From: Comamonas testosteroni
GTDB lineage: Bacteria > Pseudomonadota > Gammaproteobacteria > Burkholderiales > Burkholderiaceae_C
NCBI GenBank assembly: GCA_008727115.1
Contig: CP044131.1
Coordinates: 3,534,001-3,598,000 of the forward strand
Direction: 5' to 3'
DNA length: 64,000 nucleotides
Within the stretch, counting starts at the first letter, position 1. Each line of letters begins with the position of its first letter. A program made the translations under genes and the position numbers. The notes below the pieces were generated by a model. The model had not been told where the DNA came from and did not search any database. It was given only the letters and a program-made list of their open reading frames with translations. Positions 1 through 64,000 of this stretch are shown here, in pieces.

Positions 1-26
1 GCAAACTGCCCGCCAAGGCGGGCAGC
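1..26 (-). terminator. Hairpin terminator after hslU
   Basis: Stem CTGCCCGCC (6-14) pairs with GGCGGGCAG (17-25) around a 2-base loop. On the minus strand it is followed by a short T run cut off by the window edge. It lies 22 bases beyond the hslU stop, so it probably ends the hslVU transcript. Confidence 0.6.
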
Positions 27-47
27 TCGTTTCAAGCACTTAACTCC

Positions 48-1367
48 TCAAAGAATAAAGCGCGACAAATCCTCATCCTTGCTCAGCACTTGCAGGCGCT
101 GATCCACATAGGCCGCATCAATCACCACGGTCTGCCCCGACAGCTTGGCTGCATCGAAGCTGACTTCGTCAAGCAGACGCTCCATCACCGTGGACAGCCG
201 GCGTGCACCGATGTTCTCGGTACTCTCGTTGACGTCGAAGGCAATCGTCGCGAGGCGGGTGATGCCCTCGGGCTTGAACTCCAGCGTCACGTCTTCAGTC
301 GCCATCAACGCCTGATACTGCTTGACCAAGGAGGCGTGAGTCTGCATGAGAATCGCCTCGAAGTCCTGCACCGACAGCGAATCCAACTCCACGCGAATGG
401 GGAAGCGGCCTTGCAGTTCGGGAATCAGATCGCTGGGCTTGGACAGGTGGAACGCACCCGACGCGATGAACAGAATATGGTCGGTCTTCACAACGCCGTA
501 CTTGGTGGAGACCGAAGTACCCTCCACCAACGGCAGCAGGTCGCGCTGCACTCCCTGGCGTGAAACATCAGAGCCGCTGCTTTCCTGACGCGTAGCGACC
601 TTATCGATCTCGTCGATGAAGACAATGCCGTTTTGCTCAAGGTTGGCAATAGCACGCGTCTTGGCATCTTCCTCATTGATCATCTTGGCCGCTTCCTCAT
701 CGGTCAGCAGCTTCAATGCCTCAGCAATCTTGAGCTTGCGCGTCTTGCGCTTTTCCTGACCCATATGGCTGAACATGCCGCGCAGCTGCTCGGCCATCTC
801 TTCCATGCCCTGGGGCCCCATGATCTGCATCTGCGGCATCTGCTCGGCGATGTCGATCTCGATTTCCTTATCGTCGAGCTGGCCCTCGCGCAGCTTTTTG
901 CGAAAGACCTGGCGCGCGGTGTTGTCGGCAGACACTTCGCCTGTGCGGGCCTGTGGCACCAGCACATCGAGAATGCGGTCTTCGGCCGCATCTTCGGCGC
1001 GGGTGCGCATCTTCTTCATGTCCGACTCGCGTGTCTGCTTGACGGCGACTTCGGCAAGGTCACGAATGATGGCATCCACATCCTTGCCAACATAGCCGAA
1101 TTCTGTGAACTTGGTAGCTTCGACCTTGATGAAAGGCGCATCGGCCAGCTTGGCCAGACGACGCGCAATCTCGGTCTTGCCCACGCCGGTGGGGCCAATC
1201 ATCAGAATGTTCTTGGGGGTGATTTCCTGGCGCAAGCCGTCAGCGACCTGCTGGCGACGCCAGCGGTTGCGCAACGCAATGGCGACGGCGCGCTTGGCAC
1301 CATTCTGGCCAACGATGTGCTTGTCCAGTTCGGAGACTATCTCCTGGGGAGTCATGGCAGAGGACAT
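48..1367 (-). CDS. hslU: HslU (ClpY), ATPase subunit of the HslVU protease
   Basis: AAA+ unfoldase that feeds substrates to the HslV peptidase in the cytoplasm. The 439-residue protein matches the usual family length (about 440). Visible motifs are Walker A GPTGVGKT (58-65), the pore-loop GYVG (91-94), Walker B IVFIDEID (248-255), the intermediate I-domain rich in Met and Glu (about 110-240), and the C-terminal LSRFIL tail, which in the family docks into HslV. The start [11 protein letters not shown] aligns with the known N-terminus; a second ATG four codons in is possible. It lies 77 bp downstream of hslV on the same strand and is almost certainly co-transcribed with it. Confidence 0.97.
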
Positions 1368-1404
1368 GTGAATTCTCAGTCAAATATGCCTCTAACGCTT
1401 ATAC

Positions 1405-1422
1405 ACAAAGCGCTAGCAGCTA
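1405..1422 (+). repeat. Short dispersed repeat (CAAGCGC..CAGCT family)
   Basis: The core CAAAGCGCTAGCAGCTAT sits in the hslV-hslU gap. Related cores occur at 6274, 35163, 43128 and 54736. Flanking AACGCTT (about 1393) and GCAGCGCTT (about 1438) look like partial inverted copies. Confidence 0.6.
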
Positions 1423-1444
1423 TCAATTTAGATAATTGCAGCGC

Positions 1445-1990
1445 TTACAGCGTCTCAATGGTGTGATTCATATTGGTGTAGATGCACAGCTCACCGGCAA
1501 TCGCCAGCGACTTGCGCACCACATCCTCGGCCGACAACTCGGTGCTGTTGATCAGCGCCTTGGCTGCAGAGTGCGCATAGGCACCGCCCGATCCAATGGC
1601 CACAATGCCCTGCTCTGGCTCCAGTACATCGCCATTGCCCGTGATGATGAGCGAGGTTGTCGCATCGGCCACGGCCAGCATGGCTTCGAGCTTGCGCAGT
1701 ACGCGGTCAGTGCGCCATTCCTTGGTCAGCTCGATCGCGGCACGGGTCAAGTTGCCCTGGTGCTTTTCCAGCTTGGCCTCAAAGCGCTCAAACAGCGTGA
1801 ACGCATCAGCGGTTGCCCCTGCAAAGCCCGCCAGCACCTTGCCGTGATAGAGCTTGCGCACCTTGCGCGCCGTGCCCTTGACAACGATGTGACCCAATGT
1901 GACCTGACCATCACCACCGATGGCGACTTGAACGCCTTCGGGAGTCTGGCGGCGCACGCTCAAAATGGTGGTGCCGTGAAACTGTTCCAT
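1445..1990 (-). CDS. hslV: HslV (ClpQ), peptidase subunit of the HslVU protease
   Basis: Threonine peptidase that forms the proteolytic core with HslU. The protein is 181 residues. The N-terminus [14 protein letters not shown] carries a 6-residue propeptide before the double Thr; the first Thr of TTILSVRR is the expected nucleophile after processing. The motifs [26 protein letters not shown] and the GSGGAYA segment are all present. The reading frame stays open upstream for 35 more codons, but that extension has no family counterpart and covers the promoter, so I chose the internal ATG. There is no clear Shine-Dalgarno, consistent with the promoter ending almost at the start codon. hslU follows. 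Confidence 0.96.
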
Positions 1991-1997
1991 CTCTTGC

Positions 1998-2026
1998 AGA
2001 TGGGGACACCAAGGCACAAGCTCAAG
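1998..2026 (-). promoter_or_regulatory. Sigma-32-type heat-shock promoter of hslVU
   Basis: On the minus strand CTTGAG (2026-2021) is separated by 15 bases from CCCCATCT (2005-1998). This closely matches the RpoH consensus (CTTGAAA, then CCCCATNT). The predicted transcription start falls about 6-8 bases beyond the -10, within a few bases of the hslV ATG at 1990. hslVU is a classical RpoH target, which supports the call. Confidence 0.8.
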
Positions 2027-2088
2027 AGCACAAAAAAGAAAATTTAGAGAATGCTGCCACTCAAAAACTGGCGCCCCCCATCTCAGAG

Positions 2089-2186
2089 ACACCAAGCAAG
2101 AGCCGCCTCGCGGCGATGGCGTCGTCCCCCTTCCATAGCGCGAAGCGCGTAGAGAAAGGGGGGAAGGCGCGAAGCGCCTCAGGGGG
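2089..2186 (-). repeat. Stop-codon-linked structured repeat, copy 1
   Basis: It begins directly after the TAA of the STAS gene and is read in the same direction. Order: CCCCCTGAG; hairpin 1 AGGCGC-TTC-GCGCCT; hairpin 2 with CCCCC/GGGGG arms and an extra inner GCGC-TTC-GCGC; then an outer stem GACGCC/GGTGTC enclosing CGCC-GCGA-GGCG. It has no T tract like that of an intrinsic terminator. It separates the STAS gene from the hslV promoter. Confidence 0.8.
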
Positions 2187-3917
2187 TTAATCCCGCCGGG
2201 GTATCACCTGCGCATGCTCCTGAATGCCAACGACATTGAAGAACACGGCCAGCAACTGATGCAACTGGCTGAACTGAAGCACATGGCCCAGCTCCTGCAT
2301 CTGCGCAGCCCAGTTCAGCACCGAGCCCGCCGCGGCAAAGTCCATCCGCACCAGGCGCGTGCAATCAATGGCAATCGCTTCGCCGAGCTTGGCCTTGGCC
2401 TGTACCTCAGCCAGCCAGGGCAGCGCATCGCCTTCAATCACTCCTTGAAGAGAAAAGCGCGGTTTACGCTCTTTCCAGAGCATGCCAGGCTGAATGGTTT
2501 CCGGCCCCAACAACCGACTGTCAGGCACCACAGACTTGTTGCCTTGCCCTTCATTCGAGTACGCACTGACCGGATCGATCCAGGAAGGAGGCGACGACTC
2601 ATAAGTCACGCAGTAGTCAAGAGCAGTCAGCTCAAAGTCGTCCTGCAAATGCATCAAGCGCTGCATTGCCAAACGCAAATACCAGCAACTCTGATCCACC
2701 GAACGATCGCCTGAGGGGCAATGCTTGCTGAGTACCGCGAGCAGCCTCTGATGTCCGGCAAAAATCAGCTCGCCTTTTTCAGATGTCCACTGCTCAACTG
2801 CCTCCAGCAACGGCTTTTGCACTGCAGGATCAATGCTCTCCAGAGCACTCCAGTCCATGGTCCAGGGGGCAGGGCTGCGGGCCTTGCTGGTCATCAAGGT
2901 CTTGAGGCTCGACTCCCCCAGTTGCACAGGCGCTTGCCAGCGAAAGCCCGCCTGAACAGGTGCATCCGCCACGTTCTCGCTGAGCTTGCCCGCCTGTTGA
3001 GGCATGACAAACCATTGGGGAGCAGAGCGACCAAAGCGCGCTACAAAATCCATTGCAGCATCTTCGAACTCGGCCTGCATGCCTGCTGCGCGGTACATAT
3101 CCAGCAATGCCAGCCAGACCTTCAACTGTGCTGGCGTATCCTGAGCCCGCTCGGCAATCAATCCCTTCAAGCTGACTTCTGCTGCTGCGTTGTCGCCGCT
3201 GGCAAAGACAATTGCGGCATCTTCCAGCGCAACATCGTGCTCAAAATTCGCAAAGGAAGGAGGCACCATGTTGATATCCGCAGGGGCGGACACCTCGGTC
3301 GTAGCAAAACCGGGAGAAAAATCCGTCTCACCACGCATGGAGGCCGCAGTCGGTGCCCCAGCAACAACCGCTCCCGGCGGAGGCAAGGTCACATCACTGC
3401 TCACGGCATCATTGAGCACCGGCAGCGAGCCGACGGATGCAGGGAGCTGCGTTCTAAAGGCGGAAGGCATGACGTTGCCCCCCTCGGGCAGCTGCAAAGG
3501 CATGGTGGTGGCATCAGCCATCTGCTTGCCACGCCACCATTGCTGCGCCATCTGCGCTTCAATCTCATCAATTTTCTTGATGGTTTCTGCGCGTTCGCCC
3601 GGCATGGAGCTTTGAGCAGTCTGCAAAAACGAAGAGCCAGCCAGAGGGGTAGGCGATTCCAGAGGAGCTCTGGCTGTCGAAGCCGTTTTGCTCAACTGAG
3701 CCTGCCGCAGCTTGCGAAGCTGTTCAAACTCGCGCTTACGCACAAAGTCATTCTGGCGCTTTCGCTCCAGCATCTCTTTGAGCGCCTGCTTGCTGTACTG
3801 GCTTTCTTCGCTTTCCTGGTTCAGATTTTCCAAATCAGACCAGTTGACGGTCGGATGGCGCACAAAACGCGCCATCTTGGCCAGCAACCCTCCCGATTTG
3901 TTCTCTTCTTTTGCCAT
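2187..3917 (-). CDS. STAS-domain protein of unknown role
   Basis: A 576-residue soluble protein with no signal peptide. The N-terminus (about 1-40) is basic and polar. A charged, probably coiled segment follows (about 40-80, rich in Gln, Glu, Lys and Arg), then a low-complexity Ala/Pro/Ser linker. The middle (about 225-300) looks helical and may be repeat-like. The C-terminal 90 residues ([13 protein letters not shown] to the end) resemble a STAS fold, with the typical [21 protein letters not shown] strand-helix pattern; STAS domains act in anti-sigma-antagonist signalling or membrane-lipid transport complexes. It lies 46 bp downstream of the dksA homologue on the same strand, which suggests co-expression. 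The precise function cannot be read from the sequence. Confidence 0.75.
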
Positions 3918-3963
3918 GGTTCTCTACTTTGATGCCTACAGCTCCATTAGCACTTGATGCAGA

Positions 3964-4707
3964 TCAATCGCCGTACATCTTTTGCTTGAGCTCACGACGC
4001 TGCTGAGCTTCCAGCGACAGTGTAGCCGTAGGACGTGCCAGCAGTCGGCCAACGCCGATAGGCTCGCCAGTCTCGTCGCAGTAGCCATAGTCACCGGCAT
4101 CAATGCGGGCAATGGACTGGTCGATCTTCTTGAGCAGCTTGCGCTCGCGGTCACGAGTACGCAGCTCAAGCGCATGCTCTTCCTCGATGGTGGCGCGATC
4201 GGCTGGATCAGGAACCACCACCGTGTCTTCACGCAGGTTTTCAGCCGTTTCACCGGCATTCATGTGCATGTCATTCTTGAGCGTAACCAGCTTGAGGCGG
4301 AAATAGGCCAGCTGGGCATCGTTCATGTAATCGTCATCAGACATGGCCAGCACTTCAGCATCGGTCAGCTCGGCAACCGACTTGGTCTTCCAGGCATTGG
4401 CCAGCTTGGGATCTTTTTTGGGCACAGCTTGCTTTGTGGTGGTCATTGCTTTCGTATCTCTCTTCGTTACCGCTGCCTGGAGCGCCTGGGCAGTCCTGGG
4501 CGGAACATCTGTTTCAGACTGCCGCGCGATGGGCGATGCAGAACGCTTGGTTTTGAACGACTTGGAGGAATTCACCGCTGCAGCAGGTGCCAGCACCGGC
4601 TTGTCCAACTCGGCGTTCACCAAAGAGGTCTTGGCGCTGCGGGTGCGTTCAGCCACTGCTGCTGTTTTGGCGGCAGCCTTGGGCAAATTACTTTTCACAG
4701 CGGTCAC
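3964..4707 (-). CDS. dksA: DksA-family RNA polymerase-binding regulator with degenerate zinc finger
   Basis: DksA binds the RNA polymerase secondary channel and works with ppGpp in the stringent response. The coiled-coil tip PDPADRA and the EEEHALELRTRDRERKLL helix are well conserved. Two things are odd. At 247 residues it carries about 90 extra N-terminal residues of low-complexity Ala/Lys/Thr sequence. The four-Cys zinc finger is reduced to C210..T213 and S231..A234, the pattern described for zinc-independent DksA2 proteins. The GTG start at 4707 is preceded by AAGGAG seven bases upstream, so the extension appears to be translated. An internal ATG (MTTTKQ) would give a shorter form. Confidence 0.92.
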   Translation of the reverse strand: MTAVKSNLPKAAAKTAAVAERTRSAKTSLVNAELDKPVLAPAAAVNSSKSFKTKRSASPIARQSETDVPPRTAQALQAAVTKRDTKAMTTTKQAVPKKDPKLANAWKTKSVAELTDAEVLAMSDDDYMNDAQLAYFRLKLVTLKNDMHMNAGETAENLREDTVVVPDPADRATIEEEHALELRTRDRERKLLKKIDQSIARIDAGDYGYCDETGEPIGVGRLLARPTATLSLEAQQRRELKQKMYGD

Positions 4708-4878
4708 GTCCTGTCTCCTTACAGTACAGAGCCCTTGCCGGGCCGGATTGCTCCAACACCCTCTTTAGGGGCGGCATTGTAGCTACGCCAGCCCCCCTGC
4801 CCAGAATCCGTTGCTCATAGCCCACAATTTGCGGATAAGCCAGAGGCTATTTCAACCAGTTTTCAAGAAATCACCAAA

Positions 4879-4906
4879 GAAAAAACGGCCCGCAAAGCAG
4901 GCCGTC
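4879..4906 (-). terminator. Intrinsic terminator after the COG0523 gene
   Basis: On the minus strand ACGGCC and GGCCGT (4900-4905 and 4885-4890) form a stem followed by TTTTTT. It lies 55 bases past the stop of the metallochaperone gene. Confidence 0.75.
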
Positions 4907-4960
4907 AGTCATTGTCAGAAATCTGTTAGCTTAAGAAGCAAGAACTCTGAAAACGATGTC

Positions 4961-6091
4961 TTACACCAGACACTGATCCAGCCCTTGTCGGAAGATGTCC
5001 TGCGGCAGGTCAATACCGATGAAGACCATCTTGCTGACGCGCTTTTCGCCCTCTTCCCACTCGGGGCCCAGATCGCTGCCCATGAGCTGGTGCACACCCT
5101 GGAAGATCACCTTGCGGGTGGTTCCCTTCATATCGAGCACGCCCTTGTAGCGCAGCATCTTGGGGCCATAAATGTTCACAATGGCGCCCAAAAAATCTTC
5201 CAGCTTGGCGGGGTCAAACGCACGCTCGGCACGGTAGACAAAGCTCTTTACATCATCGTCGTAGTGATGGTGATGCAGGTGATTGCAGTGTTCGCCATGC
5301 TCGTGGTCATGGTGGTCGTGGCCGCAATGCTCGTCATGCTTGTGCTCATGGCCGTGATCGTGACCTTCATGCTCGCACTTGCCATGTTCGTGATCGCAGT
5401 GGCTATGGTCGCCATGGTCATGATCGTGCTCGTCTTCCTTGAGGAAGTCGGGGTCGATATCGAGCTTGGCATTCAGGTTGAAGCCGCGCAGGTCGAACAC
5501 TTCGTTCAAAGGCACATCACCAAAATGCACGGCGCGGATAGGCGCGCGGGGGTTCATGTGCTTCAGACGATGGATCAGTGCATCCTTTTCGCCATCGGTC
5601 ACCAGATCGGTCTTGGACAGGAACATCTGGTCGGCAAAGCCCACCTGACGACGCGCTTCCTGGCGGTCTTCCAGCTGCTGGTTGGCATGCTTGGCATCGA
5701 CCAGGGTGATGATGGAGTCGATCAGATAAGTCTCGGCGATCTCGTCATCCATGAAGAAGGTCTGCGCCACGGGGCCAGGGTCGGCCAGGCCGGTGGTTTC
5801 GATCACGATGCGGTCGAAGTCCACCAAGCCCTTGCGGCGCTTGGCGGCCAGCAGTTGCAGCGCTTCTCGCAGGTCTTCGCGGATGGTGCAGCAGATGCAG
5901 CCATTGCTCATCTGCAGAATCTGTTCTTTGGATTCGGTCTTGAGAATGTCGGTGTCGATGTTTTCCTCACCGAACTCGTTCTCGATCACGGCAATCTTCA
6001 TGCCGTGGGATTCGTGCAGCACGCGCTTGAGCAGCGTGGTTTTGCCCGAGCCCAGAAAGCCCGTGAGGATGGTGACTGGAATGAGAGCCAT
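4961..6091 (-). CDS. COG0523 (CobW/ZigA-type) GTP-dependent metallochaperone, His-rich
   Basis: A cytoplasmic GTPase of the G3E family that delivers metal, probably zinc, to client proteins. Visible features are the P-loop GFLGSGKT (11-18), the metal-binding CxCC (C65-I-C67-C68), SKTD in the NKxD position, and a C-terminal CobW domain. Between the domains lies a metal-sponge segment (222-277) with about 25 His and 4 Cys. The 376-residue form starts at MALIPVTILTG; an 18-codon longer frame lacks family similarity. No Zur box could be recognised upstream. Assignment to a named member (zigA, yeiR, yjiA) is not possible from sequence alone. Confidence 0.9.
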   Translation of the reverse strand: MALIPVTILTGFLGSGKTTLLKRVLHESHGMKIAVIENEFGEENIDTDILKTESKEQILQMSNGCICCTIREDLREALQLLAAKRRKGLVDFDRIVIETTGLADPGPVAQTFFMDDEIAETYLIDSIITLVDAKHANQQLEDRQEARRQVGFADQMFLSKTDLVTDGEKDALIHRLKHMNPRAPIRAVHFGDVPLNEVFDLRGFNLNAKLDIDPDFLKEDEHDHDHGDHSHCDHEHGKCEHEGHDHGHEHKHDEHCGHDHHDHEHGEHCNHLHHHHYDDDVKSFVYRAERAFDPAKLEDFLGAIVNIYGPKMLRYKGVLDMKGTTRKVIFQGVHQLMGSDLGPEWEEGEKRVSKMVFIGIDLPQDIFRQGLDQCLV

Positions 6092-6273
6092 GCTTTGAAA
6101 CCTCTTGCTGCGGCCTGTCGCCTGATGCGCCAGCCCTGGAAACACGGGCAGCGGCCTGAATATGGCGCCGCCCCGGTAATAACAGCTGGGGAGTGTAGCG
6201 GCGCTTTCAAGCGCTTATCGACAGCAGGGCCGTGCAAAAATTCAAGAAAAAACTGCCCCAAGCGCTTATCTAT

Positions 6274-6290
6274 CAAGCGCCAGCAGCTAT
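6274..6290 (+). repeat. Short dispersed repeat (CAAGCGC..CAGCT family)
   Basis: The core CAAGCGCCAGCAGCTAT lies in the gap between the COG0523 gene and xerC. Further AAGCGCTTATC stretches at about 6208 and 6259 look like partial copies, so most of 6200-6300 is made of this repeat. Confidence 0.6.
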
Positions 6291-6305
6291 TAATTCAGGA
6301 CTTTG

Positions 6306-7367
6306 TTAGTCTTCAGCATCTCGCCCTTGCCCACGTTTGGAGGCAGGCTTGTCACCGCCCTCTTGCCGCCGGGCACGCGGGTGGGCGTTTTCATAAGCCT
6401 GGGCCAGATGCTGAAAATCCAGCCGGGTGTAGATCTGCGTGGTGGTGATGCTGGAGTGGCCCAGCAGTTCCTGTACCGCCCGCAAATCGCCGCTGGACTG
6501 CAGCATATGGCTGGCAAACGAGTGGCGCAGCACATGCGGATGCACGCCAGACGCCAGACCCGCCTGCTGCCCACGCAGCTTCAGCCGCGCCCAGATGGAC
6601 TGGGTGCTGAGCCGCTCGCCCCGGCGGCCAATGAACAAGGCGGGCTCCTCAAGAGCCTTGGCCAGCGCAGCCCCCGTCAGCGCGCTGCTGCGCTGGGCCA
6701 GCCAGGTCTGCAGCGCCTCCAGCGCCTTGCGGCCCACGGGCACAATGCGGCGCTTGCTGCCCTTGCCCTGCACATGGGCGTCGCCCGCCTCCAGATCGAT
6801 CCAGCCGCGCCCTTGTTGCAGGGTCTGCGCATCGGGGCGCACATCCAAGCCCGCCAGCTCGGCCGCACGCAGGCCGCAACTGTAGAGCAGCTCGGTCATC
6901 GCGGCATCACGCGCTTCGATCCACGGGTCGGCGTCGGCATTGTGGAAACTGGCCAGTTGCACGGCATCGTCCACGCCCAGTGCCTTGGGTAAAGGCTTGG
7001 GCGCCTTGGGGCCGCGCACACCTTCAACGGGGTTGAAGGGCACCAACTCCTGCTGCGCTGCCCAGCGAAAAAAGCTGCGCCAGCCCGACAAGATCAGCGC
7101 AATACCGCGTGGGCTGCGGCCTGCGCTATGCATTTGCGCGGCAAAACGGCGAATCTGCGCGGGCTGCAGCGCCAACAGGCCTTCTGCACCCTGCTGCCCC
7201 GCTTGTTGGGCAAACTGCTGCAGCTTGATCAAATCCAGCGCATACAGCGTATGCGTGCGATCGGCTAGGCGCTTTTGCACACGCACATGCTGCAGATAGT
7301 TGTGGACAACTTCCGGCAACTGAGCGTATTGCTCTTCAAAAGGGAGCTGATGGCCCTCGTGCACCAA
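6306..7367 (-). CDS. xerC: Tyrosine recombinase XerC
   Basis: Site-specific recombinase that, with XerD, resolves chromosome dimers at dif. The 353-residue protein has an N-terminal SAM-like DNA-binding domain (about 15-110) and a catalytic domain with Arg in SCGLRAAEL, HxxR in HVLRHSFASH, GH in LLGHSSITTTQ and the nucleophile Tyr313 in IYTRLD. The C-terminus carries a short Arg-rich tail. The start is TTG at 7367 or the adjacent GTG at 7364; no ATG fits. It lies 25 bp after the DUF484 gene. The order dapF, DUF484, xerC is the same as in enterobacteria and supports XerC over XerD. Confidence 0.95.
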   Translation of the reverse strand: MVHEGHQLPFEEQYAQLPEVVHNYLQHVRVQKRLADRTHTLYALDLIKLQQFAQQAGQQGAEGLLALQPAQIRRFAAQMHSAGRSPRGIALILSGWRSFFRWAAQQELVPFNPVEGVRGPKAPKPLPKALGVDDAVQLASFHNADADPWIEARDAAMTELLYSCGLRAAELAGLDVRPDAQTLQQGRGWIDLEAGDAHVQGKGSKRRIVPVGRKALEALQTWLAQRSSALTGAALAKALEEPALFIGRRGERLSTQSIWARLKLRGQQAGLASGVHPHVLRHSFASHMLQSSGDLRAVQELLGHSSITTTQIYTRLDFQHLAQAYENAHPRARRQEGGDKPASKRGQGRDAED

Positions 7368-7392
7368 TGGTTTGAGCCCTTTTCAGCTCAAA

Positions 7393-8106
7393 TCAGCCAT
7401 GTGCCAATGTCAGTGCTGGCGTGCGCATGCGTGATAGCGATGCACTGGCCAGTTCTGAAATGCGCGTCAAAAACTCTGTGCCCATGGTTGCATCAAAGCG
7501 CATGGGGTCGGGCGATCCCAACACCAGCATGCCAAAGGCATTGGTCGTGCTGTCCATGGCTCCATCGTGCAGTGTCAGCAATGCCACCGACTGCACGGCG
7601 TTGGGATTGGATAGCCAGGTAACGGGCTCAAAGCCCATATTGGGGCCACAAAACGGCATGGTCAGTGACGATGCAAATGCCTTGGCATCATCGCTGACTC
7701 CCATGGTGTAGACCGTGCCGCTGTGTGCACCCGCCACATTCCACAGGCGCAGCGCCACCTGTGGCACATCAAAAATATGCTGCAGGCTGGCCGTCAGTGC
7801 ATGAGGCAGCTCGCGCAGATCCTGCACCTTGACCAGCGCATGGGTCCACTGGTGAATCTTGTTGGCAATGGAGGCGTTCTCGCTTCCATGGCGCACCATG
7901 TCCATGATGCGGTGCTCCAAGCCCTTGATCTTCTCGCGCAGCATCTCGGCCTGGCGCTCCTGCAGGCTCACGGCACGCGGGCCGTGGCCACTGATCAAAC
8001 GCACTCCGGTCAGCATTTCGGCATGGCGCTCAAAGAACTCGGGGGTTTGCTGGAGATAGTCGGCAATCGACTCTTCGGTCAGGGCGGTGTCGGTCAAGCT
8101 GTTCAT
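7393..8106 (-). CDS. DUF484 family protein (GAF-like)
   Basis: A 237-residue cytoplasmic protein. The N-terminal segment [24 protein letters not shown] and the [14 protein letters not shown] helix are hallmarks of the DUF484 family, followed by a GAF-like fold. The molecular role is unknown; the family is consistently found between dapF and xerC. Its ATG overlaps the dapF stop (ATGA), so it is translationally coupled. Confidence 0.9.
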
Positions 8107-8981
8107 AAGGTATCAGGGATGTCGATCTGGCCTTCAAAAACAAATTCGGCGGGGCCGGTCATGCGCACACGGTCATGCGCCTGACCCGCCCATTCAATGG
8201 TAAGCAAGCCCCCTCGGGTGCGGACGTCCACGCGGCTGTCCAACAAGCCCCAGCCAATGCCGGCTACCACGGCGGCGCAAGCACCTGTGCCACAGGCCAA
8301 GGTCTCGCCAGAGCCACGCTCGTAAACGCGCAGTTTGACCTCGCCCCTGTGCATGATCTGCATGAAGCCTGCATTCACGCGCTGTGGAAAACGTGCATGT
8401 TGCTCAATCAGCGGTCCATGCTCGGCCACTTTTGCCGTCTCCACATCATCCACCCATTGCACGGCATGCGGGTTGCCCATGGAAACTGGCGCTATCCAGA
8501 CTGTAGCTGACTGCCCATGCTCATCAAGGTCTAGAGGCCATTTTTGTGCCAAACCCAAAGTTTGAGGCTGCAGACCTTGGGTAATGAACGGCACCTTGGC
8601 CGGATCAAGCTGGGGCGCCCCCATGTCCACGGTCACGCGGCCATCGTCATGAATTTCAGGGGCAATGATGCCGGAGAGGGTCTGTACCCGGATCACACTC
8701 TTGCGGGTCAAGCCCTTGTCACGCACATAGCGGGCAAAGCAGCGCGCACCGTTACCGCATTGCTCAACCTCTCCGCCATCGGCGTTGTGGATCACATATT
8801 CAAAATCCACATCTTCTGCAGGTGCCGGGCGCACGCTCAGTATCTGGTCGGCCCCTACGCCAAAGTGGCGGTTGGCCAGATAGCGGTATTGGGCCGTGCT
8901 CAGGCCCAGTCGACCCTGGGTCTCATCGAGCACGACAAAGTCGTTGCCCGCGCCTTGCATCTTGGTAAAGCGAATCTGCAT
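8103..8981 (-). CDS. dapF: Diaminopimelate epimerase
   Basis: Converts LL- to meso-diaminopimelate for lysine and peptidoglycan synthesis. The two catalytic cysteines are visible: Cys75 in [13 protein letters not shown] and Cys230 in [14 protein letters not shown]. The N-terminus [19 protein letters not shown] is canonical, so I start there rather than four codons upstream. The 292-residue length is slightly above the usual 275 or so because of a mid-protein loop (about 140-160). A small inverted repeat ATGGCGC/GCGCCAT (about 8983-9003) lies just before the start. It follows the MarR gene by 32 bp, so readthrough from the catabolic operon is possible. Confidence 0.97.
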
Positions 8982-9013
8982 GATGGCGCACATTATCGCG
9001 CCATGCCAGCAGC

Positions 9014-9553
9014 TCAGCGGTACAGCTTTTGCAGCAGCTCCATGAGCTGTGCCTGCTCAGGTGCAGTCAGATGCGCCACCGATTGCGCCTCGCTGCGCTT
9101 GAGTTCAGGCTCGGCGGTCTCGACCAGTGCACGACCTTCGGCGGTCAGATACAGGCCGGAAGCACGCCCATCGCGCGGGTGGGGACGCCGCTCCAGAAAT
9201 CCGCGTTTGCTCAGCGCATCGATCATGCCCACCATATTCGGCGGCAGCACCGCCAGTTGCTGGCACAGCTGACGTGAAGTAATGCCCGGGTTGCCCCCCA
9301 CGAGTGACAACACGGAAAACTCGACGATCTTGAGCTCAAAGCGCTCCATGCAGCGCACGAAGACTCCTACCAACGCCAGCGATGCACGCCGCGCGTTGTA
9401 GCCCAGCAAAGACTCCAGAAAGCCTGCATTGACTTGGTCGACTGCAAACACCTCGGCGCCAGCCAGTGTTTCCGGCTCCGCTCCCTGAGGGCGGGAGGAT
9501 CGTGAAGCACGGGCAGATTTGGATGCGGTTTCAACAGTCTTTTGAGCAAGCAT
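9014..9553 (-). CDS. MarR-family regulator, likely of the adjacent CoA-dependent aromatic operon
   Basis: A 179-residue winged-helix regulator. The core [41 protein letters not shown] is a typical MarR recognition helix and wing (DGRA), with dimerisation helices on either side. The N-terminal 30 residues are Ala/Ser/Arg-rich and unstructured. It is the last gene of the ech-fcs cluster, 97 bp after the acyl-CoA dehydrogenase. In many proteobacteria MarR regulators next to fcs/ech genes sense hydroxycinnamoyl-CoA esters (FerC, CouR type); that role here is inferred from context. The ATG at 9553 was chosen over an upstream start that lacks similarity. Confidence 0.85.
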
Positions 9554-9650
9554 GGTCAGAGTCAAAGTCGATGGCAAAAAATCAATTCAGGATGGCAGCA
9601 AAAAGAGCGCAATTTTGCCGTTTCTTCCCACATCTTGCAGCCATATCAGC

Positions 9651-11414
9651 TCAATGCGCGGGTGCAAACAGCTGGTTGCCGTGTATCACAGAAGCCTGCG
9701 CCCACTGCGCCTTCATCAGACCCTGCCGCCAGTCCATTTCCGGCAGCACTCGCTGCATCACCTGCTTGCAGGCACTTTGCCAGCGCAGCCCGTCAGCCCC
9801 CGGGGTAGCGGCAATACGAGCCCAGGCCCAGCCCAGCAGCACCACGGCCACGCTGCGCAGATAGTCGTCGGCCACGCGCCAGGCCAGCGTGTCATCTTCC
9901 TTGCAGGCTTGGGCCAGCACGGTGGTGAAGTAACGCAGCTGCGCCAGGCAACGCAACACCTCGGCATCCAGCGCACGGCCCGCGTCCAGTGTCTTGCGCA
10001 GCGACAGCAGCCACTGCCCCATGGCCTGGCCACCATCGGGCAAGACTTTGCGCACCAGCAGATCAATGGCCTGAATCTCGTTCGTGCCCTCATAAATCAT
10101 GGCTACACGTGAATCACGCACGATCTGCTCAATGCCCCACTCGCGGATATAGCCGTGGCCACCAAAGACCTGCAGGCAGGCGCTGGCACCTTCGAACGCC
10201 TGCTGCGTCCAGGCCGCTTTGAGGATGGGCGTAATCAGGCTACACCATTGCTGAGCCTGCTCTCGCTCGGCTGCGCTTTCGGCATGGCGCGCCACATCGA
10301 GATAGATGCCGGTCTGATAGGCCAGAACGCGCCCGCCATCCACCCAGGCACGCTGCAGATCCAGTGTGCGACGAACAGTCGGGTGCTCGATGATCAGATC
10401 GGCCGCATCGCCAGCGCCACGCGAAGCAGGCACAGCCCCTGGCGCGCGCATCTGGCGGCGCTCCAGCGCATAGGCATGGGCTTTTTGCCATGCGGCATCC
10501 AGCAAGCCTATGCCTTGCAGCGCAACGTGCAGACGCGCCGCATTCATCATGACAAACATGGCATTCAGTCCCGCGCCAGGCTGGCCAATCAACCAGCCGG
10601 CAGCCGCATCAAAGCGCATGACGCAGGTAGGGCTGCCATGCAGACCCATTTTTTCCTCGATGCGTTCACAGACCACGGCATTGAGCGCACCGCCTGGCAA
10701 AACCTTGGGAACCAGAAACAGCGACAAGCCCTTGGGGCCAGCGGGAGCCCCAGGCAGCCGCGCCAGCACGAGGTGCACGATGTTCTCGGTCAGATCATGC
10801 TCGCCACCTGAGATGAAAATCTTGCTCCCACTGACCTCAAAGCGCTCGCCCCATTCAGAGTCTCCGCCAGGCACTGCCTGCGTGCGCACCAGCCCCAGGT
10901 CACTGCCGGCATGGGCTTCCGTCAGACACATGGTGGCCAGCCACTCGCCACTTGCCACTTTGGGGAGATAAGCGGCCTTGAGCGCTTCGCTGCCATGGTG
11001 CTTGAGGCATTCATATGCGCCATGAAGCAAACCCGGCGCCATGGTCCAGCCATGGTTGGCGGCGCTCAGCCACTCATACAGCACCCCCTCCAGCACCCAT
11101 GGAAGGCCTTGTCCACCATCTTCCTCAGCACAGGCCAGCGCTGGCCAGCCTGCCTGCCAGAAATCCTGATAGGCCTGCGCGAAGCCCGGCGGCGTGGTGA
11201 CCTTGCCACCTGCAAACTGCACGCCCACCTCATCACCTTCACGCGACAACGGCGCCACCACCTCGCCCACCCACTTGCCAGCCTCCTCCAGCACCTGCTG
11301 CATCAGCGCCTGATCGGTGGCGGCATGCGCCGGCAGGCGCTGCAACTGCTCATCGGCCTTGAGCACATCAAACAAAAGAAACGCGTTATCGGCGCTGGTG
11401 GGCAAATAGGACAT
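9651..11414 (-). CDS. Acyl-CoA dehydrogenase (large, DmdC-like)
   Basis: A 587-residue FAD enzyme that oxidises an acyl-CoA to its enoyl-CoA. Recognisable parts are an N-terminal helical domain, CLTEAHAGSDLGLVRTQA in the FAD-binding middle domain, the GGHGYIREWGIEQIVRDSRVAMIYEGTNEIQAIDL segment near the catalytic region, and a C-terminal extension typical of the 3-methylmercaptopropionyl-CoA dehydrogenase-like group. The frame continues 50 codons upstream, but that part only reads through the structured repeat at 11491-11581; I start at MSYLPTSADNAFLLFDVL. Substrate unknown. It is fifth in the ech-fcs operon. Confidence 0.9.
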   Translation of the reverse strand: MSYLPTSADNAFLLFDVLKADEQLQRLPAHAATDQALMQQVLEEAGKWVGEVVAPLSREGDEVGVQFAGGKVTTPPGFAQAYQDFWQAGWPALACAEEDGGQGLPWVLEGVLYEWLSAANHGWTMAPGLLHGAYECLKHHGSEALKAAYLPKVASGEWLATMCLTEAHAGSDLGLVRTQAVPGGDSEWGERFEVSGSKIFISGGEHDLTENIVHLVLARLPGAPAGPKGLSLFLVPKVLPGGALNAVVCERIEEKMGLHGSPTCVMRFDAAAGWLIGQPGAGLNAMFVMMNAARLHVALQGIGLLDAAWQKAHAYALERRQMRAPGAVPASRGAGDAADLIIEHPTVRRTLDLQRAWVDGGRVLAYQTGIYLDVARHAESAAEREQAQQWCSLITPILKAAWTQQAFEGASACLQVFGGHGYIREWGIEQIVRDSRVAMIYEGTNEIQAIDLLVRKVLPDGGQAMGQWLLSLRKTLDAGRALDAEVLRCLAQLRYFTTVLAQACKEDDTLAWRVADDYLRSVAVVLLGWAWARIAATPGADGLRWQSACKQVMQRVLPEMDWRQGLMKAQWAQASVIHGNQLFAPAH

Positions 11415-11490
11415 ACAAAACCGGCTGCCAAGCAGCAAATACAAATCTCTAAAGGCTGCCCCATTCATGCCGAAGCGCGGCCAAGCCAGG

Positions 11491-11581
11491 GATGCCAAGC
11501 AAGGGCCGCCCCGCAGCGAGGGCATCGTCCCCCTCCCGCGCAGCGAGAGAGGGGGAAGCCGCAAAGCGGCTCAGGGGGTGA
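11491..11581 (-). repeat. Stop-codon-linked structured repeat, copy 2
   Basis: It begins directly after the TGA of the Bug gene. Hairpin 1 is AGCCGC-TTT-GCGGCT; hairpin 2 is CCCCCTC/GAGGGGG; the outer stem GATGCC/GGCATC encloses a CGCT/GGCG hairpin. Every stem differs in sequence from copy 1 yet still pairs. It lies inside the catabolic operon, between the Bug gene and the acyl-CoA dehydrogenase gene. Confidence 0.8.
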
Positions 11582-12589
11582 TCAGGTATCCGCCGTAAAG
11601 CCAATCTGCTTGACCAGCGGCCCCCAGCGCTCGAACTCAGCCTGCTGCGAGCGAGCCATCTCTTCCGGCGTGGAGCTGGTGGCAATCAAACCGACCACGC
11701 CTACGCTTTCCTTGAGTGCATCGCTCTTGAGCGCTGCCGTGATCGCTGCATGGGCGCGCTGGCGCACATCGAGCGGCGTCTTGGCATTGGCATAAAAGCC
11801 GAACCACTCTTCGGCGGTCAGGTCGGCAAAGCCCTGCTCGGCAAACGTGGGCACATTGGGCAGATAGGGGTTGCGCTGTGGACCGCTGGTCGCCAGTACA
11901 CGCAGCTTGCCCGCCTTGTAGTAGCTCAGGAAGTCACCGCTGGGGCCCATGACGGCTGCAATCTGGCCACCGGCGAGATCGGACACCGCAGGCGCCGTGC
12001 CGCGATAGGGAACATGGCTGAGCTTGATGCCCGAGCGCAGGCTGAGCAGCGAGCCGATCAAGTGTGGCTGAGTGCCCGCACCGGGGCTGCCAAAGCTGGC
12101 CTTGTCGGGATTGTTCTTGCACCAGGCCAGAAAGTCCTTGAGCGTCTTGACCTCGGCCGGCACGGCAGGGCCCACCGCCAGGCCGTGGTGCATGATGGCG
12201 CCGATGGAGATCGGCTCGAAATCCTTGGCCTGATAGGTCAGCTTGCTATAGATGTGCGGATAGATGGAGAAGGCCGAAACCTGGGACAGCACGATGACCG
12301 AACCGTCCCCAGCCGCCGTACGCAGGTTCTCCAGCGCAATGCGCCCTCCGGCACCGGGCTTGTTTTCCACCACACCCATATTCTTGCTGTAGCTGGTGCC
12401 GCCCAGCTTTTCTGCGACACGACGCGCTACCGAGTCCCCAGCACTGCCTGCGGGGAAGCCGTACAGAATGCGCACCTGCTCCAGCGGCCCGCCACCCTGC
12501 GCATACGCACTGCGGCTGGCGATACCGCCGAACGCAGCCAGTGCAGCGCCAGCGCTCAGGCTTTTGACGAAATGTCGACGATCTTGCAT
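11582..12589 (-). CDS. Bug/TctC-family periplasmic solute-binding protein
   Basis: A 335-residue extracytoplasmic receptor. The N-terminus MQDRRHFVKSLSAGAALAAFGG has an RR pair and a hydrophobic stretch ending near AYA-QGG, so it is exported, possibly by Tat. The mature part shows the Bug pattern: VRILYGFPAGSAGDSVAR, VENKPGAGGRIALENL, HVPYRGTAPAVSDLAGGQIAA and VPTFAEQGF. These proteins bind organic acids, often with orphan partners as in Bordetella; no TctA or TctB permease is nearby. Its place between SDR and acyl-CoA dehydrogenase genes suggests it binds the acid degraded by this operon. Confidence 0.9.
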   Translation of the reverse strand: MQDRRHFVKSLSAGAALAAFGGIASRSAYAQGGGPLEQVRILYGFPAGSAGDSVARRVAEKLGGTSYSKNMGVVENKPGAGGRIALENLRTAAGDGSVIVLSQVSAFSIYPHIYSKLTYQAKDFEPISIGAIMHHGLAVGPAVPAEVKTLKDFLAWCKNNPDKASFGSPGAGTQPHLIGSLLSLRSGIKLSHVPYRGTAPAVSDLAGGQIAAVMGPSGDFLSYYKAGKLRVLATSGPQRNPYLPNVPTFAEQGFADLTAEEWFGFYANAKTPLDVRQRAHAAITAALKSDALKESVGVVGLIATSSTPEEMARSQQAEFERWGPLVKQIGFTADT

Positions 12590-12695
12590 GTTTGTCTCCT
12601 GTTGGTAATGAACGGACTCTGCGGTCCTGTGAAATCAAAATAGGCTGCCGATCCTAATGCATTGATTGCTTACATCGATTGCTCTCACTGCTGGT

Positions 12696-13463
12696 TCAGC
12701 GCGGCGCCATGCGCAGCGCACCATCGAGGCGAATCACTTCGCCGTTGAGGTGATCGTTGTGCACGACATGCACAGCCAGATCGGCAAACTCCGAAGGCTT
12801 GCCCAATCTGGAGGGGAAGGGAATGGAGGCAGCCAGAGACTGCTGCACGGGCTCGGGCAGCTCCTGCATCAGCGGCGTGGCAAACAGGCCCGGTGCCACC
12901 GTGCAGACGCGAATGCCATGCTGTGCCAGGTCCCGCGCCATGGGCAGTGTCATGCCGACCAGCCCACCCTTGGATGCGCTGTAAGCCTGCTGGCCCACCT
13001 GTCCATCAAATGCCGCAACGGATGCGGTGTAGAGAATCACGCCACGCGCACCATCTTCCAGGCCATCGAGCTTGGCGCAGCGCGACGCAAACAGACGCGT
13101 CATGTTGTAGCTGCCAATCAGGTTGACGCGAATCACGCGCTCGAAATCTTCCAGCGGCGCGGGCTCGCCATCACGGCCGATCACGCGCTTGGCCGTACCG
13201 ATACCGGCCACATTCATGAGAATGCGGGCGTCTGAGCCCCATTCCTGGCGAATGGCATCCAGCGCCGCTGTGACGCTGTTTGCATCGCAGATATCGCACT
13301 CCAGTGCCAGGCCGCCAATCTCGGCCGCCACCACTTTGGCCTTGTCGATCTGGCGGTCCAGCACAGCCACCTTGGCACCGGCTGCAGCCAGGGCCCTGGC
13401 CGTAGCCTCACCAAGACCCGAAGCTCCCCCGGTCACGATGGCAATCTGATTCTGAACTTGCAT
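12696..13463 (-). CDS. SDR-family dehydrogenase, 3-hydroxyacyl-CoA dehydrogenase type 2-like
   Basis: A 255-residue classical short-chain dehydrogenase. It has the cofactor motif TGGASGLG (about 12-19), NVAG, and the catalytic Ser...Tyr-x-x-x-Lys set in TASVAAFDGQVGQQAYSASKGG. The combination VAPGLFATPLMQELPEPVQQSLAASIPFPSRLGKPSEFADL closely resembles 3-hydroxyacyl-CoA dehydrogenases of the HSD10 type, which use NAD. Placed between fcs and the Bug gene, it could oxidise the beta-hydroxyacyl-CoA produced by the hydratase. No thiolase is encoded nearby. Sure of the family, less of the substrate. Confidence 0.88.
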   Translation of the reverse strand: MQVQNQIAIVTGGASGLGEATARALAAAGAKVAVLDRQIDKAKVVAAEIGGLALECDICDANSVTAALDAIRQEWGSDARILMNVAGIGTAKRVIGRDGEPAPLEDFERVIRVNLIGSYNMTRLFASRCAKLDGLEDGARGVILYTASVAAFDGQVGQQAYSASKGGLVGMTLPMARDLAQHGIRVCTVAPGLFATPLMQELPEPVQQSLAASIPFPSRLGKPSEFADLAVHVVHNDHLNGEVIRLDGALRMAPR

Positions 13464-13535
13464 CTCACTATCCTTTTAGAAGCTAGTTACGCTTTTCACC
13501 ATTGGGCCCAGGCCCGATTTGGCTTGTTTTTTTAT

Positions 13536-15440
13536 TCAAACACCGGGCTTCAGAATTAGCGCCAGCGTTTCGTCATACAGGCCGCTCACCACATCCGCAC
13601 GATGCTGAAGCACGGCACGCTGATTGATAGAGCCTTTGTCCGTCACCTCGCCCAAGTCCAGAGACGGTGGCTTGATAGCAGCCACCGCACGCGCAATGCG
13701 GGTGGCGCTGCCGGTAGCGGTCTGCGCCAGCTGGTTGAGCACGCCTTGCAAGTGCTGCTGCACAGGCGCGCTGTGCATCACTTGCTCCAGGCTGGCATCG
13801 GTGCCTAGCCCGCTGAGTGCCACGCAGGCAGGTGTGCCAAAAATGATGGCACCCACCTCCTTGCGGTCCAGTCCTGTCACCACCACGTCCTGGATATACG
13901 GAGCACCGGCATGAATGATCTTGGCGCGCAGTGGCCCCACATTGACAAAGGTGCCGGTAGCCAGCTTGAAGTCTTCGGCAATGCGGCCATCAAAACGCAG
14001 GCCCTGATTGCGATCCTGCGGGTCGCGCCACTGCACGGCGTCACCGGTTCGAAAGAAGCCTTGTTCATCAAACGCCTCTGCCGTCGCCTCTGGTGCACGC
14101 CAGTAGCCGGGCGTGACATTGGGGCCGCGATAGCGCACCTCCAACTTGCCATCCACCGGCACCAGCTTGAGCTCCAGCCCCGGCACGGGCACGCCCAGAT
14201 CGCCAGAGCGCACATCGGCCCGGTTGATGAACAGTGCCGAGGGGGACGACTCCGTCATGCCCAGACCCGTGCCTATGACCACTCGGCGGCCCAGCTCCAG
14301 CTCCTGTGAGCGATACAGGCTGTCCCAAATGGGCTGCGCCAGTGAAGCACCAGCGTAATAAAACATGCTCAGGCGCTTGAGCAGACTGGCCCGCAGCGCG
14401 GCATCGCCCTCCATGGCCTGGGCAATGTATTCAAATCCCGTTGGCACATTGAAGTACACCGTGGGCGAGATCTCGCGCAGATTGCGCAGTGTCTCGGCAA
14501 TGCCTGCGGCCGTAGGCTTGCCCTCGTCGATATAGACCGTGCCACCGTGATACAGCGCCAGGCCAATGTTCTTGTTGCCGCCAAAGGTGTGATTCCAGGG
14601 CAGCCAGTCCACGAGAACCGGCGGGCCTTTGACCATATCGGGCATGGTCTGGGCAATCTGCTGCTGGTTGGCGCACCACATGCCATGGGTGTTGATCACG
14701 GCCTTGGGCAGCTTGGTCGAGCCCGAGGTGAACAAGAACTTGGTGATGGTGTCCGGCCCCGTGGCCTGCATGGCCGCATCTGCTGCCGCAGTGGCGGGCG
14801 TGGCCAGCCAATCTGCAAACAAGGTATGGGGCAGCGCATCTGCACTGCTGTGGCGATAGACCACCTCACAGCCTGCGGGCAGCACGGCACGCACGGCCTT
14901 GTCATAGCGCGCGGCATCACTGGCAAAGATCAGGCCGGGAGTCAGCGTATCGACCACATGACGCAGCTTGGCGTAGTCCGTGCTGACCAGCGAATAGGCG
15001 GTCGAGACCGAGCAATAAGGAACGCCCGCATACAGGCAGCCCATGGCCAGCATGGCGTGATCAAGGCTGTTCTCGCTGAGGATGATGACCGGTCGCTCTG
15101 CCGAAAGTCCTCTGTCCACCAGCGCCTGTGCAATGCTGCGCGCAGCCTGGAGCATCTGCCCGTAGCTGATGTGCTGCCAGTCACCCGTCGTGCCATCTTC
15201 CAGGCGCTTGCGCTGAGCGATAAAGGTGGTCTCAGGCGTGGTCTGCGCCCAGTGCACCAGTCTGTCCGTCATGCGCAGCGCATAAGCGGCCAGCTCCTGA
15301 TCGGAGCGCACATGAAGCGTGCCTTCACCCGTCTCACGAACCCAGATGCTGCGCACGCCAAACTCCAGCTCACGGTAGCAAGGCTGGCTGCCTTCTTCTG
15401 CCTGACTGATGGCGTGCATGGCTGTGCTTGTCTCCTGCAT
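13536..15440 (-). CDS. fcs: Feruloyl-CoA synthase-type acyl-CoA ligase
   Basis: An AMP-forming ligase of 634 residues that would activate a phenylpropenoid acid (ferulate, coumarate or similar) with CoA. The phosphate-binding loop FTSGSTKLPKAV is followed by INTHGMWCANQQQIAQ, a stretch characteristic of the Fcs group. Later motifs are WLPWNHTFGGN, GTGLGMTESSP, YRGPNVTPGYWR and FRTGDA. The start is the ATG at 15440, with GGAG nine bases upstream; a GTG five codons earlier is also open. It follows ech by 37 bp. The symbol rests on motif resemblance; the exact substrate is not proven. Confidence 0.85.
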   Translation of the reverse strand: MQETSTAMHAISQAEEGSQPCYRELEFGVRSIWVRETGEGTLHVRSDQELAAYALRMTDRLVHWAQTTPETTFIAQRKRLEDGTTGDWQHISYGQMLQAARSIAQALVDRGLSAERPVIILSENSLDHAMLAMGCLYAGVPYCSVSTAYSLVSTDYAKLRHVVDTLTPGLIFASDAARYDKAVRAVLPAGCEVVYRHSSADALPHTLFADWLATPATAAADAAMQATGPDTITKFLFTSGSTKLPKAVINTHGMWCANQQQIAQTMPDMVKGPPVLVDWLPWNHTFGGNKNIGLALYHGGTVYIDEGKPTAAGIAETLRNLREISPTVYFNVPTGFEYIAQAMEGDAALRASLLKRLSMFYYAGASLAQPIWDSLYRSQELELGRRVVIGTGLGMTESSPSALFINRADVRSGDLGVPVPGLELKLVPVDGKLEVRYRGPNVTPGYWRAPEATAEAFDEQGFFRTGDAVQWRDPQDRNQGLRFDGRIAEDFKLATGTFVNVGPLRAKIIHAGAPYIQDVVVTGLDRKEVGAIIFGTPACVALSGLGTDASLEQVMHSAPVQQHLQGVLNQLAQTATGSATRIARAVAAIKPPSLDLGEVTDKGSINQRAVLQHRADVVSGLYDETLALILKPGV

Positions 15441-15477
15441 TGTCTTTGTCTCCACAGCGTTTTTTGAATGGTCTCTA

Positions 15478-16260
15478 TCAGTCTTTGCTGACCTTGGCGG
15501 CGCGGCCTGCTAAAAACTCCTGCAAGCGGAACTTGGCCTCCGGCGCGCTCTGCGCCACTGCGGCCATCAACGCCTCTGTCATCAGTCCCTGATCGGCTGG
15601 CTGATCGGCAATGCGCGGCAGAGCATGCATCAGCGCGTAATTCGTCATGGGCGCATTCTCTGCAATACGCAGCGCCAGCTCTACCGCTTTTTCCAGCGCC
15701 TGACCTTCGGGCACCAGATATTGCGACAGGCCAATGCGCTCGCCTTCTTCGGCCTTGTACACGCGGCCGGTGAACATCATGTCGGCCATGCGCGCCGCGC
15801 CAATCAGGCGCGGGATGCGTACCGAACCACCGCCGCCCACAAAAATGCCTCGCGAGCCTTCGGGCAAAGCATAGAAAGTGCTGCTGTCAGCCACGCGGAT
15901 ATGACAGGCGCTGGCCAGCTCCAGGCCTCCACCCACCACCGCACCATGCAAGGCAGCCACCACCGGCACAGCACCAAACTGCACCTGACGCAGCGCCTCA
16001 TGCCACATGCGTGAGTGCAGCACACCCTGGGCCGCATCGCGCTCGCTGAGTTCGCTCAGATCAAGGCCTGCGCAGAAATGCGGGCCGTCGCCATCCACCA
16101 CGGCGGCACGCACGCTGGCTGGCAGGTTCATGAACACATCGCGCAGCCCCAGGACCAGTCCATCCGACAAGGCATTGCGCTTGGTGGAGCGCATCAGACG
16201 AATGACAGCGACCTGCTGCGCATCGCCACGCAATTCAACGGCAATTTCTTTATGACTCAT
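15478..16260 (-). CDS. Enoyl-CoA hydratase/isomerase (crotonase) family protein
   Basis: A 260-residue crotonase, first gene of the catabolic operon. It shows the oxyanion-hole segments HFCAGLDLSEL and AALHGAVVGGGLELASACHIRVAD, and PEGSRGIFVGGGGSVRIPRLIG near the active site. Overall it does not look like the classical feruloyl-CoA hydratase-lyase of Pseudomonas, so hydration followed by beta-oxidation is as likely as retro-aldol cleavage to vanillin. The ATG at 16260 has AAGGA six bases upstream; the ATG two codons earlier has no usable spacing. Confidence 0.88.
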   Translation of the reverse strand: MSHKEIAVELRGDAQQVAVIRLMRSTKRNALSDGLVLGLRDVFMNLPASVRAAVVDGDGPHFCAGLDLSELSERDAAQGVLHSRMWHEALRQVQFGAVPVVAALHGAVVGGGLELASACHIRVADSSTFYALPEGSRGIFVGGGGSVRIPRLIGAARMADMMFTGRVYKAEEGERIGLSQYLVPEGQALEKAVELALRIAENAPMTNYALMHALPRIADQPADQGLMTEALMAAVAQSAPEAKFRLQEFLAGRAAKVSKD

Positions 16261-16283
16261 AACCATTCCTTTTCATCATTATT

Positions 16284-16298
16284 GTTATTTCAAATAAC
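16284..16298. promoter_or_regulatory. Perfect palindrome upstream of ech, candidate MarR operator
   Basis: GTTATTTCAAATAAC is a perfect 7-1-7 inverted repeat located 24-38 bases before the ech start codon, in an AT-rich patch between divergent genes. Its size and symmetry fit a MarR dimer site, and a MarR gene ends this operon. Binding is inferred. Confidence 0.55.
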
Positions 16299-16419
16299 CA
16301 AATGCAAGCCATTGAGCGCAGTTTGATCTCAGTGCTTTCCCCGATTACTGGCTCCCGCAGCGCCCATCTAGTCCAGCCAAGACATGTGCACGCACAGCGC
16401 CTTCGCATAATGTGCGTCC

Positions 16420-18114
16420 ATGACCTCACCCCAACCGCCCCGCCCCAGCCAGCTTCTTCAGCCCCAGCGCCCTCCCGTACCAGCCCGTGATGCAGCCACT
16501 TTGCTACTGCTGCGCGACTGTGCCGACGGCAGCGGATTTGAAGTGCTGATGACAAGGCGTGCCGATCAAGGCATTTTTGCCAATGCCTATGTCTTCCCCG
16601 GCGGAGGTCTGGAGGCAGAGGACGCAGACCCAGCCAACCACGCACTGGCTCAAGTGCGCCCCTCCATGGCCGAGCTGGCCGGCTCGGAGCGCATTACGCA
16701 GGCCTTGGCGGGTATCCGCGAGACTTTTGAGGAGCTCGGCATCCTGCTGGCCTATGACAGAAGTGGCCAGCCCGTCGCTCCCGCCGAGGTAGAGCAGCTC
16801 GATCGCCAGGCATCGCTGTATGCACAGTGCCGCGAACGCGGCTGGACGCTGGCCGTCGATCAGCTCTGGTACCTGACGCACTGGACCGCTCCGCTGGATT
16901 TGCCCAAGCGCTTCAACGTGCCATTTTTCGTGGCCCGGATGCCGCAAGGGCAAATTCCCGTGGCCGACGAAACCGAGCAGTTCGAACCCACCTGGATCTC
17001 CCCCAAAGACGCCCTGCAGCGCTTTGACGAGAAAAAGCTGTTCATTCTTTTCCCCACCCAGCGCACGCTGCAACGGCTATCGGCCTTCGCCAATACGCAG
17101 GAAGTCATCAACGCCCTGCACAGCGAAAAGCCGCTGTGGCATGCCTGCCCGCGCGGCGGCTACCTCAAAGGGCAGGACACCCGCCACGCCGAAACCGACA
17201 TGGCCTATGGCGAGCTGGAAATGGTGCTGCCCGACGGCCACGGCATTCACCACCTGGACTGGCAGTCTGAAAAAGCCGTGCCCCTGCGCAAAAACCTGCT
17301 GCGCCTGACGGCCCCCAACCCCGGCATGATGAGCGGCCCCGGCACCAACACCTATCTGGTGGGCGATGCCAGCAGCGGCTACATCGTCATCGACCCCGGC
17401 CCCAACGAGCCCGAGCACCTGCAGCGCCTGCATGACACCACGGGCGGCGATATCCGCTTCATCGTCTGCACCCACTCCCACCCCGACCACTCGCCTGGCG
17501 CCGCGCCACTGCAAGCATTGGTGGTGCAGTCCGGCCATGGCAAGCCGCCCATCATGGGAATGCCCTCTGCGCCTACTGCCCGCGCCCATAGCCGCTTCAA
17601 GCCGGACGTCACGCTACAAGATGGAGAGCGCGTGGCCGTTTCAGGACAAGGGCCAGACGGCGAAACCAGCCATACTCTGCAAGCCATCTTCACGCCCGGC
17701 CATGCGGCCAACCACTTGTGCTTCTTGCTGGAGGAAGATGCGCTGCTGTTCAGCGGCGATCACATCCTCAACGGCAGCACCACGGTCATCAGCCCACCCG
17801 ACGGCAACATGATCGATTACCTGGACTCGCTGGACAAACTCAGCGCGCTCTGCGTCGAGCATGGCGTGCGACACATACTTCCAGCCCATGGCTATGTGCT
17901 GGGCTTTGCCCGCCAGCAGATTGCCAAGCTCAAAAACCACCGCCTAGCACGCGAAGCCAAGGTGCACGAGGCCATGCGCACCCTGCCCGATGGCAGCATC
18001 CAGGACTGGGTCGCCATGGTCTATGCCGACACACCCAAGGCGCTGTGGCCGGTGGCCCAGCAATCGCTGCTGGCCCATGTGGAGCGCATTCAGAAACTGT
18101 GCCTGGGGCGCTAA
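16420..18114 (+). CDS. Nudix hydrolase fused to a metallo-beta-lactamase-fold hydrolase
   Basis: A 564-residue two-domain protein. Residues about 22-220 form a Nudix domain: GGGLE (61-65) and RETFEELG (100-107), with roughly 20 extra residues inside the Nudix box compared with the standard spacing. Residues about 295-560 are an MBL-fold hydrolase: GPGTNTYLVG, VIDPGP, HxHxDH at H352, H354, D356 and H357, FTPGHAANHLC, FSGDHILNGS and LPAHGY. The C-terminal part resembles the LACTB2-like (RNase or hydrolase) winged-helix tail. Substrates are unknown; a Nudix plus MBL pair could act on a CoA or nucleotide metabolite. It is divergent from ech. Confidence 0.88.
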   Translation: MTSPQPPRPSQLLQPQRPPVPARDAATLLLLRDCADGSGFEVLMTRRADQGIFANAYVFPGGGLEAEDADPANHALAQVRPSMAELAGSERITQALAGIRETFEELGILLAYDRSGQPVAPAEVEQLDRQASLYAQCRERGWTLAVDQLWYLTHWTAPLDLPKRFNVPFFVARMPQGQIPVADETEQFEPTWISPKDALQRFDEKKLFILFPTQRTLQRLSAFANTQEVINALHSEKPLWHACPRGGYLKGQDTRHAETDMAYGELEMVLPDGHGIHHLDWQSEKAVPLRKNLLRLTAPNPGMMSGPGTNTYLVGDASSGYIVIDPGPNEPEHLQRLHDTTGGDIRFIVCTHSHPDHSPGAAPLQALVVQSGHGKPPIMGMPSAPTARAHSRFKPDVTLQDGERVAVSGQGPDGETSHTLQAIFTPGHAANHLCFLLEEDALLFSGDHILNGSTTVISPPDGNMIDYLDSLDKLSALCVEHGVRHILPAHGYVLGFARQQIAKLKNHRLAREAKVHEAMRTLPDGSIQDWVAMVYADTPKALWPVAQQSLLAHVERIQKLCLGR

Positions 18115-18157
18115 GCCGCAGCCACTGCGCAGCTAGACCTGTGGACAACTAGGAAAT

Positions 18158-18180
18158 GGCGGGAGCATTAAGCTCTCGCC
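18158..18180 (+). promoter_or_regulatory. Hairpin abutting a start codon
   Basis: GGCGGGAGC (18158-18166) pairs with GCTCTCGCC (18172-18180) with one mismatch, and the 3' arm touches the ATG at 18181. The only purine-rich ribosome-binding candidate (GGGAG) is inside the 5' arm, so folding would hide it. Confidence 0.5.
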
Positions 18181-18948
18181 ATGTCTGAATCTCTGCCTGA
18201 ACAAGAAAGCATCCGCCTCGCCAAGCGCGTGGCGGAGCAAGAACAATGCTCGCGCCGCGAGGCCGAACTCCATATCGTTGCGGGCAACGTGCAGGTGGAC
18301 GGCAAAGTCGTGCAAGTGCCCGAAACCCGTGTGCGCGCCGCCCAGGTCGTGACTCTGCGCAAGGACGCCAAGCCCGAGGCCCTGCCGCCCGTCACCATCC
18401 TCATGAACAAGCCCGCAGGCATGACCCAGGGCCGCGCCTATGGCCGGGTGCGCAGCGCGCATTCGCTGCTGAGTCAGGACACCAAGGCCCAGCTCGACAC
18501 GCCCATGCCGCAGCTGGTGCTCGACCATCACTTCAAGAATCTGGAATCGTTTCTGACGATTCCCGTGCCTGCCAGCGGTCTCATCGTCTACACCCAGGAC
18601 AAACGCATTGCGCGCAAGCTGGGCGAAGAAGGCCAATGGCTGGAGCAGGAAATCATCGTCGGCGTGGAAGGTCAGATGGTCGAAGACGGCCTGGACATCC
18701 TCTACGAAGGCCTGCCCATTCCTGGTGGCAACGGCCACCGCCGCATGCCGCCCTGCCATGTCAGCTGGCAAAACGAAGGTCATCTGCGCTTTGCACTCAA
18801 GGGCATTGCGCCCGAAGAGATCGAGAAGATGTGCGCGGCCATCGGTCTGCAGGTCACCAGCATGCGCCGCCTGCGTATCGGCCGTGTGGCCATGGCCAAG
18901 GTTCCAGAAGGCCAGTGGCGCTATCTGATGCCCTGGGAGCGCTTCTAA
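18181..18948 (+). CDS. S4-domain protein of the RsuA/RluF pseudouridine-synthase family, probably catalytically degenerate
   Basis: A 255-residue protein. The N-terminal S4 RNA-binding domain (about 11-60, RLAKRVAEQEQCSRREAE) is clear. The remainder follows the pseudouridine-synthase plan: ILMNKPAGMTQG, a GLIVYTQDKRIARKLGEEGQWLEQE strand-helix, then a C-terminal VTSMRRLRIGRVAMAKVPEGQWRYL segment typical of RluF. The conserved GRLDxxSxG motif is replaced by FLTIPVPASG (124-133), so the catalytic Asp is missing. It may bind RNA without modifying it. A hairpin covers the start region. Confidence 0.85.
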   Translation: MSESLPEQESIRLAKRVAEQEQCSRREAELHIVAGNVQVDGKVVQVPETRVRAAQVVTLRKDAKPEALPPVTILMNKPAGMTQGRAYGRVRSAHSLLSQDTKAQLDTPMPQLVLDHHFKNLESFLTIPVPASGLIVYTQDKRIARKLGEEGQWLEQEIIVGVEGQMVEDGLDILYEGLPIPGGNGHRRMPPCHVSWQNEGHLRFALKGIAPEEIEKMCAAIGLQVTSMRRLRIGRVAMAKVPEGQWRYLMPWERF

Positions 18949-19100
18949 GCTTCCTAAGCGGCTGGTTACCCACCTTCAGTATCAATAAAAGGAGCTGGCA
19001 GCGCTTGTGAATCCTTCGTTTCAGATCGATTCATATCTGAAGTCGAGCAGGGACAATCGCTCCACGCTCTTTTTTTAATACTGCTCCAGCAAGCATCATC

Positions 19101-19135
19101 AAAAAAAAGAGCTTCCAGCGCTGGAAGCTCTTTTT
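19101..19135. terminator. Bidirectional intrinsic terminator between rnpB and the S4 gene
   Basis: The perfect palindrome GAGCTTCCAGCGCTGGAAGCTC spans 19109-19130, with eight A on the left and five T on the right. It can end rnpB (minus) and plus-strand readthrough. The AGCGCT centre resembles the short repeat family. Confidence 0.85.
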
Positions 19136-19147
19136 CATGGAATAAGT

Positions 19148-19487
19148 GTGAAGTGCGCCGATAAGCCGGATTCTGTGCACAACGGTTGCCCGCCATGTGA
19201 CCGCCATTAATCTTGGCTGCCAGTCGCCTGACAGCTCGGTGCTACCTACCCGCACACTCCGGGGGCCCCGTCAACGTGTGCCTACTTGGTATTGCTGCGC
19301 GTAGAGATTGCCCGTTTCACCCTGGTTGGTCTGCCTTGCGGCACTCCTGCCAGACTCGTCTCTGTTGCTCTGATCCTCACCTCACGGTGGACAGCTGTTA
19401 GCTGCTACGCCGCCCTATGCAGTCCGGACGTTCCTCCAGTACGGCCTTTCGGCACTTGTACCAGCGGCGGTCTAGCCCACTTCACGG
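19148..19487 (-). ncRNA. rnpB: RNase P RNA (M1 RNA)
   Basis: About 340 nt, bacterial type A. The 5' strand GTGAAGTG (19485-19478) pairs with CACTTCAC (19155-19148) to form P1. Near the 5' end is the conserved GAGGAACGTCCGGAC box, and near the 3' end the CCGGCTTATCGG box; the GGGTGAAACGGGC segment is also typical. Both ends are estimates to within a few bases. A GATAAT -10-like hexamer lies at 19498-19493, directly after the AraC stop, so the promoter overlaps the end of that gene. It processes tRNA 5' ends. Confidence 0.95.
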
Positions 19488-19504
19488 CGCGCATTATCTC
19501 GCGT

Positions 19505-20329
19505 TCACAAAGAGCTTGCACAGAACTCACGCCGAAACTGCTCGGGCGGCAGGCCGGATTCGCGCTGAAACATGGCGATAAAGGCCGACGGCGTGCTGTA
19601 GCCCAGGTCGTAAGCGATCTGCTGCACGGTGTGCCCAGCCTCCAGCGCATCGATGGCCTGCAGATAGCGCATGCGCTGGCGCCACTCGCCCAGACTCATG
19701 CCCAGCTCGGCCTGACAGTGGCGGGCCAGCGTGCGCTCGGTCATGTGCACGGTCTGCGCCCAGTCCGCCAGGCTGCGGTGGTCGTCGGGCTGGGAGCGCA
19801 TGGCATCCAGCACCTGCACCAGCGCCGGGTGGCGCGCCACGGGCAAAAAGCTCAGCTCCAGCGGTGTGGCACAGAGCTGGTCGTGCACCACCTGCGCCAG
19901 CCGCAGATCGGCCGCCGTTGCCGGAATCTGCACGCCGCGCATGCCAAAGTCCAGCAAGATGGCGCGAATGATGGGGCCGATGGGCATGCAGCCCGGCTGC
20001 TGCGGCAGGGCCGCGCACAGCGCCGGTGCCAGATAGACCGAGCGGTATTGCACCGCATGGCGCAGGTAGCAGCTGTGCACCACGCCAGGCGGAATCCACA
20101 CCCCGTGCTGGGGCGGGCACAGGATGTTGCCCGTGGGCACCTCCATGCTCAGGCTGCCGTGCGAGGCGTAATTCAGATGCCCCCAGCGGTGGCTATGCGG
20201 CGGCGCCTCACTGTGGGCGCCGAATTCGTCATAGCGAAAGTAATAGTCACCACGCACTTTTTCGGTGTCCAGAATGGTGACCGGATGGCGTGTTTCCGCC
20301 TGTTCAGCGGTGGCAGCAAAGCTCGGCAT
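19505..20329 (-). CDS. AraC-family transcriptional regulator
   Basis: A 274-residue regulator with an N-terminal cupin-like sensing domain (HSHRWGHLNYASHGSL, WIPPGVVHSC) and a C-terminal double helix-turn-helix (about 180-270: SLADWAQTVHMTERTLARHCQ, and VQQIAYDLGYSTPSAFIAMFQRESGLPPEQFR). It is divergent from the EamA exporter with a 93-bp gap, so it probably controls that gene. The inducer is unknown. Its 3' end overlaps the likely rnpB promoter. Confidence 0.92.
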   Translation of the reverse strand: MPSFAATAEQAETRHPVTILDTEKVRGDYYFRYDEFGAHSEAPPHSHRWGHLNYASHGSLSMEVPTGNILCPPQHGVWIPPGVVHSCYLRHAVQYRSVYLAPALCAALPQQPGCMPIGPIIRAILLDFGMRGVQIPATAADLRLAQVVHDQLCATPLELSFLPVARHPALVQVLDAMRSQPDDHRSLADWAQTVHMTERTLARHCQAELGMSLGEWRQRMRYLQAIDALEAGHTVQQIAYDLGYSTPSAFIAMFQRESGLPPEQFRREFCASSL

Positions 20330-20422
20330 GGTCTTCGTCCGGTTGGGGCTATCGTTTGTCTGAAATCAGCAATGCACTTCAAAACCGTCAAGGCATGATA
20401 GATCCCATCAAGGAGTTTCATC

Positions 20423-21322
20423 ATGGGTGCGTATTTATTACCGCTGGGCGCGGTGCTGATCTGGTCGATCAACACCGTGGTCAGCAAACTGGCCGCTGAC
20501 AGCATCAGCGCCGCCGAAATCGGCTTTTTTCGCTGGGTGGTGGCCGCAGTGATTTTTACGCCGTTTCTCTTGCCCTCCATCTGGCGCAAGCGTGCGGTGA
20601 TCAAGCCCCTGCTGCCCAAAATTCTGGCGCTGGGCGTGCTGGGCATGGTCATCTACCAAAGCCTGGCCTATTACGCAGCCCACTACACCACGGCCACGCA
20701 CATGGGCATCATCGGCTCGCTCACGCCCATGCTGGTACTGGCGCTGGCCGTCTTCATGCTGGGCCAGCCGCTGACGCGCGGCGGCATCTGGGGCTCATTG
20801 CTGGCCATTGTGGGCGTCGCTCTCGTGGTCTCATCGGGCAAGCTGAGTTCTCTGGCTTCGGAAGGACTGAACCTGGGCGACGCCATGATGTTCATGGCCA
20901 TGCTGTCGTATGCGGTCTACAACATCTTGCTCAAACGCTGGCCCATGCCCCAGCTCGCCACGCTTGAGCTGCTGTATCTGCAGGTGCTGGTCGCCGTCAT
21001 CGTGCAGTTTCCGCTCTATCTTTTCTCACCCAAGACAGGGCTTAATGCCAGCAATCTTCCACTGGTCGGTTTTGCCGGAGTCATGGCCTCTATTGCTGCG
21101 CCTTTGCTGTGGATGAAGGCCGTGCAGACACTGGGGCCGGGGCGCTCCAGCATGTTCTTCAACCTGATCCCCGTATTTACCGCCCTGATTGCAGCTTTCG
21201 CCCTGCACGAGCCGCTGGCGGCCTACCACGCCGTAGGCGGTGTCATGACAGTCGCCGGACTGCTGCTGGCAGAGCTGTGGAAAACGCCGCTGATGCGTCG
21301 CAAACCGCTGCAGGCTCAATAG
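20423..21322 (+). CDS. EamA/DMT-superfamily membrane transporter
   Basis: A 299-residue inner-membrane protein with about ten hydrophobic segments in two EamA repeats, the usual architecture of drug/metabolite exporters. The second repeat shows the family pattern of the GPGRSSMFFNLIPVFTALIAAFALHEPL type. AAGGAG lies six bases before the ATG. The substrate is unknown; exported amino acids or metabolites are common for this group. Likely controlled by the divergent AraC regulator. Confidence 0.9.
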   Translation: MGAYLLPLGAVLIWSINTVVSKLAADSISAAEIGFFRWVVAAVIFTPFLLPSIWRKRAVIKPLLPKILALGVLGMVIYQSLAYYAAHYTTATHMGIIGSLTPMLVLALAVFMLGQPLTRGGIWGSLLAIVGVALVVSSGKLSSLASEGLNLGDAMMFMAMLSYAVYNILLKRWPMPQLATLELLYLQVLVAVIVQFPLYLFSPKTGLNASNLPLVGFAGVMASIAAPLLWMKAVQTLGPGRSSMFFNLIPVFTALIAAFALHEPLAAYHAVGGVMTVAGLLLAELWKTPLMRRKPLQAQ

Positions 21323-21376
21323 CATTTGACGACCTCGAAGGTGCTTCACCCAAGAGGTCGCCAGCACGACCTGGAT

Positions 21377-21538
21377 TCAAGTCAGCAAGTTGAGAATGGC
21401 GTAGCTCATGAGCGAAAGCAGGCTGACCACTGACACCAGCATGACCCATGGTCCCCAGCGCTGCTCGCGCCAGGAAAAACCCACCAGCAGGGACACGCAG
21501 CACAGTCCGAGCAGCGTCAAAGTCATGTTGAAAGACAT
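21377..21538 (-). CDS. Small two-helix membrane protein
   Basis: A 53-residue ORF with two hydrophobic segments (about 5-20 and 29-49) joined by the short loop SWREQRWGPW. The ATG at 21538 is preceded by AAGGAGG ten bases upstream, which is why I prefer it to a start 19 codons earlier. I recognise no family. It sits convergent to the EamA gene and divergent from cysK; the strong ribosome-binding site is the main evidence that it is real. Confidence 0.6.
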   Translation of the reverse strand: MSFNMTLTLLGLCCVSLLVGFSWREQRWGPWVMLVSVVSLLSLMSYAILNLLT

Positions 21539-21716
21539 CAGAAAAGGGCCTCCTTGAAAAGCAATCGGCGCATGGCCTCGCCATGCGTCCAGCATAGAGC
21601 AAGCATGCCAGCACCGTCTTGACTTGCGACAAGAATATTCATATTCCAGCCAGGCAGATCAACTGCGCCACAATGCAGGTTTCGGGCGGATTTGCCCTTT
21701 TCACCTTGGAGACTTC

Positions 21717-22637
21717 ATGAAGTTCGACAACGTTCTGCAAACCATTGGCAACACGCCCGTCATCCATATCAACCGTTTGTTCGGCGACAACACCAATGTC
21801 TGGATCAAGTCCGAGCGCGGCAACCCCGGTGGCTCCATCAAGGACCGCATTGCCCTGGCCATGGTGGAAGAGGCGGAGAAGTCCGGAGCCCTGAAGCCCG
21901 GCGGCGTCATCATCGAGCCCACCAGCGGCAACACCGGCGTGGGTCTGGCCCTGGTCGCCGCCGTCAAGGGCTACAAGCTGATTCTGGTCATGCCCGAGAG
22001 CATGAGCATCGAGCGCCGTCGCCTGATGCTGGCCTACGGCGCATCGTTTGACCTGACGCCCAAGGAAAAGGGCATGAAGGGGGCCATCGCCCGTGCGCAG
22101 GAGCTGGCCGAAAAAACACCCGGCGCCTGGATTCCCCAGCAGTTTGAAAACCCCGCCAACGTCGCTGTCCACGCGGCCACCACAGCTCAGGAGATCCTGC
22201 GCGACTTTCCTGACGGCCTGGATGCCTTCATCACCGGCGTGGGCACGGGTGGCCACCTCAGCGGCGTCGCCAAGGTACTCAAGGCCCAGTGGCCCAACCT
22301 CAAGGTCTATGCCGTAGAGCCCGCTGCGTCTCCCGTGATCTCGGGCGGCCAGCCTGCACCCCACCCTATTCAAGGGATTGGCGCCGGCTTCATTCCCAAG
22401 AATCTGGACGTCAGCCTGCTGGACGGCGTGATCCAGGTCGAGGGCGAACCCGCCCGCGAATATGCGCGCCGCATGGCCACAGAGGAAGGTCTGTTGGTCG
22501 GCATCTCCTCCGGCGCGACTCTGGCTGCCATTGCCCAGAAACTGCCCGAGCTGCCTGCAGGCGCCAAGGTGCTGGGCTTTGCCTATGACACCGGCGAGCG
22601 CTACCTGTCGGTGGAAGGCTTCTTGCCAAGCGCCTGA
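21717..22637 (+). CDS. cysK: Cysteine synthase A (O-acetylserine sulfhydrylase)
   Basis: A PLP enzyme joining O-acetylserine and sulfide to make cysteine. The 306-residue protein has the PLP-lysine motif [11 protein letters not shown], the substrate loop [12 protein letters not shown], the glycine-rich [10 protein letters not shown] phosphate loop and the GIGAGFIP segment. MSIERRRLM and KGMKGAI match CysK rather than CysM. The ATG at 21717 has GGAG six bases upstream; the longer frame upstream has no similarity. Confidence 0.93.
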
Positions 22638-22648
22638 TTGGGCTGATT

Positions 22649-22674
22649 ACGCCGCTCTCCTGGGCGGCGTTTTT
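22649..22674 (+). terminator. Intrinsic terminator after cysK
   Basis: ACGCCGC (22649-22655) pairs with GCGGCGT (22664-22670), followed by TTTT. It lies 12 bases past the cysK stop. Confidence 0.85.
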
Positions 22675-22831
22675 CATGCCTGCCGTACAGGCTCTCGCCA
22701 CGCACTCGCACGGTCATGCATCAATGGCCCATGGCACAAGCGGTCATCCCGTTTTTTTGACACCAATCCGGGCCGCTCCCCTACCATGGAGACAAGATAT
22801 GCCACTGGCATGAACCGGGAGTATTTCCATC

Positions 22832-24673
<1,842 letters not shown>

Positions 24674-24701
24674 CAAACCACCGAAAAAAATCAAAGAAAA
24701 T

Positions 24702-24742
24702 GAGCTGTAACGCTCCCCCACAAAGCGTTAACAGCTCTTTTT
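24702..24742 (+). terminator. Intrinsic terminator after the ABC exporter
   Basis: GAGCTGTAACGCT (24702-24714) pairs with AGCGTTAACAGCTC (24724-24737, one bulge), then TTTTT. The arms resemble the short dispersed repeat in inverted arrangement. Confidence 0.8.
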
Positions 24743-24844
24743 ATAAGAGCACCAAACGGTAGCCGCTTTCTATCTAGTCCACTCGCAGCAAGACGCGGCA
24801 CAGCTGGCTTGCAAGAATGGGCTCCCTTCTAAAAGCAAGCACCC

Positions 24845-25111
24845 ATGAGCATCGAACTTCCCAAGCACGCACAGCAGCAAGCCATCACCTCCATTGAGCG
24901 CTACTTTCGCGAAAACATGGACGAGCCGATTGGCAATATGCAGTCCGGCGCATTGCTGAACTTCTTTCTCGCCGAGATCGGCCCCAGCATCTACAACCAG
25001 GCCGTGGCCGATGTGCAGGAGAACCTGCAGGCCAGGCTGCAGGAGCTGGACTATGAAGTGGGCAAGGAAGAGTTCGGCTACTGGACTGCCAAGCGCACGG
25101 CGCGCCGCTGA
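24845..25111 (+). CDS. DUF2164 family protein
   Basis: An 88-residue soluble protein. The pattern ELPKHAQQQAITSIERYFRENMDEPIGNMQSGALLNFFLAEIGPSIYNQAV is the DUF2164 signature. Function unknown. It precedes sbcD by 60 bp on the same strand. Confidence 0.85.
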   Translation: MSIELPKHAQQQAITSIERYFRENMDEPIGNMQSGALLNFFLAEIGPSIYNQAVADVQENLQARLQELDYEVGKEEFGYWTAKRTARR

Positions 25112-25171
25112 CATCTGCTGTCAGGCCGCTTGTTCTGATGCAGGAGTCTCTATGCCTCGTAACATCGGCCT

Positions 25172-26416
25172 ATGCGCATCCTCCACACCTCCGACTGGCA
25201 TCTGGGCCAACACTTCATGGGCCACAGCCGTCAGGCCGAGCACCAGGCCCTGATCGACTGGCTGCTGATACAGACCCAGACCCATGCCGTGGACGCCGTG
25301 CTGATCGCCGGCGACATCTTCGACACCGGTGCCCCGCCCAGCTATGCGCGCGAGCTCTATAACCAGCTCATCGTGGGCCTGCACGATAGCGGTGTGGCCC
25401 TGCTGCTGCTGGCGGGAAACCACGACTCGGTCAGCGTGCTGGACGAAAGCCGCGAGCTGCTGGGCTACCTGGGCACGCAAGTGATCAGCTCGACCGGCGA
25501 CGACGCCCAGCATGTCATCACCCTGCCCCTGCGCGTTACACCCAAAGCTCCGGGCTGCATCGTCTGCGCCCTGCCCTTCATTCGCCCGCGCGATGTGCAG
25601 CAAAGCCAGGCCGGCCAAAGCGCACAAGACAAGCAGCAGGCGCTGCAGACCGCCATTGCCGCCACCTACCAGCGCGTCTATGCCGCCGCCCAGCAAAAGC
25701 AGGCCGAACTACAGGCCAGCACCGGCCAGCACCTTCCCATCATCGCCACCGGCCACCTGACCACCGTGGGCGCCAGCAGCAATGAATCGGTGCGCGAGAT
25801 CTATGTGGGCGCGCTCGAAGCCTTTCCCACCAACGCCTTCCCGCCCGCCAGCTATATCGCGCTGGGCCACATCCACAAGCCCCAGTTCGTCGGCGGGCTG
25901 GAGCACATTCGCTACAGTGGCTCGCCCATTGCACTGGGTTTTGACGAAGCTAGGCAGACCAAGCAGGTGCTGCTGGTCGATGTGAATGCCGATGGTCTGC
26001 AGACCGTCACCGCCCTGCCCGTGCCGGTGTTTCAACCCATGGCCTCGATCACCGGCACGCTGGCGCAAATGCCAGAGCTGCTGAAATCCGCCTCGGCCCA
26101 AGCCCACAGCAACCTGCCGGTGTGGCTGGAGGTGACGGTACAGGAAGACGACTATCTGGCCGACCTCACGGCACGCGTGCAGACCATGGCCGAGTCACTG
26201 CCCGTGGAGATTCTGCGCATCAAGCGCCAGCGCGGCACTGCCGCCGCGCAGCTGGGCAGCGAGGCACGAGAGTCGCTCGATGAACTATCGCCGCTGGACG
26301 TGTTCGAGCGTCGCCTGGCACAGGAAAGCCTGGAGCCGCCGCTGCAGGCCACGCTGACCGAGCGCTACCGGCAAGTGCTGCACAGCCTCAGTGACGAGCA
26401 AGGAGCTGCAGCATGA
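25172..26416 (+). CDS. sbcD: SbcD, nuclease subunit of the SbcCD exonuclease
   Basis: Mn-dependent nuclease (Mre11 orthologue) that with SbcC cuts hairpins and DNA ends. The 414-residue protein carries the phosphoesterase motifs SDWHLG, GDIFD, GNHD and GHIHKP in order, then a capping domain. MRILHTSDWHLGQ is the family's standard start. The stop overlaps the sbcC ATG (ATGA), so the two are coupled. Confidence 0.96.
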   Translation: MRILHTSDWHLGQHFMGHSRQAEHQALIDWLLIQTQTHAVDAVLIAGDIFDTGAPPSYARELYNQLIVGLHDSGVALLLLAGNHDSVSVLDESRELLGYLGTQVISSTGDDAQHVITLPLRVTPKAPGCIVCALPFIRPRDVQQSQAGQSAQDKQQALQTAIAATYQRVYAAAQQKQAELQASTGQHLPIIATGHLTTVGASSNESVREIYVGALEAFPTNAFPPASYIALGHIHKPQFVGGLEHIRYSGSPIALGFDEARQTKQVLLVDVNADGLQTVTALPVPVFQPMASITGTLAQMPELLKSASAQAHSNLPVWLEVTVQEDDYLADLTARVQTMAESLPVEILRIKRQRGTAAAQLGSEARESLDELSPLDVFERRLAQESLEPPLQATLTERYRQVLHSLSDEQGAAA

Positions 26417-29400
26417 GAATTCTGAAGCTGCGCCTCAAGAACCTGAACTCGCTCAAGGGCGAGTGGAGCATCGACTTCAGCGCCCCCCCCTTTGCCGACA
26501 ACGGCCTGTTCGCCATTACCGGCCACACCGGCGCGGGCAAGTCCACGCTGCTTGATGCCATCTGTCTGGCGCTGTACCACGAGACTCCCCGCCTGGGCGG
26601 AGTCACCGGCAGCAGCAACGACCTGATGACGCGCCACACCTCCGACTGCCTTGCCGAGGTGGAGTTCGAAGTCAAAAGCCAGCGCTACCGCGCCTTCTGG
26701 AGCCAGCGCCGTGCACGCGACAAGAGCGACGGAGCCCTGCAATCGCCCAAGGTCGAGCTGGCTCAGATTGATGCGGACACTGGTGAAGGCCGCATCCTCA
26801 CCACACATCTCAAGGACAAGACCCGGCGCATTGCCGAAATCACCGGGCTGGACTTTGCGCGCTTTACCAAGTCCATGCTGCTGGCCCAGGGCGGCTTTGC
26901 GGCCTTTCTCAACGCCGATGCCAATGACCGCGCCGAGCTGCTGGAAGAGCTGACCGGCACCGATATCTACGGCCGTATCTCCGAAACCGTCTTTGCTCGC
27001 GCACGCGATGCACGTCAAGCCCTGGAAAAGCAGCAAGCCCAGGCCAACGGCATGCAACTGCTGGATGAGGCCACTCGCGCTGAGCTGAACACACAGGTTC
27101 ATCAGCTGCAAGCACAGCAGTCGGCGCTACAAACACGTCATCAGCAGCTGCAGGCCATACAGCAGTGGCAAAAGCAAATGCTGCACACCACGCAAGAAGT
27201 GGAGCAGGCATGCAGCGCACAGGCCCATGCACAACAAGCTTTGGACGATGCCGCTCCTGAGCTGCTGCGACTGCAAGCCCACGGCCCTGCTCTGGCCATT
27301 CAACCCATGCACCAGCGCTGGCAGCAGGCGCTGAGTCAGCAGCGCACGCAAGCCTCACTGCTGACTCAATTGCAGCAGCAATTGCATCAGGCCCAGGGCA
27401 CGCACTGGCACCTGCACCAGAACGCCAGTCGCCTGGCGGGCCATGCGCTAGAGCAGTCAACGCTGCAGCTGCAGCAGGCTCAAGCGCAAGAGTCCGATCT
27501 GGCGGCATGGCTGAAGACCCACTCCAGCCACGCACAGCTGGGAGAAAACCTCAGCGGCTGGCGCGTACAACTGCAGCAAAGCCAGCAGTTGCACCAACAA
27601 GCAGCGCAAGCCCAAGGCCTGCTCGATCAGTGGCAACAATCTGCGCTTCAACTTGAGCAGCAAAGCGCTGCACAAGCACAGCAATGCAGCACAGCAGCGC
27701 AGCAAGTTGCGCAGACCCAGACCCAACTCCAAGCTGCCGAGCAAGCCTTGCAGCAGCACCTGAGCCTTCACGGCAGCCTGAGCCAGTTGCGCTCGCACTG
27801 GCAAGATGCCGAGCGCCAGTTGCACCACTGGCAGCAGTTGCAAGAGCACGCCACCTTGCGCGCTCCTCTTGAGCAGCAACTGAAAATCAACGCACAGGCC
27901 TTGAGCTCCAACGAGGCCCGCCTTCAGGAACAAACCGCCGAGCGCGAAGCATTGCGCCAGCAGTACAAGACACTTCTGGCCACAGAGGCTGACAAGCAAA
28001 CCATGCTGCAGCAGGAGCGCCTGATCCAAAGCCTGCAGGAACACCGTGCCGCACTGCAGCCCGGTGAGGCCTGCCCGCTGTGCGGGTCTCATGAGCACCC
28101 CGCCATTGACAAATATGCGGCGCTGAATGTGTCTGCCGCCGCCGCGGCTTTGCAACAGGTGCAGGCGCAGTTGAAGGCGCTCCAGCATCAGGGCGAGCAG
28201 GTCAGCACCGCGCTGACCACCAGCCACAACCAGCAACAGCATTTGTACGAGCAGCGTGATGCCCTTGCCCAGCAAATGTCGCAGTGGCAAGCGCGCTGGT
28301 CCGCCTTGCGCGCGCAAGCGGCCTCACCCGTGGACGAGGCCGCCTGGCAGGACCTGGACGCATTGCTCACCGCCTGCGGCCAGGCCCGCCAGCAGATTGA
28401 AAAACTGCAGCAAGCCTTGATTCAGGCCGATGCGGCGGAGCAGCAACTGCGCAGCGCCAAGGAGGCTTGTCAGATCGCCTTGCAAAACCAGCAACAGGCA
28501 GAGCATGCACAGGCCAGCACCCGGCAGGCGCAGCAAAACCTTCAGGAGCAGCAGGCGCAGACAAGCAAGACACTGCAAGCCCTGCAGTTACAAGAAAGTG
28601 AACTGCAGACCCGACTGCAGACCGCCGTTGCCGCAGCCGGCTACGCACTGCCAGACAGCAGCCATGCAGAGCAGTGGATTGCCATGCGCCAGCAGGAATG
28701 GCAGCAATGGCAGCGCCAGCAGGAGGCCATGCACACACTGGGCCAGCAGATAGACGCACTGCAGCGCCAGTGCAGCCAGGCCCAGCAGGATGCGGTGCAT
28801 TGGCAGCAGCGCTGCGAAGCACTGCCGGCCTTGCCTGCCGACGCACCGAATGCATCTGCCTCACCCGCCTTGGCCTCCTTGCCCGATACGCTGCCGTCCT
28901 GCATCAGCTTGCTCACGCAAACGGCCCAGTCCCTGGCCACGCTGCAAGGACAGCACCAGCAGGCACAGGCCATGCTTGACCAGCTGCAGCAGACCGCACA
29001 GTACGCCCAGGACGACTGGTTGCAGGCGCTGCACAGCAGCCCTTTTGCGGACGATGAGCAGTACGCCAGCGCCCTGCTGCCCGATGCCGAACAGCAGCGG
29101 CTGCAGTCCCTCAGCGAGCAGTTGCACGGCACAGTGCAGCGCGCAGCCACCTTGCTGGCCGATGCCCGCCAGCGGCTTGCCGCACTGCAGGCGCAGACAC
29201 TCAGCGATGAAGCGCCCGAAACCATTACCGAGCAGGTCACGCAACTGGAAGCCGAGCGCGCCCAGCAGGCCGAGCAACTGGGCGCTCACCGTGCCCGCCT
29301 GAAGGATGACGATGCGCGCCGCACCGGCCAGCAGGCGCTGCTGGCCCAGATTGCCGAGCAGGAAAAGGACAGCGACCTGTGGCAGCGGCTGGACAGCCTG

Positions 29401-29898
29401 ATTGGCTCTGCCAAGGGCGACAAGTTCCGCCGGTTTGCCCAGGGACTGACGCTGGATCATTTGCTGCACCTGGCCAACCAGCACCTCACGCGCCTGCACG
29501 GGCGCTATCTGCTGCGGCGCAAACCCACGGGCGAGTTGGAATTGGACATCGTGGACAGCTGGCAGGGCGATGCGGCACGCGACACGCGCACGCTCTCGGG
29601 CGGCGAAGCTTTTCTGGTCAGCCTGGCGCTGGCGCTGGCGCTGTCCGATCTGGTCAGCAGCAAGACCTCAATTGACTCGCTGTTCCTCGACGAAGGCTTT
29701 GGCACGCTGGATGCAGACACGCTGGAGGTGGCACTGGCCGCCCTCGATGCGCTCAACGCCAGCGGCAAGATGATTGGCGTCATCAGCCATGTGGAGGCGC
29801 TCAAGGAGCGCATTCCGACGCAAATCCGCGTGGAGAAGGCCGCAGGCATTGGCTACTCCAGGCTGGTCACCTCAGGCCAGGACTCTCGAAGACCTTGA
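26413..29898 (+). CDS. sbcC: SbcC, SMC-like ATPase subunit of the SbcCD exonuclease
   Basis: A 1161-residue Rad50-type protein. Walker A GHTGAGKSTLLDAI lies near residue 38; long Gln- and Ala-rich coiled coils (about 200-530 and 580-1000) flank the zinc hook C554-P-L-C557; the C-terminal half-ATPase has the signature TLSGGEAFLVSLALALAL and Walker B SLFLDEGFGTLD. The coiled coils are unusually rich in Gln, which gives long CAG-rich DNA. The final gene of the sbcDC pair; the IS begins 43 bp after it. Confidence 0.96.
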   Translation: MRILKLRLKNLNSLKGEWSIDFSAPPFADNGLFAITGHTGAGKSTLLDAICLALYHETPRLGGVTGSSNDLMTRHTSDCLAEVEFEVKSQRYRAFWSQRRARDKSDGALQSPKVELAQIDADTGEGRILTTHLKDKTRRIAEITGLDFARFTKSMLLAQGGFAAFLNADANDRAELLEELTGTDIYGRISETVFARARDARQALEKQQAQANGMQLLDEATRAELNTQVHQLQAQQSALQTRHQQLQAIQQWQKQMLHTTQEVEQACSAQAHAQQALDDAAPELLRLQAHGPALAIQPMHQRWQQALSQQRTQASLLTQLQQQLHQAQGTHWHLHQNASRLAGHALEQSTLQLQQAQAQESDLAAWLKTHSSHAQLGENLSGWRVQLQQSQQLHQQAAQAQGLLDQWQQSALQLEQQSAAQAQQCSTAAQQVAQTQTQLQAAEQALQQHLSLHGSLSQLRSHWQDAERQLHHWQQLQEHATLRAPLEQQLKINAQALSSNEARLQEQTAEREALRQQYKTLLATEADKQTMLQQERLIQSLQEHRAALQPGEACPLCGSHEHPAIDKYAALNVSAAAAALQQVQAQLKALQHQGEQVSTALTTSHNQQQHLYEQRDALAQQMSQWQARWSALRAQAASPVDEAAWQDLDALLTACGQARQQIEKLQQALIQADAAEQQLRSAKEACQIALQNQQQAEHAQASTRQAQQNLQEQQAQTSKTLQALQLQESELQTRLQTAVAAAGYALPDSSHAEQWIAMRQQEWQQWQRQQEAMHTLGQQIDALQRQCSQAQQDAVHWQQRCEALPALPADAPNASASPALASLPDTLPSCISLLTQTAQSLATLQGQHQQAQAMLDQLQQTAQYAQDDWLQALHSSPFADDEQYASALLPDAEQQRLQSLSEQLHGTVQRAATLLADARQRLAALQAQTLSDEAPETITEQVTQLEAERAQQAEQLGAHRARLKDDDARRTGQQALLAQIAEQEKDSDLWQRLDSLIGSAKGDKFRRFAQGLTLDHLLHLANQHLTRLHGRYLLRRKPTGELELDIVDSWQGDAARDTRTLSGGEAFLVSLALALALSDLVSSKTSIDSLFLDEGFGTLDADTLEVALAALDALNASGKMIGVISHVEALKERIPTQIRVEKAAGIGYSRLVTSGQDSRRP

Positions 29899-29936
29899 CT
29901 GCAGCGATAGATACACAAAGAGCCCCTCAATTACCC

Positions 29937-29940
29937 TTAG
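29937..29940. repeat. Target-site duplication TTAG, left copy
   Basis: TTAG directly flanks the left end of the insertion sequence and is repeated at 31112-31115. It fits the YTAR target of IS5-group elements. Confidence 0.85.
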
Positions 29941-29962
29941 GGAACCTCTGCATAAATCCCCA

Positions 29963-29984
29963 ACGCATGTGCTTGCACATGCGT
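29963..29984 (+). promoter_or_regulatory. Hairpin at the left end of the IS
   Basis: ACGCATGTGC (29963-29972) pairs perfectly with GCACATGCGT (29975-29984). A second stem, CCGGGTGC/GCATCCCGG, follows before the transposase start. Such hairpins commonly shield IS transposases from outside transcription. Confidence 0.6.
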
Positions 29985-30009
29985 GCCGGGTGCGGCAGCA
30001 TCCCGGCCT

Positions 30010-31005
30010 ATGCAGCAATTTGATCTTGGCCTGAACCTTTCCACCAAAAAAACACGCAAACGCGAATTCCTGGAGCAGATGCAGCAAGTCGTTCCATGGC
30101 AAGAGTTGGTGGACTTGATTGCGCCATATGCACCTGAAGGTCACAAAGGGCGGCCTCCATTTCCTGTGGAGATGCTGCTGCGCATTCACTTTATGCAGCA
30201 GTGGTTCAACCTCAGTGATCCAGCTATGGAAGAAGCGCTGCATGACATGCCCTTGTTTCGGGAATTCGTTGGCCTGTCATGGGGCAGTGCCACGCCTGAT
30301 GAGAGCACTATCCTGCGGTTTCGTCATCTATTGGAAAGACACAAACTGGCCGAGCAAATTCTGAAGACGGTCACGGACTTGCTGGAGCGTAAAAAGCTGC
30401 TGCTTCGCACGGGAACCATTGTGGATGCGACGCTGATTGCAGCTCCCAGTTCAACCAAAAACAGCACCAAATCTCGTGATCCTGAAATGCACCAGACCAA
30501 GAAGGGCAATCAGTGGTACTTCGGCATGAAGGCCCATATTGGCGTGGATGCTGATTCTGGTCTGGTGCACACAGTGCGAGGCACTTCGGCCAACGTCAGT
30601 GATGTCGTTGAAGCCAACAGCCTGCTGCATGGAAAAGAGGTTGATGGCTATGGCGATGCAGGCTACCAAGGTGCAGATAAACGCCCCGACATGCCGACGC
30701 CAGAACCTGAGCGCAAATTCCAATGGCATATCGCCATGAAGCGCAGCCAGCGCAAGGCTCTAGACCTTCAGCACCCGGTATCGGCCATGCAAGAGCAGCT
30801 TGAGCAGGTGAAGTCCAAAATCCGGGCCAAGGTCGAACACCCATTCAGAGTCATCAAGCGTCAGTTTGGCCACGTCAAAGTTCGCTACCGAGGCTTGAGA
30901 AAGAACACGCAGCAATTGCATACCCTGTTTGCCTTGGCGAACTTGTGGATGGCCCGTGGCCGTTTGCTAGTGAACAGCCAACCCAAGCCTGGTGTGGGTG
31001 CGTAA
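30010..31005 (+). CDS. IS5-family transposase (DDE)
   Basis: A 331-residue transposase starting MQQFDLGLNLSTKKTRKREFLEQM. Domains in order: an N-terminal DUF772-type DNA-binding region (PFPVEMLLRIHFMQQWFNLSDPAMEEAL), then the DDE core with TIVDATLIAAP (first Asp), GYGDAGYQGADKR (second Asp) and the C-terminal Y-R-K-type region KVEHPFRVIKRQFGHVKVRYRGLRKN with the Glu. All expected parts are present, so it is probably active. A frame extending nine codons upstream runs into the hairpin region. Confidence 0.95.
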   Translation: MQQFDLGLNLSTKKTRKREFLEQMQQVVPWQELVDLIAPYAPEGHKGRPPFPVEMLLRIHFMQQWFNLSDPAMEEALHDMPLFREFVGLSWGSATPDESTILRFRHLLERHKLAEQILKTVTDLLERKKLLLRTGTIVDATLIAAPSSTKNSTKSRDPEMHQTKKGNQWYFGMKAHIGVDADSGLVHTVRGTSANVSDVVEANSLLHGKEVDGYGDAGYQGADKRPDMPTPEPERKFQWHIAMKRSQRKALDLQHPVSAMQEQLEQVKSKIRAKVEHPFRVIKRQFGHVKVRYRGLRKNTQQLHTLFALANLWMARGRLLVNSQPKPGVGA

Positions 31006-31010
31006 AAAGC

Positions 31011-31037
31011 AAGATGCCCGCGAAACGCGGGCATCTT
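31011..31037 (+). terminator. Hairpin after the transposase
   Basis: AAGATGCCCGCG pairs with CGCGGGCATCTT (31011-31037, 3-base loop), five bases after the stop codon. There is no clear T tract. Confidence 0.55.
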
Positions 31038-31111
31038 GAGTGTCACAGGCAAGCAAACATCACACTCGTTCAAGCACTATCACGCTTGAAATCGAGTTTT
31101 GCAGAGGTTCC

Positions 31112-31115
31112 TTAG
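31112..31115. repeat. Target-site duplication TTAG, right copy
   Basis: Matches the left copy at 29937-29940. Confidence 0.85.
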
Positions 31116-31334
31116 CTGCACGGCTTCAACGTCTGTCAATTACTCATCAATCCATAGCAAACAGCACTTGGAAATCCTGTGTAATCGGTTGATTTCAATA
31201 AAGAAAATACAGACCTCGGACAATCTATCTGATCATCAAGTCTGGTGTTAACCCTCTGCGTCCGTATGCCGCTCGCTCCAAAGATGCATGCACTGGCGGA
31301 AGGCCAGGATAACCACCCAGAGGAGATGAAGTAG
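31116..31334. other. Leader region of the first TRAP operon
   Basis: 219 bases with no ORF of note. It must hold the promoter for dctP unless transcription enters from the IS. AGGAG nine bases before the ATG at 31335 is the only firm signal; I recognise no operator. Confidence 0.4.
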
Positions 31335-32450
31335 ATGACACAGGAGACCCAAAAAACCGGCCGCCGCAACCTACTCAAAGGTGCCGCGGTGGCTGCTTCC
31401 GCCATGTCCGTGCCCATGATCAGCACGGCCCAGACCACATCCTGGCGCTTCCAGAGCACCTGGCCAGCCAAGGACATTTTTCACGAGTTTGCGCAGGACT
31501 TCGCCAAGAAAGTCAATGACATGACGGGCAACCGCCTCAAGATCGAGGTGTTACCCGCCGGTGCCGTGGTTCCTGCCTTCCAGCTGCTGGATGCCGTCTC
31601 CAAAGGTACGTTGGACGGTGGCCACGGCGTGATCGCGTACTGGTACGGCAAGAGCCAGGCAGTGGCGCTGTGGGGATCCGGTCCGGCCTTTGGCATGGAT
31701 GCCAATATGGTGCTGGCCTGGCACAACTATGGCGGCGGCAAAGAGCTGCTGGACGAGATCTACAACGGCCTGAAGATGGACGTGGTCTCCAAGCTCTACG
31801 GACCCATGCCCACCCAGCCGCTTGGGTGGTTCAAGAAGCCAGTTGCCAAGGTGGAAGACCTCAAGGGTCTGAAGTTCCGTACCGTAGGCCTGGCGGTCGA
31901 TGTCTTTACGGAAATGGGGGTGGCCGTGAACCCGCTGCCCGGCGGAGAAATCGTGCCTGCACTGGACCGTGGCCTGCTCGACGCAGCCGAGTTCAACAAT
32001 GCCTCCAGCGACCGGGTTCTGGGCTTTCCCGATGTGGCCAAGAACTGCATGCTGCAGAGCTTTCACCAGTCCAGCGAACAGTTTGAAGTGCTTTTCAACA
32101 AGACCAAGTACAACGCCCTGCCAGCCGAGATCAAATCCATCATCGAGTACGCAACGCAGGCCGCCAGTGCCGACATGAGCTGGAAAGCTGCCGACCGCTA
32201 TGCCAAGGACTATGCGGAAATGCAGTCGAAGCAAGGCGTGAAGTTCTACAAGACCCCCGACGCCATCCTGCGCGCCCAACTGGCCGCCTGGGACAAGGTG
32301 ACCACCAAAAAGGCGGCCGAGAACCCCATGTTCAAAAAGGTGATGGACTCCATGCGCACGTTTGCCCAGCGCAGCGGGCGCTGGAAAAACGATACCGACA
32401 TCGACTTCAAGATGGCCTGGAACCACTACTTCGCGCAAAAGCGCGGTTGA
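31335..32450 (+). CDS. TRAP transporter solute-binding protein (TakP-like)
   Basis: A 371-residue periplasmic receptor with a twin-arginine-type leader (GRRNLLKGAAVAASAMSVPMISTAQ). The mature protein shows the DctP fold; the segments VGLAVDVFTEMGVAVNPLPGGEIVPALDRGLLDAAEFNNASSD resemble the TakP/FcbT group that binds 2-oxo or aromatic carboxylates as dimers. Strong ribosome-binding site. First gene of a P-Q-M operon; two hairpins follow it. Confidence 0.9.
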   Translation: MTQETQKTGRRNLLKGAAVAASAMSVPMISTAQTTSWRFQSTWPAKDIFHEFAQDFAKKVNDMTGNRLKIEVLPAGAVVPAFQLLDAVSKGTLDGGHGVIAYWYGKSQAVALWGSGPAFGMDANMVLAWHNYGGGKELLDEIYNGLKMDVVSKLYGPMPTQPLGWFKKPVAKVEDLKGLKFRTVGLAVDVFTEMGVAVNPLPGGEIVPALDRGLLDAAEFNNASSDRVLGFPDVAKNCMLQSFHQSSEQFEVLFNKTKYNALPAEIKSIIEYATQAASADMSWKAADRYAKDYAEMQSKQGVKFYKTPDAILRAQLAAWDKVTTKKAAENPMFKKVMDSMRTFAQRSGRWKNDTDIDFKMAWNHYFAQKRG

Positions 32451-32464
32451 CCCTGGCATAGCAC

Positions 32465-32520
32465 AGCCCTCACCAGGGCTGCGCCTGTCTATGGCTCGCC
32501 ATCCCGCCTCGGCAGGCGGG
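32465..32520 (+). promoter_or_regulatory. Tandem hairpins between dctP and dctQ
   Basis: AGCCCT-CACC-AGGGCT (32465-32480) is followed by CCCGCC-TCGGCA-GGCGGG (32503-32520). They lie in the 116-bp gap after the binding-protein gene and could protect its mRNA 3' end or slow readthrough, giving more receptor than permease. Confidence 0.45.
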
Positions 32521-32566
32521 CATCCCTCTTACTCGCGCCTCGCTGCATCGCGCAGCGGAGACTGCC

Positions 32567-33139
32567 ATGCAAAAAATCCTGCTTGCTGTCGATGCGTTCT
32601 CGACCTTTATCGGCAAGGTCGCAGCCTGGGCCGTGGTGCTGCTGACCTTGCTGATCAGTTGGGAGGTTTTCTCCCGCTATGCCCTCAACAAACCCCATGC
32701 CTGGGTGCTGGATGCGCAGATCATGCTCTACGGCACCATGTTCATGCTGGCAGGGGCGTACACCCTGTCCAAGAACGGCCATGTACGCGGCGATGTGCTC
32801 TACGGCTTCTTCAGCCCGCGCGCACAAGCCGCAGTGGACTTGTGCCTGTACATCGTGTTCTTTCTGCCGGGTGTGCTGGCACTGACCTGGGCGGGCTGGA
32901 GCTATGCCCATGAATCGCTGGGCATTCGCGAGCAGACCTTCTCGGCCCATCCACTGCCGCTGTATCCCTTCAAGTTCATGATCCCGCTGGCCGGGGGCGT
33001 GCTGCTGCTGCAGGGGCTGGCCGAGATCGCCCGCTGCCTGATGTGCCTGCGCCGCGGCCAATGGCCCCGCCGCGCCGAAGACGTGGAAGAGGTGGATGTG
33101 GAAAAGCTCAAGGAAATGGTTCAGGAGGGCAAGGCATGA
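32567..33139 (+). CDS. TRAP transporter small permease (DctQ)
   Basis: A 190-residue inner-membrane protein with four hydrophobic segments and the FSRYALNKPHAWVLDAQIMLYGTMFMLAGAYTLSKNGHVRGDV core typical of DctQ. GGAG precedes the ATG by seven bases. The stop overlaps the dctM start. Confidence 0.92.
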   Translation: MQKILLAVDAFSTFIGKVAAWAVVLLTLLISWEVFSRYALNKPHAWVLDAQIMLYGTMFMLAGAYTLSKNGHVRGDVLYGFFSPRAQAAVDLCLYIVFFLPGVLALTWAGWSYAHESLGIREQTFSAHPLPLYPFKFMIPLAGGVLLLQGLAEIARCLMCLRRGQWPRRAEDVEEVDVEKLKEMVQEGKA

Positions 33140-35079
33140 AGATGCGCAAGGAACTCTGGTTCGGCTTCTCCATCATGGCCCTGGTCGTGCTCTCGGCCAT
33201 TGCGCTGCTGCTGAGCGTTGAAACCATCACCAACGGCCACCTCGGCTTGCTGATGCTGTCGCTGGTGGTCGTCGCCATCATGCTGGGCTTTCCCACGGCC
33301 TTCACGCTGATGGGCATGGGCATGATCTTCACCTGGCTGGCATACGAGCGTGACACCACGCGCACGCTGGACCTGATGGTGCAGTCGGCCTACAAAAGCA
33401 TGACCAATGATGTGCTGATCGCCATCCCCCTGTTCGTCTTCATGGGCTATCTGGTCGAGCGCGCCAACCTGATCGAAAAGCTGTTCAAAAGCATGCACTT
33501 GGCCATGGCGCGCGTGCCCGGATCGCTCGCAGTGGCCACGCTGGTAACCTGCACCGTGTTTGCCACAGCCACCGGCATTGTGGGTGCGGTGGTCACCCTC
33601 ATGGGCCTGCTGGCTCTGCCCACCATGCTGCGCGCCGGCTACAGCACGCCCATGGCGGCGGGCGCCATCACGGCGGGCGGCTGCCTGGGCATCTTGATAC
33701 CGCCTTCGGTGCTGCTGATTCTCTATGGCGCCACCGCCGGAGTTTCCGTCGTCCAGCTGTACGCGGGCGCGTTCTTTCCCGGCCTGATGCTGGCCGGTCT
33801 GTATGTGGGCTATGTGATTCTCATGGCCAAGATCAAGCCCGCCTGGGCCCCCCCGCTGTCGGCCGCCGAGCGTCAGGTCACGTTGCCGTCATTGACGCGC
33901 GAGCTGCCCGCCACCGGCCAGCAATACGCCCCCATGCGCCTGCTGAGCGCACTCAAGGGCCAGCGCAATGCCAATGTCCCCACCGGCTATCTGCTGCGCC
34001 AATTGGCCGTGGTGGTTCTGCCCGGACTGCTGTTCTTGCTGCTGGCTGCCAGCAGCTGGAAGTCTGTGACGACTCCTGTGGTGCAAGAGCAGTTCGAGAT
34101 CCAGCCCATAGGCATGGAAAGCAGCCAATCCAGCAGCTCAGGCACAGGCCTGGCCGAGCCGCCCATAGAAGGTGGCTTGCAGGAACCACCCACCGAAGGA
34201 GGGCTGCAAGAGCCACCCGGCTCGGAGCCCTCCAGCGCAGCGCCTGACGATACAGCCTCTGAGGCGCTGGCCGAGCCAGGGAGTTCTTCCCCGATCGCCG
34301 CGACTGCCAGTCTGGCCGAGGCGCAGCCCGCCCCCACCTGGTGGTGGATAGGCTTTGCGCTGCTAGGGGCCTGCACGGCGCTTTTCTATCTGTTCTTGAG
34401 CTTTGCGCGGCTGGAAATCTTCAAGATGCTGCTGGGCTCGTTCTTCCCGCTGGTGGTGCTGATCCTGACCGTGCTCGGCTCCATTGTCTTTGGCCTGGCC
34501 ACGCCGACCGAGGCAGCCGCCATGGGCGCGCTGGGCGGCTTTCTGCTGGCCGCTGCCTACAAGCGCCTTAGCCTCAACGTGGTCCGAGAGTCGGTGTACC
34601 TGACCGCCAAAACATCGGCCATGGTCTGCTGGCTTTTCGTAGGCTCTGCCATCTTCTCGGCCGCCTTTGCGCTGCTGGGCGGCCAGGAGCTGATTGAGCG
34701 CTGGGTGCTGTCCATGAACCTCAGCAAGGTCGAATTCATGATTCTTTCGCAGATCGTGATCTTTCTGCTGGGCTGGCCGCTGGAGTGGACGGAGATCATC
34801 GTCATCTTCATGCCTATCTTCATTCCGCTGCTCAGCCACTTTGGCGTGGACCCGCTGTTCTTCGGCCTGCTGGTGGCACTGAATCTGCAGACGGCCTTCC
34901 TCTCGCCGCCCGTCGCCATGTCCGCCTTCTACCTCAAGGGCGTGGCACCGCCTTCGGTGACGCTGAACCAGATCTTCCTGGGCATGATGCCTTTCATGGG
35001 CATCCAGATCCTGGCGATCGTGCTGCTCTACATCTGGCCGCAAATCGGCCTTTGGCTGCCGCAGCTGCTTTACAAATAA
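33136..35079 (+). CDS. TRAP transporter large permease (DctM) with an inserted hydrophilic segment
   Basis: A 647-residue permease, about 200 longer than the usual DctM (about 430). The first part (to about 300) carries the expected membrane helices and the GGCLGILIPPSVLLILYGATAG motif; the last part (about 430-647) holds the second half, including FGLATPTEAAAMGALG and QTAFLSPPVAMSAFYLKG. Between them, residues about 312-400 are polar and rich in Pro, Ser, Glu and Gly, including a tandem repeat EPPIEGGLQ-EPPTEGGLQ-EPPGSEP. ATGA overlap with dctQ shows the true start; the longer upstream frame is a shadow. Confidence 0.9.
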   Translation: MKMRKELWFGFSIMALVVLSAIALLLSVETITNGHLGLLMLSLVVVAIMLGFPTAFTLMGMGMIFTWLAYERDTTRTLDLMVQSAYKSMTNDVLIAIPLFVFMGYLVERANLIEKLFKSMHLAMARVPGSLAVATLVTCTVFATATGIVGAVVTLMGLLALPTMLRAGYSTPMAAGAITAGGCLGILIPPSVLLILYGATAGVSVVQLYAGAFFPGLMLAGLYVGYVILMAKIKPAWAPPLSAAERQVTLPSLTRELPATGQQYAPMRLLSALKGQRNANVPTGYLLRQLAVVVLPGLLFLLLAASSWKSVTTPVVQEQFEIQPIGMESSQSSSSGTGLAEPPIEGGLQEPPTEGGLQEPPGSEPSSAAPDDTASEALAEPGSSSPIAATASLAEAQPAPTWWWIGFALLGACTALFYLFLSFARLEIFKMLLGSFFPLVVLILTVLGSIVFGLATPTEAAAMGALGGFLLAAAYKRLSLNVVRESVYLTAKTSAMVCWLFVGSAIFSAAFALLGGQELIERWVLSMNLSKVEFMILSQIVIFLLGWPLEWTEIIVIFMPIFIPLLSHFGVDPLFFGLLVALNLQTAFLSPPVAMSAFYLKGVAPPSVTLNQIFLGMMPFMGIQILAIVLLYIWPQIGLWLPQLLYK

Positions 35080-35100
35080 AACAGGCAGCTCTTAAATCAG

Positions 35101-35186
35101 TAGCTTGTATCGCTTGATGGCAATCACTTTCATAAATAAAACCTTTGAATATCGAAAGCCATCAAGCGCAAGAAGCTATCTTTTTT
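35101..35186 (+). terminator. Long-stem terminator built from inverted short repeats
   Basis: TAGCTT (35101-35106) with AAGCTA (35173-35178) and CGCTTGATGGC (35111-35121) with GCCATCAAGCG (35158-35168) make an extended stem followed by TTTTTT. The right arm contains the short repeat core CAAGCGCAAGAAGCTAT (35163-35179). It ends the dctPQM operon. Confidence 0.7.
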
Positions 35187-35288
35187 GAAATACCTCAATT
35201 ATCCCCAGACCCTGCCCAGACAACCCCTGCCTCGCAGAGTCCAGGGCTTTGCCGTACCATCCAAGCCCTTGCTTGATAGGTACAAGCC

Positions 35289-37073
35289 ATGATCCGAATT
35301 GCAGAACTCAAACTCCCTCTCTCGGCGATTGAATATCACCCCGAGAACCACACCGAATACCAGCCCACGGACAAGCTCACGCAGCTAGCCGCAGAGCGTC
35401 TGGGCATTCCTGCCTCAGCCATTGCCAGCCTGAATGTGCACAAGCGCAGCTTTGATGCGCGCAAGGCCGAACTGCTGGCCGTCTATATCGTCGATATCAC
35501 GCTGACCGACGAGGGCCAAGAGGCCGCGCTGCTGACGCAGTTTGCCGAGCACCCGCACGTCAACCCCACGCCCGATATGCGCTGGAAGCCCGTCGGTCAG
35601 GCCCCGGCCGACCTGGGCGAGCGCCCCGTGGTCGTGGGCTTTGGCCCCTGCGGCATGTTTGCTGGCCTAGTGCTGGCCCAGATGGGCTTCAAGCCCATCG
35701 TGCTGGAGCGCGGCAAAGCCGTGCGCGAGCGCACCAAGGACACCTGGCGCCTGTGGCGCAAGCGCGAGCTAAGCCCTGAGTCCAATGTGCAGTACGGCGA
35801 AGGCGGCGCAGGCACTTTCTCTGACGGCAAGCTCTACAGCCAGATCAAGGACCCGCGCCATCTGGGCCGCAAGGTGCTGACCGAGTTCGTCACCTATGGC
35901 GCGCCGCCCGAGATTCTCTACGCCGCCCACCCGCACATCGGCACCTTCAAACTGGTCAAGCTGGTGGAGGGCATTCGCGAGGAAATTCACCGCCTGGGCG
36001 GTGAAATCCGCTTCGAGCAACGCGTGACCGACGTACAAATTGAAGAAGCAGACGGCCAGCGCCAGCTGACCAGTCTGCAGGTGCTCAACCAGGCCACGGG
36101 CGAAAGCTATACCTTGCCCACCCGCCACGCCGTGATGGCACTGGGCCACAGCGCCCGCGACACCTTCACCATGTTCTACGAACGCGGTGTGGCCATGGAG
36201 GCCAAGCCCTTCTCCGTGGGCTTTCGCATCGAGCACCCGCAAAGCGTGATCGACCGCGCCCGCTGGGGCAAGGACGCCGGCCACCCGCTGCTGGGCGCTG
36301 CCGACTACAAGCTGGTGCACCACGCCAAAAACGGCCGCGCCGTCTACAGCTTTTGCATGTGCCCCGGCGGCACTGTGGTGGCCGCGACCAGCGAGCCCGA
36401 ACGCGTGGTCACCAACGGCATGAGCCAGTATTCGCGCGCCGAGCGCAATGCCAATGCCGGCATGGTCTGCGCCATCAGCCCCGAAGACTATCCGCAGGAT
36501 GCCGAGAGCTTTGCCTGGGCGTTTGACGGCAAGACCTTTGGCGTCGAAAACCTACAAAAAGGTGAGCATCACCCACTCTCCGGCATTGTGTTTCAGCGCC
36601 AACTGGAGTCCAAGGCCTATGTGCTGGGCGGACACAACTACAGCGCTCCGGGCCAGCTCGTGGGTGACTTTGTGGCCGGCAAGCCATCGACCGAATTCGG
36701 CGAAGTGCAACCCTCGTACAAGCCCGGCATCAATCTCGGCGATCTCCACCAGGCTCTGCCCGCTTATGCCATCGAAGCCATGCGCGAGGCCCTGCCCGCC
36801 TTTGGCAAGAAGATTCGCGGCTATGACATGAAGGATGCCATCTTGACCGGCGTGGAAACGCGTACCTCTTCGCCCGTCAAGATTGGGCGCGGCGCAGACT
36901 TCCAGAGCGACAACACACGGGGCCTGTACCCGGCTGGTGAAGGCGCCAGCTACGCGGGCGGCATCCTGTCGGCGGGTGTGGACGGCATCAAGGTCGGTGA
37001 AGCCGTAGCGGCTGCCATTCTGGGCGTCGATGTGCCTTCCTCGGGCGCACGTGGCTCGGGCGGAGCGTTGTAA
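35289..37073 (+). CDS. FAD-dependent oxidoreductase of unknown substrate
   Basis: A 594-residue soluble flavoprotein. The dinucleotide motif VVVGFGPCGMFAGLVLAQMGFKPIVLERG lies at about 114-142 after a 110-residue N-terminal domain. Further motifs are YGEGGAGTFSDGKLYSQIKD, GHSARDTF, FCMCPGGTVVAATSE and a C-terminal GLYPAGEGASYAGGILSAGVDG that closes the FAD site. This matches the conserved uncharacterised FAD-dependent protein family (sometimes labelled NAD(P)/FAD-dependent oxidoreductase). No neighbour hints at its substrate. It is followed by structured repeat copy 3. Confidence 0.88.
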   Translation: MIRIAELKLPLSAIEYHPENHTEYQPTDKLTQLAAERLGIPASAIASLNVHKRSFDARKAELLAVYIVDITLTDEGQEAALLTQFAEHPHVNPTPDMRWKPVGQAPADLGERPVVVGFGPCGMFAGLVLAQMGFKPIVLERGKAVRERTKDTWRLWRKRELSPESNVQYGEGGAGTFSDGKLYSQIKDPRHLGRKVLTEFVTYGAPPEILYAAHPHIGTFKLVKLVEGIREEIHRLGGEIRFEQRVTDVQIEEADGQRQLTSLQVLNQATGESYTLPTRHAVMALGHSARDTFTMFYERGVAMEAKPFSVGFRIEHPQSVIDRARWGKDAGHPLLGAADYKLVHHAKNGRAVYSFCMCPGGTVVAATSEPERVVTNGMSQYSRAERNANAGMVCAISPEDYPQDAESFAWAFDGKTFGVENLQKGEHHPLSGIVFQRQLESKAYVLGGHNYSAPGQLVGDFVAGKPSTEFGEVQPSYKPGINLGDLHQALPAYAIEAMREALPAFGKKIRGYDMKDAILTGVETRTSSPVKIGRGADFQSDNTRGLYPAGEGASYAGGILSAGVDGIKVGEAVAAAILGVDVPSSGARGSGGAL

Positions 37074-37077
37074 AAAG

Positions 37078-37155
37078 GCTCCCCCCTGAGGCGCTTTGCG
37101 CCTTCCCCCCGAGGGGGACGGCAGCTTCGCCGCGAGGCGGCTCTTGCTGGCTGCC
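37078..37155 (+). repeat. Stop-codon-linked structured repeat, copy 3
   Basis: It starts four bases after the TAA of the flavoprotein gene. Hairpin 1 AGGCGC-TTT-GCGCCT; hairpin 2 CCCCC-CGA-GGGGG; outer stem GGCAGC/GCTGCC around CGCC-GCGA-GGCG. The outer stem is wholly different from GACACC/GGTGTC in copy 6 yet pairs fully. Confidence 0.8.
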
Positions 37156-37194
37156 TCTCATCTGCTGCGAAACAGTTTCCAGAGTTTCACCCTT

Positions 37195-37734
37195 ATGAGC
37201 AACAGCTTCACTCCTGCTTCCAGACACCAGTTCATGGTAGCCGTGCTGGCCATGGGCGTGGTGGTGCTGACCTCCAACATCCTGGTTCAGTACGCCATCA
37301 ACGACTGGCTGACCTGGGGTGCCATCACCTATCCGTTTGCCTTTTTGGTCAGTGAGCTGGTGAATCGGCGCTTTGGCCCGGCGCAGGCGCGCCGCGTGGC
37401 ATGGGTGGGTTTTGCCGTGGCGGTGGTGATGTCGGCGCTGCTGGCACCACCGCGCATTGCAGCGGCCTCGGGTCTGGCCTTTGCCTGCTCGCAGATGCTG
37501 GATATTTCGGTGTTCGACAAGCTGCGCCACAGCCAGTGGTGGCGTGCGCCGCTGATAGCCACCGTGCTGGCGGCCTGTCTCGATACCGCCGTCTTCTGGA
37601 GCGTTGGCTTTGCTGGGGAAGACCTGCCCTGGATCACCTGGGCACTTGGCGATCTGGGCGTGAAGCTGGTTCTGGGAGTCTGTCTGCTGCTGCCGTTTCG
37701 CCTTTTGATGGGACGTGCATACCAGCAGTCATAG
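37195..37734 (+). CDS. VUT-family (YhhQ-like) membrane protein, probable queuosine-precursor transporter
   Basis: A 179-residue inner-membrane protein with about five hydrophobic helices. The pattern LTSNILVQYAINDWLTWGAITYPFAFLVSELVNRRFGP and QMLDISVFDKLR fits DUF165/VUT proteins, whose E. coli member YhhQ takes up 7-cyano-7-deazaguanine. It is shorter than E. coli YhhQ (about 220). The ATG at 37195 was chosen because upstream codons read through the structured repeat. Confidence 0.82.
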   Translation: MSNSFTPASRHQFMVAVLAMGVVVLTSNILVQYAINDWLTWGAITYPFAFLVSELVNRRFGPAQARRVAWVGFAVAVVMSALLAPPRIAAASGLAFACSQMLDISVFDKLRHSQWWRAPLIATVLAACLDTAVFWSVGFAGEDLPWITWALGDLGVKLVLGVCLLLPFRLLMGRAYQQS

Positions 37735-37820
37735 CTTTTACAAGTTTCCAGGCCAAGGCCGACAAATACCGCGTCTTGATCTCAGTAGGCTATGGGCTTG
37801 CTGTTTCGCTAGGAGTCACC

Positions 37821-38387
37821 ATGAAAACGCTGCGACTTACCGTTGCCTCCCTGTCATTGGCAGTCGCCTGCTTAGCGGCTGCCCCTTGCAGCAGCGCGCA
37901 ATCCAGCGACGCCGCCACTGATGCCCAAGCCCAGAGTCCGTCCTCAGCGCTTTCCGGCTGGACGCTGGGCTATTCCCCTTTCACCTGGCACTATTCGGAC
38001 GCCAAGCAGGAAAACGACTTTGAGCCGGACCAGCAAAAGCACTCCTATGTCTGGCTGCTTCAGGCAGAAAAAGCACTGGATGAGCGACAGATTGCGGGCT
38101 TTGCATATTTCAGCAACTCCTTCGGTCAGCCCAGCCAGTACGCCTACTACGGCTGGCGCTTTCGCCCCTTTGACAGCGCACCCGGTCTTTTCTTCAAGCT
38201 CACCGCCGGTGTCATTCACGGCTACAAGTTTCCGTACAACAAGAAGATTCCATTCAACAGCAAGCACGGCTGGGGCTTTACCGCCATTCCTGCCGTGGGC
38301 TATGAGCTCGACAAGAACTGGGGTGCCCAGGTCAATGTGCTGGGCAATGCCGGGCTGATGTTCCAGTTGAACTACACCGTGCGCTAA
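37821..38387 (+). CDS. Exported protein resembling a small outer-membrane beta-barrel
   Basis: A 188-residue protein with a signal peptide (MKTLRLTVASLSLAVACLAAAPCSSAQ). The mature part alternates hydrophobic and aromatic residues (GWTLGYSPFTWHYSD, YVWLLQAEKAL, YAYYGWRFRPF, FFKLTAGVIHGYKFPYNKKIPF, AAQVN-like repeats near the end) and finishes with an aromatic-rich strand, consistent with a barrel of about eight strands. Members of this family are often labelled sn-glycerol-3-phosphate transporter without proof. AGGAG precedes the ATG by five bases. Confidence 0.6.
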   Translation: MKTLRLTVASLSLAVACLAAAPCSSAQSSDAATDAQAQSPSSALSGWTLGYSPFTWHYSDAKQENDFEPDQQKHSYVWLLQAEKALDERQIAGFAYFSNSFGQPSQYAYYGWRFRPFDSAPGLFFKLTAGVIHGYKFPYNKKIPFNSKHGWGFTAIPAVGYELDKNWGAQVNVLGNAGLMFQLNYTVR

Positions 38388-38426
38388 ACACCGCCCTGGC
38401 TGGCTACGCCCCAGCCAGCGATCAGG

Positions 38427-38804
38427 TCAGCGCCGGGGTCCCCAACGACCACCACTGTGACGCCAGCCTCCAGGCCCATGGTTCCAGCCACCTTCATGCC
38501 AGCCATAGCCGGGGCGTGGCGGCATGCTCCAGCGACCAGGGTGCCAGTGGTAGCGATTTCCGCTCCAGCCCCAGGAGCCACCTACCCAGACATAGGCTGG
38601 CGATGGAGCCACCGGAATGACCTCGTTGACCAACGGGGGCGGGGCCATGGGCGCATACACATCTCCCGCAGCCACCGCTGTCCCATAGCCCGAATAGGTG
38701 GGATAGGCCGGAGCCACTACACAGCCTGCAAGCAAGCTTGCGCCACTGCCCAGCAACAAGGCTGGCAGCCAGCGGCGTGTCATGGTTTGAGTCATCAAGG
38801 ACAT
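38427..38804 (-). CDS. YXWGXW-repeat lipoprotein
   Basis: A 125-residue protein with a lipoprotein signal (lipobox LLAGC). The mature protein is rich in Tyr, Trp, Gly and Pro and carries repeats such as YVWVGGSWGW and YHWHPGRW, the YXWGXW pattern. Outer-membrane location is likely; the role is unknown. AGGAG lies six bases before the ATG. Confidence 0.82.
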   Translation of the reverse strand: MSLMTQTMTRRWLPALLLGSGASLLAGCVVAPAYPTYSGYGTAVAAGDVYAPMAPPPLVNEVIPVAPSPAYVWVGGSWGWSGNRYHWHPGRWSMPPRPGYGWHEGGWNHGPGGWRHSGGRWGPRR

Positions 38805-38837
38805 TGCAAACTCCTGAAGTACTGCTGCTACAACGCA

Positions 38838-38867
38838 AAAGCCCCTGCCAGATGTTGACAGGGGCTT
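38838..38867 (-). terminator. Intrinsic terminator after htpX
   Basis: AAGCCCCTG (38839-38847) pairs with CAGGGGCTT (38859-38867); on the minus strand the stem is followed by TTTT-rich sequence. It lies 48 bases past the htpX stop. Confidence 0.75.
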
Positions 38868-38914
38868 GTGAAGCAGGAGTAAAGGCGGGTTGCAGCCGTT
38901 TACATCTTCAGCGC

Positions 38915-39787
38915 TCAGCGGGCATTTTGCAAAGCTGCAATGCGCTCTTCAATCGGAGGGTGAGTCGAGAACAGCTTGCCAATGCCACCGGCAATGCCCA
39001 TGGCGGCCACGCTCTTGGGCAGCTCACCAGGATGCATGCCGCCCAGGCGGGCCAGAGCATTGACCATGGGCTGGCGGTTGCCCATGAGCTGAGCAGCGCC
39101 CGCATCGGCACGGAATTCACGCTGACGCGAGAACCAGGCCACGATCATGGAGGCCAGGAAGCCCAGCAGGACATCGAGCACCAGCGTGGTGATCATGTAG
39201 CCGATGCCAGGGCCGGAGCTGTTTTCATCGTTCTTGCGCAAGAAGCTGTCAACGGCATAACCGATCACACGCGACAGGAACACCACAAAGGTATTCATCA
39301 CGCCCTGAATCAGGGTCATGGTCACCATGTCGCCATTGGCCACGTGAGCGACTTCGTGACCGATCACGGCCTCGACTTCTTCACGGGTCATGCCTTCGAG
39401 CAAGCCGGTGGACACAGCCACCAGAGCCGAGTTCTTGAAAGCACCGGTCGCAAAGGCATTGGGCTCACCTTCATAGATGCCGACTTCGGGCATGCCGATA
39501 CCGGCTTTTTCGGCAAAGCCGCGCACGGTGTTGACGATCCAGGCCTCATCGGCATTGCGGGGCTCGTTGATCACCTGCACGCCCGAAGTCCACTTGGCCA
39601 TGGGCTTGGAAATCAACAGAGAGATGATGGCGCCGCCAAAGCCCATGATGAAGGCAAAGCCCAACAGCGAGCCCAGGTTCAGGCCATTGGAGGTGAGATA
39701 GCGGTTGACGCCCAGCAAGCTGGCTACAATGCCCAATACCGCTACCACGGCGATATTGGTCAATAAAAATAAGGCAATACGTTTCAT
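38915..39787 (-). CDS. htpX: Membrane zinc metalloprotease HtpX
   Basis: Inner-membrane M48 protease for membrane-protein quality control. The 290-residue protein has two N-terminal membrane segments (about 5-25 and 35-58), the zinc motif HEVAH (H144, H148), two more hydrophobic stretches (about 155-215) and [12 protein letters not shown] with the third zinc ligand. The C-terminus has [14 protein letters not shown]. The ATG at 39787 was chosen over an upstream TTG. No clear heat-shock promoter was found in front of it. Confidence 0.95.
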
Positions 39788-39893
39788 CGAGGGTGTACTC
39801 CACACGGGGGACAAAATGACCAAGACCCTTGAGGCTCCGTCTGTGCGCAGCGAATGCTCGTCAAGCCAGGTCTCTTTCTGGCAGTACCCATTG

Positions 39894-40733
39894 TTATGTC
39901 GTTTGTGCGGTACGTGGGACTCGGAAAACTAAAGAGTCATCATAGAAGGAAAAGTTCTGGTTTTCGTCACACCAGTCCGGGATTCCTAAGATGGGAATGG
40001 GTAGATAGGGCTTGCTGGCCAGATTGCAAGATGCGGTCTGCAGCTGCTCGCTGAGCCAGTCGTCCATTTGCGCCAATGCATAGTCGCCAGGCATCCCGCT
40101 GTCCGGCACGCAGATCACATGAGCAGTAATGGGCTTGCGTGGCTGCACCAGCTTTTCCAGCAAGGCATGACCAATGGGCCAAAAGCACGCCTGCTCCCAT
40201 AGCGCACGCTGATGCACAAACAAATCCTGCCAGCGCTTGTCTCGCAAGGCATCGCATAGCGACTGTGGTGCCAGCAACAGCCCGCCGTTTTCATCGAGAA
40301 CCGTGATGGCATCGCGCAAGCGCCCGCGTTGCGCCCCCACCCCCTGGCGCGCGATCTCGCCCGCCTGCATGACATTGAGCTGCAGCTTGAGCTGAGGCCA
40401 GTGCAGCCAGATCAGCCCATTGAAAAAGTCATGCAGATTGCCGCGCGTAGGAATCGCATGCTGGCTGTGGATAAATGCCTCGTAGGCCATACCGGAGGGC
40501 AAAGCCGCCTGGGGCAAAAATTGCCAGCCCCTTTGCTTCAAGACTGGGGGCAAAGCGCTGTTGAGAGCCTGATGCACGGGCTCTCCCAGCAAGATGCGCT
40601 CTGCCACCGCCCTTCCGACGATGGCCAGCGAGCTCAGCCAAGGCCGTGACCAGTCGATGCGCCGAAACAGATCGGCGTCAATGGCTTCAAGCTCATCTCC
40701 GTCTGGGGTGTGCTGCGGACTGGTACATTGCAT
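39894..40733 (-). CDS. DUF3025 family protein
   Basis: A 279-residue soluble protein. The block [33 protein letters not shown] followed by [20 protein letters not shown] is diagnostic of DUF3025. Function unknown. It starts four bases after the NYN-domain gene stops, so the two are probably co-transcribed. Confidence 0.85.
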
Positions 40734-40737
40734 GCCG

Positions 40738-41643
40738 TTATTTTGGCGGCACCACGGCAGCCGATGTCGTCTGTGCAGCGGGCACTTTCTTCAGTCGCTT
40801 GTCACGCACGGCCACCCGTGAGGTCCCCTCATCGCGGAACTCAAATGCCTGAATCGCTGCCAGCAGCTTGCTCAGCGACGGATAGCCATAGTTGCGGGCA
40901 TCAAAAGACAGCTTGTTGCCGATGTGTGTTCCCACCTTGCCCACCAGCGCCCAGCCTGCCTCATCCTGCGTGGCTTTCACCGCATCGCGCAGCATGGCCA
41001 GCAGCTTGGTGTTCTGACGCAGCAAATTGGTCGGCACCGGGGCAGGTGGCACGGCCTCCGCAGAGGCAGCAGCCTTGTCAGCCATGACAGGCGCTGCTGC
41101 TGCCACGACATTGCCCTCAGCCGCTGAAGGCAGAGCAGGCGCATCGCCCGCCTCATCCTCCATCTCGCGCCTGTCGCTGCGGCTGGCAATACCGTCGCCT
41201 AGTTCCTTGAGCGCATCGAAATACAAAAAGCGCGAGCAGGCATTCACAAAGGCCTTGGGTGTCTGGGCCGCACCAAAGCCATATACAGCAGCGCCCTTGG
41301 CACGCAAATGCATGACCAGGGGCGTGAAGTCGGCATCCGAAGAAACAATGCCAAAGGCATCGGGCTTTTCGGTGTAGAGCAGTTCCATGGCATCGACCGT
41401 CATGGCCATGTCGGTCGCATTCTTGCCTTTGGAGTAGTCAAACTGCTGCATGGGGCGCAGCGCGTTTTCCAGCAGCTTGCTTTGCCAGCCATGCAGACCG
41501 GGCTTGGTCCAGTTGCCATAGGCACGGCGGATATTGATGAGACCGAAGGTAGACAGCTCCGTCAAGATCTCATCAATCATTTCAGCGGGGGCATTGTCCG
41601 CATCAATCAGCAAGGCAATCCGGGGCTGGGCATCAGAGGGCAT
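40738..41643 (-). CDS. NYN-domain (PIN-like) RNase protein with a C-terminal OST-HTH/LOTUS domain
   Basis: A 301-residue protein of the LabA/DUF88 group. Residues about 7-160 are a NYN domain with the acidic residues expected of a metal-dependent nuclease: LLIDADNAP (D14, D16), KNATDMAMTVDAM and VSSDADF. An Ala/Pro linker leads to a C-terminal winged-helix (about 208-280: LLAMLRDAVKATQDEAGWALVGKVGTHIGNK, YGYPSLSKLLAA), the OST-HTH/LOTUS pattern that binds RNA. A role in RNA turnover is likely; the target is unknown. Pairs with a DUF3025 gene. Confidence 0.87.
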   Translation of the reverse strand: MPSDAQPRIALLIDADNAPAEMIDEILTELSTFGLINIRRAYGNWTKPGLHGWQSKLLENALRPMQQFDYSKGKNATDMAMTVDAMELLYTEKPDAFGIVSSDADFTPLVMHLRAKGAAVYGFGAAQTPKAFVNACSRFLYFDALKELGDGIASRSDRREMEDEAGDAPALPSAAEGNVVAAAAPVMADKAAASAEAVPPAPVPTNLLRQNTKLLAMLRDAVKATQDEAGWALVGKVGTHIGNKLSFDARNYGYPSLSKLLAAIQAFEFRDEGTSRVAVRDKRLKKVPAAQTTSAAVVPPK

Positions 41644-41742
41644 GCAGTTTCCTCAACGGTGGATAACAAAGAGCATTCTCCACGCATTTACTCCGAAAAC
41701 CATGGCCCATGCCAAGCGCTGCCTCGAACGCCCCGCCGCCGC

Positions 41743-42102
41743 TTATTTAAACTTGCCCTGAGCAGCAGCCTCCTGGCTACGCTTCTTCATATCCGCACAG
41801 CTTTTTTTCTGATCCGCGCTTGACATGGCTGCCCACTTTTTGCGGAAGTCTGCGCCTGCTGCGTCATAGGCCTTGTCATAGCTGCGCGCATCAATGCCTT
41901 GCGCCAGCATCGCTTCGCGCTGTTTGGCTTTGCCGGCTTTGGCATCGCTTTCAGACATATCGCCACAGGCCACGCCAAACTCGGTAAAAGTGGCGGCCAT
42001 TTCAAGCATCTGGGCTGTAGTGTCATCCAGCTCCTTGGCGCTTGCGCCTGTGGCCAACAGGCTGCTCAGGGCAACCACTGCTCCGATTTTTCTAACTATC
42101 AC
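41743..42102 (-). CDS. Small exported protein, unknown
   Basis: A 119-residue protein with a signal peptide (to about residue 22, ATGASA-K). The mature part is charged and helical and has two Cys (in FGVACGDM and KKSCADM) that could form a disulfide. The GTG start has AGAGGAG five bases upstream, which decides the start. No family recognised. Confidence 0.7.
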   Translation of the reverse strand: MIVRKIGAVVALSSLLATGASAKELDDTTAQMLEMAATFTEFGVACGDMSESDAKAGKAKQREAMLAQGIDARSYDKAYDAAGADFRKKWAAMSSADQKKSCADMKKRSQEAAAQGKFK

Positions 42103-42152
42103 TATGACTCCTCTTTAGGGTTACGAAACAAAAAAAGCGCTTGCATCCAGCC

Positions 42153-42848
42153 CTAGCGCTTAGCCGCAGCGCTGGCGCGCAGCTCGTCCAGAGATTCACG
42201 AAAGCCGTCAAAGTAGTCTTTGCGCGTCTTGGCGATCACGGCCTGGCGCTGATCCTCGGCCACCATCAACGGCTTGGCAGCCCGATCAGGGCTGGAAGAT
42301 GCCAGAAACGCGCCCATGCCATGCAGGCTGATCCAGCGGCGGTCATAGTCGTAGGGCGTTTTGAGATCCCAGGCTTGCACCTGCGCCATCACCTGCTGGG
42401 CCTTGTCCAGGTCCTGCAGCATGTACTGGTTGATCTGCGCGCCATAGCGCTGGCTCAAGATACCCACCGCCTGCCCGGCACTCTGGTCTGTGCTGAGGTT
42501 GGCATCCATGCGTGCCCGCAACTGGGCGGCATAAAACAAGAAGGCTCCGACATCCTTCTTGCCCGCTTGAAACAGGTACTGAGACACGGCAAAAAGCACG
42601 GGCGGCTGAAATTTTCCGGGCCGCTGGACCAAGGTGTCCACCACCATAAGCTGGTCTTCGGCGGTGCCACCGGAGAGCAAGCCCACCATGGCTTGGGTAT
42701 TGCGGGTTTCGATCTGAGCGTATTCGCCCTGAAGTGGAAACGTCTTCGCAGCGGGTGCTGCGGCAGGCGCAGGAGCGGGAGCCTGGGCCATGGCCGAGGC
42801 AGCAGCAAACATCAGGCTGGCTGCCAGAGCTTGAGGGCGGTATTGCAT
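42153..42848 (-). CDS. Exported protein, unknown
   Basis: A 231-residue protein with a signal peptide ending near AMAQ, an Ala/Pro linker (about 22-36), then a helical domain (QGEYAQIETRNTQAMVGLLSGGTAEDQLMVVDTLVQRP, FLFYAAQLRARMDANL). No known family. It lies 50 bp upstream of the small exported gene at 41743-42102 on the same strand; the two may be co-expressed. Confidence 0.65.
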   Translation of the reverse strand: MQYRPQALAASLMFAAASAMAQAPAPAPAAAPAAKTFPLQGEYAQIETRNTQAMVGLLSGGTAEDQLMVVDTLVQRPGKFQPPVLFAVSQYLFQAGKKDVGAFLFYAAQLRARMDANLSTDQSAGQAVGILSQRYGAQINQYMLQDLDKAQQVMAQVQAWDLKTPYDYDRRWISLHGMGAFLASSSPDRAAKPLMVAEDQRQAVIAKTRKDYFDGFRESLDELRASAAAKR

Positions 42849-43054
42849 ATTGTTTTTCCTGAGTGCTGCGGCAAGGAGATCTGCATAGACATCGCTCGCA
42901 CGAGCATGAGCCTGTAAAGGGTCAATGATGGCGGCATCTTAGGAAGAAAGTGCGGGATTGCCACACACGGCTTACCTCTGCTCACAAATAGCCCACATCA
43001 GAGGGGGAGCCTGAAAGCGCTCTTCTTACGCCCAAAATCAGCGCCTTCAGAGCC

Positions 43055-43086
43055 ATAAAAAAAAGGAGCTGCTTGCGCAGCTCCCT
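43055..43086 (-). terminator. Intrinsic terminator after pyrC
   Basis: On the minus strand GGAGCTGC and GCAGCTCC (43077-43084 and 43065-43072) form a stem followed by eight T. Confidence 0.85.
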
Positions 43087-43127
43087 TCTAGGTTTCAGAC
43101 ACAAAGTATTCGCAAACCAAGCAAATA

Positions 43128-43142
43128 CAAGCGCTGACAGCT
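43128..43142 (+). repeat. Short dispersed repeat (CAAGCGC..CAGCT family)
   Basis: The core CAAGCGCTGACAGCT lies eight bases beyond the pyrC stop. Confidence 0.6.
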
Positions 43143-43149
43143 CCTGTTT

Positions 43150-44187
43150 TTAATCCAGCATCTTCCAGGGAAGAGCTTCGCCAAAGCGCAGTGGCTTGAG
43201 CTGGGCCCCTTCGCCGTACTCAAAGCTCACGGGCGGCGTCCAGCTTTCCTTGACCAGGGTGATGGTGTCGGTGTTACGAGGCATGCCATAGAAATCTGCG
43301 CCGTTGAACGCAGCAAAGGCTTCGAGCTTGTCCAGCGCGCCCGCGCCGTCAAACACTTCGGCATACATCTCGATGGCCGCATGAGCGCTGTAGCAGCCGG
43401 CGCAACCGGTGGCCGCTTCCTTCAGGTGTGCCGCGTGCGGTGCGCTGTCCGTGCCCAAGAAGAACTTATGGCTGCCACTGGTGGCCGCTTGCACCAGGGC
43501 CAGGCGATGGGTTTCGCGCTTCAGAACCGGCAGGCAGTAGAAGTGCGGGCGCACGCCGCCCAGGAAGATGGCGTTGCGGTTGAACAGCAAATGCTGAGGC
43601 GTGATGGTGGCAGCCAGGAAGTCGTCGGCTGCTGCCACGTATTCAGCGGCCTCCTTGGTCGTCACGTGCTCCATGACGATCTTCAGCTCGGGGAAGTCCT
43701 TGCGCAGCGGCTTGAGCTGCTGCTCGATAAACACCGCTTCGCGGTCAAACAGGTCGATGCTCTGGTCAGTCACTTCACCGTGCACCAGCAGCACCAGGCC
43801 TTCGCGTTGCATGGCTTCGAGGGTCGGGTAGATCTTGCGCAGATCGGTCACGCCATGGTCGGAGTTGGTCGTGGCACCTGCGGGGTAGAGCTTGCAAGCC
43901 ACCACGCCAGCAGCCTTGGCACGCACGATTTCGTCGGGGCCCAGATTGTCCGTCAGGTACAGCGTCATCAGGGGCTGAAACTTCGATCCTGCGGGCACGG
44001 CCGACAGAATGCGCGCGCGATAGTCAGCAGCCATCTCGGCCGTGGTCACGGGCGGCTTGAGGTTGGGCATGATGATGGCGCGGCCCATCTGGCGGGCCGT
44101 GTGCGGCACCACGCAACGCATGGCATCGCCATCGCGCACGTGCAAGTGCCAGTCATCGGGACGGGTAATCGTGATGGTCTGAGTCAT
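43150..44187 (-). CDS. pyrC: Dihydroorotase
   Basis: Closes the ring of carbamoyl-aspartate to dihydroorotate in pyrimidine synthesis. The 345-residue protein has the metal-binding DWHLHVRDG (H14, H16), the carbamylated-Lys segment [18 protein letters not shown] (Lys99), metal His in LLVHGEV and MEHVTTKEA, and LGTDSAPH with the catalytic Asp. This is the class II (homodimeric E. coli PyrC) type. The ATG at 44187 begins [17 protein letters not shown]; the 19-codon extension is not conserved. Confidence 0.96.
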
Positions 44188-44337
44188 GGCCGATATTGTC
44201 CCATCTTCCCCGGCGCCCAAGGCCATGCTCCTCAGCTTCGCCATGGCTATGCAGCGCGGCAGCCGACATGGCTACAGGCTTTCCAGGCTGGCATTCAGTG
44301 CTGAATTCCTCAAGAATGAGGCCAAGGAGGAAACCCC

Positions 44338-45444
44338 ATGTCTGCTCCTCAACTCCAGTCTGCATCCCGGCTACAGACCGATTTTCTCAGCGCCAGCGAT
44401 GCGGCCCGGCTGGTGGCTCGCATCGGTGCCCCCCAGATGCTGCGCCTGCTGGCCGAGGCCGTAGAGGCCGACTTTGCCCGCTGGCAGGACTTTGACAAAA
44501 GCGCCCGCACCGCCGCCCACTCCAGCAGCGGAGTCATCGAGCTGATGCCGGTGGCCGATACGCAGGACTACGCCTTCAAATACGTCAACGGTCATCCGCA
44601 CAATCCGCAGCACGGCCTGCCTACGGTCATGGCCTTTGGCGCCCTAGCCGATGTCGCCACCGGCATGCCGCGCTTTGTCAGCGAGCTGACGCTGACCACG
44701 GCCCTGCGCACCGCCGCCACCTCGGCCATGGCCGCACGCCATCTGGCACGCTCAGGCAATCGCAGCATGGCCCTGATCGGCAATGGCTCACAAAGCGAAT
44801 TTCAGGCACTGGCCTTCATGGAGATGCTGGGCGTGCGCGAGCTGCGCCTTTTCGATATCGACCCCGCAGCATCGCAAAAGCTGCTGCGCAATCTCCAGCC
44901 ATTTCTGCCGCAGTTTTGCGCCACAGCCACTATATGCAGCAGCCCTCAAGATGCCGTCGCCGGCACGGACATCGTTACCACGGTCACCGCTGACAAGCGA
45001 CGCGCCACGATTCTTCACGGGCACTGGCTGGAGCCGGGCATGCACATCAATGCGGTGGGAGGTGACTGCCCCGGCAAGACCGAGCTCGATGCCAGTGCCT
45101 TGCAGCGCGCCCAGGTGTTTGTCGAATACGAGCCGCAGACCCGCATTGAGGGTGAGTTGCAGCAAATGTCCAGCGGTTTTGCCGTCACAGAGCTATGGCG
45201 CGTGGTGCAAAAGCTCGCCCCCGGCCGCACTTCTGCCCGGCAAATCACACTGTTCGATTCCGTGGGCTTTGCCCTGGAGGACTACTCTGCCCTGCGCACC
45301 ATGCACAGCCTTGCACGCAGTGCAGGCTTGCTTTCGCAGATTGAACTGGTGCCCACGCTGGACAACCCCAAAGACCTGTTTGCCATGGTGAAACAAGCGC
45401 AGAGCGCACAAGTCCTGCAGTTGACGGCCCGCAAAACTGCCTGA
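44338..45444 (+). CDS. Ornithine cyclodeaminase
   Basis: A 368-residue NAD-dependent enzyme of the OCD/mu-crystallin family that would convert ornithine to proline and ammonia. Motifs: KYVNGHPHNPQHGLPTVMAFGALADVATGMPRFVSELTLTTALRTAATSAMAARHL, the Rossmann segment MALIGNGSQSEFQALAF, INAVGGDCPGKTELD with the catalytic Asp, and FDSVGFALEDYSAL. AAGGAGG precedes the ATG. It is 11 bp before the arginase gene, which strongly supports ornithine as substrate. The usual symbols ocd or arcB are not assigned with certainty. Confidence 0.92.
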   Translation: MSAPQLQSASRLQTDFLSASDAARLVARIGAPQMLRLLAEAVEADFARWQDFDKSARTAAHSSSGVIELMPVADTQDYAFKYVNGHPHNPQHGLPTVMAFGALADVATGMPRFVSELTLTTALRTAATSAMAARHLARSGNRSMALIGNGSQSEFQALAFMEMLGVRELRLFDIDPAASQKLLRNLQPFLPQFCATATICSSPQDAVAGTDIVTTVTADKRRATILHGHWLEPGMHINAVGGDCPGKTELDASALQRAQVFVEYEPQTRIEGELQQMSSGFAVTELWRVVQKLAPGRTSARQITLFDSVGFALEDYSALRTMHSLARSAGLLSQIELVPTLDNPKDLFAMVKQAQSAQVLQLTARKTA

Positions 45445-45455
45445 ATAGAACACCT

Positions 45456-46409
45456 ATGCCCTGCACTGCACAAGTCCCCATTCAGGCCACACTGATCGGC
45501 CTGCCCACCGATGTCGGCGCGTCACGCCTTGGCGCCGCCATGGGGCCCGATGCCCTGCGCGTTGCCCAGTTGGCCCCCGCGCTTGAAAAGCTTGGCGTGC
45601 AGGTCAGCGACCTGGGCAACCTCTCCGGTCCCGCCAACCCGCGCGGCGCACGCGATGAACAAGGTTTGCGCAATCTGGCCGAATGCCTGAACTGGAACCA
45701 GATTGCGCATGACGCAGTGCTGCAGGTACTGGAACAAAAGCGACTGCCCATCCTGTTGGGCGGCGATCACACCCTAGCGACAGGCTCCATCAGCGCCGTG
45801 GCCCGTCATTGCCGTGCCACGGGCAAGCAGCTGCGTGTGCTCTGGCTGGATGCGCACTCGGACTGCAATACACCCGAGAGTTCTCCCTCAGGCAATCTGC
45901 ACGGCATGCCGGTCTCAAGCCTGTGCGGGCGGGGGCCGGTGGAGCTGGCTTCGCTCTCCGGCGCGACACCTGCCCTGCCTGCCTCATCTTTCTGTCAGAT
46001 CGGCCTGCGCAGTGTGGATGAAAGTGAAAAACACATGATTCGCCAGCTAGGGCTGAAGGTTTACGACATGCGCGCCATCGATGAGCTGGGCATGCGCGAA
46101 GTCATGCGCCGTGCACTAGCCACATTGCTCGGCTCTGGCGGCGATGACATGCACCTGCACCTGAGCTTTGATGTGGACTTTCTTGACCCCGATATCGCCC
46201 CCGGAACTGGCACCCCGGTACGCGGTGGCCCCACCTACCGCGAGGCCCAGCTGTGCATGGAAATGATTGCGGACACAGGCTGTCTTGGATCGCTGGATAT
46301 CGTGGAACTCAACCCGGCTCTGGATCTGCGCAATCAGACAGCCGAGCTGGTGGTGGAGCTGGTTCAAAGCCTGTTTGGGCAAAGCACGCTGATGAAGGAT
46401 TCCCCCTGA
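45456..46409 (+). CDS. rocF: Arginase
   Basis: Hydrolyses arginine to ornithine and urea with a dinuclear Mn centre. All metal motifs are present in the 317-residue protein: LLGGDHTLATGS, LWLDAHSDCNTPESSPSGNLHGMPVSSL and LSFDVDFLDPDIAPGTGTPVRGGPTYREA. Starting 11 bp after the cyclodeaminase gene, it forms a two-step arginine-to-proline module. The stop codon TGA itself lies in TCCCCCTGA, which resembles the first bases of the structured repeat that follows. Confidence 0.93.
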   Translation: MPCTAQVPIQATLIGLPTDVGASRLGAAMGPDALRVAQLAPALEKLGVQVSDLGNLSGPANPRGARDEQGLRNLAECLNWNQIAHDAVLQVLEQKRLPILLGGDHTLATGSISAVARHCRATGKQLRVLWLDAHSDCNTPESSPSGNLHGMPVSSLCGRGPVELASLSGATPALPASSFCQIGLRSVDESEKHMIRQLGLKVYDMRAIDELGMREVMRRALATLLGSGGDDMHLHLSFDVDFLDPDIAPGTGTPVRGGPTYREAQLCMEMIADTGCLGSLDIVELNPALDLRNQTAELVVELVQSLFGQSTLMKDSP

Positions 46410-46418
46410 AGATCTTTG

Positions 46419-46495
46419 ACTCCCCCTAAGGCGCTTCGCACCTTCCCCCGGAGGGGCACGATGCCTTCGCCGCGAGGCGGCTCTTGCTTGGCATC
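46419..46495 (+). repeat. Stop-codon-linked structured repeat, copy 4
   Basis: It starts ten bases after the arginase stop. Hairpin 1 AGGCGC-TTC-GCACCT (one mismatch); hairpin 2 CCCCCGGAGGGGC; outer stem GATGCC/GGCATC around CGCC-GCGA-GGCG. A partial 5' end TCCCCCTGA overlaps the arginase stop codon, as if the element's start had been duplicated. Confidence 0.8.
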
Positions 46496-46525
46496 TCTGA
46501 CTTGTAGCGCGTCAGTTTTATCACA

Positions 46526-46553
46526 TAAAAAAGGCGCTCTTTCGAGCGCCTTT
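46526..46553. terminator. Bidirectional terminator between arginase and gltL
   Basis: AAAGGCGCTC (46530-46539) pairs with GAGCGCCTTT (46544-46553). With flanking A tracts it serves the minus-strand gltIJKL operon (stop at 46573) and probably plus-strand readthrough. Confidence 0.85.
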
Positions 46554-46572
46554 GGCTTGGTGACCTACAGCA

Positions 46573-47310
46573 TCAGTGCTGCAGAATCTTGTTGAGGAAT
46601 TCCTTGGTACGCGGCTGGCGATTTTCGGGATGTCCGAAGAACTCGTCCTTGCTGCAGTCCTCCAGAATCTTGCCGCCCACATCCATGAAGATCACACGGC
46701 TGGCCACCTTGCGCGCAAAACCCATTTCGTGGGTCACGCACATCATGGTCATGCCTTCGTGGGCCAGACCCATCATGACGTCCAGCACTTCACCCACCAT
46801 TTCGGGGTCGAGAGCCGAAGTGGGTTCGTCAAACAGCATGACGATGGGGTCCATGGACAGCGCACGCGCAATGGCCACGCGCTGCTGCTGACCTCCGGAG
46901 AGCTGGCCGGGGAACTTGTCCTTGTGCGCAGTCAGGCCCACGCGGTCCAGCATCTTGAGGCCACGCGTCTTGGCATCGGTCGCATTGCGGCCCAGCACCT
47001 TCATCTGCGCGATGGTCAGGTTCTCCGTGACCGACAGATGGGGAAACAGCTCAAAGTGCTGGAACACCATGCCCACGCGGCTGCGCAGCTTGGGCAGGTC
47101 GGTCTTGGGATCGTGTACGGCCGTGCCGTCCACAAAGATCTCGCCCTTCTGGAAGGGCTCCAGCGCATTGATGGTCTTGATCAGCGTGGACTTGCCAGAG
47201 CCCGAAGGGCCACAAACCACTACCACCTCCCCCTTATTGATATTGGTGGAGCAATCAGACAGCACCTGAAAGCTGCCGTACCACTTGGAAACGTTCTTGA
47301 GTTCAATCAT
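46573..47310 (-). CDS. gltL: Glutamate/aspartate ABC transporter ATPase
   Basis: A 245-residue polar-amino-acid importer ATPase. Walker [10 protein letters not shown] (about 34-42), Q-loop [13 protein letters not shown], signature [15 protein letters not shown], Walker [17 protein letters not shown] and the H-loop CVTHEMGFA. Last gene of gltI-J-K-L. Confidence 0.93.
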
Positions 47311-47334
47311 TGCAATTCCTTGAGGGGAGCCGGC

Positions 47335-48006
47335 TTAACGGATGATGGCTATTTTTTTATGCAAACGCTTGACGAGCCAGGACAGCGCAAAGCAGATCAC
47401 AAAATAAGTCATGGCAGCCGCCAGATAGGACTCGATGGGGCGACCGTAGTTCTTGCCCGCGATCTCGAAGCCCTTGAGCATGTCGTAGGCACCAATGGCA
47501 TATACCAGCGACGTGTCCTGAAACAGGATGATGGTCTGCGTCAGCAGCACAGGAAGCATGTTGCGGAAGGCCTGAGGCAGCACTACCAGGCGCATGTTCT
47601 GACCATAGGTCATGCCCAGAGCCTGACCGGCGAACACCTGACCACGCGGAATGGACTGAATGCCGGCGCGCATGATTTCGGAGAAGTAGGCCGCTTCAAA
47701 CGCCACAAAGGTGATGATGGCCGAAGTCTCCGCACCGATGGGCTTGCCGATGATCATGGGCATCAGCAGAAAGAACCACAGAATCACCATCACCAGAGGA
47801 ATGGAGCGCATGCCATTGACATAGATAGTGGCAGGCAGATCCAGCCACTTCTTGCCCGACAGACGCATCAGCGCCAGCAAGGTGCCAAAGAGGATGCCGC
47901 CCAGCGTGGCAATCACCGTCAACATCAGGCTGAACATGAGACCCTTGGCCACAAAGTTGGTGTACAGATCCCACGAGAAAAACGACCAGTCGAGGTTGAG
48001 ATTCAT
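47335..48006 (-). CDS. gltK: Glutamate/aspartate ABC transporter permease
   Basis: A 223-residue inner-membrane permease with about five hydrophobic helices and the coupling (EAA) loop near SIPRGQVFAGQALGMTYGQNMRLVVLPQAFR. The N-terminus MNLNLDWSFFSWDLY matches GltK. One base separates its ATG from the gltJ stop. Confidence 0.92.
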   Translation of the reverse strand: MNLNLDWSFFSWDLYTNFVAKGLMFSLMLTVIATLGGILFGTLLALMRLSGKKWLDLPATIYVNGMRSIPLVMVILWFFLLMPMIIGKPIGAETSAIITFVAFEAAYFSEIMRAGIQSIPRGQVFAGQALGMTYGQNMRLVVLPQAFRNMLPVLLTQTIILFQDTSLVYAIGAYDMLKGFEIAGKNYGRPIESYLAAAMTYFVICFALSWLVKRLHKKIAIIR

Positions 48007-48007
48007 A

Positions 48008-48760
48008 TCAGTGGCCTCCACCGCTGGCTGCAATCAGGCCGGGCACGCGAGAACGCTTCTCGATAAAGGCCATGATGCGGTTGATGATGAAGGCAGAAAT
48101 CACATACAGACCCGTGACTGCCAGATAGATTTCGACGCCTCGCGCCGTTTCTTCCTGCGCCTGCATGGCAAACATGGTCAGCTCTGCCACCGATACAGCA
48201 AACGCCACGGACGAGTTCTTGAAGACGTTCATGGCCTCGCTGGTCAGCGGCGGAATGATGATGCGAAACGCCATGGGCAACAGCACATAGCGATAAGTCT
48301 GGAAGGTCGTAAAGCCCATAGCCATGCCTGCATGGCGCTGACCACGCGGCAGCGCCTGGATACCGGAGCGCACCTGCTCGGCAATACGTGCCGAAGTAAA
48401 AAATCCAATGGCAAACACCACTAACACAAAGCCCGGCAAGGACTTCATAGATGGGATCATGGCCGGAATCACGTGATACCAGATGAAAACCTGGACCAGC
48501 AACGGAATATTTCTGAACAACTCAACCCAGGCATTGCCCAGACGCACGATCCATGGACGATCAGGCAAGGTGCGCAAAGTGCCTATTACTGCGCCCAGGA
48601 TCAGAGCGATCAGCAGTGCCAGCAAAGCCACCGACACCGTCCAGCCCCAGGCAGACATCATCCAGTCCAGATAGGTGATGTCACCGTTCTTGCCAAAACA
48701 ACTCTGCCCGACCTCTTGGGTAATGGTGTCCTGACAGAACACCTGCCAATCCCAACTCAT
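48008..48760 (-). CDS. gltJ: Glutamate/aspartate ABC transporter permease
   Basis: A 250-residue permease with a longer polar N-terminus (MSWDWQVFCQDTITQEVGQSCFGKNGDITYLDWM) typical of GltJ, about five membrane helices, and the coupling loop IQALPRGQRHAGMAMGFTTFQTYRYVLLPMAFR. It follows gltI across an attenuating hairpin. Confidence 0.92.
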   Translation of the reverse strand: MSWDWQVFCQDTITQEVGQSCFGKNGDITYLDWMMSAWGWTVSVALLALLIALILGAVIGTLRTLPDRPWIVRLGNAWVELFRNIPLLVQVFIWYHVIPAMIPSMKSLPGFVLVVFAIGFFTSARIAEQVRSGIQALPRGQRHAGMAMGFTTFQTYRYVLLPMAFRIIIPPLTSEAMNVFKNSSVAFAVSVAELTMFAMQAQEETARGVEIYLAVTGLYVISAFIINRIMAFIEKRSRVPGLIAASGGGH

Positions 48761-48820
48761 ACGAGCACCTCTTTCATTCTTGGTTTATGGGGGCAAACGC
48801 TTGCATTCACCCTCTCAACA

Positions 48821-48854
48821 AAAAAGCCCCTTCTAACCGCTTGGCAGAAGGGGC
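48821..48854 (-). terminator. Attenuating terminator between gltI and gltJ
   Basis: On the minus strand GCCCCTTCT and AGAAGGGGC (48846-48854 with 48826-48834) pair, followed by TTTTT. It lies inside the operon, 20 bases past the gltI stop, and would favour excess binding protein over permease. Confidence 0.8.
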
Positions 48855-48874
48855 GGTACACCTATAGATCGGGA

Positions 48875-49774
48875 TTACTTGATTTCGTAGGCTTCCATGG
48901 GCTTGTCATTGGGGTTTGCCCACGCATCCTTGGTGGCGGCCGACAGAGGCAGACCCACCTTCACGTTGTTGGGAGGAATGGGCTGCATGAACCACTTGTC
49001 GTAGAGCTTGGCCAGCGAGCCGTCCTTGATCTGACGCACGATGGAATCGTCCACAGCCTTCTTGAAGGCTGGATCATCCTTGCGCATCATGCAGGCGATG
49101 GGCTCCACAGACAGCACTTCACCCACGATGTGGTAGTCCTTGGGAGACTTGGACTTGGAGATGTTGGCCGCCAGAATGGAGCCATCCATGATGAAGGCAT
49201 CGGCACGGCCGGTTTCCAGCATCAGGAAGCTGTCGGCGTGATCCTTACCCATGACTTCCTTGAAAGTCAGGCCATCGGCGCGCTTGTTCTTGCGCAGGGT
49301 CTGCACCGACGTTGTACCCGTCGTGGTCACGATCGTCTTGCCGTTCAGGTCCTTGATGCCATTGATGCCAGAGTTGGTGCGCGTAGCGATACGCACTTCT
49401 TCCACATAAGTGGTGAAGGCGAAGGCTGCATCCTTCTGACGAGCCGTGTTATTGGTGGTCGAGCCGCACTCGATGTCCACAGTGCCGTTTTGCACCAGGG
49501 GAATACGGTTTTGTGAGGTCAATGGCTGGTACTTAACGTCCAGCTTGGCCAGGCCAAGCTGCTTTTGAATGTCCTTGAGGATGTTCTCACCCATTTCGGT
49601 ATGGAAGCCCACATATTTACCATTGCCCAGCGTGTAGCCCAGGCCGGACGATTCACGCACGCCCAACGTGACGCTGCCCGAAGACTTGATCTTGGCCAGA
49701 GTGTCATTGGCCTGTGCAAACACAGTACCCGTAGCCAGTGCGGTAACGGCGATGGCCAACAAATGCTTTTTCAT
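48875..49774 (-). CDS. gltI: Glutamate/aspartate periplasmic binding protein
   Basis: A 299-residue receptor with a signal peptide (MKKHLLAIAVTALATGTVFAQ). The mature part shows the GltI/AatJ features GSVTLGVRESSGLGYTLGNGKYVGFHTEMGENI and SQNRIPLVQNGTVDIECGSTTNNTARQ. First gene of the operon, with its own terminator downstream. Confidence 0.93.
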   Translation of the reverse strand: MKKHLLAIAVTALATGTVFAQANDTLAKIKSSGSVTLGVRESSGLGYTLGNGKYVGFHTEMGENILKDIQKQLGLAKLDVKYQPLTSQNRIPLVQNGTVDIECGSTTNNTARQKDAAFAFTTYVEEVRIATRTNSGINGIKDLNGKTIVTTTGTTSVQTLRKNKRADGLTFKEVMGKDHADSFLMLETGRADAFIMDGSILAANISKSKSPKDYHIVGEVLSVEPIACMMRKDDPAFKKAVDDSIVRQIKDGSLAKLYDKWFMQPIPPNNVKVGLPLSAATKDAWANPNDKPMEAYEIK

Positions 49775-50199
49775 ATGGATCTCCTATCGGTAAGGACCAA
49801 AAACGCTTGTCACTCCTGTCAACGTCTCACCCTTTATGAGGGTAGACAAGCGACGTCAACAAATGTAATGCCCCCATTGTGCAGCGATGCAAGTCCTCTC
49901 AATGCAAACATTTCTAGGACTTTTCCCCTAGAAAATGAGAGCACGCAAGCACACACTATTCGCGCCTTTGCGCATTCATGCACAAGAGTCAGTCACAGGA
50001 CAAGCTGCGAACTCTAATGCTTTCGATAGGGATCAATCCAATGCCGATGGCAAAAAGCCTTATGCACAACTCGCATATTCAGCATTTACCCCATGCATAA
50101 CCCAAGGGTAATTACTTAGAAAAAAGTCAAAACCCTCACACTATCCAGCGCCAATAAAAAAGGGCCCTCAGGCCCTTTTGCAAATACCACACAGAAATC
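49775..50199. other. 425-base gap upstream of gltI
   Basis: No ORF worth calling. It contains the gltI promoter and leader; a stem-loop GTCTCACCC..GGGTAGAC (about 49824-49846) lies about 50 bases before the start codon. The far end holds the LysR terminator at 50156-50179. The middle is AT-rich with no motif I recognise. Confidence 0.5.
50156..50179 (-). terminator. Intrinsic terminator after the LysR gene
   Basis: AAAAGGGCC (50158-50166) pairs with GGCCCTTTT (50171-50179); on the minus strand it is followed by a T run. It lies 20 bases past the LysR stop. Confidence 0.85.
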
Positions 50200-51150
50200 T
50201 CAAGCTGCCTTGGTGTCCACCGCTGCCGTCTCTCCTTGCTCCTTGAGGAAGTTCCACAACGCTGCAGCCCCCCCTTGAGGTGCATCACCTGTGGGCTTTT
50301 CGCGATAGGCACGCACTTCCATATCCATTTGAAAGGCTTTCATGCCTTCAGGAACGGCTCGCACCAGTCGCCCGGCCTCCAGCTCGCCCCGCACAGCACT
50401 ATAGGGAAGAAAGGCCACGCCATGGCCTTCCAAAGCCATGGCCTTGAGGCCTTCTGCCATATCAGTCTCGTAAACCCGCTCCAGATGCACGGCCTCGGCC
50501 GACTCCTTGAGAATCAGTTCCGTCACCCGGCCCAGATACGCTCCCGCTGCATAGCCCAGATACGGCAGCGGCTGCCCCTGTTGGCCCGGCAGAGAGAAGA
50601 TGGGGTTGCCGTTTTCGTCCGGCTTGGAGTAAGGCGCCAGCACCTCATGTCCCAGACTCACCATTTCATAGCGCGCAGTGTCCAGCTGAAAAGGCTGAGA
50701 TGAGTGGTAGTAGGCAATCAGAAGATCACAGCCACCTTCAACCAGGCGCATCACGGCATCATGCACATTGAGTGCAAACAGCCGGCTGCGGAAGGGTCCG
50801 AACTTTTCGTGCACGGTCGACACCCAGTTCGGGAAAAAAGTGAATGCCAGGGTATGCGGCACGGCAAAGCCCACCATACCCTTGCCTGCACTGACGTGCG
50901 CACGCAGCATGGTCCGGGTGCTCTGCAGTGACTGCAGTATCTCGAGCGCCTGCTCGTACATGGTCTTGCCTGCTGGCGTCAGTCGCGTCGGGTAAGAGCT
51001 TCTGTCGACCAGATCAGTTCCCGCCCAAGCCTCCAGCGCCTGGATACGGCGCGAGAATGCCGGCTGCGTAACGTGGCGCAACTGGGCTGAGCGGCTGAAA
51101 CTGCGGGTTTCAGCAAGGCTGACGAAATCTTCAAGCCATTTGGTTTCCAT
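50200..51150 (-). CDS. LysR-family regulator (HypT-like)
   Basis: A 316-residue LysR regulator. The N-terminal helix-turn-helix (about 1-62) reads ETKWLEDFVSLAETRSFSRSAQLRHVTQPAFSRRIQALEAWAG, closest among proteins I know to the HypT (YjiE) type. A two-lobe effector domain follows. It is divergent from the second TRAP operon (296-bp gap) and is on the same strand as gltI, 425 bp upstream of it; control of the TRAP operon is the simpler guess. The ligand is unknown. Confidence 0.87.
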   Translation of the reverse strand: METKWLEDFVSLAETRSFSRSAQLRHVTQPAFSRRIQALEAWAGTDLVDRSSYPTRLTPAGKTMYEQALEILQSLQSTRTMLRAHVSAGKGMVGFAVPHTLAFTFFPNWVSTVHEKFGPFRSRLFALNVHDAVMRLVEGGCDLLIAYYHSSQPFQLDTARYEMVSLGHEVLAPYSKPDENGNPIFSLPGQQGQPLPYLGYAAGAYLGRVTELILKESAEAVHLERVYETDMAEGLKAMALEGHGVAFLPYSAVRGELEAGRLVRAVPEGMKAFQMDMEVRAYREKPTGDAPQGGAAALWNFLKEQGETAAVDTKAA

Positions 51151-51446
51151 AGACTGGCATTATCCGCTGCCGCGTACCACAGCCGTACAACACAGGTCAT
51201 CCAGACACGTGAAATATCTAGCCCTTTAGGGTAATGCCTGCTGCCCGACGTAAGCCCTGCGACATAGATAGCTTGATAATATTTGCTCACATCTATCCGG
51301 TGTGTTTACTCGCTCCATCCCATCTCGGTGCACAACACCGCGAAGGTCGAGGGACTGCATAAGGGCGTTCACCTTGAGTGCGCGCAGATCACGCCATCCT
51401 CGCGAACGGCCCTGACCCATGTGTGTTTTTCTGACTTCCCGCGTTC

Positions 51447-52007
51447 ATGTCCTCCACTTCTCCCGAGACCGATGGTGCAGCCGACTCCGGCACGCACCCG
51501 GCTGAGCCTCGCTCCCTGCGCATTGAAGACTGGCTGACGGTGATCATCATGGCGGCTCTCGCCCTGATCACCTTCGCCAATGTGCTGGTGCGCTACTTCA
51601 CCAACTCCTCCTTTGCCTGGACCGAAGAGATCTCCGTCTTTCTGATGATCGTTCTGGCCCTGGTGGCAGGCTCTTCTGCCGTCGCTCGCGACCAGCATAT
51701 TCGTATCGAGTTTTTCTGCGGCAGTGGCTCGGCCGCCAGACGCAAAGCGCTGGCCCGCTTTGGCTCGTTGATGGTGGCAGTGCTGTTTGCACTGATCGCC
51801 GTGCTCAGCGTGCGCGTGGTCTGGGATGACTATCGCTATGAGGAAACCTCTCCCGGCATCGGGCTGCCGCAATGGTGGTATTCCATCTGGCTGCCCGTGG
51901 TCTCCACCCTCGTGACCGTGCGCGCCCTTGGCCTGTTTGTCCGCCAGGGCAAGCCAGGAGTGTTCACCGACGAGCCACCCCAGACTCAGGACGAGGAGGC
52001 AGCATGA
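51447..52007 (+). CDS. TRAP transporter small permease (DctQ)
   Basis: A 186-residue protein with four hydrophobic segments and an acidic N-terminus; ITFANVLVRYFTNSSFAWTEEISVFLMIVLALVAGSSAVARDQHIRIEF is the DctQ core. First gene of a Q-M-P operon, divergent from the LysR gene. Stop overlaps dctM (ATGA). Confidence 0.92.
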   Translation: MSSTSPETDGAADSGTHPAEPRSLRIEDWLTVIIMAALALITFANVLVRYFTNSSFAWTEEISVFLMIVLALVAGSSAVARDQHIRIEFFCGSGSAARRKALARFGSLMVAVLFALIAVLSVRVVWDDYRYEETSPGIGLPQWWYSIWLPVVSTLVTVRALGLFVRQGKPGVFTDEPPQTQDEEAA

Positions 52008-53302
52008 TCGCCACCTTGTTGTTTGTAGCCTTTCTGGGCCTGATGTTCATTGGCGTGCCCATTGGCGCAGCCCTGGGTCTTGCCGGCGCTGCAGCGATTG
52101 CATTGGCCAATGGCGAGGCCCAGTGGTTTGGCCTGCTGGCCGTGCCGCAGAACTTCTATGCGGGCCTTGGCAAATATCCGCTGCTGGCCATCCCCATGTT
52201 TGTGCTGGTGGGCTCCATCTTTGACCGCTCTGGCGTAGCCCTGAGGCTGGTCAACTTTGCCATCTCCATCGTGGGCCGTGGCCCCGGCATGCTGCCGCTG
52301 GTGGCCATTTGCGTGGCCATGTTCATGGGCGGCATCTCCGGCTCCGGCCCCGCCACAGCCGCCGCTGTGGGCGGCGTGATGATTGCCGCCATGAACCGCG
52401 CAGGCTATCCGTCACCCTACTCGGCCAGCGTGGTCGCGGGTGCAGCGGCCACCGACATTCTGATCCCGCCCTCGGTCGCCTTCATCGTCTACTCCGTACT
52501 GGTTCCCGGCGCCTCCGTGCCAGCGCTGTTTGCCGCCGGCATGTTCCCCGGCATTCTGGCCGGTCTGGCTCTGATCATTCCTTCGGTATGGCTGGCTCGC
52601 CGCCACAAAATGGGCCAGCTCGAAGCTTCCATGCCCCGCCCTCCTTTCTGGAAAAGCCTCAAGGAGGCCTCCTGGGGCCTGGCTGCTCCCGTAGTGATTC
52701 TGGGCGGCATGCGCGCAGGCCTGTTTACCCCGACCGAAGCCGCCGTAGTGGCGGTGTTCTATGGCCTGTTCGTGGGCATGGTGGTGCACCGCACAATCAA
52801 GGTGCGCGACCTGTTCACCATCTTGCGCGAAGCGGGCGAGCTGTCTGCCGTCATCCTGATCGTGGTCTCGCTGGCAGGCATTTTTGCCTTCTCGCTGTCC
52901 ACCCTAGGCGTCATCGACCCCGTGGCTGCGGCCATCGTCAACTCCGGACTGGGCGAGCGCGGCATTCTGGCGCTGCTCATCGTGCTGCTGCTGGTCATGG
53001 GCATGTTCCTGGACGGCATCTCCATCCTGCTGATCTTTGTGCCGCTGATGCTGCCTCTGATGAACCACTTCAACTGGGATGTGGTCTGGTTTGGCGTGGT
53101 GCTCACGCTCACCGTGGCGGTGGGCCAGTTCACGCCACCCATGGCTGTGAACCTGATGGTGGCCAGCAAGATTGCCCGCGTGCGCATGGAGCACACCACG
53201 CGCTGGGTCATCTGGCTTGTACTGGCCATGTGCGTGGCCATGCTGCTGGTGGTTCTGTTCCCGTCCATTGCAACCTGGCTGCCCGAGAAACTGGGGTACT
53301 AG
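52004..53302 (+). CDS. TRAP transporter large permease (DctM)
   Basis: A 432-residue permease of normal family length with about twelve hydrophobic segments. Motifs GGISGSGPATAAAVGGVMIAAM, ATDILIPPSVAFIVYSVL, FTPTEAAVVAVFYGLF and GQFTPPMAVNLMVA are typical. Start at the ATG overlapping dctQ; the upstream frame extension is a shadow. The TAG stop is fused to structured repeat copy 5. Confidence 0.93.
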   Translation: MIATLLFVAFLGLMFIGVPIGAALGLAGAAAIALANGEAQWFGLLAVPQNFYAGLGKYPLLAIPMFVLVGSIFDRSGVALRLVNFAISIVGRGPGMLPLVAICVAMFMGGISGSGPATAAAVGGVMIAAMNRAGYPSPYSASVVAGAAATDILIPPSVAFIVYSVLVPGASVPALFAAGMFPGILAGLALIIPSVWLARRHKMGQLEASMPRPPFWKSLKEASWGLAAPVVILGGMRAGLFTPTEAAVVAVFYGLFVGMVVHRTIKVRDLFTILREAGELSAVILIVVSLAGIFAFSLSTLGVIDPVAAAIVNSGLGERGILALLIVLLLVMGMFLDGISILLIFVPLMLPLMNHFNWDVVWFGVVLTLTVAVGQFTPPMAVNLMVASKIARVRMEHTTRWVIWLVLAMCVAMLLVVLFPSIATWLPEKLGY

Positions 53303-53384
53303 CTCCCTGAGCGGCTTTGCCGCTTCCCCTCCCTCACTGGGAGGGGACGACACCAGCGCGACGGGGCAACCCTTGCGCGGTGTC
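53302..53384 (+). repeat. Stop-codon-linked structured repeat, copy 5
   Basis: The G of the dctM TAG stop is the first base of the element. Hairpin 1 AGCGGC-TTT-GCCGCT; hairpin 2 CCCCTCCC/GGGAGGGG; outer stem GACACC/GGTGTC. The inner third hairpin is the most diverged of the six. It lies between dctM and dctP of one operon. Confidence 0.75.
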
Positions 53385-53453
53385 TGCTGACTTGAATCAG
53401 GCTTATTCAAGGTTCATTCAATGAACCAACGACTTTCTAAAAGGAGACATTTC

Positions 53454-54491
53454 ATGAAACTTCGTACCTTCCTCGCATCCGCCGTGGCCACTGCTGCCGC
53501 ACTGGCCTTTGCATCGCCCATGGCCATGGCACAGACCAAGTACAAGAGCGAGTACCGCATGTCCCTGGTGCTGGGCACGGCCTTCCCCTGGGGCAAGGGT
53601 GGCGAGCTGTGGGCCGACAAGGTGCGCGAGCGCACCCAGGGCCGCATTAACATCAAGCTCTACCCCGGCACCTCGCTGGTCCAAGGCGACCAGACGCGTG
53701 AGTTCTCCGCGCTGCGCCAGGGCGTGATCGACATGGCTGTCGGCTCGACCATCAACTGGTCGCCCCAGGTCAAGTCGCTGAATCTGTTCTCCATGCCCTT
53801 CCTCTTCCCCAACTTCAAGGCCGTGGATGCCGTGGTGCAGGGTGAAGTGGGCCAGGACATCTTCAAGACCCTGGAAAAAGCCGGCGTTGTTCCACTGGCC
53901 TGGGGTGAGAATGGCTACCGCGAAATCTCCAACTCCAAGCACGCCATCAAGACGCCCGCCGACCTCAAGGGCATGAAGATTCGCGTCGTGGGCTCGCCCC
54001 TGTTCCTGGACACCTTCACCGCCCTGGGTGCCAACCCCACGCAGATGAGCTGGGCCGATGCCCAGCCCGCCATGGCCAGCGGTGCCGTGGACGGCCAGGA
54101 GAACCCCATTAGCGTGTACATGGCCGCCAAGCTGCAGTCCGTGGGCCAGAAGCACATGACCATGTGGGGCTACATGAACGACCCGCTGATCTTCGTCGTC
54201 AACAAGGACGTGTGGAACAGCTGGACGCCCGCCGACCAGGCCATCGTCAAGCAAGCCGCACTGGATGCTGCCAAGGAAGAAATCGCCATTGCCCGCAAGG
54301 GTCTGGTCGAAGCGGACAAGCCTTTGCTCAAGGAACTGGGCAACCTGGGCGTGACCGTCACCACCCCTAACGCAGCCGAGCGCGAAGCCTTTGTGAAGGC
54401 CACCCGCCCCGTCTACGACAAGTGGAAGAACCAGATCGGCGCGCAACTGGTGGACAAGGCCGAGAAGGCTATTGCTGCTAGTCAGAAGTAA
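53454..54491 (+). CDS. TRAP transporter solute-binding protein (DctP)
   Basis: A 345-residue periplasmic receptor with a signal peptide (to about AMAQ). RVVGSPLFLDTFTALGANPTQMSWADAQPAMASGAVDGQENPISVYMAAKL is the ligand-binding core of DctP proteins, with the expected Arg and Asn positions. AAGGAG lies eight bases before the ATG. Third gene of the Q-M-P operon; ligand unknown. Confidence 0.93.
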   Translation: MKLRTFLASAVATAAALAFASPMAMAQTKYKSEYRMSLVLGTAFPWGKGGELWADKVRERTQGRINIKLYPGTSLVQGDQTREFSALRQGVIDMAVGSTINWSPQVKSLNLFSMPFLFPNFKAVDAVVQGEVGQDIFKTLEKAGVVPLAWGENGYREISNSKHAIKTPADLKGMKIRVVGSPLFLDTFTALGANPTQMSWADAQPAMASGAVDGQENPISVYMAAKLQSVGQKHMTMWGYMNDPLIFVVNKDVWNSWTPADQAIVKQAALDAAKEEIAIARKGLVEADKPLLKELGNLGVTVTTPNAAEREAFVKATRPVYDKWKNQIGAQLVDKAEKAIAASQK

Positions 54492-54578
54492 GCTCCCCCT
54501 GAGCCGCTGCGCGGCTTCCCCCTCTCTCTTCGGGAGGGGGACGACACCTTCGCTGCGAGACGGCTCTTGTTTGGTGTC
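54492..54578 (+). repeat. Stop-codon-linked structured repeat, copy 6
   Basis: It begins at the base after the dctP TAA. Hairpin 1 AGCCGC-TGC-GCGGCT; hairpin 2 CCCCCTC/GAGGGGG; outer stem GACACC/GGTGTC around CGCT-GCGA-GACG. Its continuation (CTTGCGACGCGCCAGTTTTA) resembles the sequence after copy 4, so similarity extends about 25 bases further. Confidence 0.8.
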
Positions 54579-54620
54579 ACTCGCTTGCGACGCGCCAGTT
54601 TTATGGCTGCGCAGATAGTC

Positions 54621-54656
54621 AAAATCCCCGCCAGAGCGATCTGCGCGGGGATTTTT
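54621..54656 (+). terminator. Intrinsic terminator of the second TRAP operon
   Basis: AAAATCCCCGC (54621-54631) pairs with GCGGGGATTTT (54645-54655), with a T run. That a normal terminator follows the structured repeat argues that the repeat itself is not the terminator. Confidence 0.85.
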
Positions 54657-54735
54657 GATTGCTATCTATATCGAAGCTTATAGCGCTTATTACCAAATGA
54701 TTTCAATAAAGAAGTTATCTGAAATCCTTAAGCAT

Positions 54736-54750
54736 CAAGCGCAGACAGCT
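54736..54750 (+). repeat. Short dispersed repeat (CAAGCGC..CAGCT family)
   Basis: The core CAAGCGCAGACAGCT, with AGCTTATAGCGCTTATT (about 54676) as a partial second copy. Confidence 0.6.
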
Positions 54751-54779
54751 TTCAATTCAATAGCATGCATTGCTTTCCT

Positions 54780-55721
54780 TCAGATGGGCGACACCAAGGG
54801 CTTGCCGTCCAGATGATTGCGCATATTGGCAATAAACCGATCCACCGAGTTCTGCACGGCCTCGGGCGACCAGCCGCCCACATGGGGTGTCAGCACCACC
54901 GAGTCAAGATCAATCAGCTCCTGCGGCGGCAGTGGCTCGCTTTCGTACACATCCAGCCCGGCACCGGCCAGTTCACCGGCGCGCAAGGCGGCAGCCAGCG
55001 CCTGGGTATCAACTACGGAGCCGCGCGCAATATTCACCAGCACGCCCTTGTCGCCCAAGGCGCTCAACACCTCGGCGTTGACCAGATGCTTGGTTCCCGC
55101 GCCACCGGGCGTGGCCACCAGCAGCACATCGGCCCAGGCGGCCAGCGCCAGCAGATCGTCGAAATACTGGTGCGTCACACCCTCGCGAGGCTTGCGGTTG
55201 TGATAGCCGATGGGCATGTCAAACGCTGCAGCCCGCTTGGTAATTTTTGCGCCGATGGTGCCCAGGCCCACAATGCCCAGACGCTTGCCCGAGACATTGG
55301 CCGGCAGCGGCATGGCAGAGCGCCAGATGCCCGCGCGCGTCGCCTTGTCCTGCTTGACGATGCCGCGCACCGCAGCGATCAGCAGGCCCATGGCATGGTC
55401 GGCCACGCACTCGTCGTTGGTGCCCGCACCATTGCCCACGGCAATGCCATGCGCCTTGGCGTAGGCCACATCAATGTTCTCGTAACCCGCGCCCATGGCG
55501 CACACCAGAGACAGCTTGGGCATGCGCTGCATCTGCGCTGCCGTCAGGCCCGTCGCACCCACGGTACACACGCATTGCACACGTGCGCCGTACTCGGCAA
55601 TCGCAGCGTCGGCCCGATCGACCTCGGGCTCGTAGATCACATCAAAGTCGGGAAAGGTCTGCGCCATCTGTTGCAGATGGGCGGGAACCTGGAGATTCAA
55701 AACGAGCAGGACAGGCTTCAT
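54780..55721 (-). CDS. D-isomer-specific 2-hydroxyacid dehydrogenase
   Basis: A 313-residue NAD(P)-dependent dehydrogenase. The Rossmann motif LGIVGLGTIGAKITKRA, the catalytic Arg in NIARGSVVD, Glu in YESEPLPP and His in LTPHVGGWS are all present. It may act on glyoxylate, hydroxypyruvate or another 2-oxoacid. It ends the van cluster, 110 bp after vanB; a link to vanillate is not obvious. Start at MKPVLLVLNL; a 12-codon extension is unsupported. Confidence 0.9.
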   Translation of the reverse strand: MKPVLLVLNLQVPAHLQQMAQTFPDFDVIYEPEVDRADAAIAEYGARVQCVCTVGATGLTAAQMQRMPKLSLVCAMGAGYENIDVAYAKAHGIAVGNGAGTNDECVADHAMGLLIAAVRGIVKQDKATRAGIWRSAMPLPANVSGKRLGIVGLGTIGAKITKRAAAFDMPIGYHNRKPREGVTHQYFDDLLALAAWADVLLVATPGGAGTKHLVNAEVLSALGDKGVLVNIARGSVVDTQALAAALRAGELAGAGLDVYESEPLPPQELIDLDSVVLTPHVGGWSPEAVQNSVDRFIANMRNHLDGKPLVSPI

Positions 55722-55831
55722 GGCATACACAGTGCAAGGCTTCGCCCATGCACTCACAGGGCAAAAAAGCGTATTTTGGGCCTGTCACGCCCGTCATGCG
55801 CTTGCATGGACAAGGCGCAAGCGCACCGGCA

Positions 55832-56800
55832 TCACAAATCCAGCACCAGCCGGGCCGACTTGGAGCGCGAGCAGCAGGGCAAGAACTGGTTATGAGCCGC
55901 CTGCTCTTCCTCGGTCAAATACATGTCGCGATGATCGGGCTGACCCGAGAGCACCCCGGTCAGGCAGGTGCCGCAAACGCCTTGCTCGCAAGACATCTGC
56001 ACGCAGACACCAATGCTCTCCAGCGCCTTCACCACGGTTTGATCTGGCTGCACCCGCACGACCTGGCCCGTGCTGGCAACTTCAACCTCAAAGCTCTCGT
56101 CATCTTCGCGGTGCTCCACCTCACCCGCAAAGAACTCGTAATGCAGCTGAGCCTCTGGCCAGCCGGCAGCACGCGCCGCGCCAAGCACAGCATCCATAAA
56201 GCCCTTGGGGCCACATACATAAAGATGGACGCCGGGCGGCACAGGCTGCAAGAGCGCCTGCAAATCGAGTGTCGATCCGCCCTGCGCATCATCCACATGC
56301 AGCGCCAGTTGTGACGACCAAGGGGTGGCAGCCATCTCCTCCACAAAAGCCATACGCTCGCGGCTGCGGGCGCAGTAATGCAGCTCAAACTCGGCCTGCT
56401 CGCGCGCCAGCTGTCTACCCATGGCAAGAATGGGCGTGATGCCGATCCCGCCTGCCAGCAACAAGTGCTTTTGCGCACCAGTCTCCAATGCAAAGTGGTT
56501 GCGCGGCGTGCTGATGGTGATTTGCTGCCCGACTTGCAATTGCTCATGCACAGCGGCAGAGCCACCACGTGAAGCGGCCTCGCGCAGCACGGCAATGACA
56601 TAGCGGTCTTGCTCGGCGCTGTCATTGCTCAACGAATACTGGCGCACCAGACCGCCGGGCAAATGCAGATCAATATGGGCACCGGCGCTGAAGGCAGGCA
56701 GCGTCTGACCCGGCAGCGCACGCAGCTCCAGACTGCAGATATCCTGCGCTTCGGTTTGCTTGCGTGCGATCTGCACAGTCATGGTGGAGTTGTCAGTCAT
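55832..56800 (-). CDS. vanB: Vanillate O-demethylase reductase subunit
   Basis: A 322-residue class IA reductase that passes electrons from NAD(P)H to VanA. Order of domains: FMN/flavin-binding barrel (RQYSLSND), NAD-binding (LAGGIGITPILAMGRQL, VCGPKGFM) and a C-terminal plant-type 2Fe-2S domain (CVQMSCEQGVCGTCLTG, with a final Cys in LPCCSRS). The pairing with VanA in one cluster makes the assignment secure. The MFS gene lies between them. Confidence 0.92.
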   Translation of the reverse strand: MTDNSTMTVQIARKQTEAQDICSLELRALPGQTLPAFSAGAHIDLHLPGGLVRQYSLSNDSAEQDRYVIAVLREAASRGGSAAVHEQLQVGQQITISTPRNHFALETGAQKHLLLAGGIGITPILAMGRQLAREQAEFELHYCARSRERMAFVEEMAATPWSSQLALHVDDAQGGSTLDLQALLQPVPPGVHLYVCGPKGFMDAVLGAARAAGWPEAQLHYEFFAGEVEHREDDESFEVEVASTGQVVRVQPDQTVVKALESIGVCVQMSCEQGVCGTCLTGVLSGQPDHRDMYLTEEEQAAHNQFLPCCSRSKSARLVLDL

Positions 56801-56860
56801 GCGAATCTCTTGTCTTCAGAAAAATCCAGGCTCCAGATACATGGCCCGCAGGCCATGCTC

Positions 56861-58222
56861 TTATGCCCGAGAGGTCGGTGGAGCAATGCGGTGCAGGCTG
56901 ACCACCACAGCCGCCAGCACAAACGCAACGCCATAGCCCACATAAAGCTGGCTGGGCGACCAGGCGGCATCCAGCAAGCTGCCAGCCACCAACGGCGAGA
57001 CGATGGCTCCAATGCGGCCAATGCCAATGCCCCAGCCCACGCCTGTGGCCCGCACATCGCTGCCATAGACCATGGGAGCAATGGCATACAGGCCCGCCAC
57101 ACAGCCGTTGGAGAACATGCCTATGCAAAACGCCAGGCTGTACGACAGCCACAGCTGCTTGGAGCCAGCCACCAGCACGCACAGCAGTGCGGCCGTGATG
57201 AGCATGAAGACGGCCAGGGCCTTGTGAATGGCAAAGCGCGAAGCCAGCAGACCCAGCACCATGGCACCCAAAATGCCGCCCAGGCTCAGCAGCACGCCCG
57301 TGGTGACGCCTTGCTCTGCCGTCAGGCCAGTTGCAGCCAGCAGCTTGGGCGTCCAGCTCATGACGAAGTAAAAACCAAACATCACGATGAAGAACGACAG
57401 CCAGACCAGCAAGGTGGGGCGACGTAAATCCGCCGAGAAAAGCTGCAACGGGCCACGCTTGGCAGCCGCCGACTGGCTCTTGCGCTCGGGCAAAGACTTC
57501 AGCTCATCCATGCCCAGGCGTCGCAGCAAGACATTCAGACGCTGCAGGGCCGACTTGGGGCGACGGCCTTGCAAAAAGTCCAGCGACTCTGGCAAAGCAA
57601 ACCAGCACACCACCATCACCGCCAGCGTGCAGAGTCCGCCAAACATGAACACCGAGCGCCAGCCCTGATGACCCAGCAGCCACACGGCAATGCTGCCGCC
57701 AATGCTGGCACCCAGCGCATATCCGGTGGACTGCAGCGTGACTGCCAGACTGCGCCAGCGCAGCGATGCGTATTCGCTGGCAATCACATTGCTGCACGCC
57801 AGAATGCCGCCCACGCCCAGGCCGGTAATGGCACGCAGAAAGCCCAGTTGAGCAGGGGTCTGGCTCCAGGCGGAAGCGATCATGCCCACACCCGAAATGG
57901 CCAGGCAGGCCAGAATCAGCGGACGACGCCCCAGCTTGTCAGCCCAGGGGGCCAAGAGCAGCGAACCTGCAGCCATGCCGAACAAGCCTGCACTGAGCAA
58001 AAATCCAAGCTCCGAGCCACTGAGCTTCCAGTGCGCAGACACGGCTGATGCCGTGAATGCCATGACCAGCACGTCAAAGCCGTCGATCATATTGAGCGCC
58101 ATGCACACGCCAACGACCGACCATTGATAAAACGTCATGGGGCGTTGATCGATTTCGGCACGCAGGTCATGCAGCCGAGCCTGCGTATGGCTCGCAGGCT
58201 CCGTTCCTTGGTGGGGTTTCAT
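56861..58222 (-). CDS. MFS transporter, aromatic acid:H+ symporter type
   Basis: A 453-residue inner-membrane protein with twelve hydrophobic segments. DGFDVLVMAFTASAV, GSLLLAPWADKLGRRPLILACLAISG and RAITGLGVGGILACSNVIASEYASLRWRSLAVTLQSTGYALGA fit the aromatic-acid symporter group (PcaK, VanK, BenK). Flanked by vanA and vanB, it probably imports vanillate. ATG at 58222 with GGAG five bases upstream. Confidence 0.9.
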   Translation of the reverse strand: MKPHQGTEPASHTQARLHDLRAEIDQRPMTFYQWSVVGVCMALNMIDGFDVLVMAFTASAVSAHWKLSGSELGFLLSAGLFGMAAGSLLLAPWADKLGRRPLILACLAISGVGMIASAWSQTPAQLGFLRAITGLGVGGILACSNVIASEYASLRWRSLAVTLQSTGYALGASIGGSIAVWLLGHQGWRSVFMFGGLCTLAVMVVCWFALPESLDFLQGRRPKSALQRLNVLLRRLGMDELKSLPERKSQSAAAKRGPLQLFSADLRRPTLLVWLSFFIVMFGFYFVMSWTPKLLAATGLTAEQGVTTGVLLSLGGILGAMVLGLLASRFAIHKALAVFMLITAALLCVLVAGSKQLWLSYSLAFCIGMFSNGCVAGLYAIAPMVYGSDVRATGVGWGIGIGRIGAIVSPLVAGSLLDAAWSPSQLYVGYGVAFVLAAVVVSLHRIAPPTSRA

Positions 58223-58413
58223 TTTGTCTCCGTTTGCTTTCTGTTCGGCAAGGCGCATCCCTCCCTCCGCGCAGTACTTGCTGCATGGATAGGAGTTGAA
58301 AAATCATGGGATCAGTCCCGCAGGTCAGTGACGCCTGCGGGCTCAATCAGAGTCGGCACGCCCTCGGCCATGCGCGCACCACAGGTGCAGCACATGCACC
58401 ATGAGCGGCTCTG

Positions 58414-59505
58414 TCAGGCCGGCAAGATCTCTGTGGCGATCACTTGCTGGCCTTGTTGCTCCAGGGCAATCAGCTTGTCAATGATCTTGCGCGACTGCAC
58501 GCCGCCGGCGTCGATATTGAGCTTGAGCAGCTGGCGCTCTGGATAGTCGGCCAGATTGCGTTGCTGCAGCTCCAGCATCTCCAGGTCTTCGCTGAAGATC
58601 TTGTGCTGGCCCTGCTTGATGGCTTCGGTCACCGAGGCATCGCCCGGATTGAACTTGCGCGCCATGCCCCAGAAGTACCACATGCTGCCATCGGTCTCGG
58701 GCGTGATGAAGTCCACCACCATGCTGTAGACCTTGTGCTCGTCCGCCGCGTCATAGCCTCCCTTGCCGGCATGGGCCACACCGACTTCGATCAGCACATG
58801 GCTGGGCGGCGTGAAGCGGCAGATCTGCCAGCGGTCCACCGGCACGTCGTCGGCCAGACCGTTGCTACGCAACGCCATTTTCCAGAAGGGAGGCGCTTCA
58901 ATGTTTTCCATGAAACGACTGGTGACCACCTCGCTGTCGCCTATGACTTCGGTCTTGCAAGGCGTCTCGTCAATCTCGGTCTGACCAATGCTGGTCGAGT
59001 GCACATAGGTCTCATGGGTCAGGTCCATGAGGTTGTCGATCATCAGTCGGTAGTCGGCCTTGATGTGGAACAGCCCGCCGTCATAGGCCCACTCGGGGTT
59101 GTCATGCCACTGCAGATTCGGGATCAGCGCTGCATCGGCCGCATCCTTGTCGCCCGGCCAGACCCAGATAAAGCCATAGCGCTCTTCCACGGGATAGCTC
59201 TTGATCGCGGGAAAGCCGCGCACGCGCTGGCCGGGCATGGCAATGGTCTTGCCATCACAGCCCATCTCCAGACCGTGGTAACCGCAGACGAGCTTGCCTT
59301 CGCACACTCGGCCCAAAGACAAAGGGGCACCACGGTGCGGGCAGAAGTCCTCTACCGCCGCAATCTTGTTTTCCAGCGCGCGGTAGAAAACCATGCGCTC
59401 GCCACAGATCTGTCGTCCCAGCGGCTTGTCCGTGACTTCGGCTGCAGTGGCAGCGACGTACCAGGTGTTGCGTGGATAGATAGGGGCTTGGGTGCGGGTG
59501 CTCAT
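58414..59505 (-). CDS. vanA: Vanillate O-demethylase oxygenase subunit
   Basis: Rieske non-heme iron oxygenase converting vanillate to protocatechuate and formaldehyde. The 363-residue protein has the Rieske ligands C55-P-H57 and C74-G-Y-H77, and the mononuclear iron motif NLMDLTHETYVH. Length and the N-terminus MSTRTQAPIYPRNTWYVAATAAEV match VanA. Followed by the transporter and vanB. Confidence 0.94.
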   Translation of the reverse strand: MSTRTQAPIYPRNTWYVAATAAEVTDKPLGRQICGERMVFYRALENKIAAVEDFCPHRGAPLSLGRVCEGKLVCGYHGLEMGCDGKTIAMPGQRVRGFPAIKSYPVEERYGFIWVWPGDKDAADAALIPNLQWHDNPEWAYDGGLFHIKADYRLMIDNLMDLTHETYVHSTSIGQTEIDETPCKTEVIGDSEVVTSRFMENIEAPPFWKMALRSNGLADDVPVDRWQICRFTPPSHVLIEVGVAHAGKGGYDAADEHKVYSMVVDFITPETDGSMWYFWGMARKFNPGDASVTEAIKQGQHKIFSEDLEMLELQQRNLADYPERQLLKLNIDAGGVQSRKIIDKLIALEQQGQQVIATEILPA

Positions 59506-59578
59506 CGTGGAATCTCCTTGTCTTTATTGATCTATGGCCGGCGCTTGCGGTGCTGCTGCATCACTTGCGCGCGGGTGT

Positions 59579-60355
59579 CTATCGGCTGGCTCGAATCAGC
59601 TTCGCGCCGGGAACGCGCGTGGTTTCGGGCGAGCGCATGGCTTCGCGCAGATTGCGCCGGGCAATGCGAGAGTGTTCTTTCATCAAGGCCTCGGCACGCG
59701 CGCCTTCGCGGTGCTCGATAGCGTCTATCACTTCGCGGTGCTGCTCCTGCGCCAGGATCAGGCTGCGCAGGGCGCGCGGAGACTCGGAGTCGGCCACCAC
59801 AAAGCCCGAGGGGGACGCGAACGGCAGGCGCTTGACTCGCTCCAGTTCGCGCTGCATGAAGCTGCTGCCCGACATCTCCAGCAAGGTGTCGTGAAATTCG
59901 GAATTCAAAGCCACATAGCAGGAGAACGCTTCGTCGCCCCAGTTCTGGGCATCCAGCACGCGGTCAATCGCATCCAGGCAACGTGTGGCGCGGCTCAATA
60001 GCGCTTGCTCCACTCCACGCTCGGCAGCCATGCGCGCCGCCAGTCCTTCCAGCGTTCCACGCAGCTCTATGGCATCGGACACATCGGCTTCAGACAGCAC
60101 ACGCACCTTGTAGCCGCGACCACCTGCCGTGGCTTCAAGCATTCCTTCCTGTTCGAGGCGCATCAGTGCTGCGCGCACCGGAGTGCGGGAAATGCCCAGA
60201 CGCTCGGCCAATGCGGGCTCGGAAATACGCTCGCCTGCCGCTATTTCTCCCGCAAGAATCATCTCGCGCAGCTGTAGCTGCGCCTTCACGACCTGAGACT
60301 GGTTTTCTTGCTCTGCAGGAACGATGGCAATGGTTGGGGACATGTCTCTTGGCAT
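59579..60355 (-). CDS. vanR: GntR-family (FCD type) regulator, probable VanR
   Basis: A 258-residue regulator: winged helix (about 25-90: LREMILAGEIAAGERISEPALAERLGISRTPVRAALMRLEQEGML) and a C-terminal FCD effector domain (about 105-235) with the metal/ligand residues in EFHDTLLEMSG and EQHREVIDAI. Located 73 bp upstream of vanA on the same strand, behind two GTATAC palindromes. The first ATG (60355) or the one four codons later (60343) could be the start; neither has a strong ribosome site. VanR homologues repress vanAB until vanillate appears. Confidence 0.85.
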   Translation of the reverse strand: MPRDMSPTIAIVPAEQENQSQVVKAQLQLREMILAGEIAAGERISEPALAERLGISRTPVRAALMRLEQEGMLEATAGGRGYKVRVLSEADVSDAIELRGTLEGLAARMAAERGVEQALLSRATRCLDAIDRVLDAQNWGDEAFSCYVALNSEFHDTLLEMSGSSFMQRELERVKRLPFASPSGFVVADSESPRALRSLILAQEQHREVIDAIEHREGARAEALMKEHSRIARRNLREAMRSPETTRVPGAKLIRASR

Positions 60356-60381
60356 CTTTTAGCGCTTAGAAGATAAATGAA

Positions 60382-60391
60382 ATGTATACAT
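60382..60391. promoter_or_regulatory. Candidate VanR box, proximal
   Basis: ATGTATACAT is a perfect palindrome 27 bases upstream of the vanR start. Palindromes with a GTATAC centre are common targets of FCD-type GntR regulators. It lies between possible -35 (TTGATT) and -10 elements, suited to repression. Confidence 0.6.
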
Positions 60392-60445
60392 AAAAATCAA
60401 CAAACCTCGATTTATTAGCGATAAAAAGGGTAAACACCTAGTTAT

Positions 60446-60455
60446 ATGTATACAT
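60446..60455. promoter_or_regulatory. Candidate VanR box, distal
   Basis: The same perfect palindrome ATGTATACAT, 64 bp from the proximal box centre to centre (about six DNA turns), in AT-rich sequence. Confidence 0.6.
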
Positions 60456-60470
60456 AAATCCACGTGGTCG

Positions 60471-60494
60471 AAAAAAAAGCCACCCATAGGTGGC
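60471..60494 (-). terminator. Intrinsic terminator after the Atm1-type ABC transporter
   Basis: On the minus strand GCCACC/GGTGGC (60489-60494 with 60479-60484) is followed by eight T. It separates the ABC gene from vanR. Confidence 0.85.
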
Positions 60495-60525
60495 CTGTGA
60501 AGTTGTTAGCGAAAGTCTGCGGTAT

Positions 60526-62355
60526 TCAGACAGAGATCTCCGCTGACTCCCCCTGGTTGAGTTGCATATTCCACATGCTGGCATAGCGCCCACCTGCTGC
60601 CAATAATTCTTCGTGTGTGCCGCGCTCGATGATGCTGCCGCTGTCCATGACCAGAATTTCATGGGCGTCCACCACGGTGGACAGGCGGTGTGCAATCACC
60701 AGCGAAGTCTTGCCTTGTGCCGCGCTGCGCAGCTCGTTCTGGATGGCGCGTTCGTTGGCACTGTCCAGGGCCGAAGTGGCTTCGTCAAAGATCAGAATCG
60801 GCGGGTTCTTGAGCAAGGTGCGTGCAATCGCCACACGCTGCTTTTCACCGCCCGAGAGCTTGAGGCCACGCTCGCCCACACGGGTCTCGTAGCCCTGCGG
60901 CGTTGCAGCAATGAAATCGTGAATGCGCGCGGCCTTGGCAGCGGCAACGACCTGCTCATGGCTGGCCCCCGGATGACCGTAAGCAATGTTGTATTCCACC
61001 GTATCGTTAAACAGCACGGTGTCCTGCGGAACGATGCCCACAGCCTGGCGCACACTGCTTTGCGTCACATCGCGAATATCCTGACCTGCAATGCGCACAT
61101 GGCCGCTTTGCACGTCATAAAAGCGAAACAGCAATCGCGCCAATGTGCTCTTGCCCGAGCCTGAGGGGCCGACCACAGCCACGGTCTTGCCTGCGGGGAT
61201 CGTGAAGCTCACATCTTTGAGAATGGGCCGCGCCGGGTCATAGGCAAACTGCACATTCTCAAACCGAACTTCGGGTGGCGGGTTGCTGATCTGCAGTGGC
61301 TGCGCGTCGGGTGAATCCGCCACTTCACGCTCTTTATCCATGAGCGTGAACATGCGGTTCAGATCGGTCAGGCTTTGCTTGATCTCGCGGTAGATCACGC
61401 CCAGAAAATTCAGCGGAATATAGAGCTGAATCATGAAGGCGTTGATCATGACCAGATCACCCAGCGTGAGGCGCCCATCAACCACGCCCTGCGTGGCGCG
61501 CCACAAAATCGCCACCAAGGCTGAGCCAATGATGAGCTGCTGGCCGCAGTTGAGCATGGAAAGCGTGGTCTGGCTCTTGAGGCGCACACGACGCAGGTTT
61601 TCAAGGTTTTCGTCGTAGCGTGCGGACTCGAATTTTTCGTTGTTGAAGTACTTGACGGTTTCGTAGTTCAGCAGCGAATCAATGGCCTTGGTGTGGGCTG
61701 CAGACTCCTGCACATTGGCCTCGCGCCGAAAGCGGGTTCGCCATTCGGTCACGGTGACGGTGAACGTGATGTAGAAGGCCAGCGCAGCCAGCGTAATGAT
61801 GGCAAACCACACATCAAACTTCACTGCCAGAATGCCCAGCACCAGCGCCATTTCAATCAGCGTGGGCAGGATGGAATACAGCGAATACGAAATCAGTGAT
61901 TCGGTGCTGCGCACACCGCGCTCTATGTCGCGGGTCATGCCTCCGGTCTGGCGCTCCAGGTGAAAGCGCAGGCTCAGTTCATGCAGATGCTCAAACGTGG
62001 TCAGCGCAATCGAGCGAGAGGCGCCCTGCGTGGCCTTGGAAAAAACCAGGTCGCGCAACTCGGTGAACATGGTGGTGGAAAAGCGCAGCAGACCATAGGC
62101 CAGCAGCAAGCCCACGGGCACCACCAGTGCGGCGCGGGCATCGCCGGACTTGATATCCAGCGCATCGACCAGATGCTTGAGCAAGATCGGCACACCCACA
62201 TTGGCCAGCTTGGCGCAGATCATGAACAGCAGCGCCGCCAGTGCATGCCATTTGTATTGCCAGATATAGGGAAAAAGGCGGCGCAGCGTGGCGCCGTCGG
62301 ACTGGTTGGCCGCTACAGCGGCCTCTTCTGGAGTTGCAGATAACCGTGAACGCAT
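60526..62355 (-). CDS. ABC transporter of the Atm1/HMT1 (ABCB7) type
   Basis: A 609-residue half-transporter. The membrane domain (about 30-330) includes YETVKYFNNEKFESARYDE, a hallmark of Atm1-type exporters, which in bacteria export glutathione-linked metal or persulfide species. ATPase motifs: Walker [10 protein letters not shown] (about 395), signature LSGGEKQRVAIARTLL, Walker B ILIFDEATSALD and AHRLST. Start ATG at 62355; a GTG at 62391 is also in frame. AGGAGG lies 15 bases before the ATG, farther than usual. Confidence 0.88.
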   Translation of the reverse strand: MRSRLSATPEEAAVAANQSDGATLRRLFPYIWQYKWHALAALLFMICAKLANVGVPILLKHLVDALDIKSGDARAALVVPVGLLLAYGLLRFSTTMFTELRDLVFSKATQGASRSIALTTFEHLHELSLRFHLERQTGGMTRDIERGVRSTESLISYSLYSILPTLIEMALVLGILAVKFDVWFAIITLAALAFYITFTVTVTEWRTRFRREANVQESAAHTKAIDSLLNYETVKYFNNEKFESARYDENLENLRRVRLKSQTTLSMLNCGQQLIIGSALVAILWRATQGVVDGRLTLGDLVMINAFMIQLYIPLNFLGVIYREIKQSLTDLNRMFTLMDKEREVADSPDAQPLQISNPPPEVRFENVQFAYDPARPILKDVSFTIPAGKTVAVVGPSGSGKSTLARLLFRFYDVQSGHVRIAGQDIRDVTQSSVRQAVGIVPQDTVLFNDTVEYNIAYGHPGASHEQVVAAAKAARIHDFIAATPQGYETRVGERGLKLSGGEKQRVAIARTLLKNPPILIFDEATSALDSANERAIQNELRSAAQGKTSLVIAHRLSTVVDAHEILVMDSGSIIERGTHEELLAAGGRYASMWNMQLNQGESAEISV

Positions 62356-62664
62356 GTGGGCAGTTGTCGCCCTCCTTGCAGCCGGGACCACGGAAGAGCG
62401 CTTCTATTTCGATGACATGAAGAGGAGTACCCGAGGATTCTGCCTGCCCCGGCATTTTTACGCTGCCTCAGCCCCAGGAGCGCACCTGAGCGAATGTCTG
62501 CCGTGAAAAAACTTATAACTCTCAACCCAGCACAAGCGCCCTGCCCCGGCTATCCTTGAGCTGCTTGCCCAAACCGTCATCAATGACATTCTTTCACCTA
62601 CATAGTAGAAACCCTAGGTTTAAGAGAAAATAGCTCTACTTTTCTATTTTTATTGTTGATTGCC
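62356..62664. other. 309-base gap between divergent ABC and thioesterase genes
   Basis: The left part may code for an N-terminal extension of the ABC protein. Near the thioesterase lies AAACC-CTA-GGTTT (62609-62621) in an AT-rich stretch, perhaps part of its promoter. Nothing else is seen. Confidence 0.45.
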
Positions 62665-63135
62665 ATGCCACCCCGCTCACCCGACCTTCCCACTGTTGCT
62701 CTGCCCGCCGATAAGGAGCTGGTGCTCAAAGTCGTGCCCATGCCTGCCGACGTCAACGCCAACGGGGATATTTTTGGCGGCTGGGTCATGGCGCAGGTGG
62801 ATCTGGCCGGCTCGGTGTTGCCTCAGCGCATCAGCCACACCCGCATGGTGACGGTGGCCGTCAATGAATTCATCTTCAAGCAACCCGTGCGCGTGGGCGA
62901 CATTCTGTCCTTCTACGCGGGCGTGCAGCATGTGGGCCGTACTTCGGTGGCGGTGGATGTGGAAGTGTTTGCCGAGCGCTTTTCTGATCAGGGCAAGTAT
63001 GTGAAGGTGACGGAAGCGCGCCTGACCTATGTGGCAATCGATGCATCCGGCAAGCCCCAATCCCTGCCTGACACCGAGCAGACTCGTGCCTGGCGCGAAA
63101 AAATTCAGGCCAAGGCTGCCGCCAGCAACAGTTAA
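62665..63135 (+). CDS. Acyl-CoA thioesterase (YciA-like hotdog fold)
   Basis: A 156-residue hotdog protein that hydrolyses acyl-CoA esters. PADVNANGDIFGGWVMAQVDLAGSV holds the catalytic Asn/Asp region, and VNEFIFKQPVRVGDILSFYAGVQHVGRTSVAVDVEV is the second strand-rich half; this matches YciA/BACH-type thioesterases. Start MPPRSPDLP at 62665; a TTG four codons upstream is less likely. Confidence 0.9.
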   Translation: MPPRSPDLPTVALPADKELVLKVVPMPADVNANGDIFGGWVMAQVDLAGSVLPQRISHTRMVTVAVNEFIFKQPVRVGDILSFYAGVQHVGRTSVAVDVEVFAERFSDQGKYVKVTEARLTYVAIDASGKPQSLPDTEQTRAWREKIQAKAAASNS

Positions 63136-63155
63136 GTCACGCTGGATGCAGACAT

Positions 63156-63183
63156 AAAAAAGCGACCCATCAAGGTCGCTTTT
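63156..63183. terminator. Bidirectional terminator between thioesterase and bactofilin
   Basis: AAAAGCGACC pairs with GGTCGCTTTT (about 63158-63183) between convergent genes, with A and T tracts on both sides. Confidence 0.85.
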
Positions 63184-63205
63184 CTCATGGGCTGTGCTGG
63201 AAAAC

Positions 63206-63808
63206 TCAGGCGACTGCAGCGGCCTCTGTGCTGCTCACCGCAGAGCTGGCTGCACTGCTCTTGCTCCACGAAGAGCCCGATGCTTTGCCCGAGCTGGTTC
63301 CAGCTTCAATCTGACCTGTCAGCTCGCCCCCTTCTTCGATGACCACCTTGCCGTAGCGAATTTTGCCGCTGACCTTGCCAGAGCCGTAGATCACCAGCTT
63401 CTCGCGCACGGTCAGAGTACCGTCAAATTTGCCGTGTATCTCTGCAATATCAATTTCAGCCGTGCCATAAAAAGCACCTTGCTCAGCAATCCGGATCACG
63501 CGGGAGTTCATGGTCGCTTCGACCGTTCCTTCAACCACCAGGGTGTCGCAATCTGTGATCTCCACGCCCTTGAGCTTGATATTGGGGCCAACCGTGAGCT
63601 TGCTGCCGCCGGTGTCTTCAGCGACGGGCGCTACCGGAGCCACAGGTGCTCGCACCGTGCTGGGCGACGCTGCTCCCAGACCAGAGCTGTTCAACGAGCC
63701 TGTGCCCGAAGCCATGCCATTGTTGGGTGTAGAGAGCCCCGTTACAGAGCTGCGTGAAGAAAAACTATCGCTATCGCGCTTGCCGAAAAATGGGTTTTGC
63801 ACAGCCAT
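63206..63808 (-). CDS. Bactofilin
   Basis: A 200-residue cytoskeletal protein. The central domain (about 70-170) shows the repeated strand pattern of bactofilins: LTVGPNIKLKGVEITDCDTLVVEGTVEATMNSRVIRIAEQGAFYGTAEIDIAEIHGKFDGTLTVREKLVIYGSGKVSGKIRYGKVVIEEGGELTGQIE. N- and C-terminal tails are Ser/Ala/Gly-rich, probably disordered. It polymerises without nucleotide and acts in cell shape or polar organisation in other bacteria. Confidence 0.92.
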   Translation of the reverse strand: MAVQNPFFGKRDSDSFSSRSSVTGLSTPNNGMASGTGSLNSSGLGAASPSTVRAPVAPVAPVAEDTGGSKLTVGPNIKLKGVEITDCDTLVVEGTVEATMNSRVIRIAEQGAFYGTAEIDIAEIHGKFDGTLTVREKLVIYGSGKVSGKIRYGKVVIEEGGELTGQIEAGTSSGKASGSSWSKSSAASSAVSSTEAAAVA

Positions 63809-64000
63809 GGCAGGAATCTCCTTGTCAGAAAGGAGCTATCCTATTCAGCAGAAGTGGCAACATTTAGCGCCATCTCGCAATAAAAGTAAGCAAAGCTTTC
63901 TCAAGTTTCAGTTACTTGCATGCATTGCTTGATCTCACACAATGAAAGATCTAGCAGCACCCGGGCAAGCGTTCACTTGCACATTTATTGACCTCAATTC
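63809..64000. other. Right edge of the window
   Basis: 192 bases upstream of bactofilin with no ORF that I can support. AAGGAG lies before the bactofilin start on the minus strand. Confidence 0.4.

What the first reader, a model, noticed from the sequence alone, without database searches (positions are those of the whole stretch)
2089..54578. Six copies of a covarying RNA-like element fused to stop codons
Copies at 2089-2186 (-), 11491-11581 (-), 37078-37155, 46419-46495, 53302-53384 and 54492-54578. Each begins 0-10 bases after a stop codon and is read in the same direction as its gene. Three stems vary in sequence but keep pairing. Stem 1: AGGCGC/GCGCCT, AGCCGC/GCGGCT, AGCGGC/GCCGCT. Outer stem: GATGCC/GGCATC, GACACC/GGTGTC, GGCAGC/GCTGCC. 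A GCGA tetraloop hairpin is enclosed. The genes involved are unrelated (STAS protein, Bug, flavoprotein, arginase, TRAP DctM and DctP). The pattern implies a spreading or selected 3'-end RNA element, not chance. It lacks the T tract of a terminator, and copy 6 is followed by a normal one.
Basis: seen in the sequence. Interest (0 to 1): 0.82.

Follow-up and report, generated by a model that had tools for sequence, protein, structure and literature searches.

The report
Folded repeat placed behind stop codons
A folded DNA repeat of about 80-130 bases occurs at least 150 times in this bacterial genome, nearly always in reading direction and within a dozen bases of a gene's stop codon, which makes it a portable piece of messenger-RNA tail whose function is unknown but testable.

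Summary
All six copies are in the window and a covariance model finds no convincing seventh. The 4.14 Mb genome holds at least 151 (a floor). Of 150 listed copies, 137 start -16 to +12 nt from a same-strand gene's stop codon; random intergenic positions give 5.9 on average, 13 at most. So do 42 of 44 top copies in four other genera, but not tandem copies in Alcaligenaceae genome G186 (1 of 9) or in Bordetella petrii BT 1 9.2 (2 of 13). The helices covary strongly. The element is not itself the terminator at most convergent ends (26 of 35 have a separate one behind it). No Rfam match; Y1 transposase genes are not flanked by it. It is probably the ~90 bp 'BRE' repeat named in Bordetella in 2011; identity unproven. 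Sites persist while whole element alleles are swapped between species. Best reading: a REP-like, strictly oriented post-stop stem-loop in the mRNA. Caveat: G-U is no commoner than A-C in the stems (33:37), so covariation alone does not prove selection on RNA. New variant of a known kind.

The parts
2064..2186 (-). Element copy 1 with tail; starts directly after the stop of the STAS_2 gene (0 nt)
   Evidence: 119.6 bits
11491..11578 (-). Element copy 2 (tail without T-tract); 3 nt after the stop of the TctC/Bug gene
   Evidence: 115.2 bits
37082..37178 (+). Element copy 3 with tail; 8 nt after the stop of the FAD-dependent protein gene
   Evidence: 106.5 bits; absent in G060 and G074 at the same place
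46422..46518 (+). Element copy 4 with tail; 12 nt after the arginase stop, which lies in a truncated extra element start
   Evidence: 106.9 bits
53303..53384 (+). Element copy 5; 0 nt after the dctM stop, 36 nt before the dctP start codon
   Evidence: 95.4 bits
54495..54602 (+). Element copy 6 with tail; 3 nt after the dctP stop
   Evidence: 123.1 bits
46533..46553 (+). Hairpin-plus-T terminator-like sequence behind copy 4, also present in congeners without the element
   Evidence: sequences
54624..54657 (+). Hairpin-plus-T terminator-like sequence behind copy 6
   Evidence: sequences

Best explanation
A REP-like but larger, three-helix repeat of Burkholderiales. Layout: C-tract, TGAG, helix P1, helix P2 of variable length, helix P3 with an inner GCGG-loop hairpin, tail. 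It is the first feature after the stop codon, in sense orientation. Shown: sequence, structure by covariation, position, orientation, occurrence in several genera, site persistence and allele swapping. Inferred: in the mRNA it works as a post-stop stem-loop barrier whose first stem lies at the leading edge of the terminating ribosome (footprint recalled, not from a call). It would leave little naked RNA behind the last ribosome and so affect mRNA stability, Rho or RNase access, or termination and recycling. It is not the transcription terminator at most convergent ends. Copies appear to be overwritten by one another and exchanged between species by recombination. How the first spread happened is unknown.
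For: 137 of 150 copies at -16 to +12 nt from a same-strand stop, random mean 5.9 and maximum 13; 42 of 44 top copies in four other genera; G013 10 of 10 and G146 8 of 9 top copies. Covariation with shuffle and slide controls. A separate terminator behind 26 of 35 elements at convergent ends, 12 of 138 in shuffles. At dctM-dctP, 6 of 10 genomes carry the element (decayed in G074, altered in G075) and 4 an unrelated 13-bp hairpin starting 5 nt after the stop: the place seems to need a hairpin, not this sequence. Element genes have higher codon scores (0.357 v 0.317, p=1.8e-7). Published: E. coli REPs closer than 16 nt to a stop can down-regulate translation (passages of PMC12306157).
Against: No expression data. 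G-U does not exceed A-C in the stems (33:37), and in P2 U-G is 14 against 38 non-pairs, as expected without selection on sense RNA. Two sites have empty alleles without an evident hairpin and only 22-24 nt between the genes (siteB, 47311), and at copy 3 the empty alleles of G060 and G074 show none either, so the element is dispensable there. In Alcaligenaceae the rule is looser: G186 1 of 9 (many tandem), G218 1 of 2, B. petrii BT 1 9.2 2 of 13. Before same-strand genes, terminators behind the element (32 of 103; 40 of 103 over 1-250 nt) are fewer than in element-free gaps over 80 nt (54 of 98), so a partial terminating role there is not excluded.
Confidence: 0.5

Rival explanations
1. A neutral or selfish DNA hairpin family, mobile in the past, that survives best at gene ends and has no host function. 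Pairing is kept by hairpin-arm correction or by conversion between copies.
For: G-U equal to A-C; allele overwriting at fixed sites; decayed copies in congeners; patchy occurrence, 28 of 60 genomes of the family.
Against: Tolerance alone does not explain why copies stop at 12 nt behind the stop or why 137 of 150 are in sense orientation. No transposase was found next to it.
Confidence: 0.25
2. A translational down-regulator like E. coli REPs lying closer than 16 nt to a stop codon, which are reported to stall ribosomes.
For: The distance limit seen here (12 nt) resembles the reported limit (PMC12306157 passages).
Against: Element genes have higher, not lower, codon scores; nothing measured here.
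Confidence: 0.12
3. An intrinsic transcription terminator.
For: A short T-tract in the tail of some copies (C[C/A/G]GTTTT in 52 of 150); fewer separate terminators than in long element-free same-strand gaps.
Against: A separate terminator follows 26 of 35 at convergent ends; the tail hairpin does not covary; copy 5 lies inside a dctM-dctP pair 36 nt before dctP.
Confidence: 0.05
4. A source of stable small RNAs released from 3' ends.
For: In B. pertussis an ~80 nt transcript (BprJ1) from a BRE region was seen on Northern blots (passages of PMC3110155), if BRE is the same family.
Against: One locus only; the authors report independent transcription.
Confidence: 0.04

Closest known systems
BRE, Beta-proteobacterial repeat element (Hot et al. 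2011, PMC3110155)
   Same: Repeat of ~90 bp in Bordetella and Comamonadaceae, GC-rich, dispersed, tandem in Bordetella, mobile-looking. The form found in Bordetella and Achromobacter here has the same three-helix plan, and G186 of the same family code as the Alcaligenaceae-type forms shows 5 adjacent pairs among 22 matches.
   Different: The text read gives no sequence, structure or function, and 'stop codon' occurs 0 times in it. The lexA site described there was not found in 5 Bordetella/Achromobacter genomes. BRE tandem arrays contrast with mostly single copies here.
REP / BIME elements (GTAG and CGTC families, PMC3733652)
   Same: Palindromic intergenic repeats, usually near the 3' ends of genes, sometimes supplying the stop codon (section 15 read).
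   Different: REPs are 20-40 bp single hairpins, often in opposed pairs, GTAG types with RAYT transposases. This one has three helices and mostly single, sense-oriented copies, and Y1 transposase genes are not flanked by it. In E. coli only 446 of 4072 predicted REPs, or 260 of 496 in an earlier set, lie within 15 nt of a stop; here 137 of 150 start within 12 nt.
ERIC, NEMIS/Correia, BOX, RUP
   Same: Short structured intergenic repeats, likely once mobile (named in PMC3110155).
   Different: Not compared by sequence here; I recall no such strict placement behind stop codons.

Membership tests
BRE | Repeat of 75-91 bp present in Bordetella | tested here: met
   A relative with the same three-helix plan matches the model R2 in 29 of 31 Bordetella/Achromobacter loci searched (31 of the 65 found), over 97-117 model-aligned bases including flank
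BRE | Tandem copies | tested here: met
   5 adjacent pairs among 22 matches in G186; rare in the own genome
BRE | Site next to lexA | tested here: not met
   No match in the lexA loci of 5 genomes; the paper itself finds sites poorly conserved between species
BRE | Sequence identity with the published list S1 | not testable with these tools
REP (GTAG/CGTC) | 20-40 bp single palindrome with an unpaired GTAG or CGTC tag | tested here: not met
   Three helices over about 75-130 nt. GACG (reverse complement CGTC) lies between P2 and P3; the element does not fit the stems described for CGTC families
REP (GTAG/CGTC) | RAYT gene flanked by the repeat | tested here: not met
   29 congener Y1_Tnp loci: one weak match about 1 kb away in L243; own locus L140: none; flanks of about 1.5 kb only
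Intrinsic terminator | Hairpin directly followed by a T-run, ending transcription | tested here: inconclusive
   Separate terminator behind 26 of 35 at convergent ends; before same-strand genes 32 of 103 (element-free gaps over 80 nt: 54 of 98); transcription itself not testable here
Any Rfam 15 family | Match to a curated covariance model | tested here: not met
   Window at gathering threshold: only RNase P. Four loci with the element at E<=5: one sub-threshold hit to rli38 (27.3 bits, gathering 49)

The most novel reading that the evidence does not exclude
A translation-termination-gated RNA switch present behind at least 150 genes. The element has two C-tracts, one ahead of P1 and one opening P2, and a single G-tract that can pair with either; the minimum-energy fold of one consensus uses the first. 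With the stop codon 0-12 nt upstream, the first C-tract lies under the terminating ribosome (footprint recalled, not from a call). Presence or release of the ribosome would then choose between the folds and set decay, Rho access or recycling. Covariation support for the first tract is weak: 29 of 2000 shuffles reach the observed count, against 0 of 2000 for the second (182 of 194 copies parsed).
Probability: 0.1. Interest if true: 0.88.

Novelty: new variant of a known kind. Interest (0 to 1): 0.58.

Why it matters
Short bacterial repeats near gene ends are known, but here position is close to a rule: sense, within 12 nt of the stop, behind at least 137 genes, and again in several genera. That makes the old question whether REP-like repeats are parasites or working 3'-UTR parts directly testable, because nature supplies the same sites with the element, with an unrelated hairpin, or with neither, in related species. 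It would also give the BRE repeat of Bordetella an anatomy and a testable function if the two are one family. And it shows that compensatory changes in a multi-copy repeat need not mean selection on RNA.

Tried and rejected
RAYT/REP pair: Y1_Tnp genes are not flanked by the element within about 1.5 kb (one weak match about 1 kb away in 1 of 29 congener loci). Intrinsic terminator as the main role: disfavoured. Known Rfam RNA: none. Exact insertion junction or target duplication: not obtained, because filled and empty alleles differ over the whole stop-to-start gap even between genomes 93-95% identical. lexA context as proof of BRE identity: not found in 5 genomes. Tail hairpin CTGGC/GCCAG as a fourth helix: not among the covarying pairs. 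Leading C-tract pairing: weak only. Phage carriage: 5 stretches of viral contigs match the signature, not followed. Surveys: family 28 of 60 with 55 candidates scored per genome, order 8 of 250 with 14, class 2 of 140 with 25; weak or diverged copies elsewhere could be missed. Site A4682+ gave no usable anchors. The first placement of loci used wrong orientations and was redone.
Full report
CHECK OF THE OBSERVATION. A 28-base signature with up to 3 mismatches hits exactly these six; 100 shuffles gave none. A covariance model from 34 own copies (R1; these include the six) finds the six at 95-123 bits; the next hit in the window has E=0.54. The upstream genes are unrelated: STAS_2, TctC/Bug, FAD-dependent C-terminal domain, arginase, DctM, DctP.

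THE GENOME. An exact pattern of the central part matches 32 times, and 0 times read backwards. R1 reports 151 matches in 4.14 Mb; 150 are listed, the weakest at E=2.2e-13; only 150 of 1798 first-look candidates were scored, so the count is a floor. One search found further, weaker copies inside the fetched stretches. The 150 lie 68 on plus and 82 on minus.

STOP CODONS. I fetched stretches around the copies and called genes with a simple codon-usage finder of my own. 137 of 150 copies start -16 to +12 nt from the last base of the stop codon of a same-strand gene. Random intergenic positions and strands in the same stretches give a mean of 5.9 and a maximum of 13 in 1000 draws of 150. Distances spread over 0-12 and then end; 13 copies are at -8, where the TGA inside CCCCCTGAG is the gene's stop. 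By frame (distances of 0 or more): 59, 45 and 19. Of the 13 misses, 195971 and 2168496 follow another full or partial copy; 1336532 and 714805 have open frames of 105 and 166 aa ending at 0 and 6 nt that the finder did not call; the others remain exceptions. For 21 copies an opposite-strand gene also ends within about 60 nt of the 3' end of the match.

OTHER GENOMES. Four other genera (G003, G004, G014, G057; top-scoring copies only): in 42 of 44 the best coding-like frame ends at -8 to +13. G014 is Diaphorobacter sp. HDW4B, judged by its 761,384-base contig. Diverged forms, top loci only: G013 10 of 10 within -8 to +10, G146 8 of 9, but in the second family (f4) G186 1 of 9, where several are second copies of tandem arrays, and G218 1 of 2. 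Named Alcaligenaceae (29 copies from the 31 of 65 loci that I searched, plus two plasmid copies; 16 of these 31 near in all): Achromobacter 9 of 12, Bordetella other than BT 1 9.2 4 of 4, B. petrii BT 1 9.2 2 of 13, where a conserved lead-in with its own stop codons precedes the element. In two annotated plasmids the element lies at the end of a thiolase gene (C. odontotermitis) and of a RidA-family gene (Diaphorobacter), each followed by a same-strand gene; for the second my frame test preferred a far frame, the annotation the near one.

STRUCTURE. On 112 own copies, mutual information without a given structure ranks helical pairs first: the top seven are 90-99% standard pairs, the strongest 1.087 against at most 0.168 in 20 column shuffles. 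With the tool's controls, 96.2% of cells pair (84.7 in shuffles), 269 cells are changed on both sides (91.1), the covariation score is 0.315 (0.114 in shuffles, at most 0.070 slid). The 44 copies of other genera give 0.245 against 0.082, with one measure, further pair types, no better than shuffles (191 of 500). Both alignments were fitted to R1, which leans towards its structure. Helices: P1 GNNGC/GCNNC; P2 C-tract/G-tract with a variable top; P3 outer stem of six pairs with many exchanged types, two inner pairs, and an apical GNG/CNC stem with a GCGG loop.

A RESULT AGAINST A SIMPLE RNA READING. Selection on sense RNA should leave more G-U than A-C. It does not: 19:26 and 3:4 and 11:7, ten of the eleven from one column pair; in all 33:37. 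P2 was left out; it has 14 U-G and 38 non-pairs. So compensatory change may come from copying between elements or from correction of hairpin arms.

TERMINATION. At convergent ends with the element, 26 of 35 have a hairpin-plus-T terminator behind it (shuffled sequence 12 of 138); element-free convergent ends have 60 of 116. Before same-strand genes it is 32 of 103 behind the element (40 of 103 over 1-250 nt), against 78 of 234 element-free and 54 of 98 of element-free gaps over 80 nt. The last figure is higher, so a partial terminating role before same-strand genes is not excluded. The next gene is on the same strand in 103 of 138 cases with and 234 of 350 without the element; median same-strand gap 166 against 62 nt.

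EVOLUTION. In congeners many window sites hold the same element, sometimes decayed. Presence and absence are not clean insertions: the whole stretch from stop to start differs, and filled and empty alleles are shared across species against overall relatedness. At 47311 the own genome, G086 and G096 share the empty allele while G086's 93-95% identical relatives are filled. Within that group of six genomes, median element identity counting gaps is 0.95 (A2001), 0.89 (A8351), 0.73 (A9381), 0.65 (B2001), 0.79 (B2947), 0.75 (B4881, 6 pairs only; 15 pairs elsewhere), while the genes beside A9381 are 0.96 identical. At A9381 the P1, P2 and P3 types differ between these genomes. So some sites keep their element and others have it replaced. 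At dctM-dctP six of ten genomes (own, G060, G071, G074, G075, G088) have the element, decayed in G074 and altered in G075, and four (G077, G079, G086, G096) an unrelated 13-bp hairpin starting 5 nt after the stop. Empty alleles at siteC hold a hairpin that starts about 19 nt after the stop (two folded); those at siteB and 47311 have 22-24 nt between stop and start and no evident hairpin.

SPREAD. Family 28 of 60 genomes, own included; order 8 of 250, family codes f1 and f4 only; class 2 of 140, both f1. The f4-type pattern gave 65 stretches: 64 from Achromobacter or Bordetella and one Burkholderiaceae MAG. The surveys score few candidates per genome and lose weak copies.

GENES. Those with the element have higher codon scores (0.357 against 0.317 per codon, p=1.8e-7) and more TAA stops (64 of 138 against 117 of 350).

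WHAT IS KNOWN. PMC3110155 (abstract, section 14 and passages read): a ~90 bp BRE in Bordetella and Comamonadaceae, mobile-looking, function left open, with transcripts BprJ1 and BprJ2 from a BRE region on Northern blots; 'stop codon' does not occur in its main text. Probably the same family; its sequences could not be read. PMC3733652 (abstract, section 15, passages): REPs are 20-40 bp, near 3' ends, and may supply stop codons. PMC12306157 (passages): REPs fewer than 16 nt from a stop can down-regulate translation; 446 of 4072 E. coli REPs lie that close, 260 of 496 in an earlier set. Searches listed no paper whose title or abstract describes this stop-linked element in Comamonas; the library holds open papers only and listings were short.

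CONCLUSION. A real, abundant, strictly placed REP-like element of Burkholderiales. A post-stop stem-loop acting in the mRNA is the best mechanism (0.5); functionless DNA is the main rival (0.25).

Noticed in passing
window 19146-19483 (-): RNase P RNA, class A (209 bits).
   Followed up: no
window 1445-2095 (-): A proteasome-subunit-like gene (PF00227, E 2.4e-19) directly downstream of copy 1.
   Followed up: no
L140 1318-2178 (own genome about 654990): The only Y1 (IS200-like) transposase-family gene of the genome, 286 aa, single copy, also single in most congeners; its REP-like partner, if any, is unknown.
   Followed up: partly
L372, L374, L378 and copy 6 of G071, G075, G077, G079, G086, G088: A small nested piece with GCCTAGGC inside P1 or P3 of several copies, at different sites and in different species; CCTAGG in 3 of 150 own copies.
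   Followed up: no
window 47311-47334: Own genome, G086 and G096 share a near-identical 24-nt gap here although their overall relatedness differs: a sign of recombination between species.
   Followed up: partly
L276 to L326 (Bordetella petrii BT 1 9.2): Element copies carry a conserved lead-in CTGAAGTGAAAGTCCC with stop codons in two frames and lie farther from called gene ends.
   Followed up: no
G088 and G096, window-equivalent 11582-12636: The TctC/Bug gene is duplicated, with an element behind each copy.
   Followed up: no
L363-L367: Five stretches of viral contigs hold the signature; whether in prophage or flanking host DNA was not checked.
   Followed up: no
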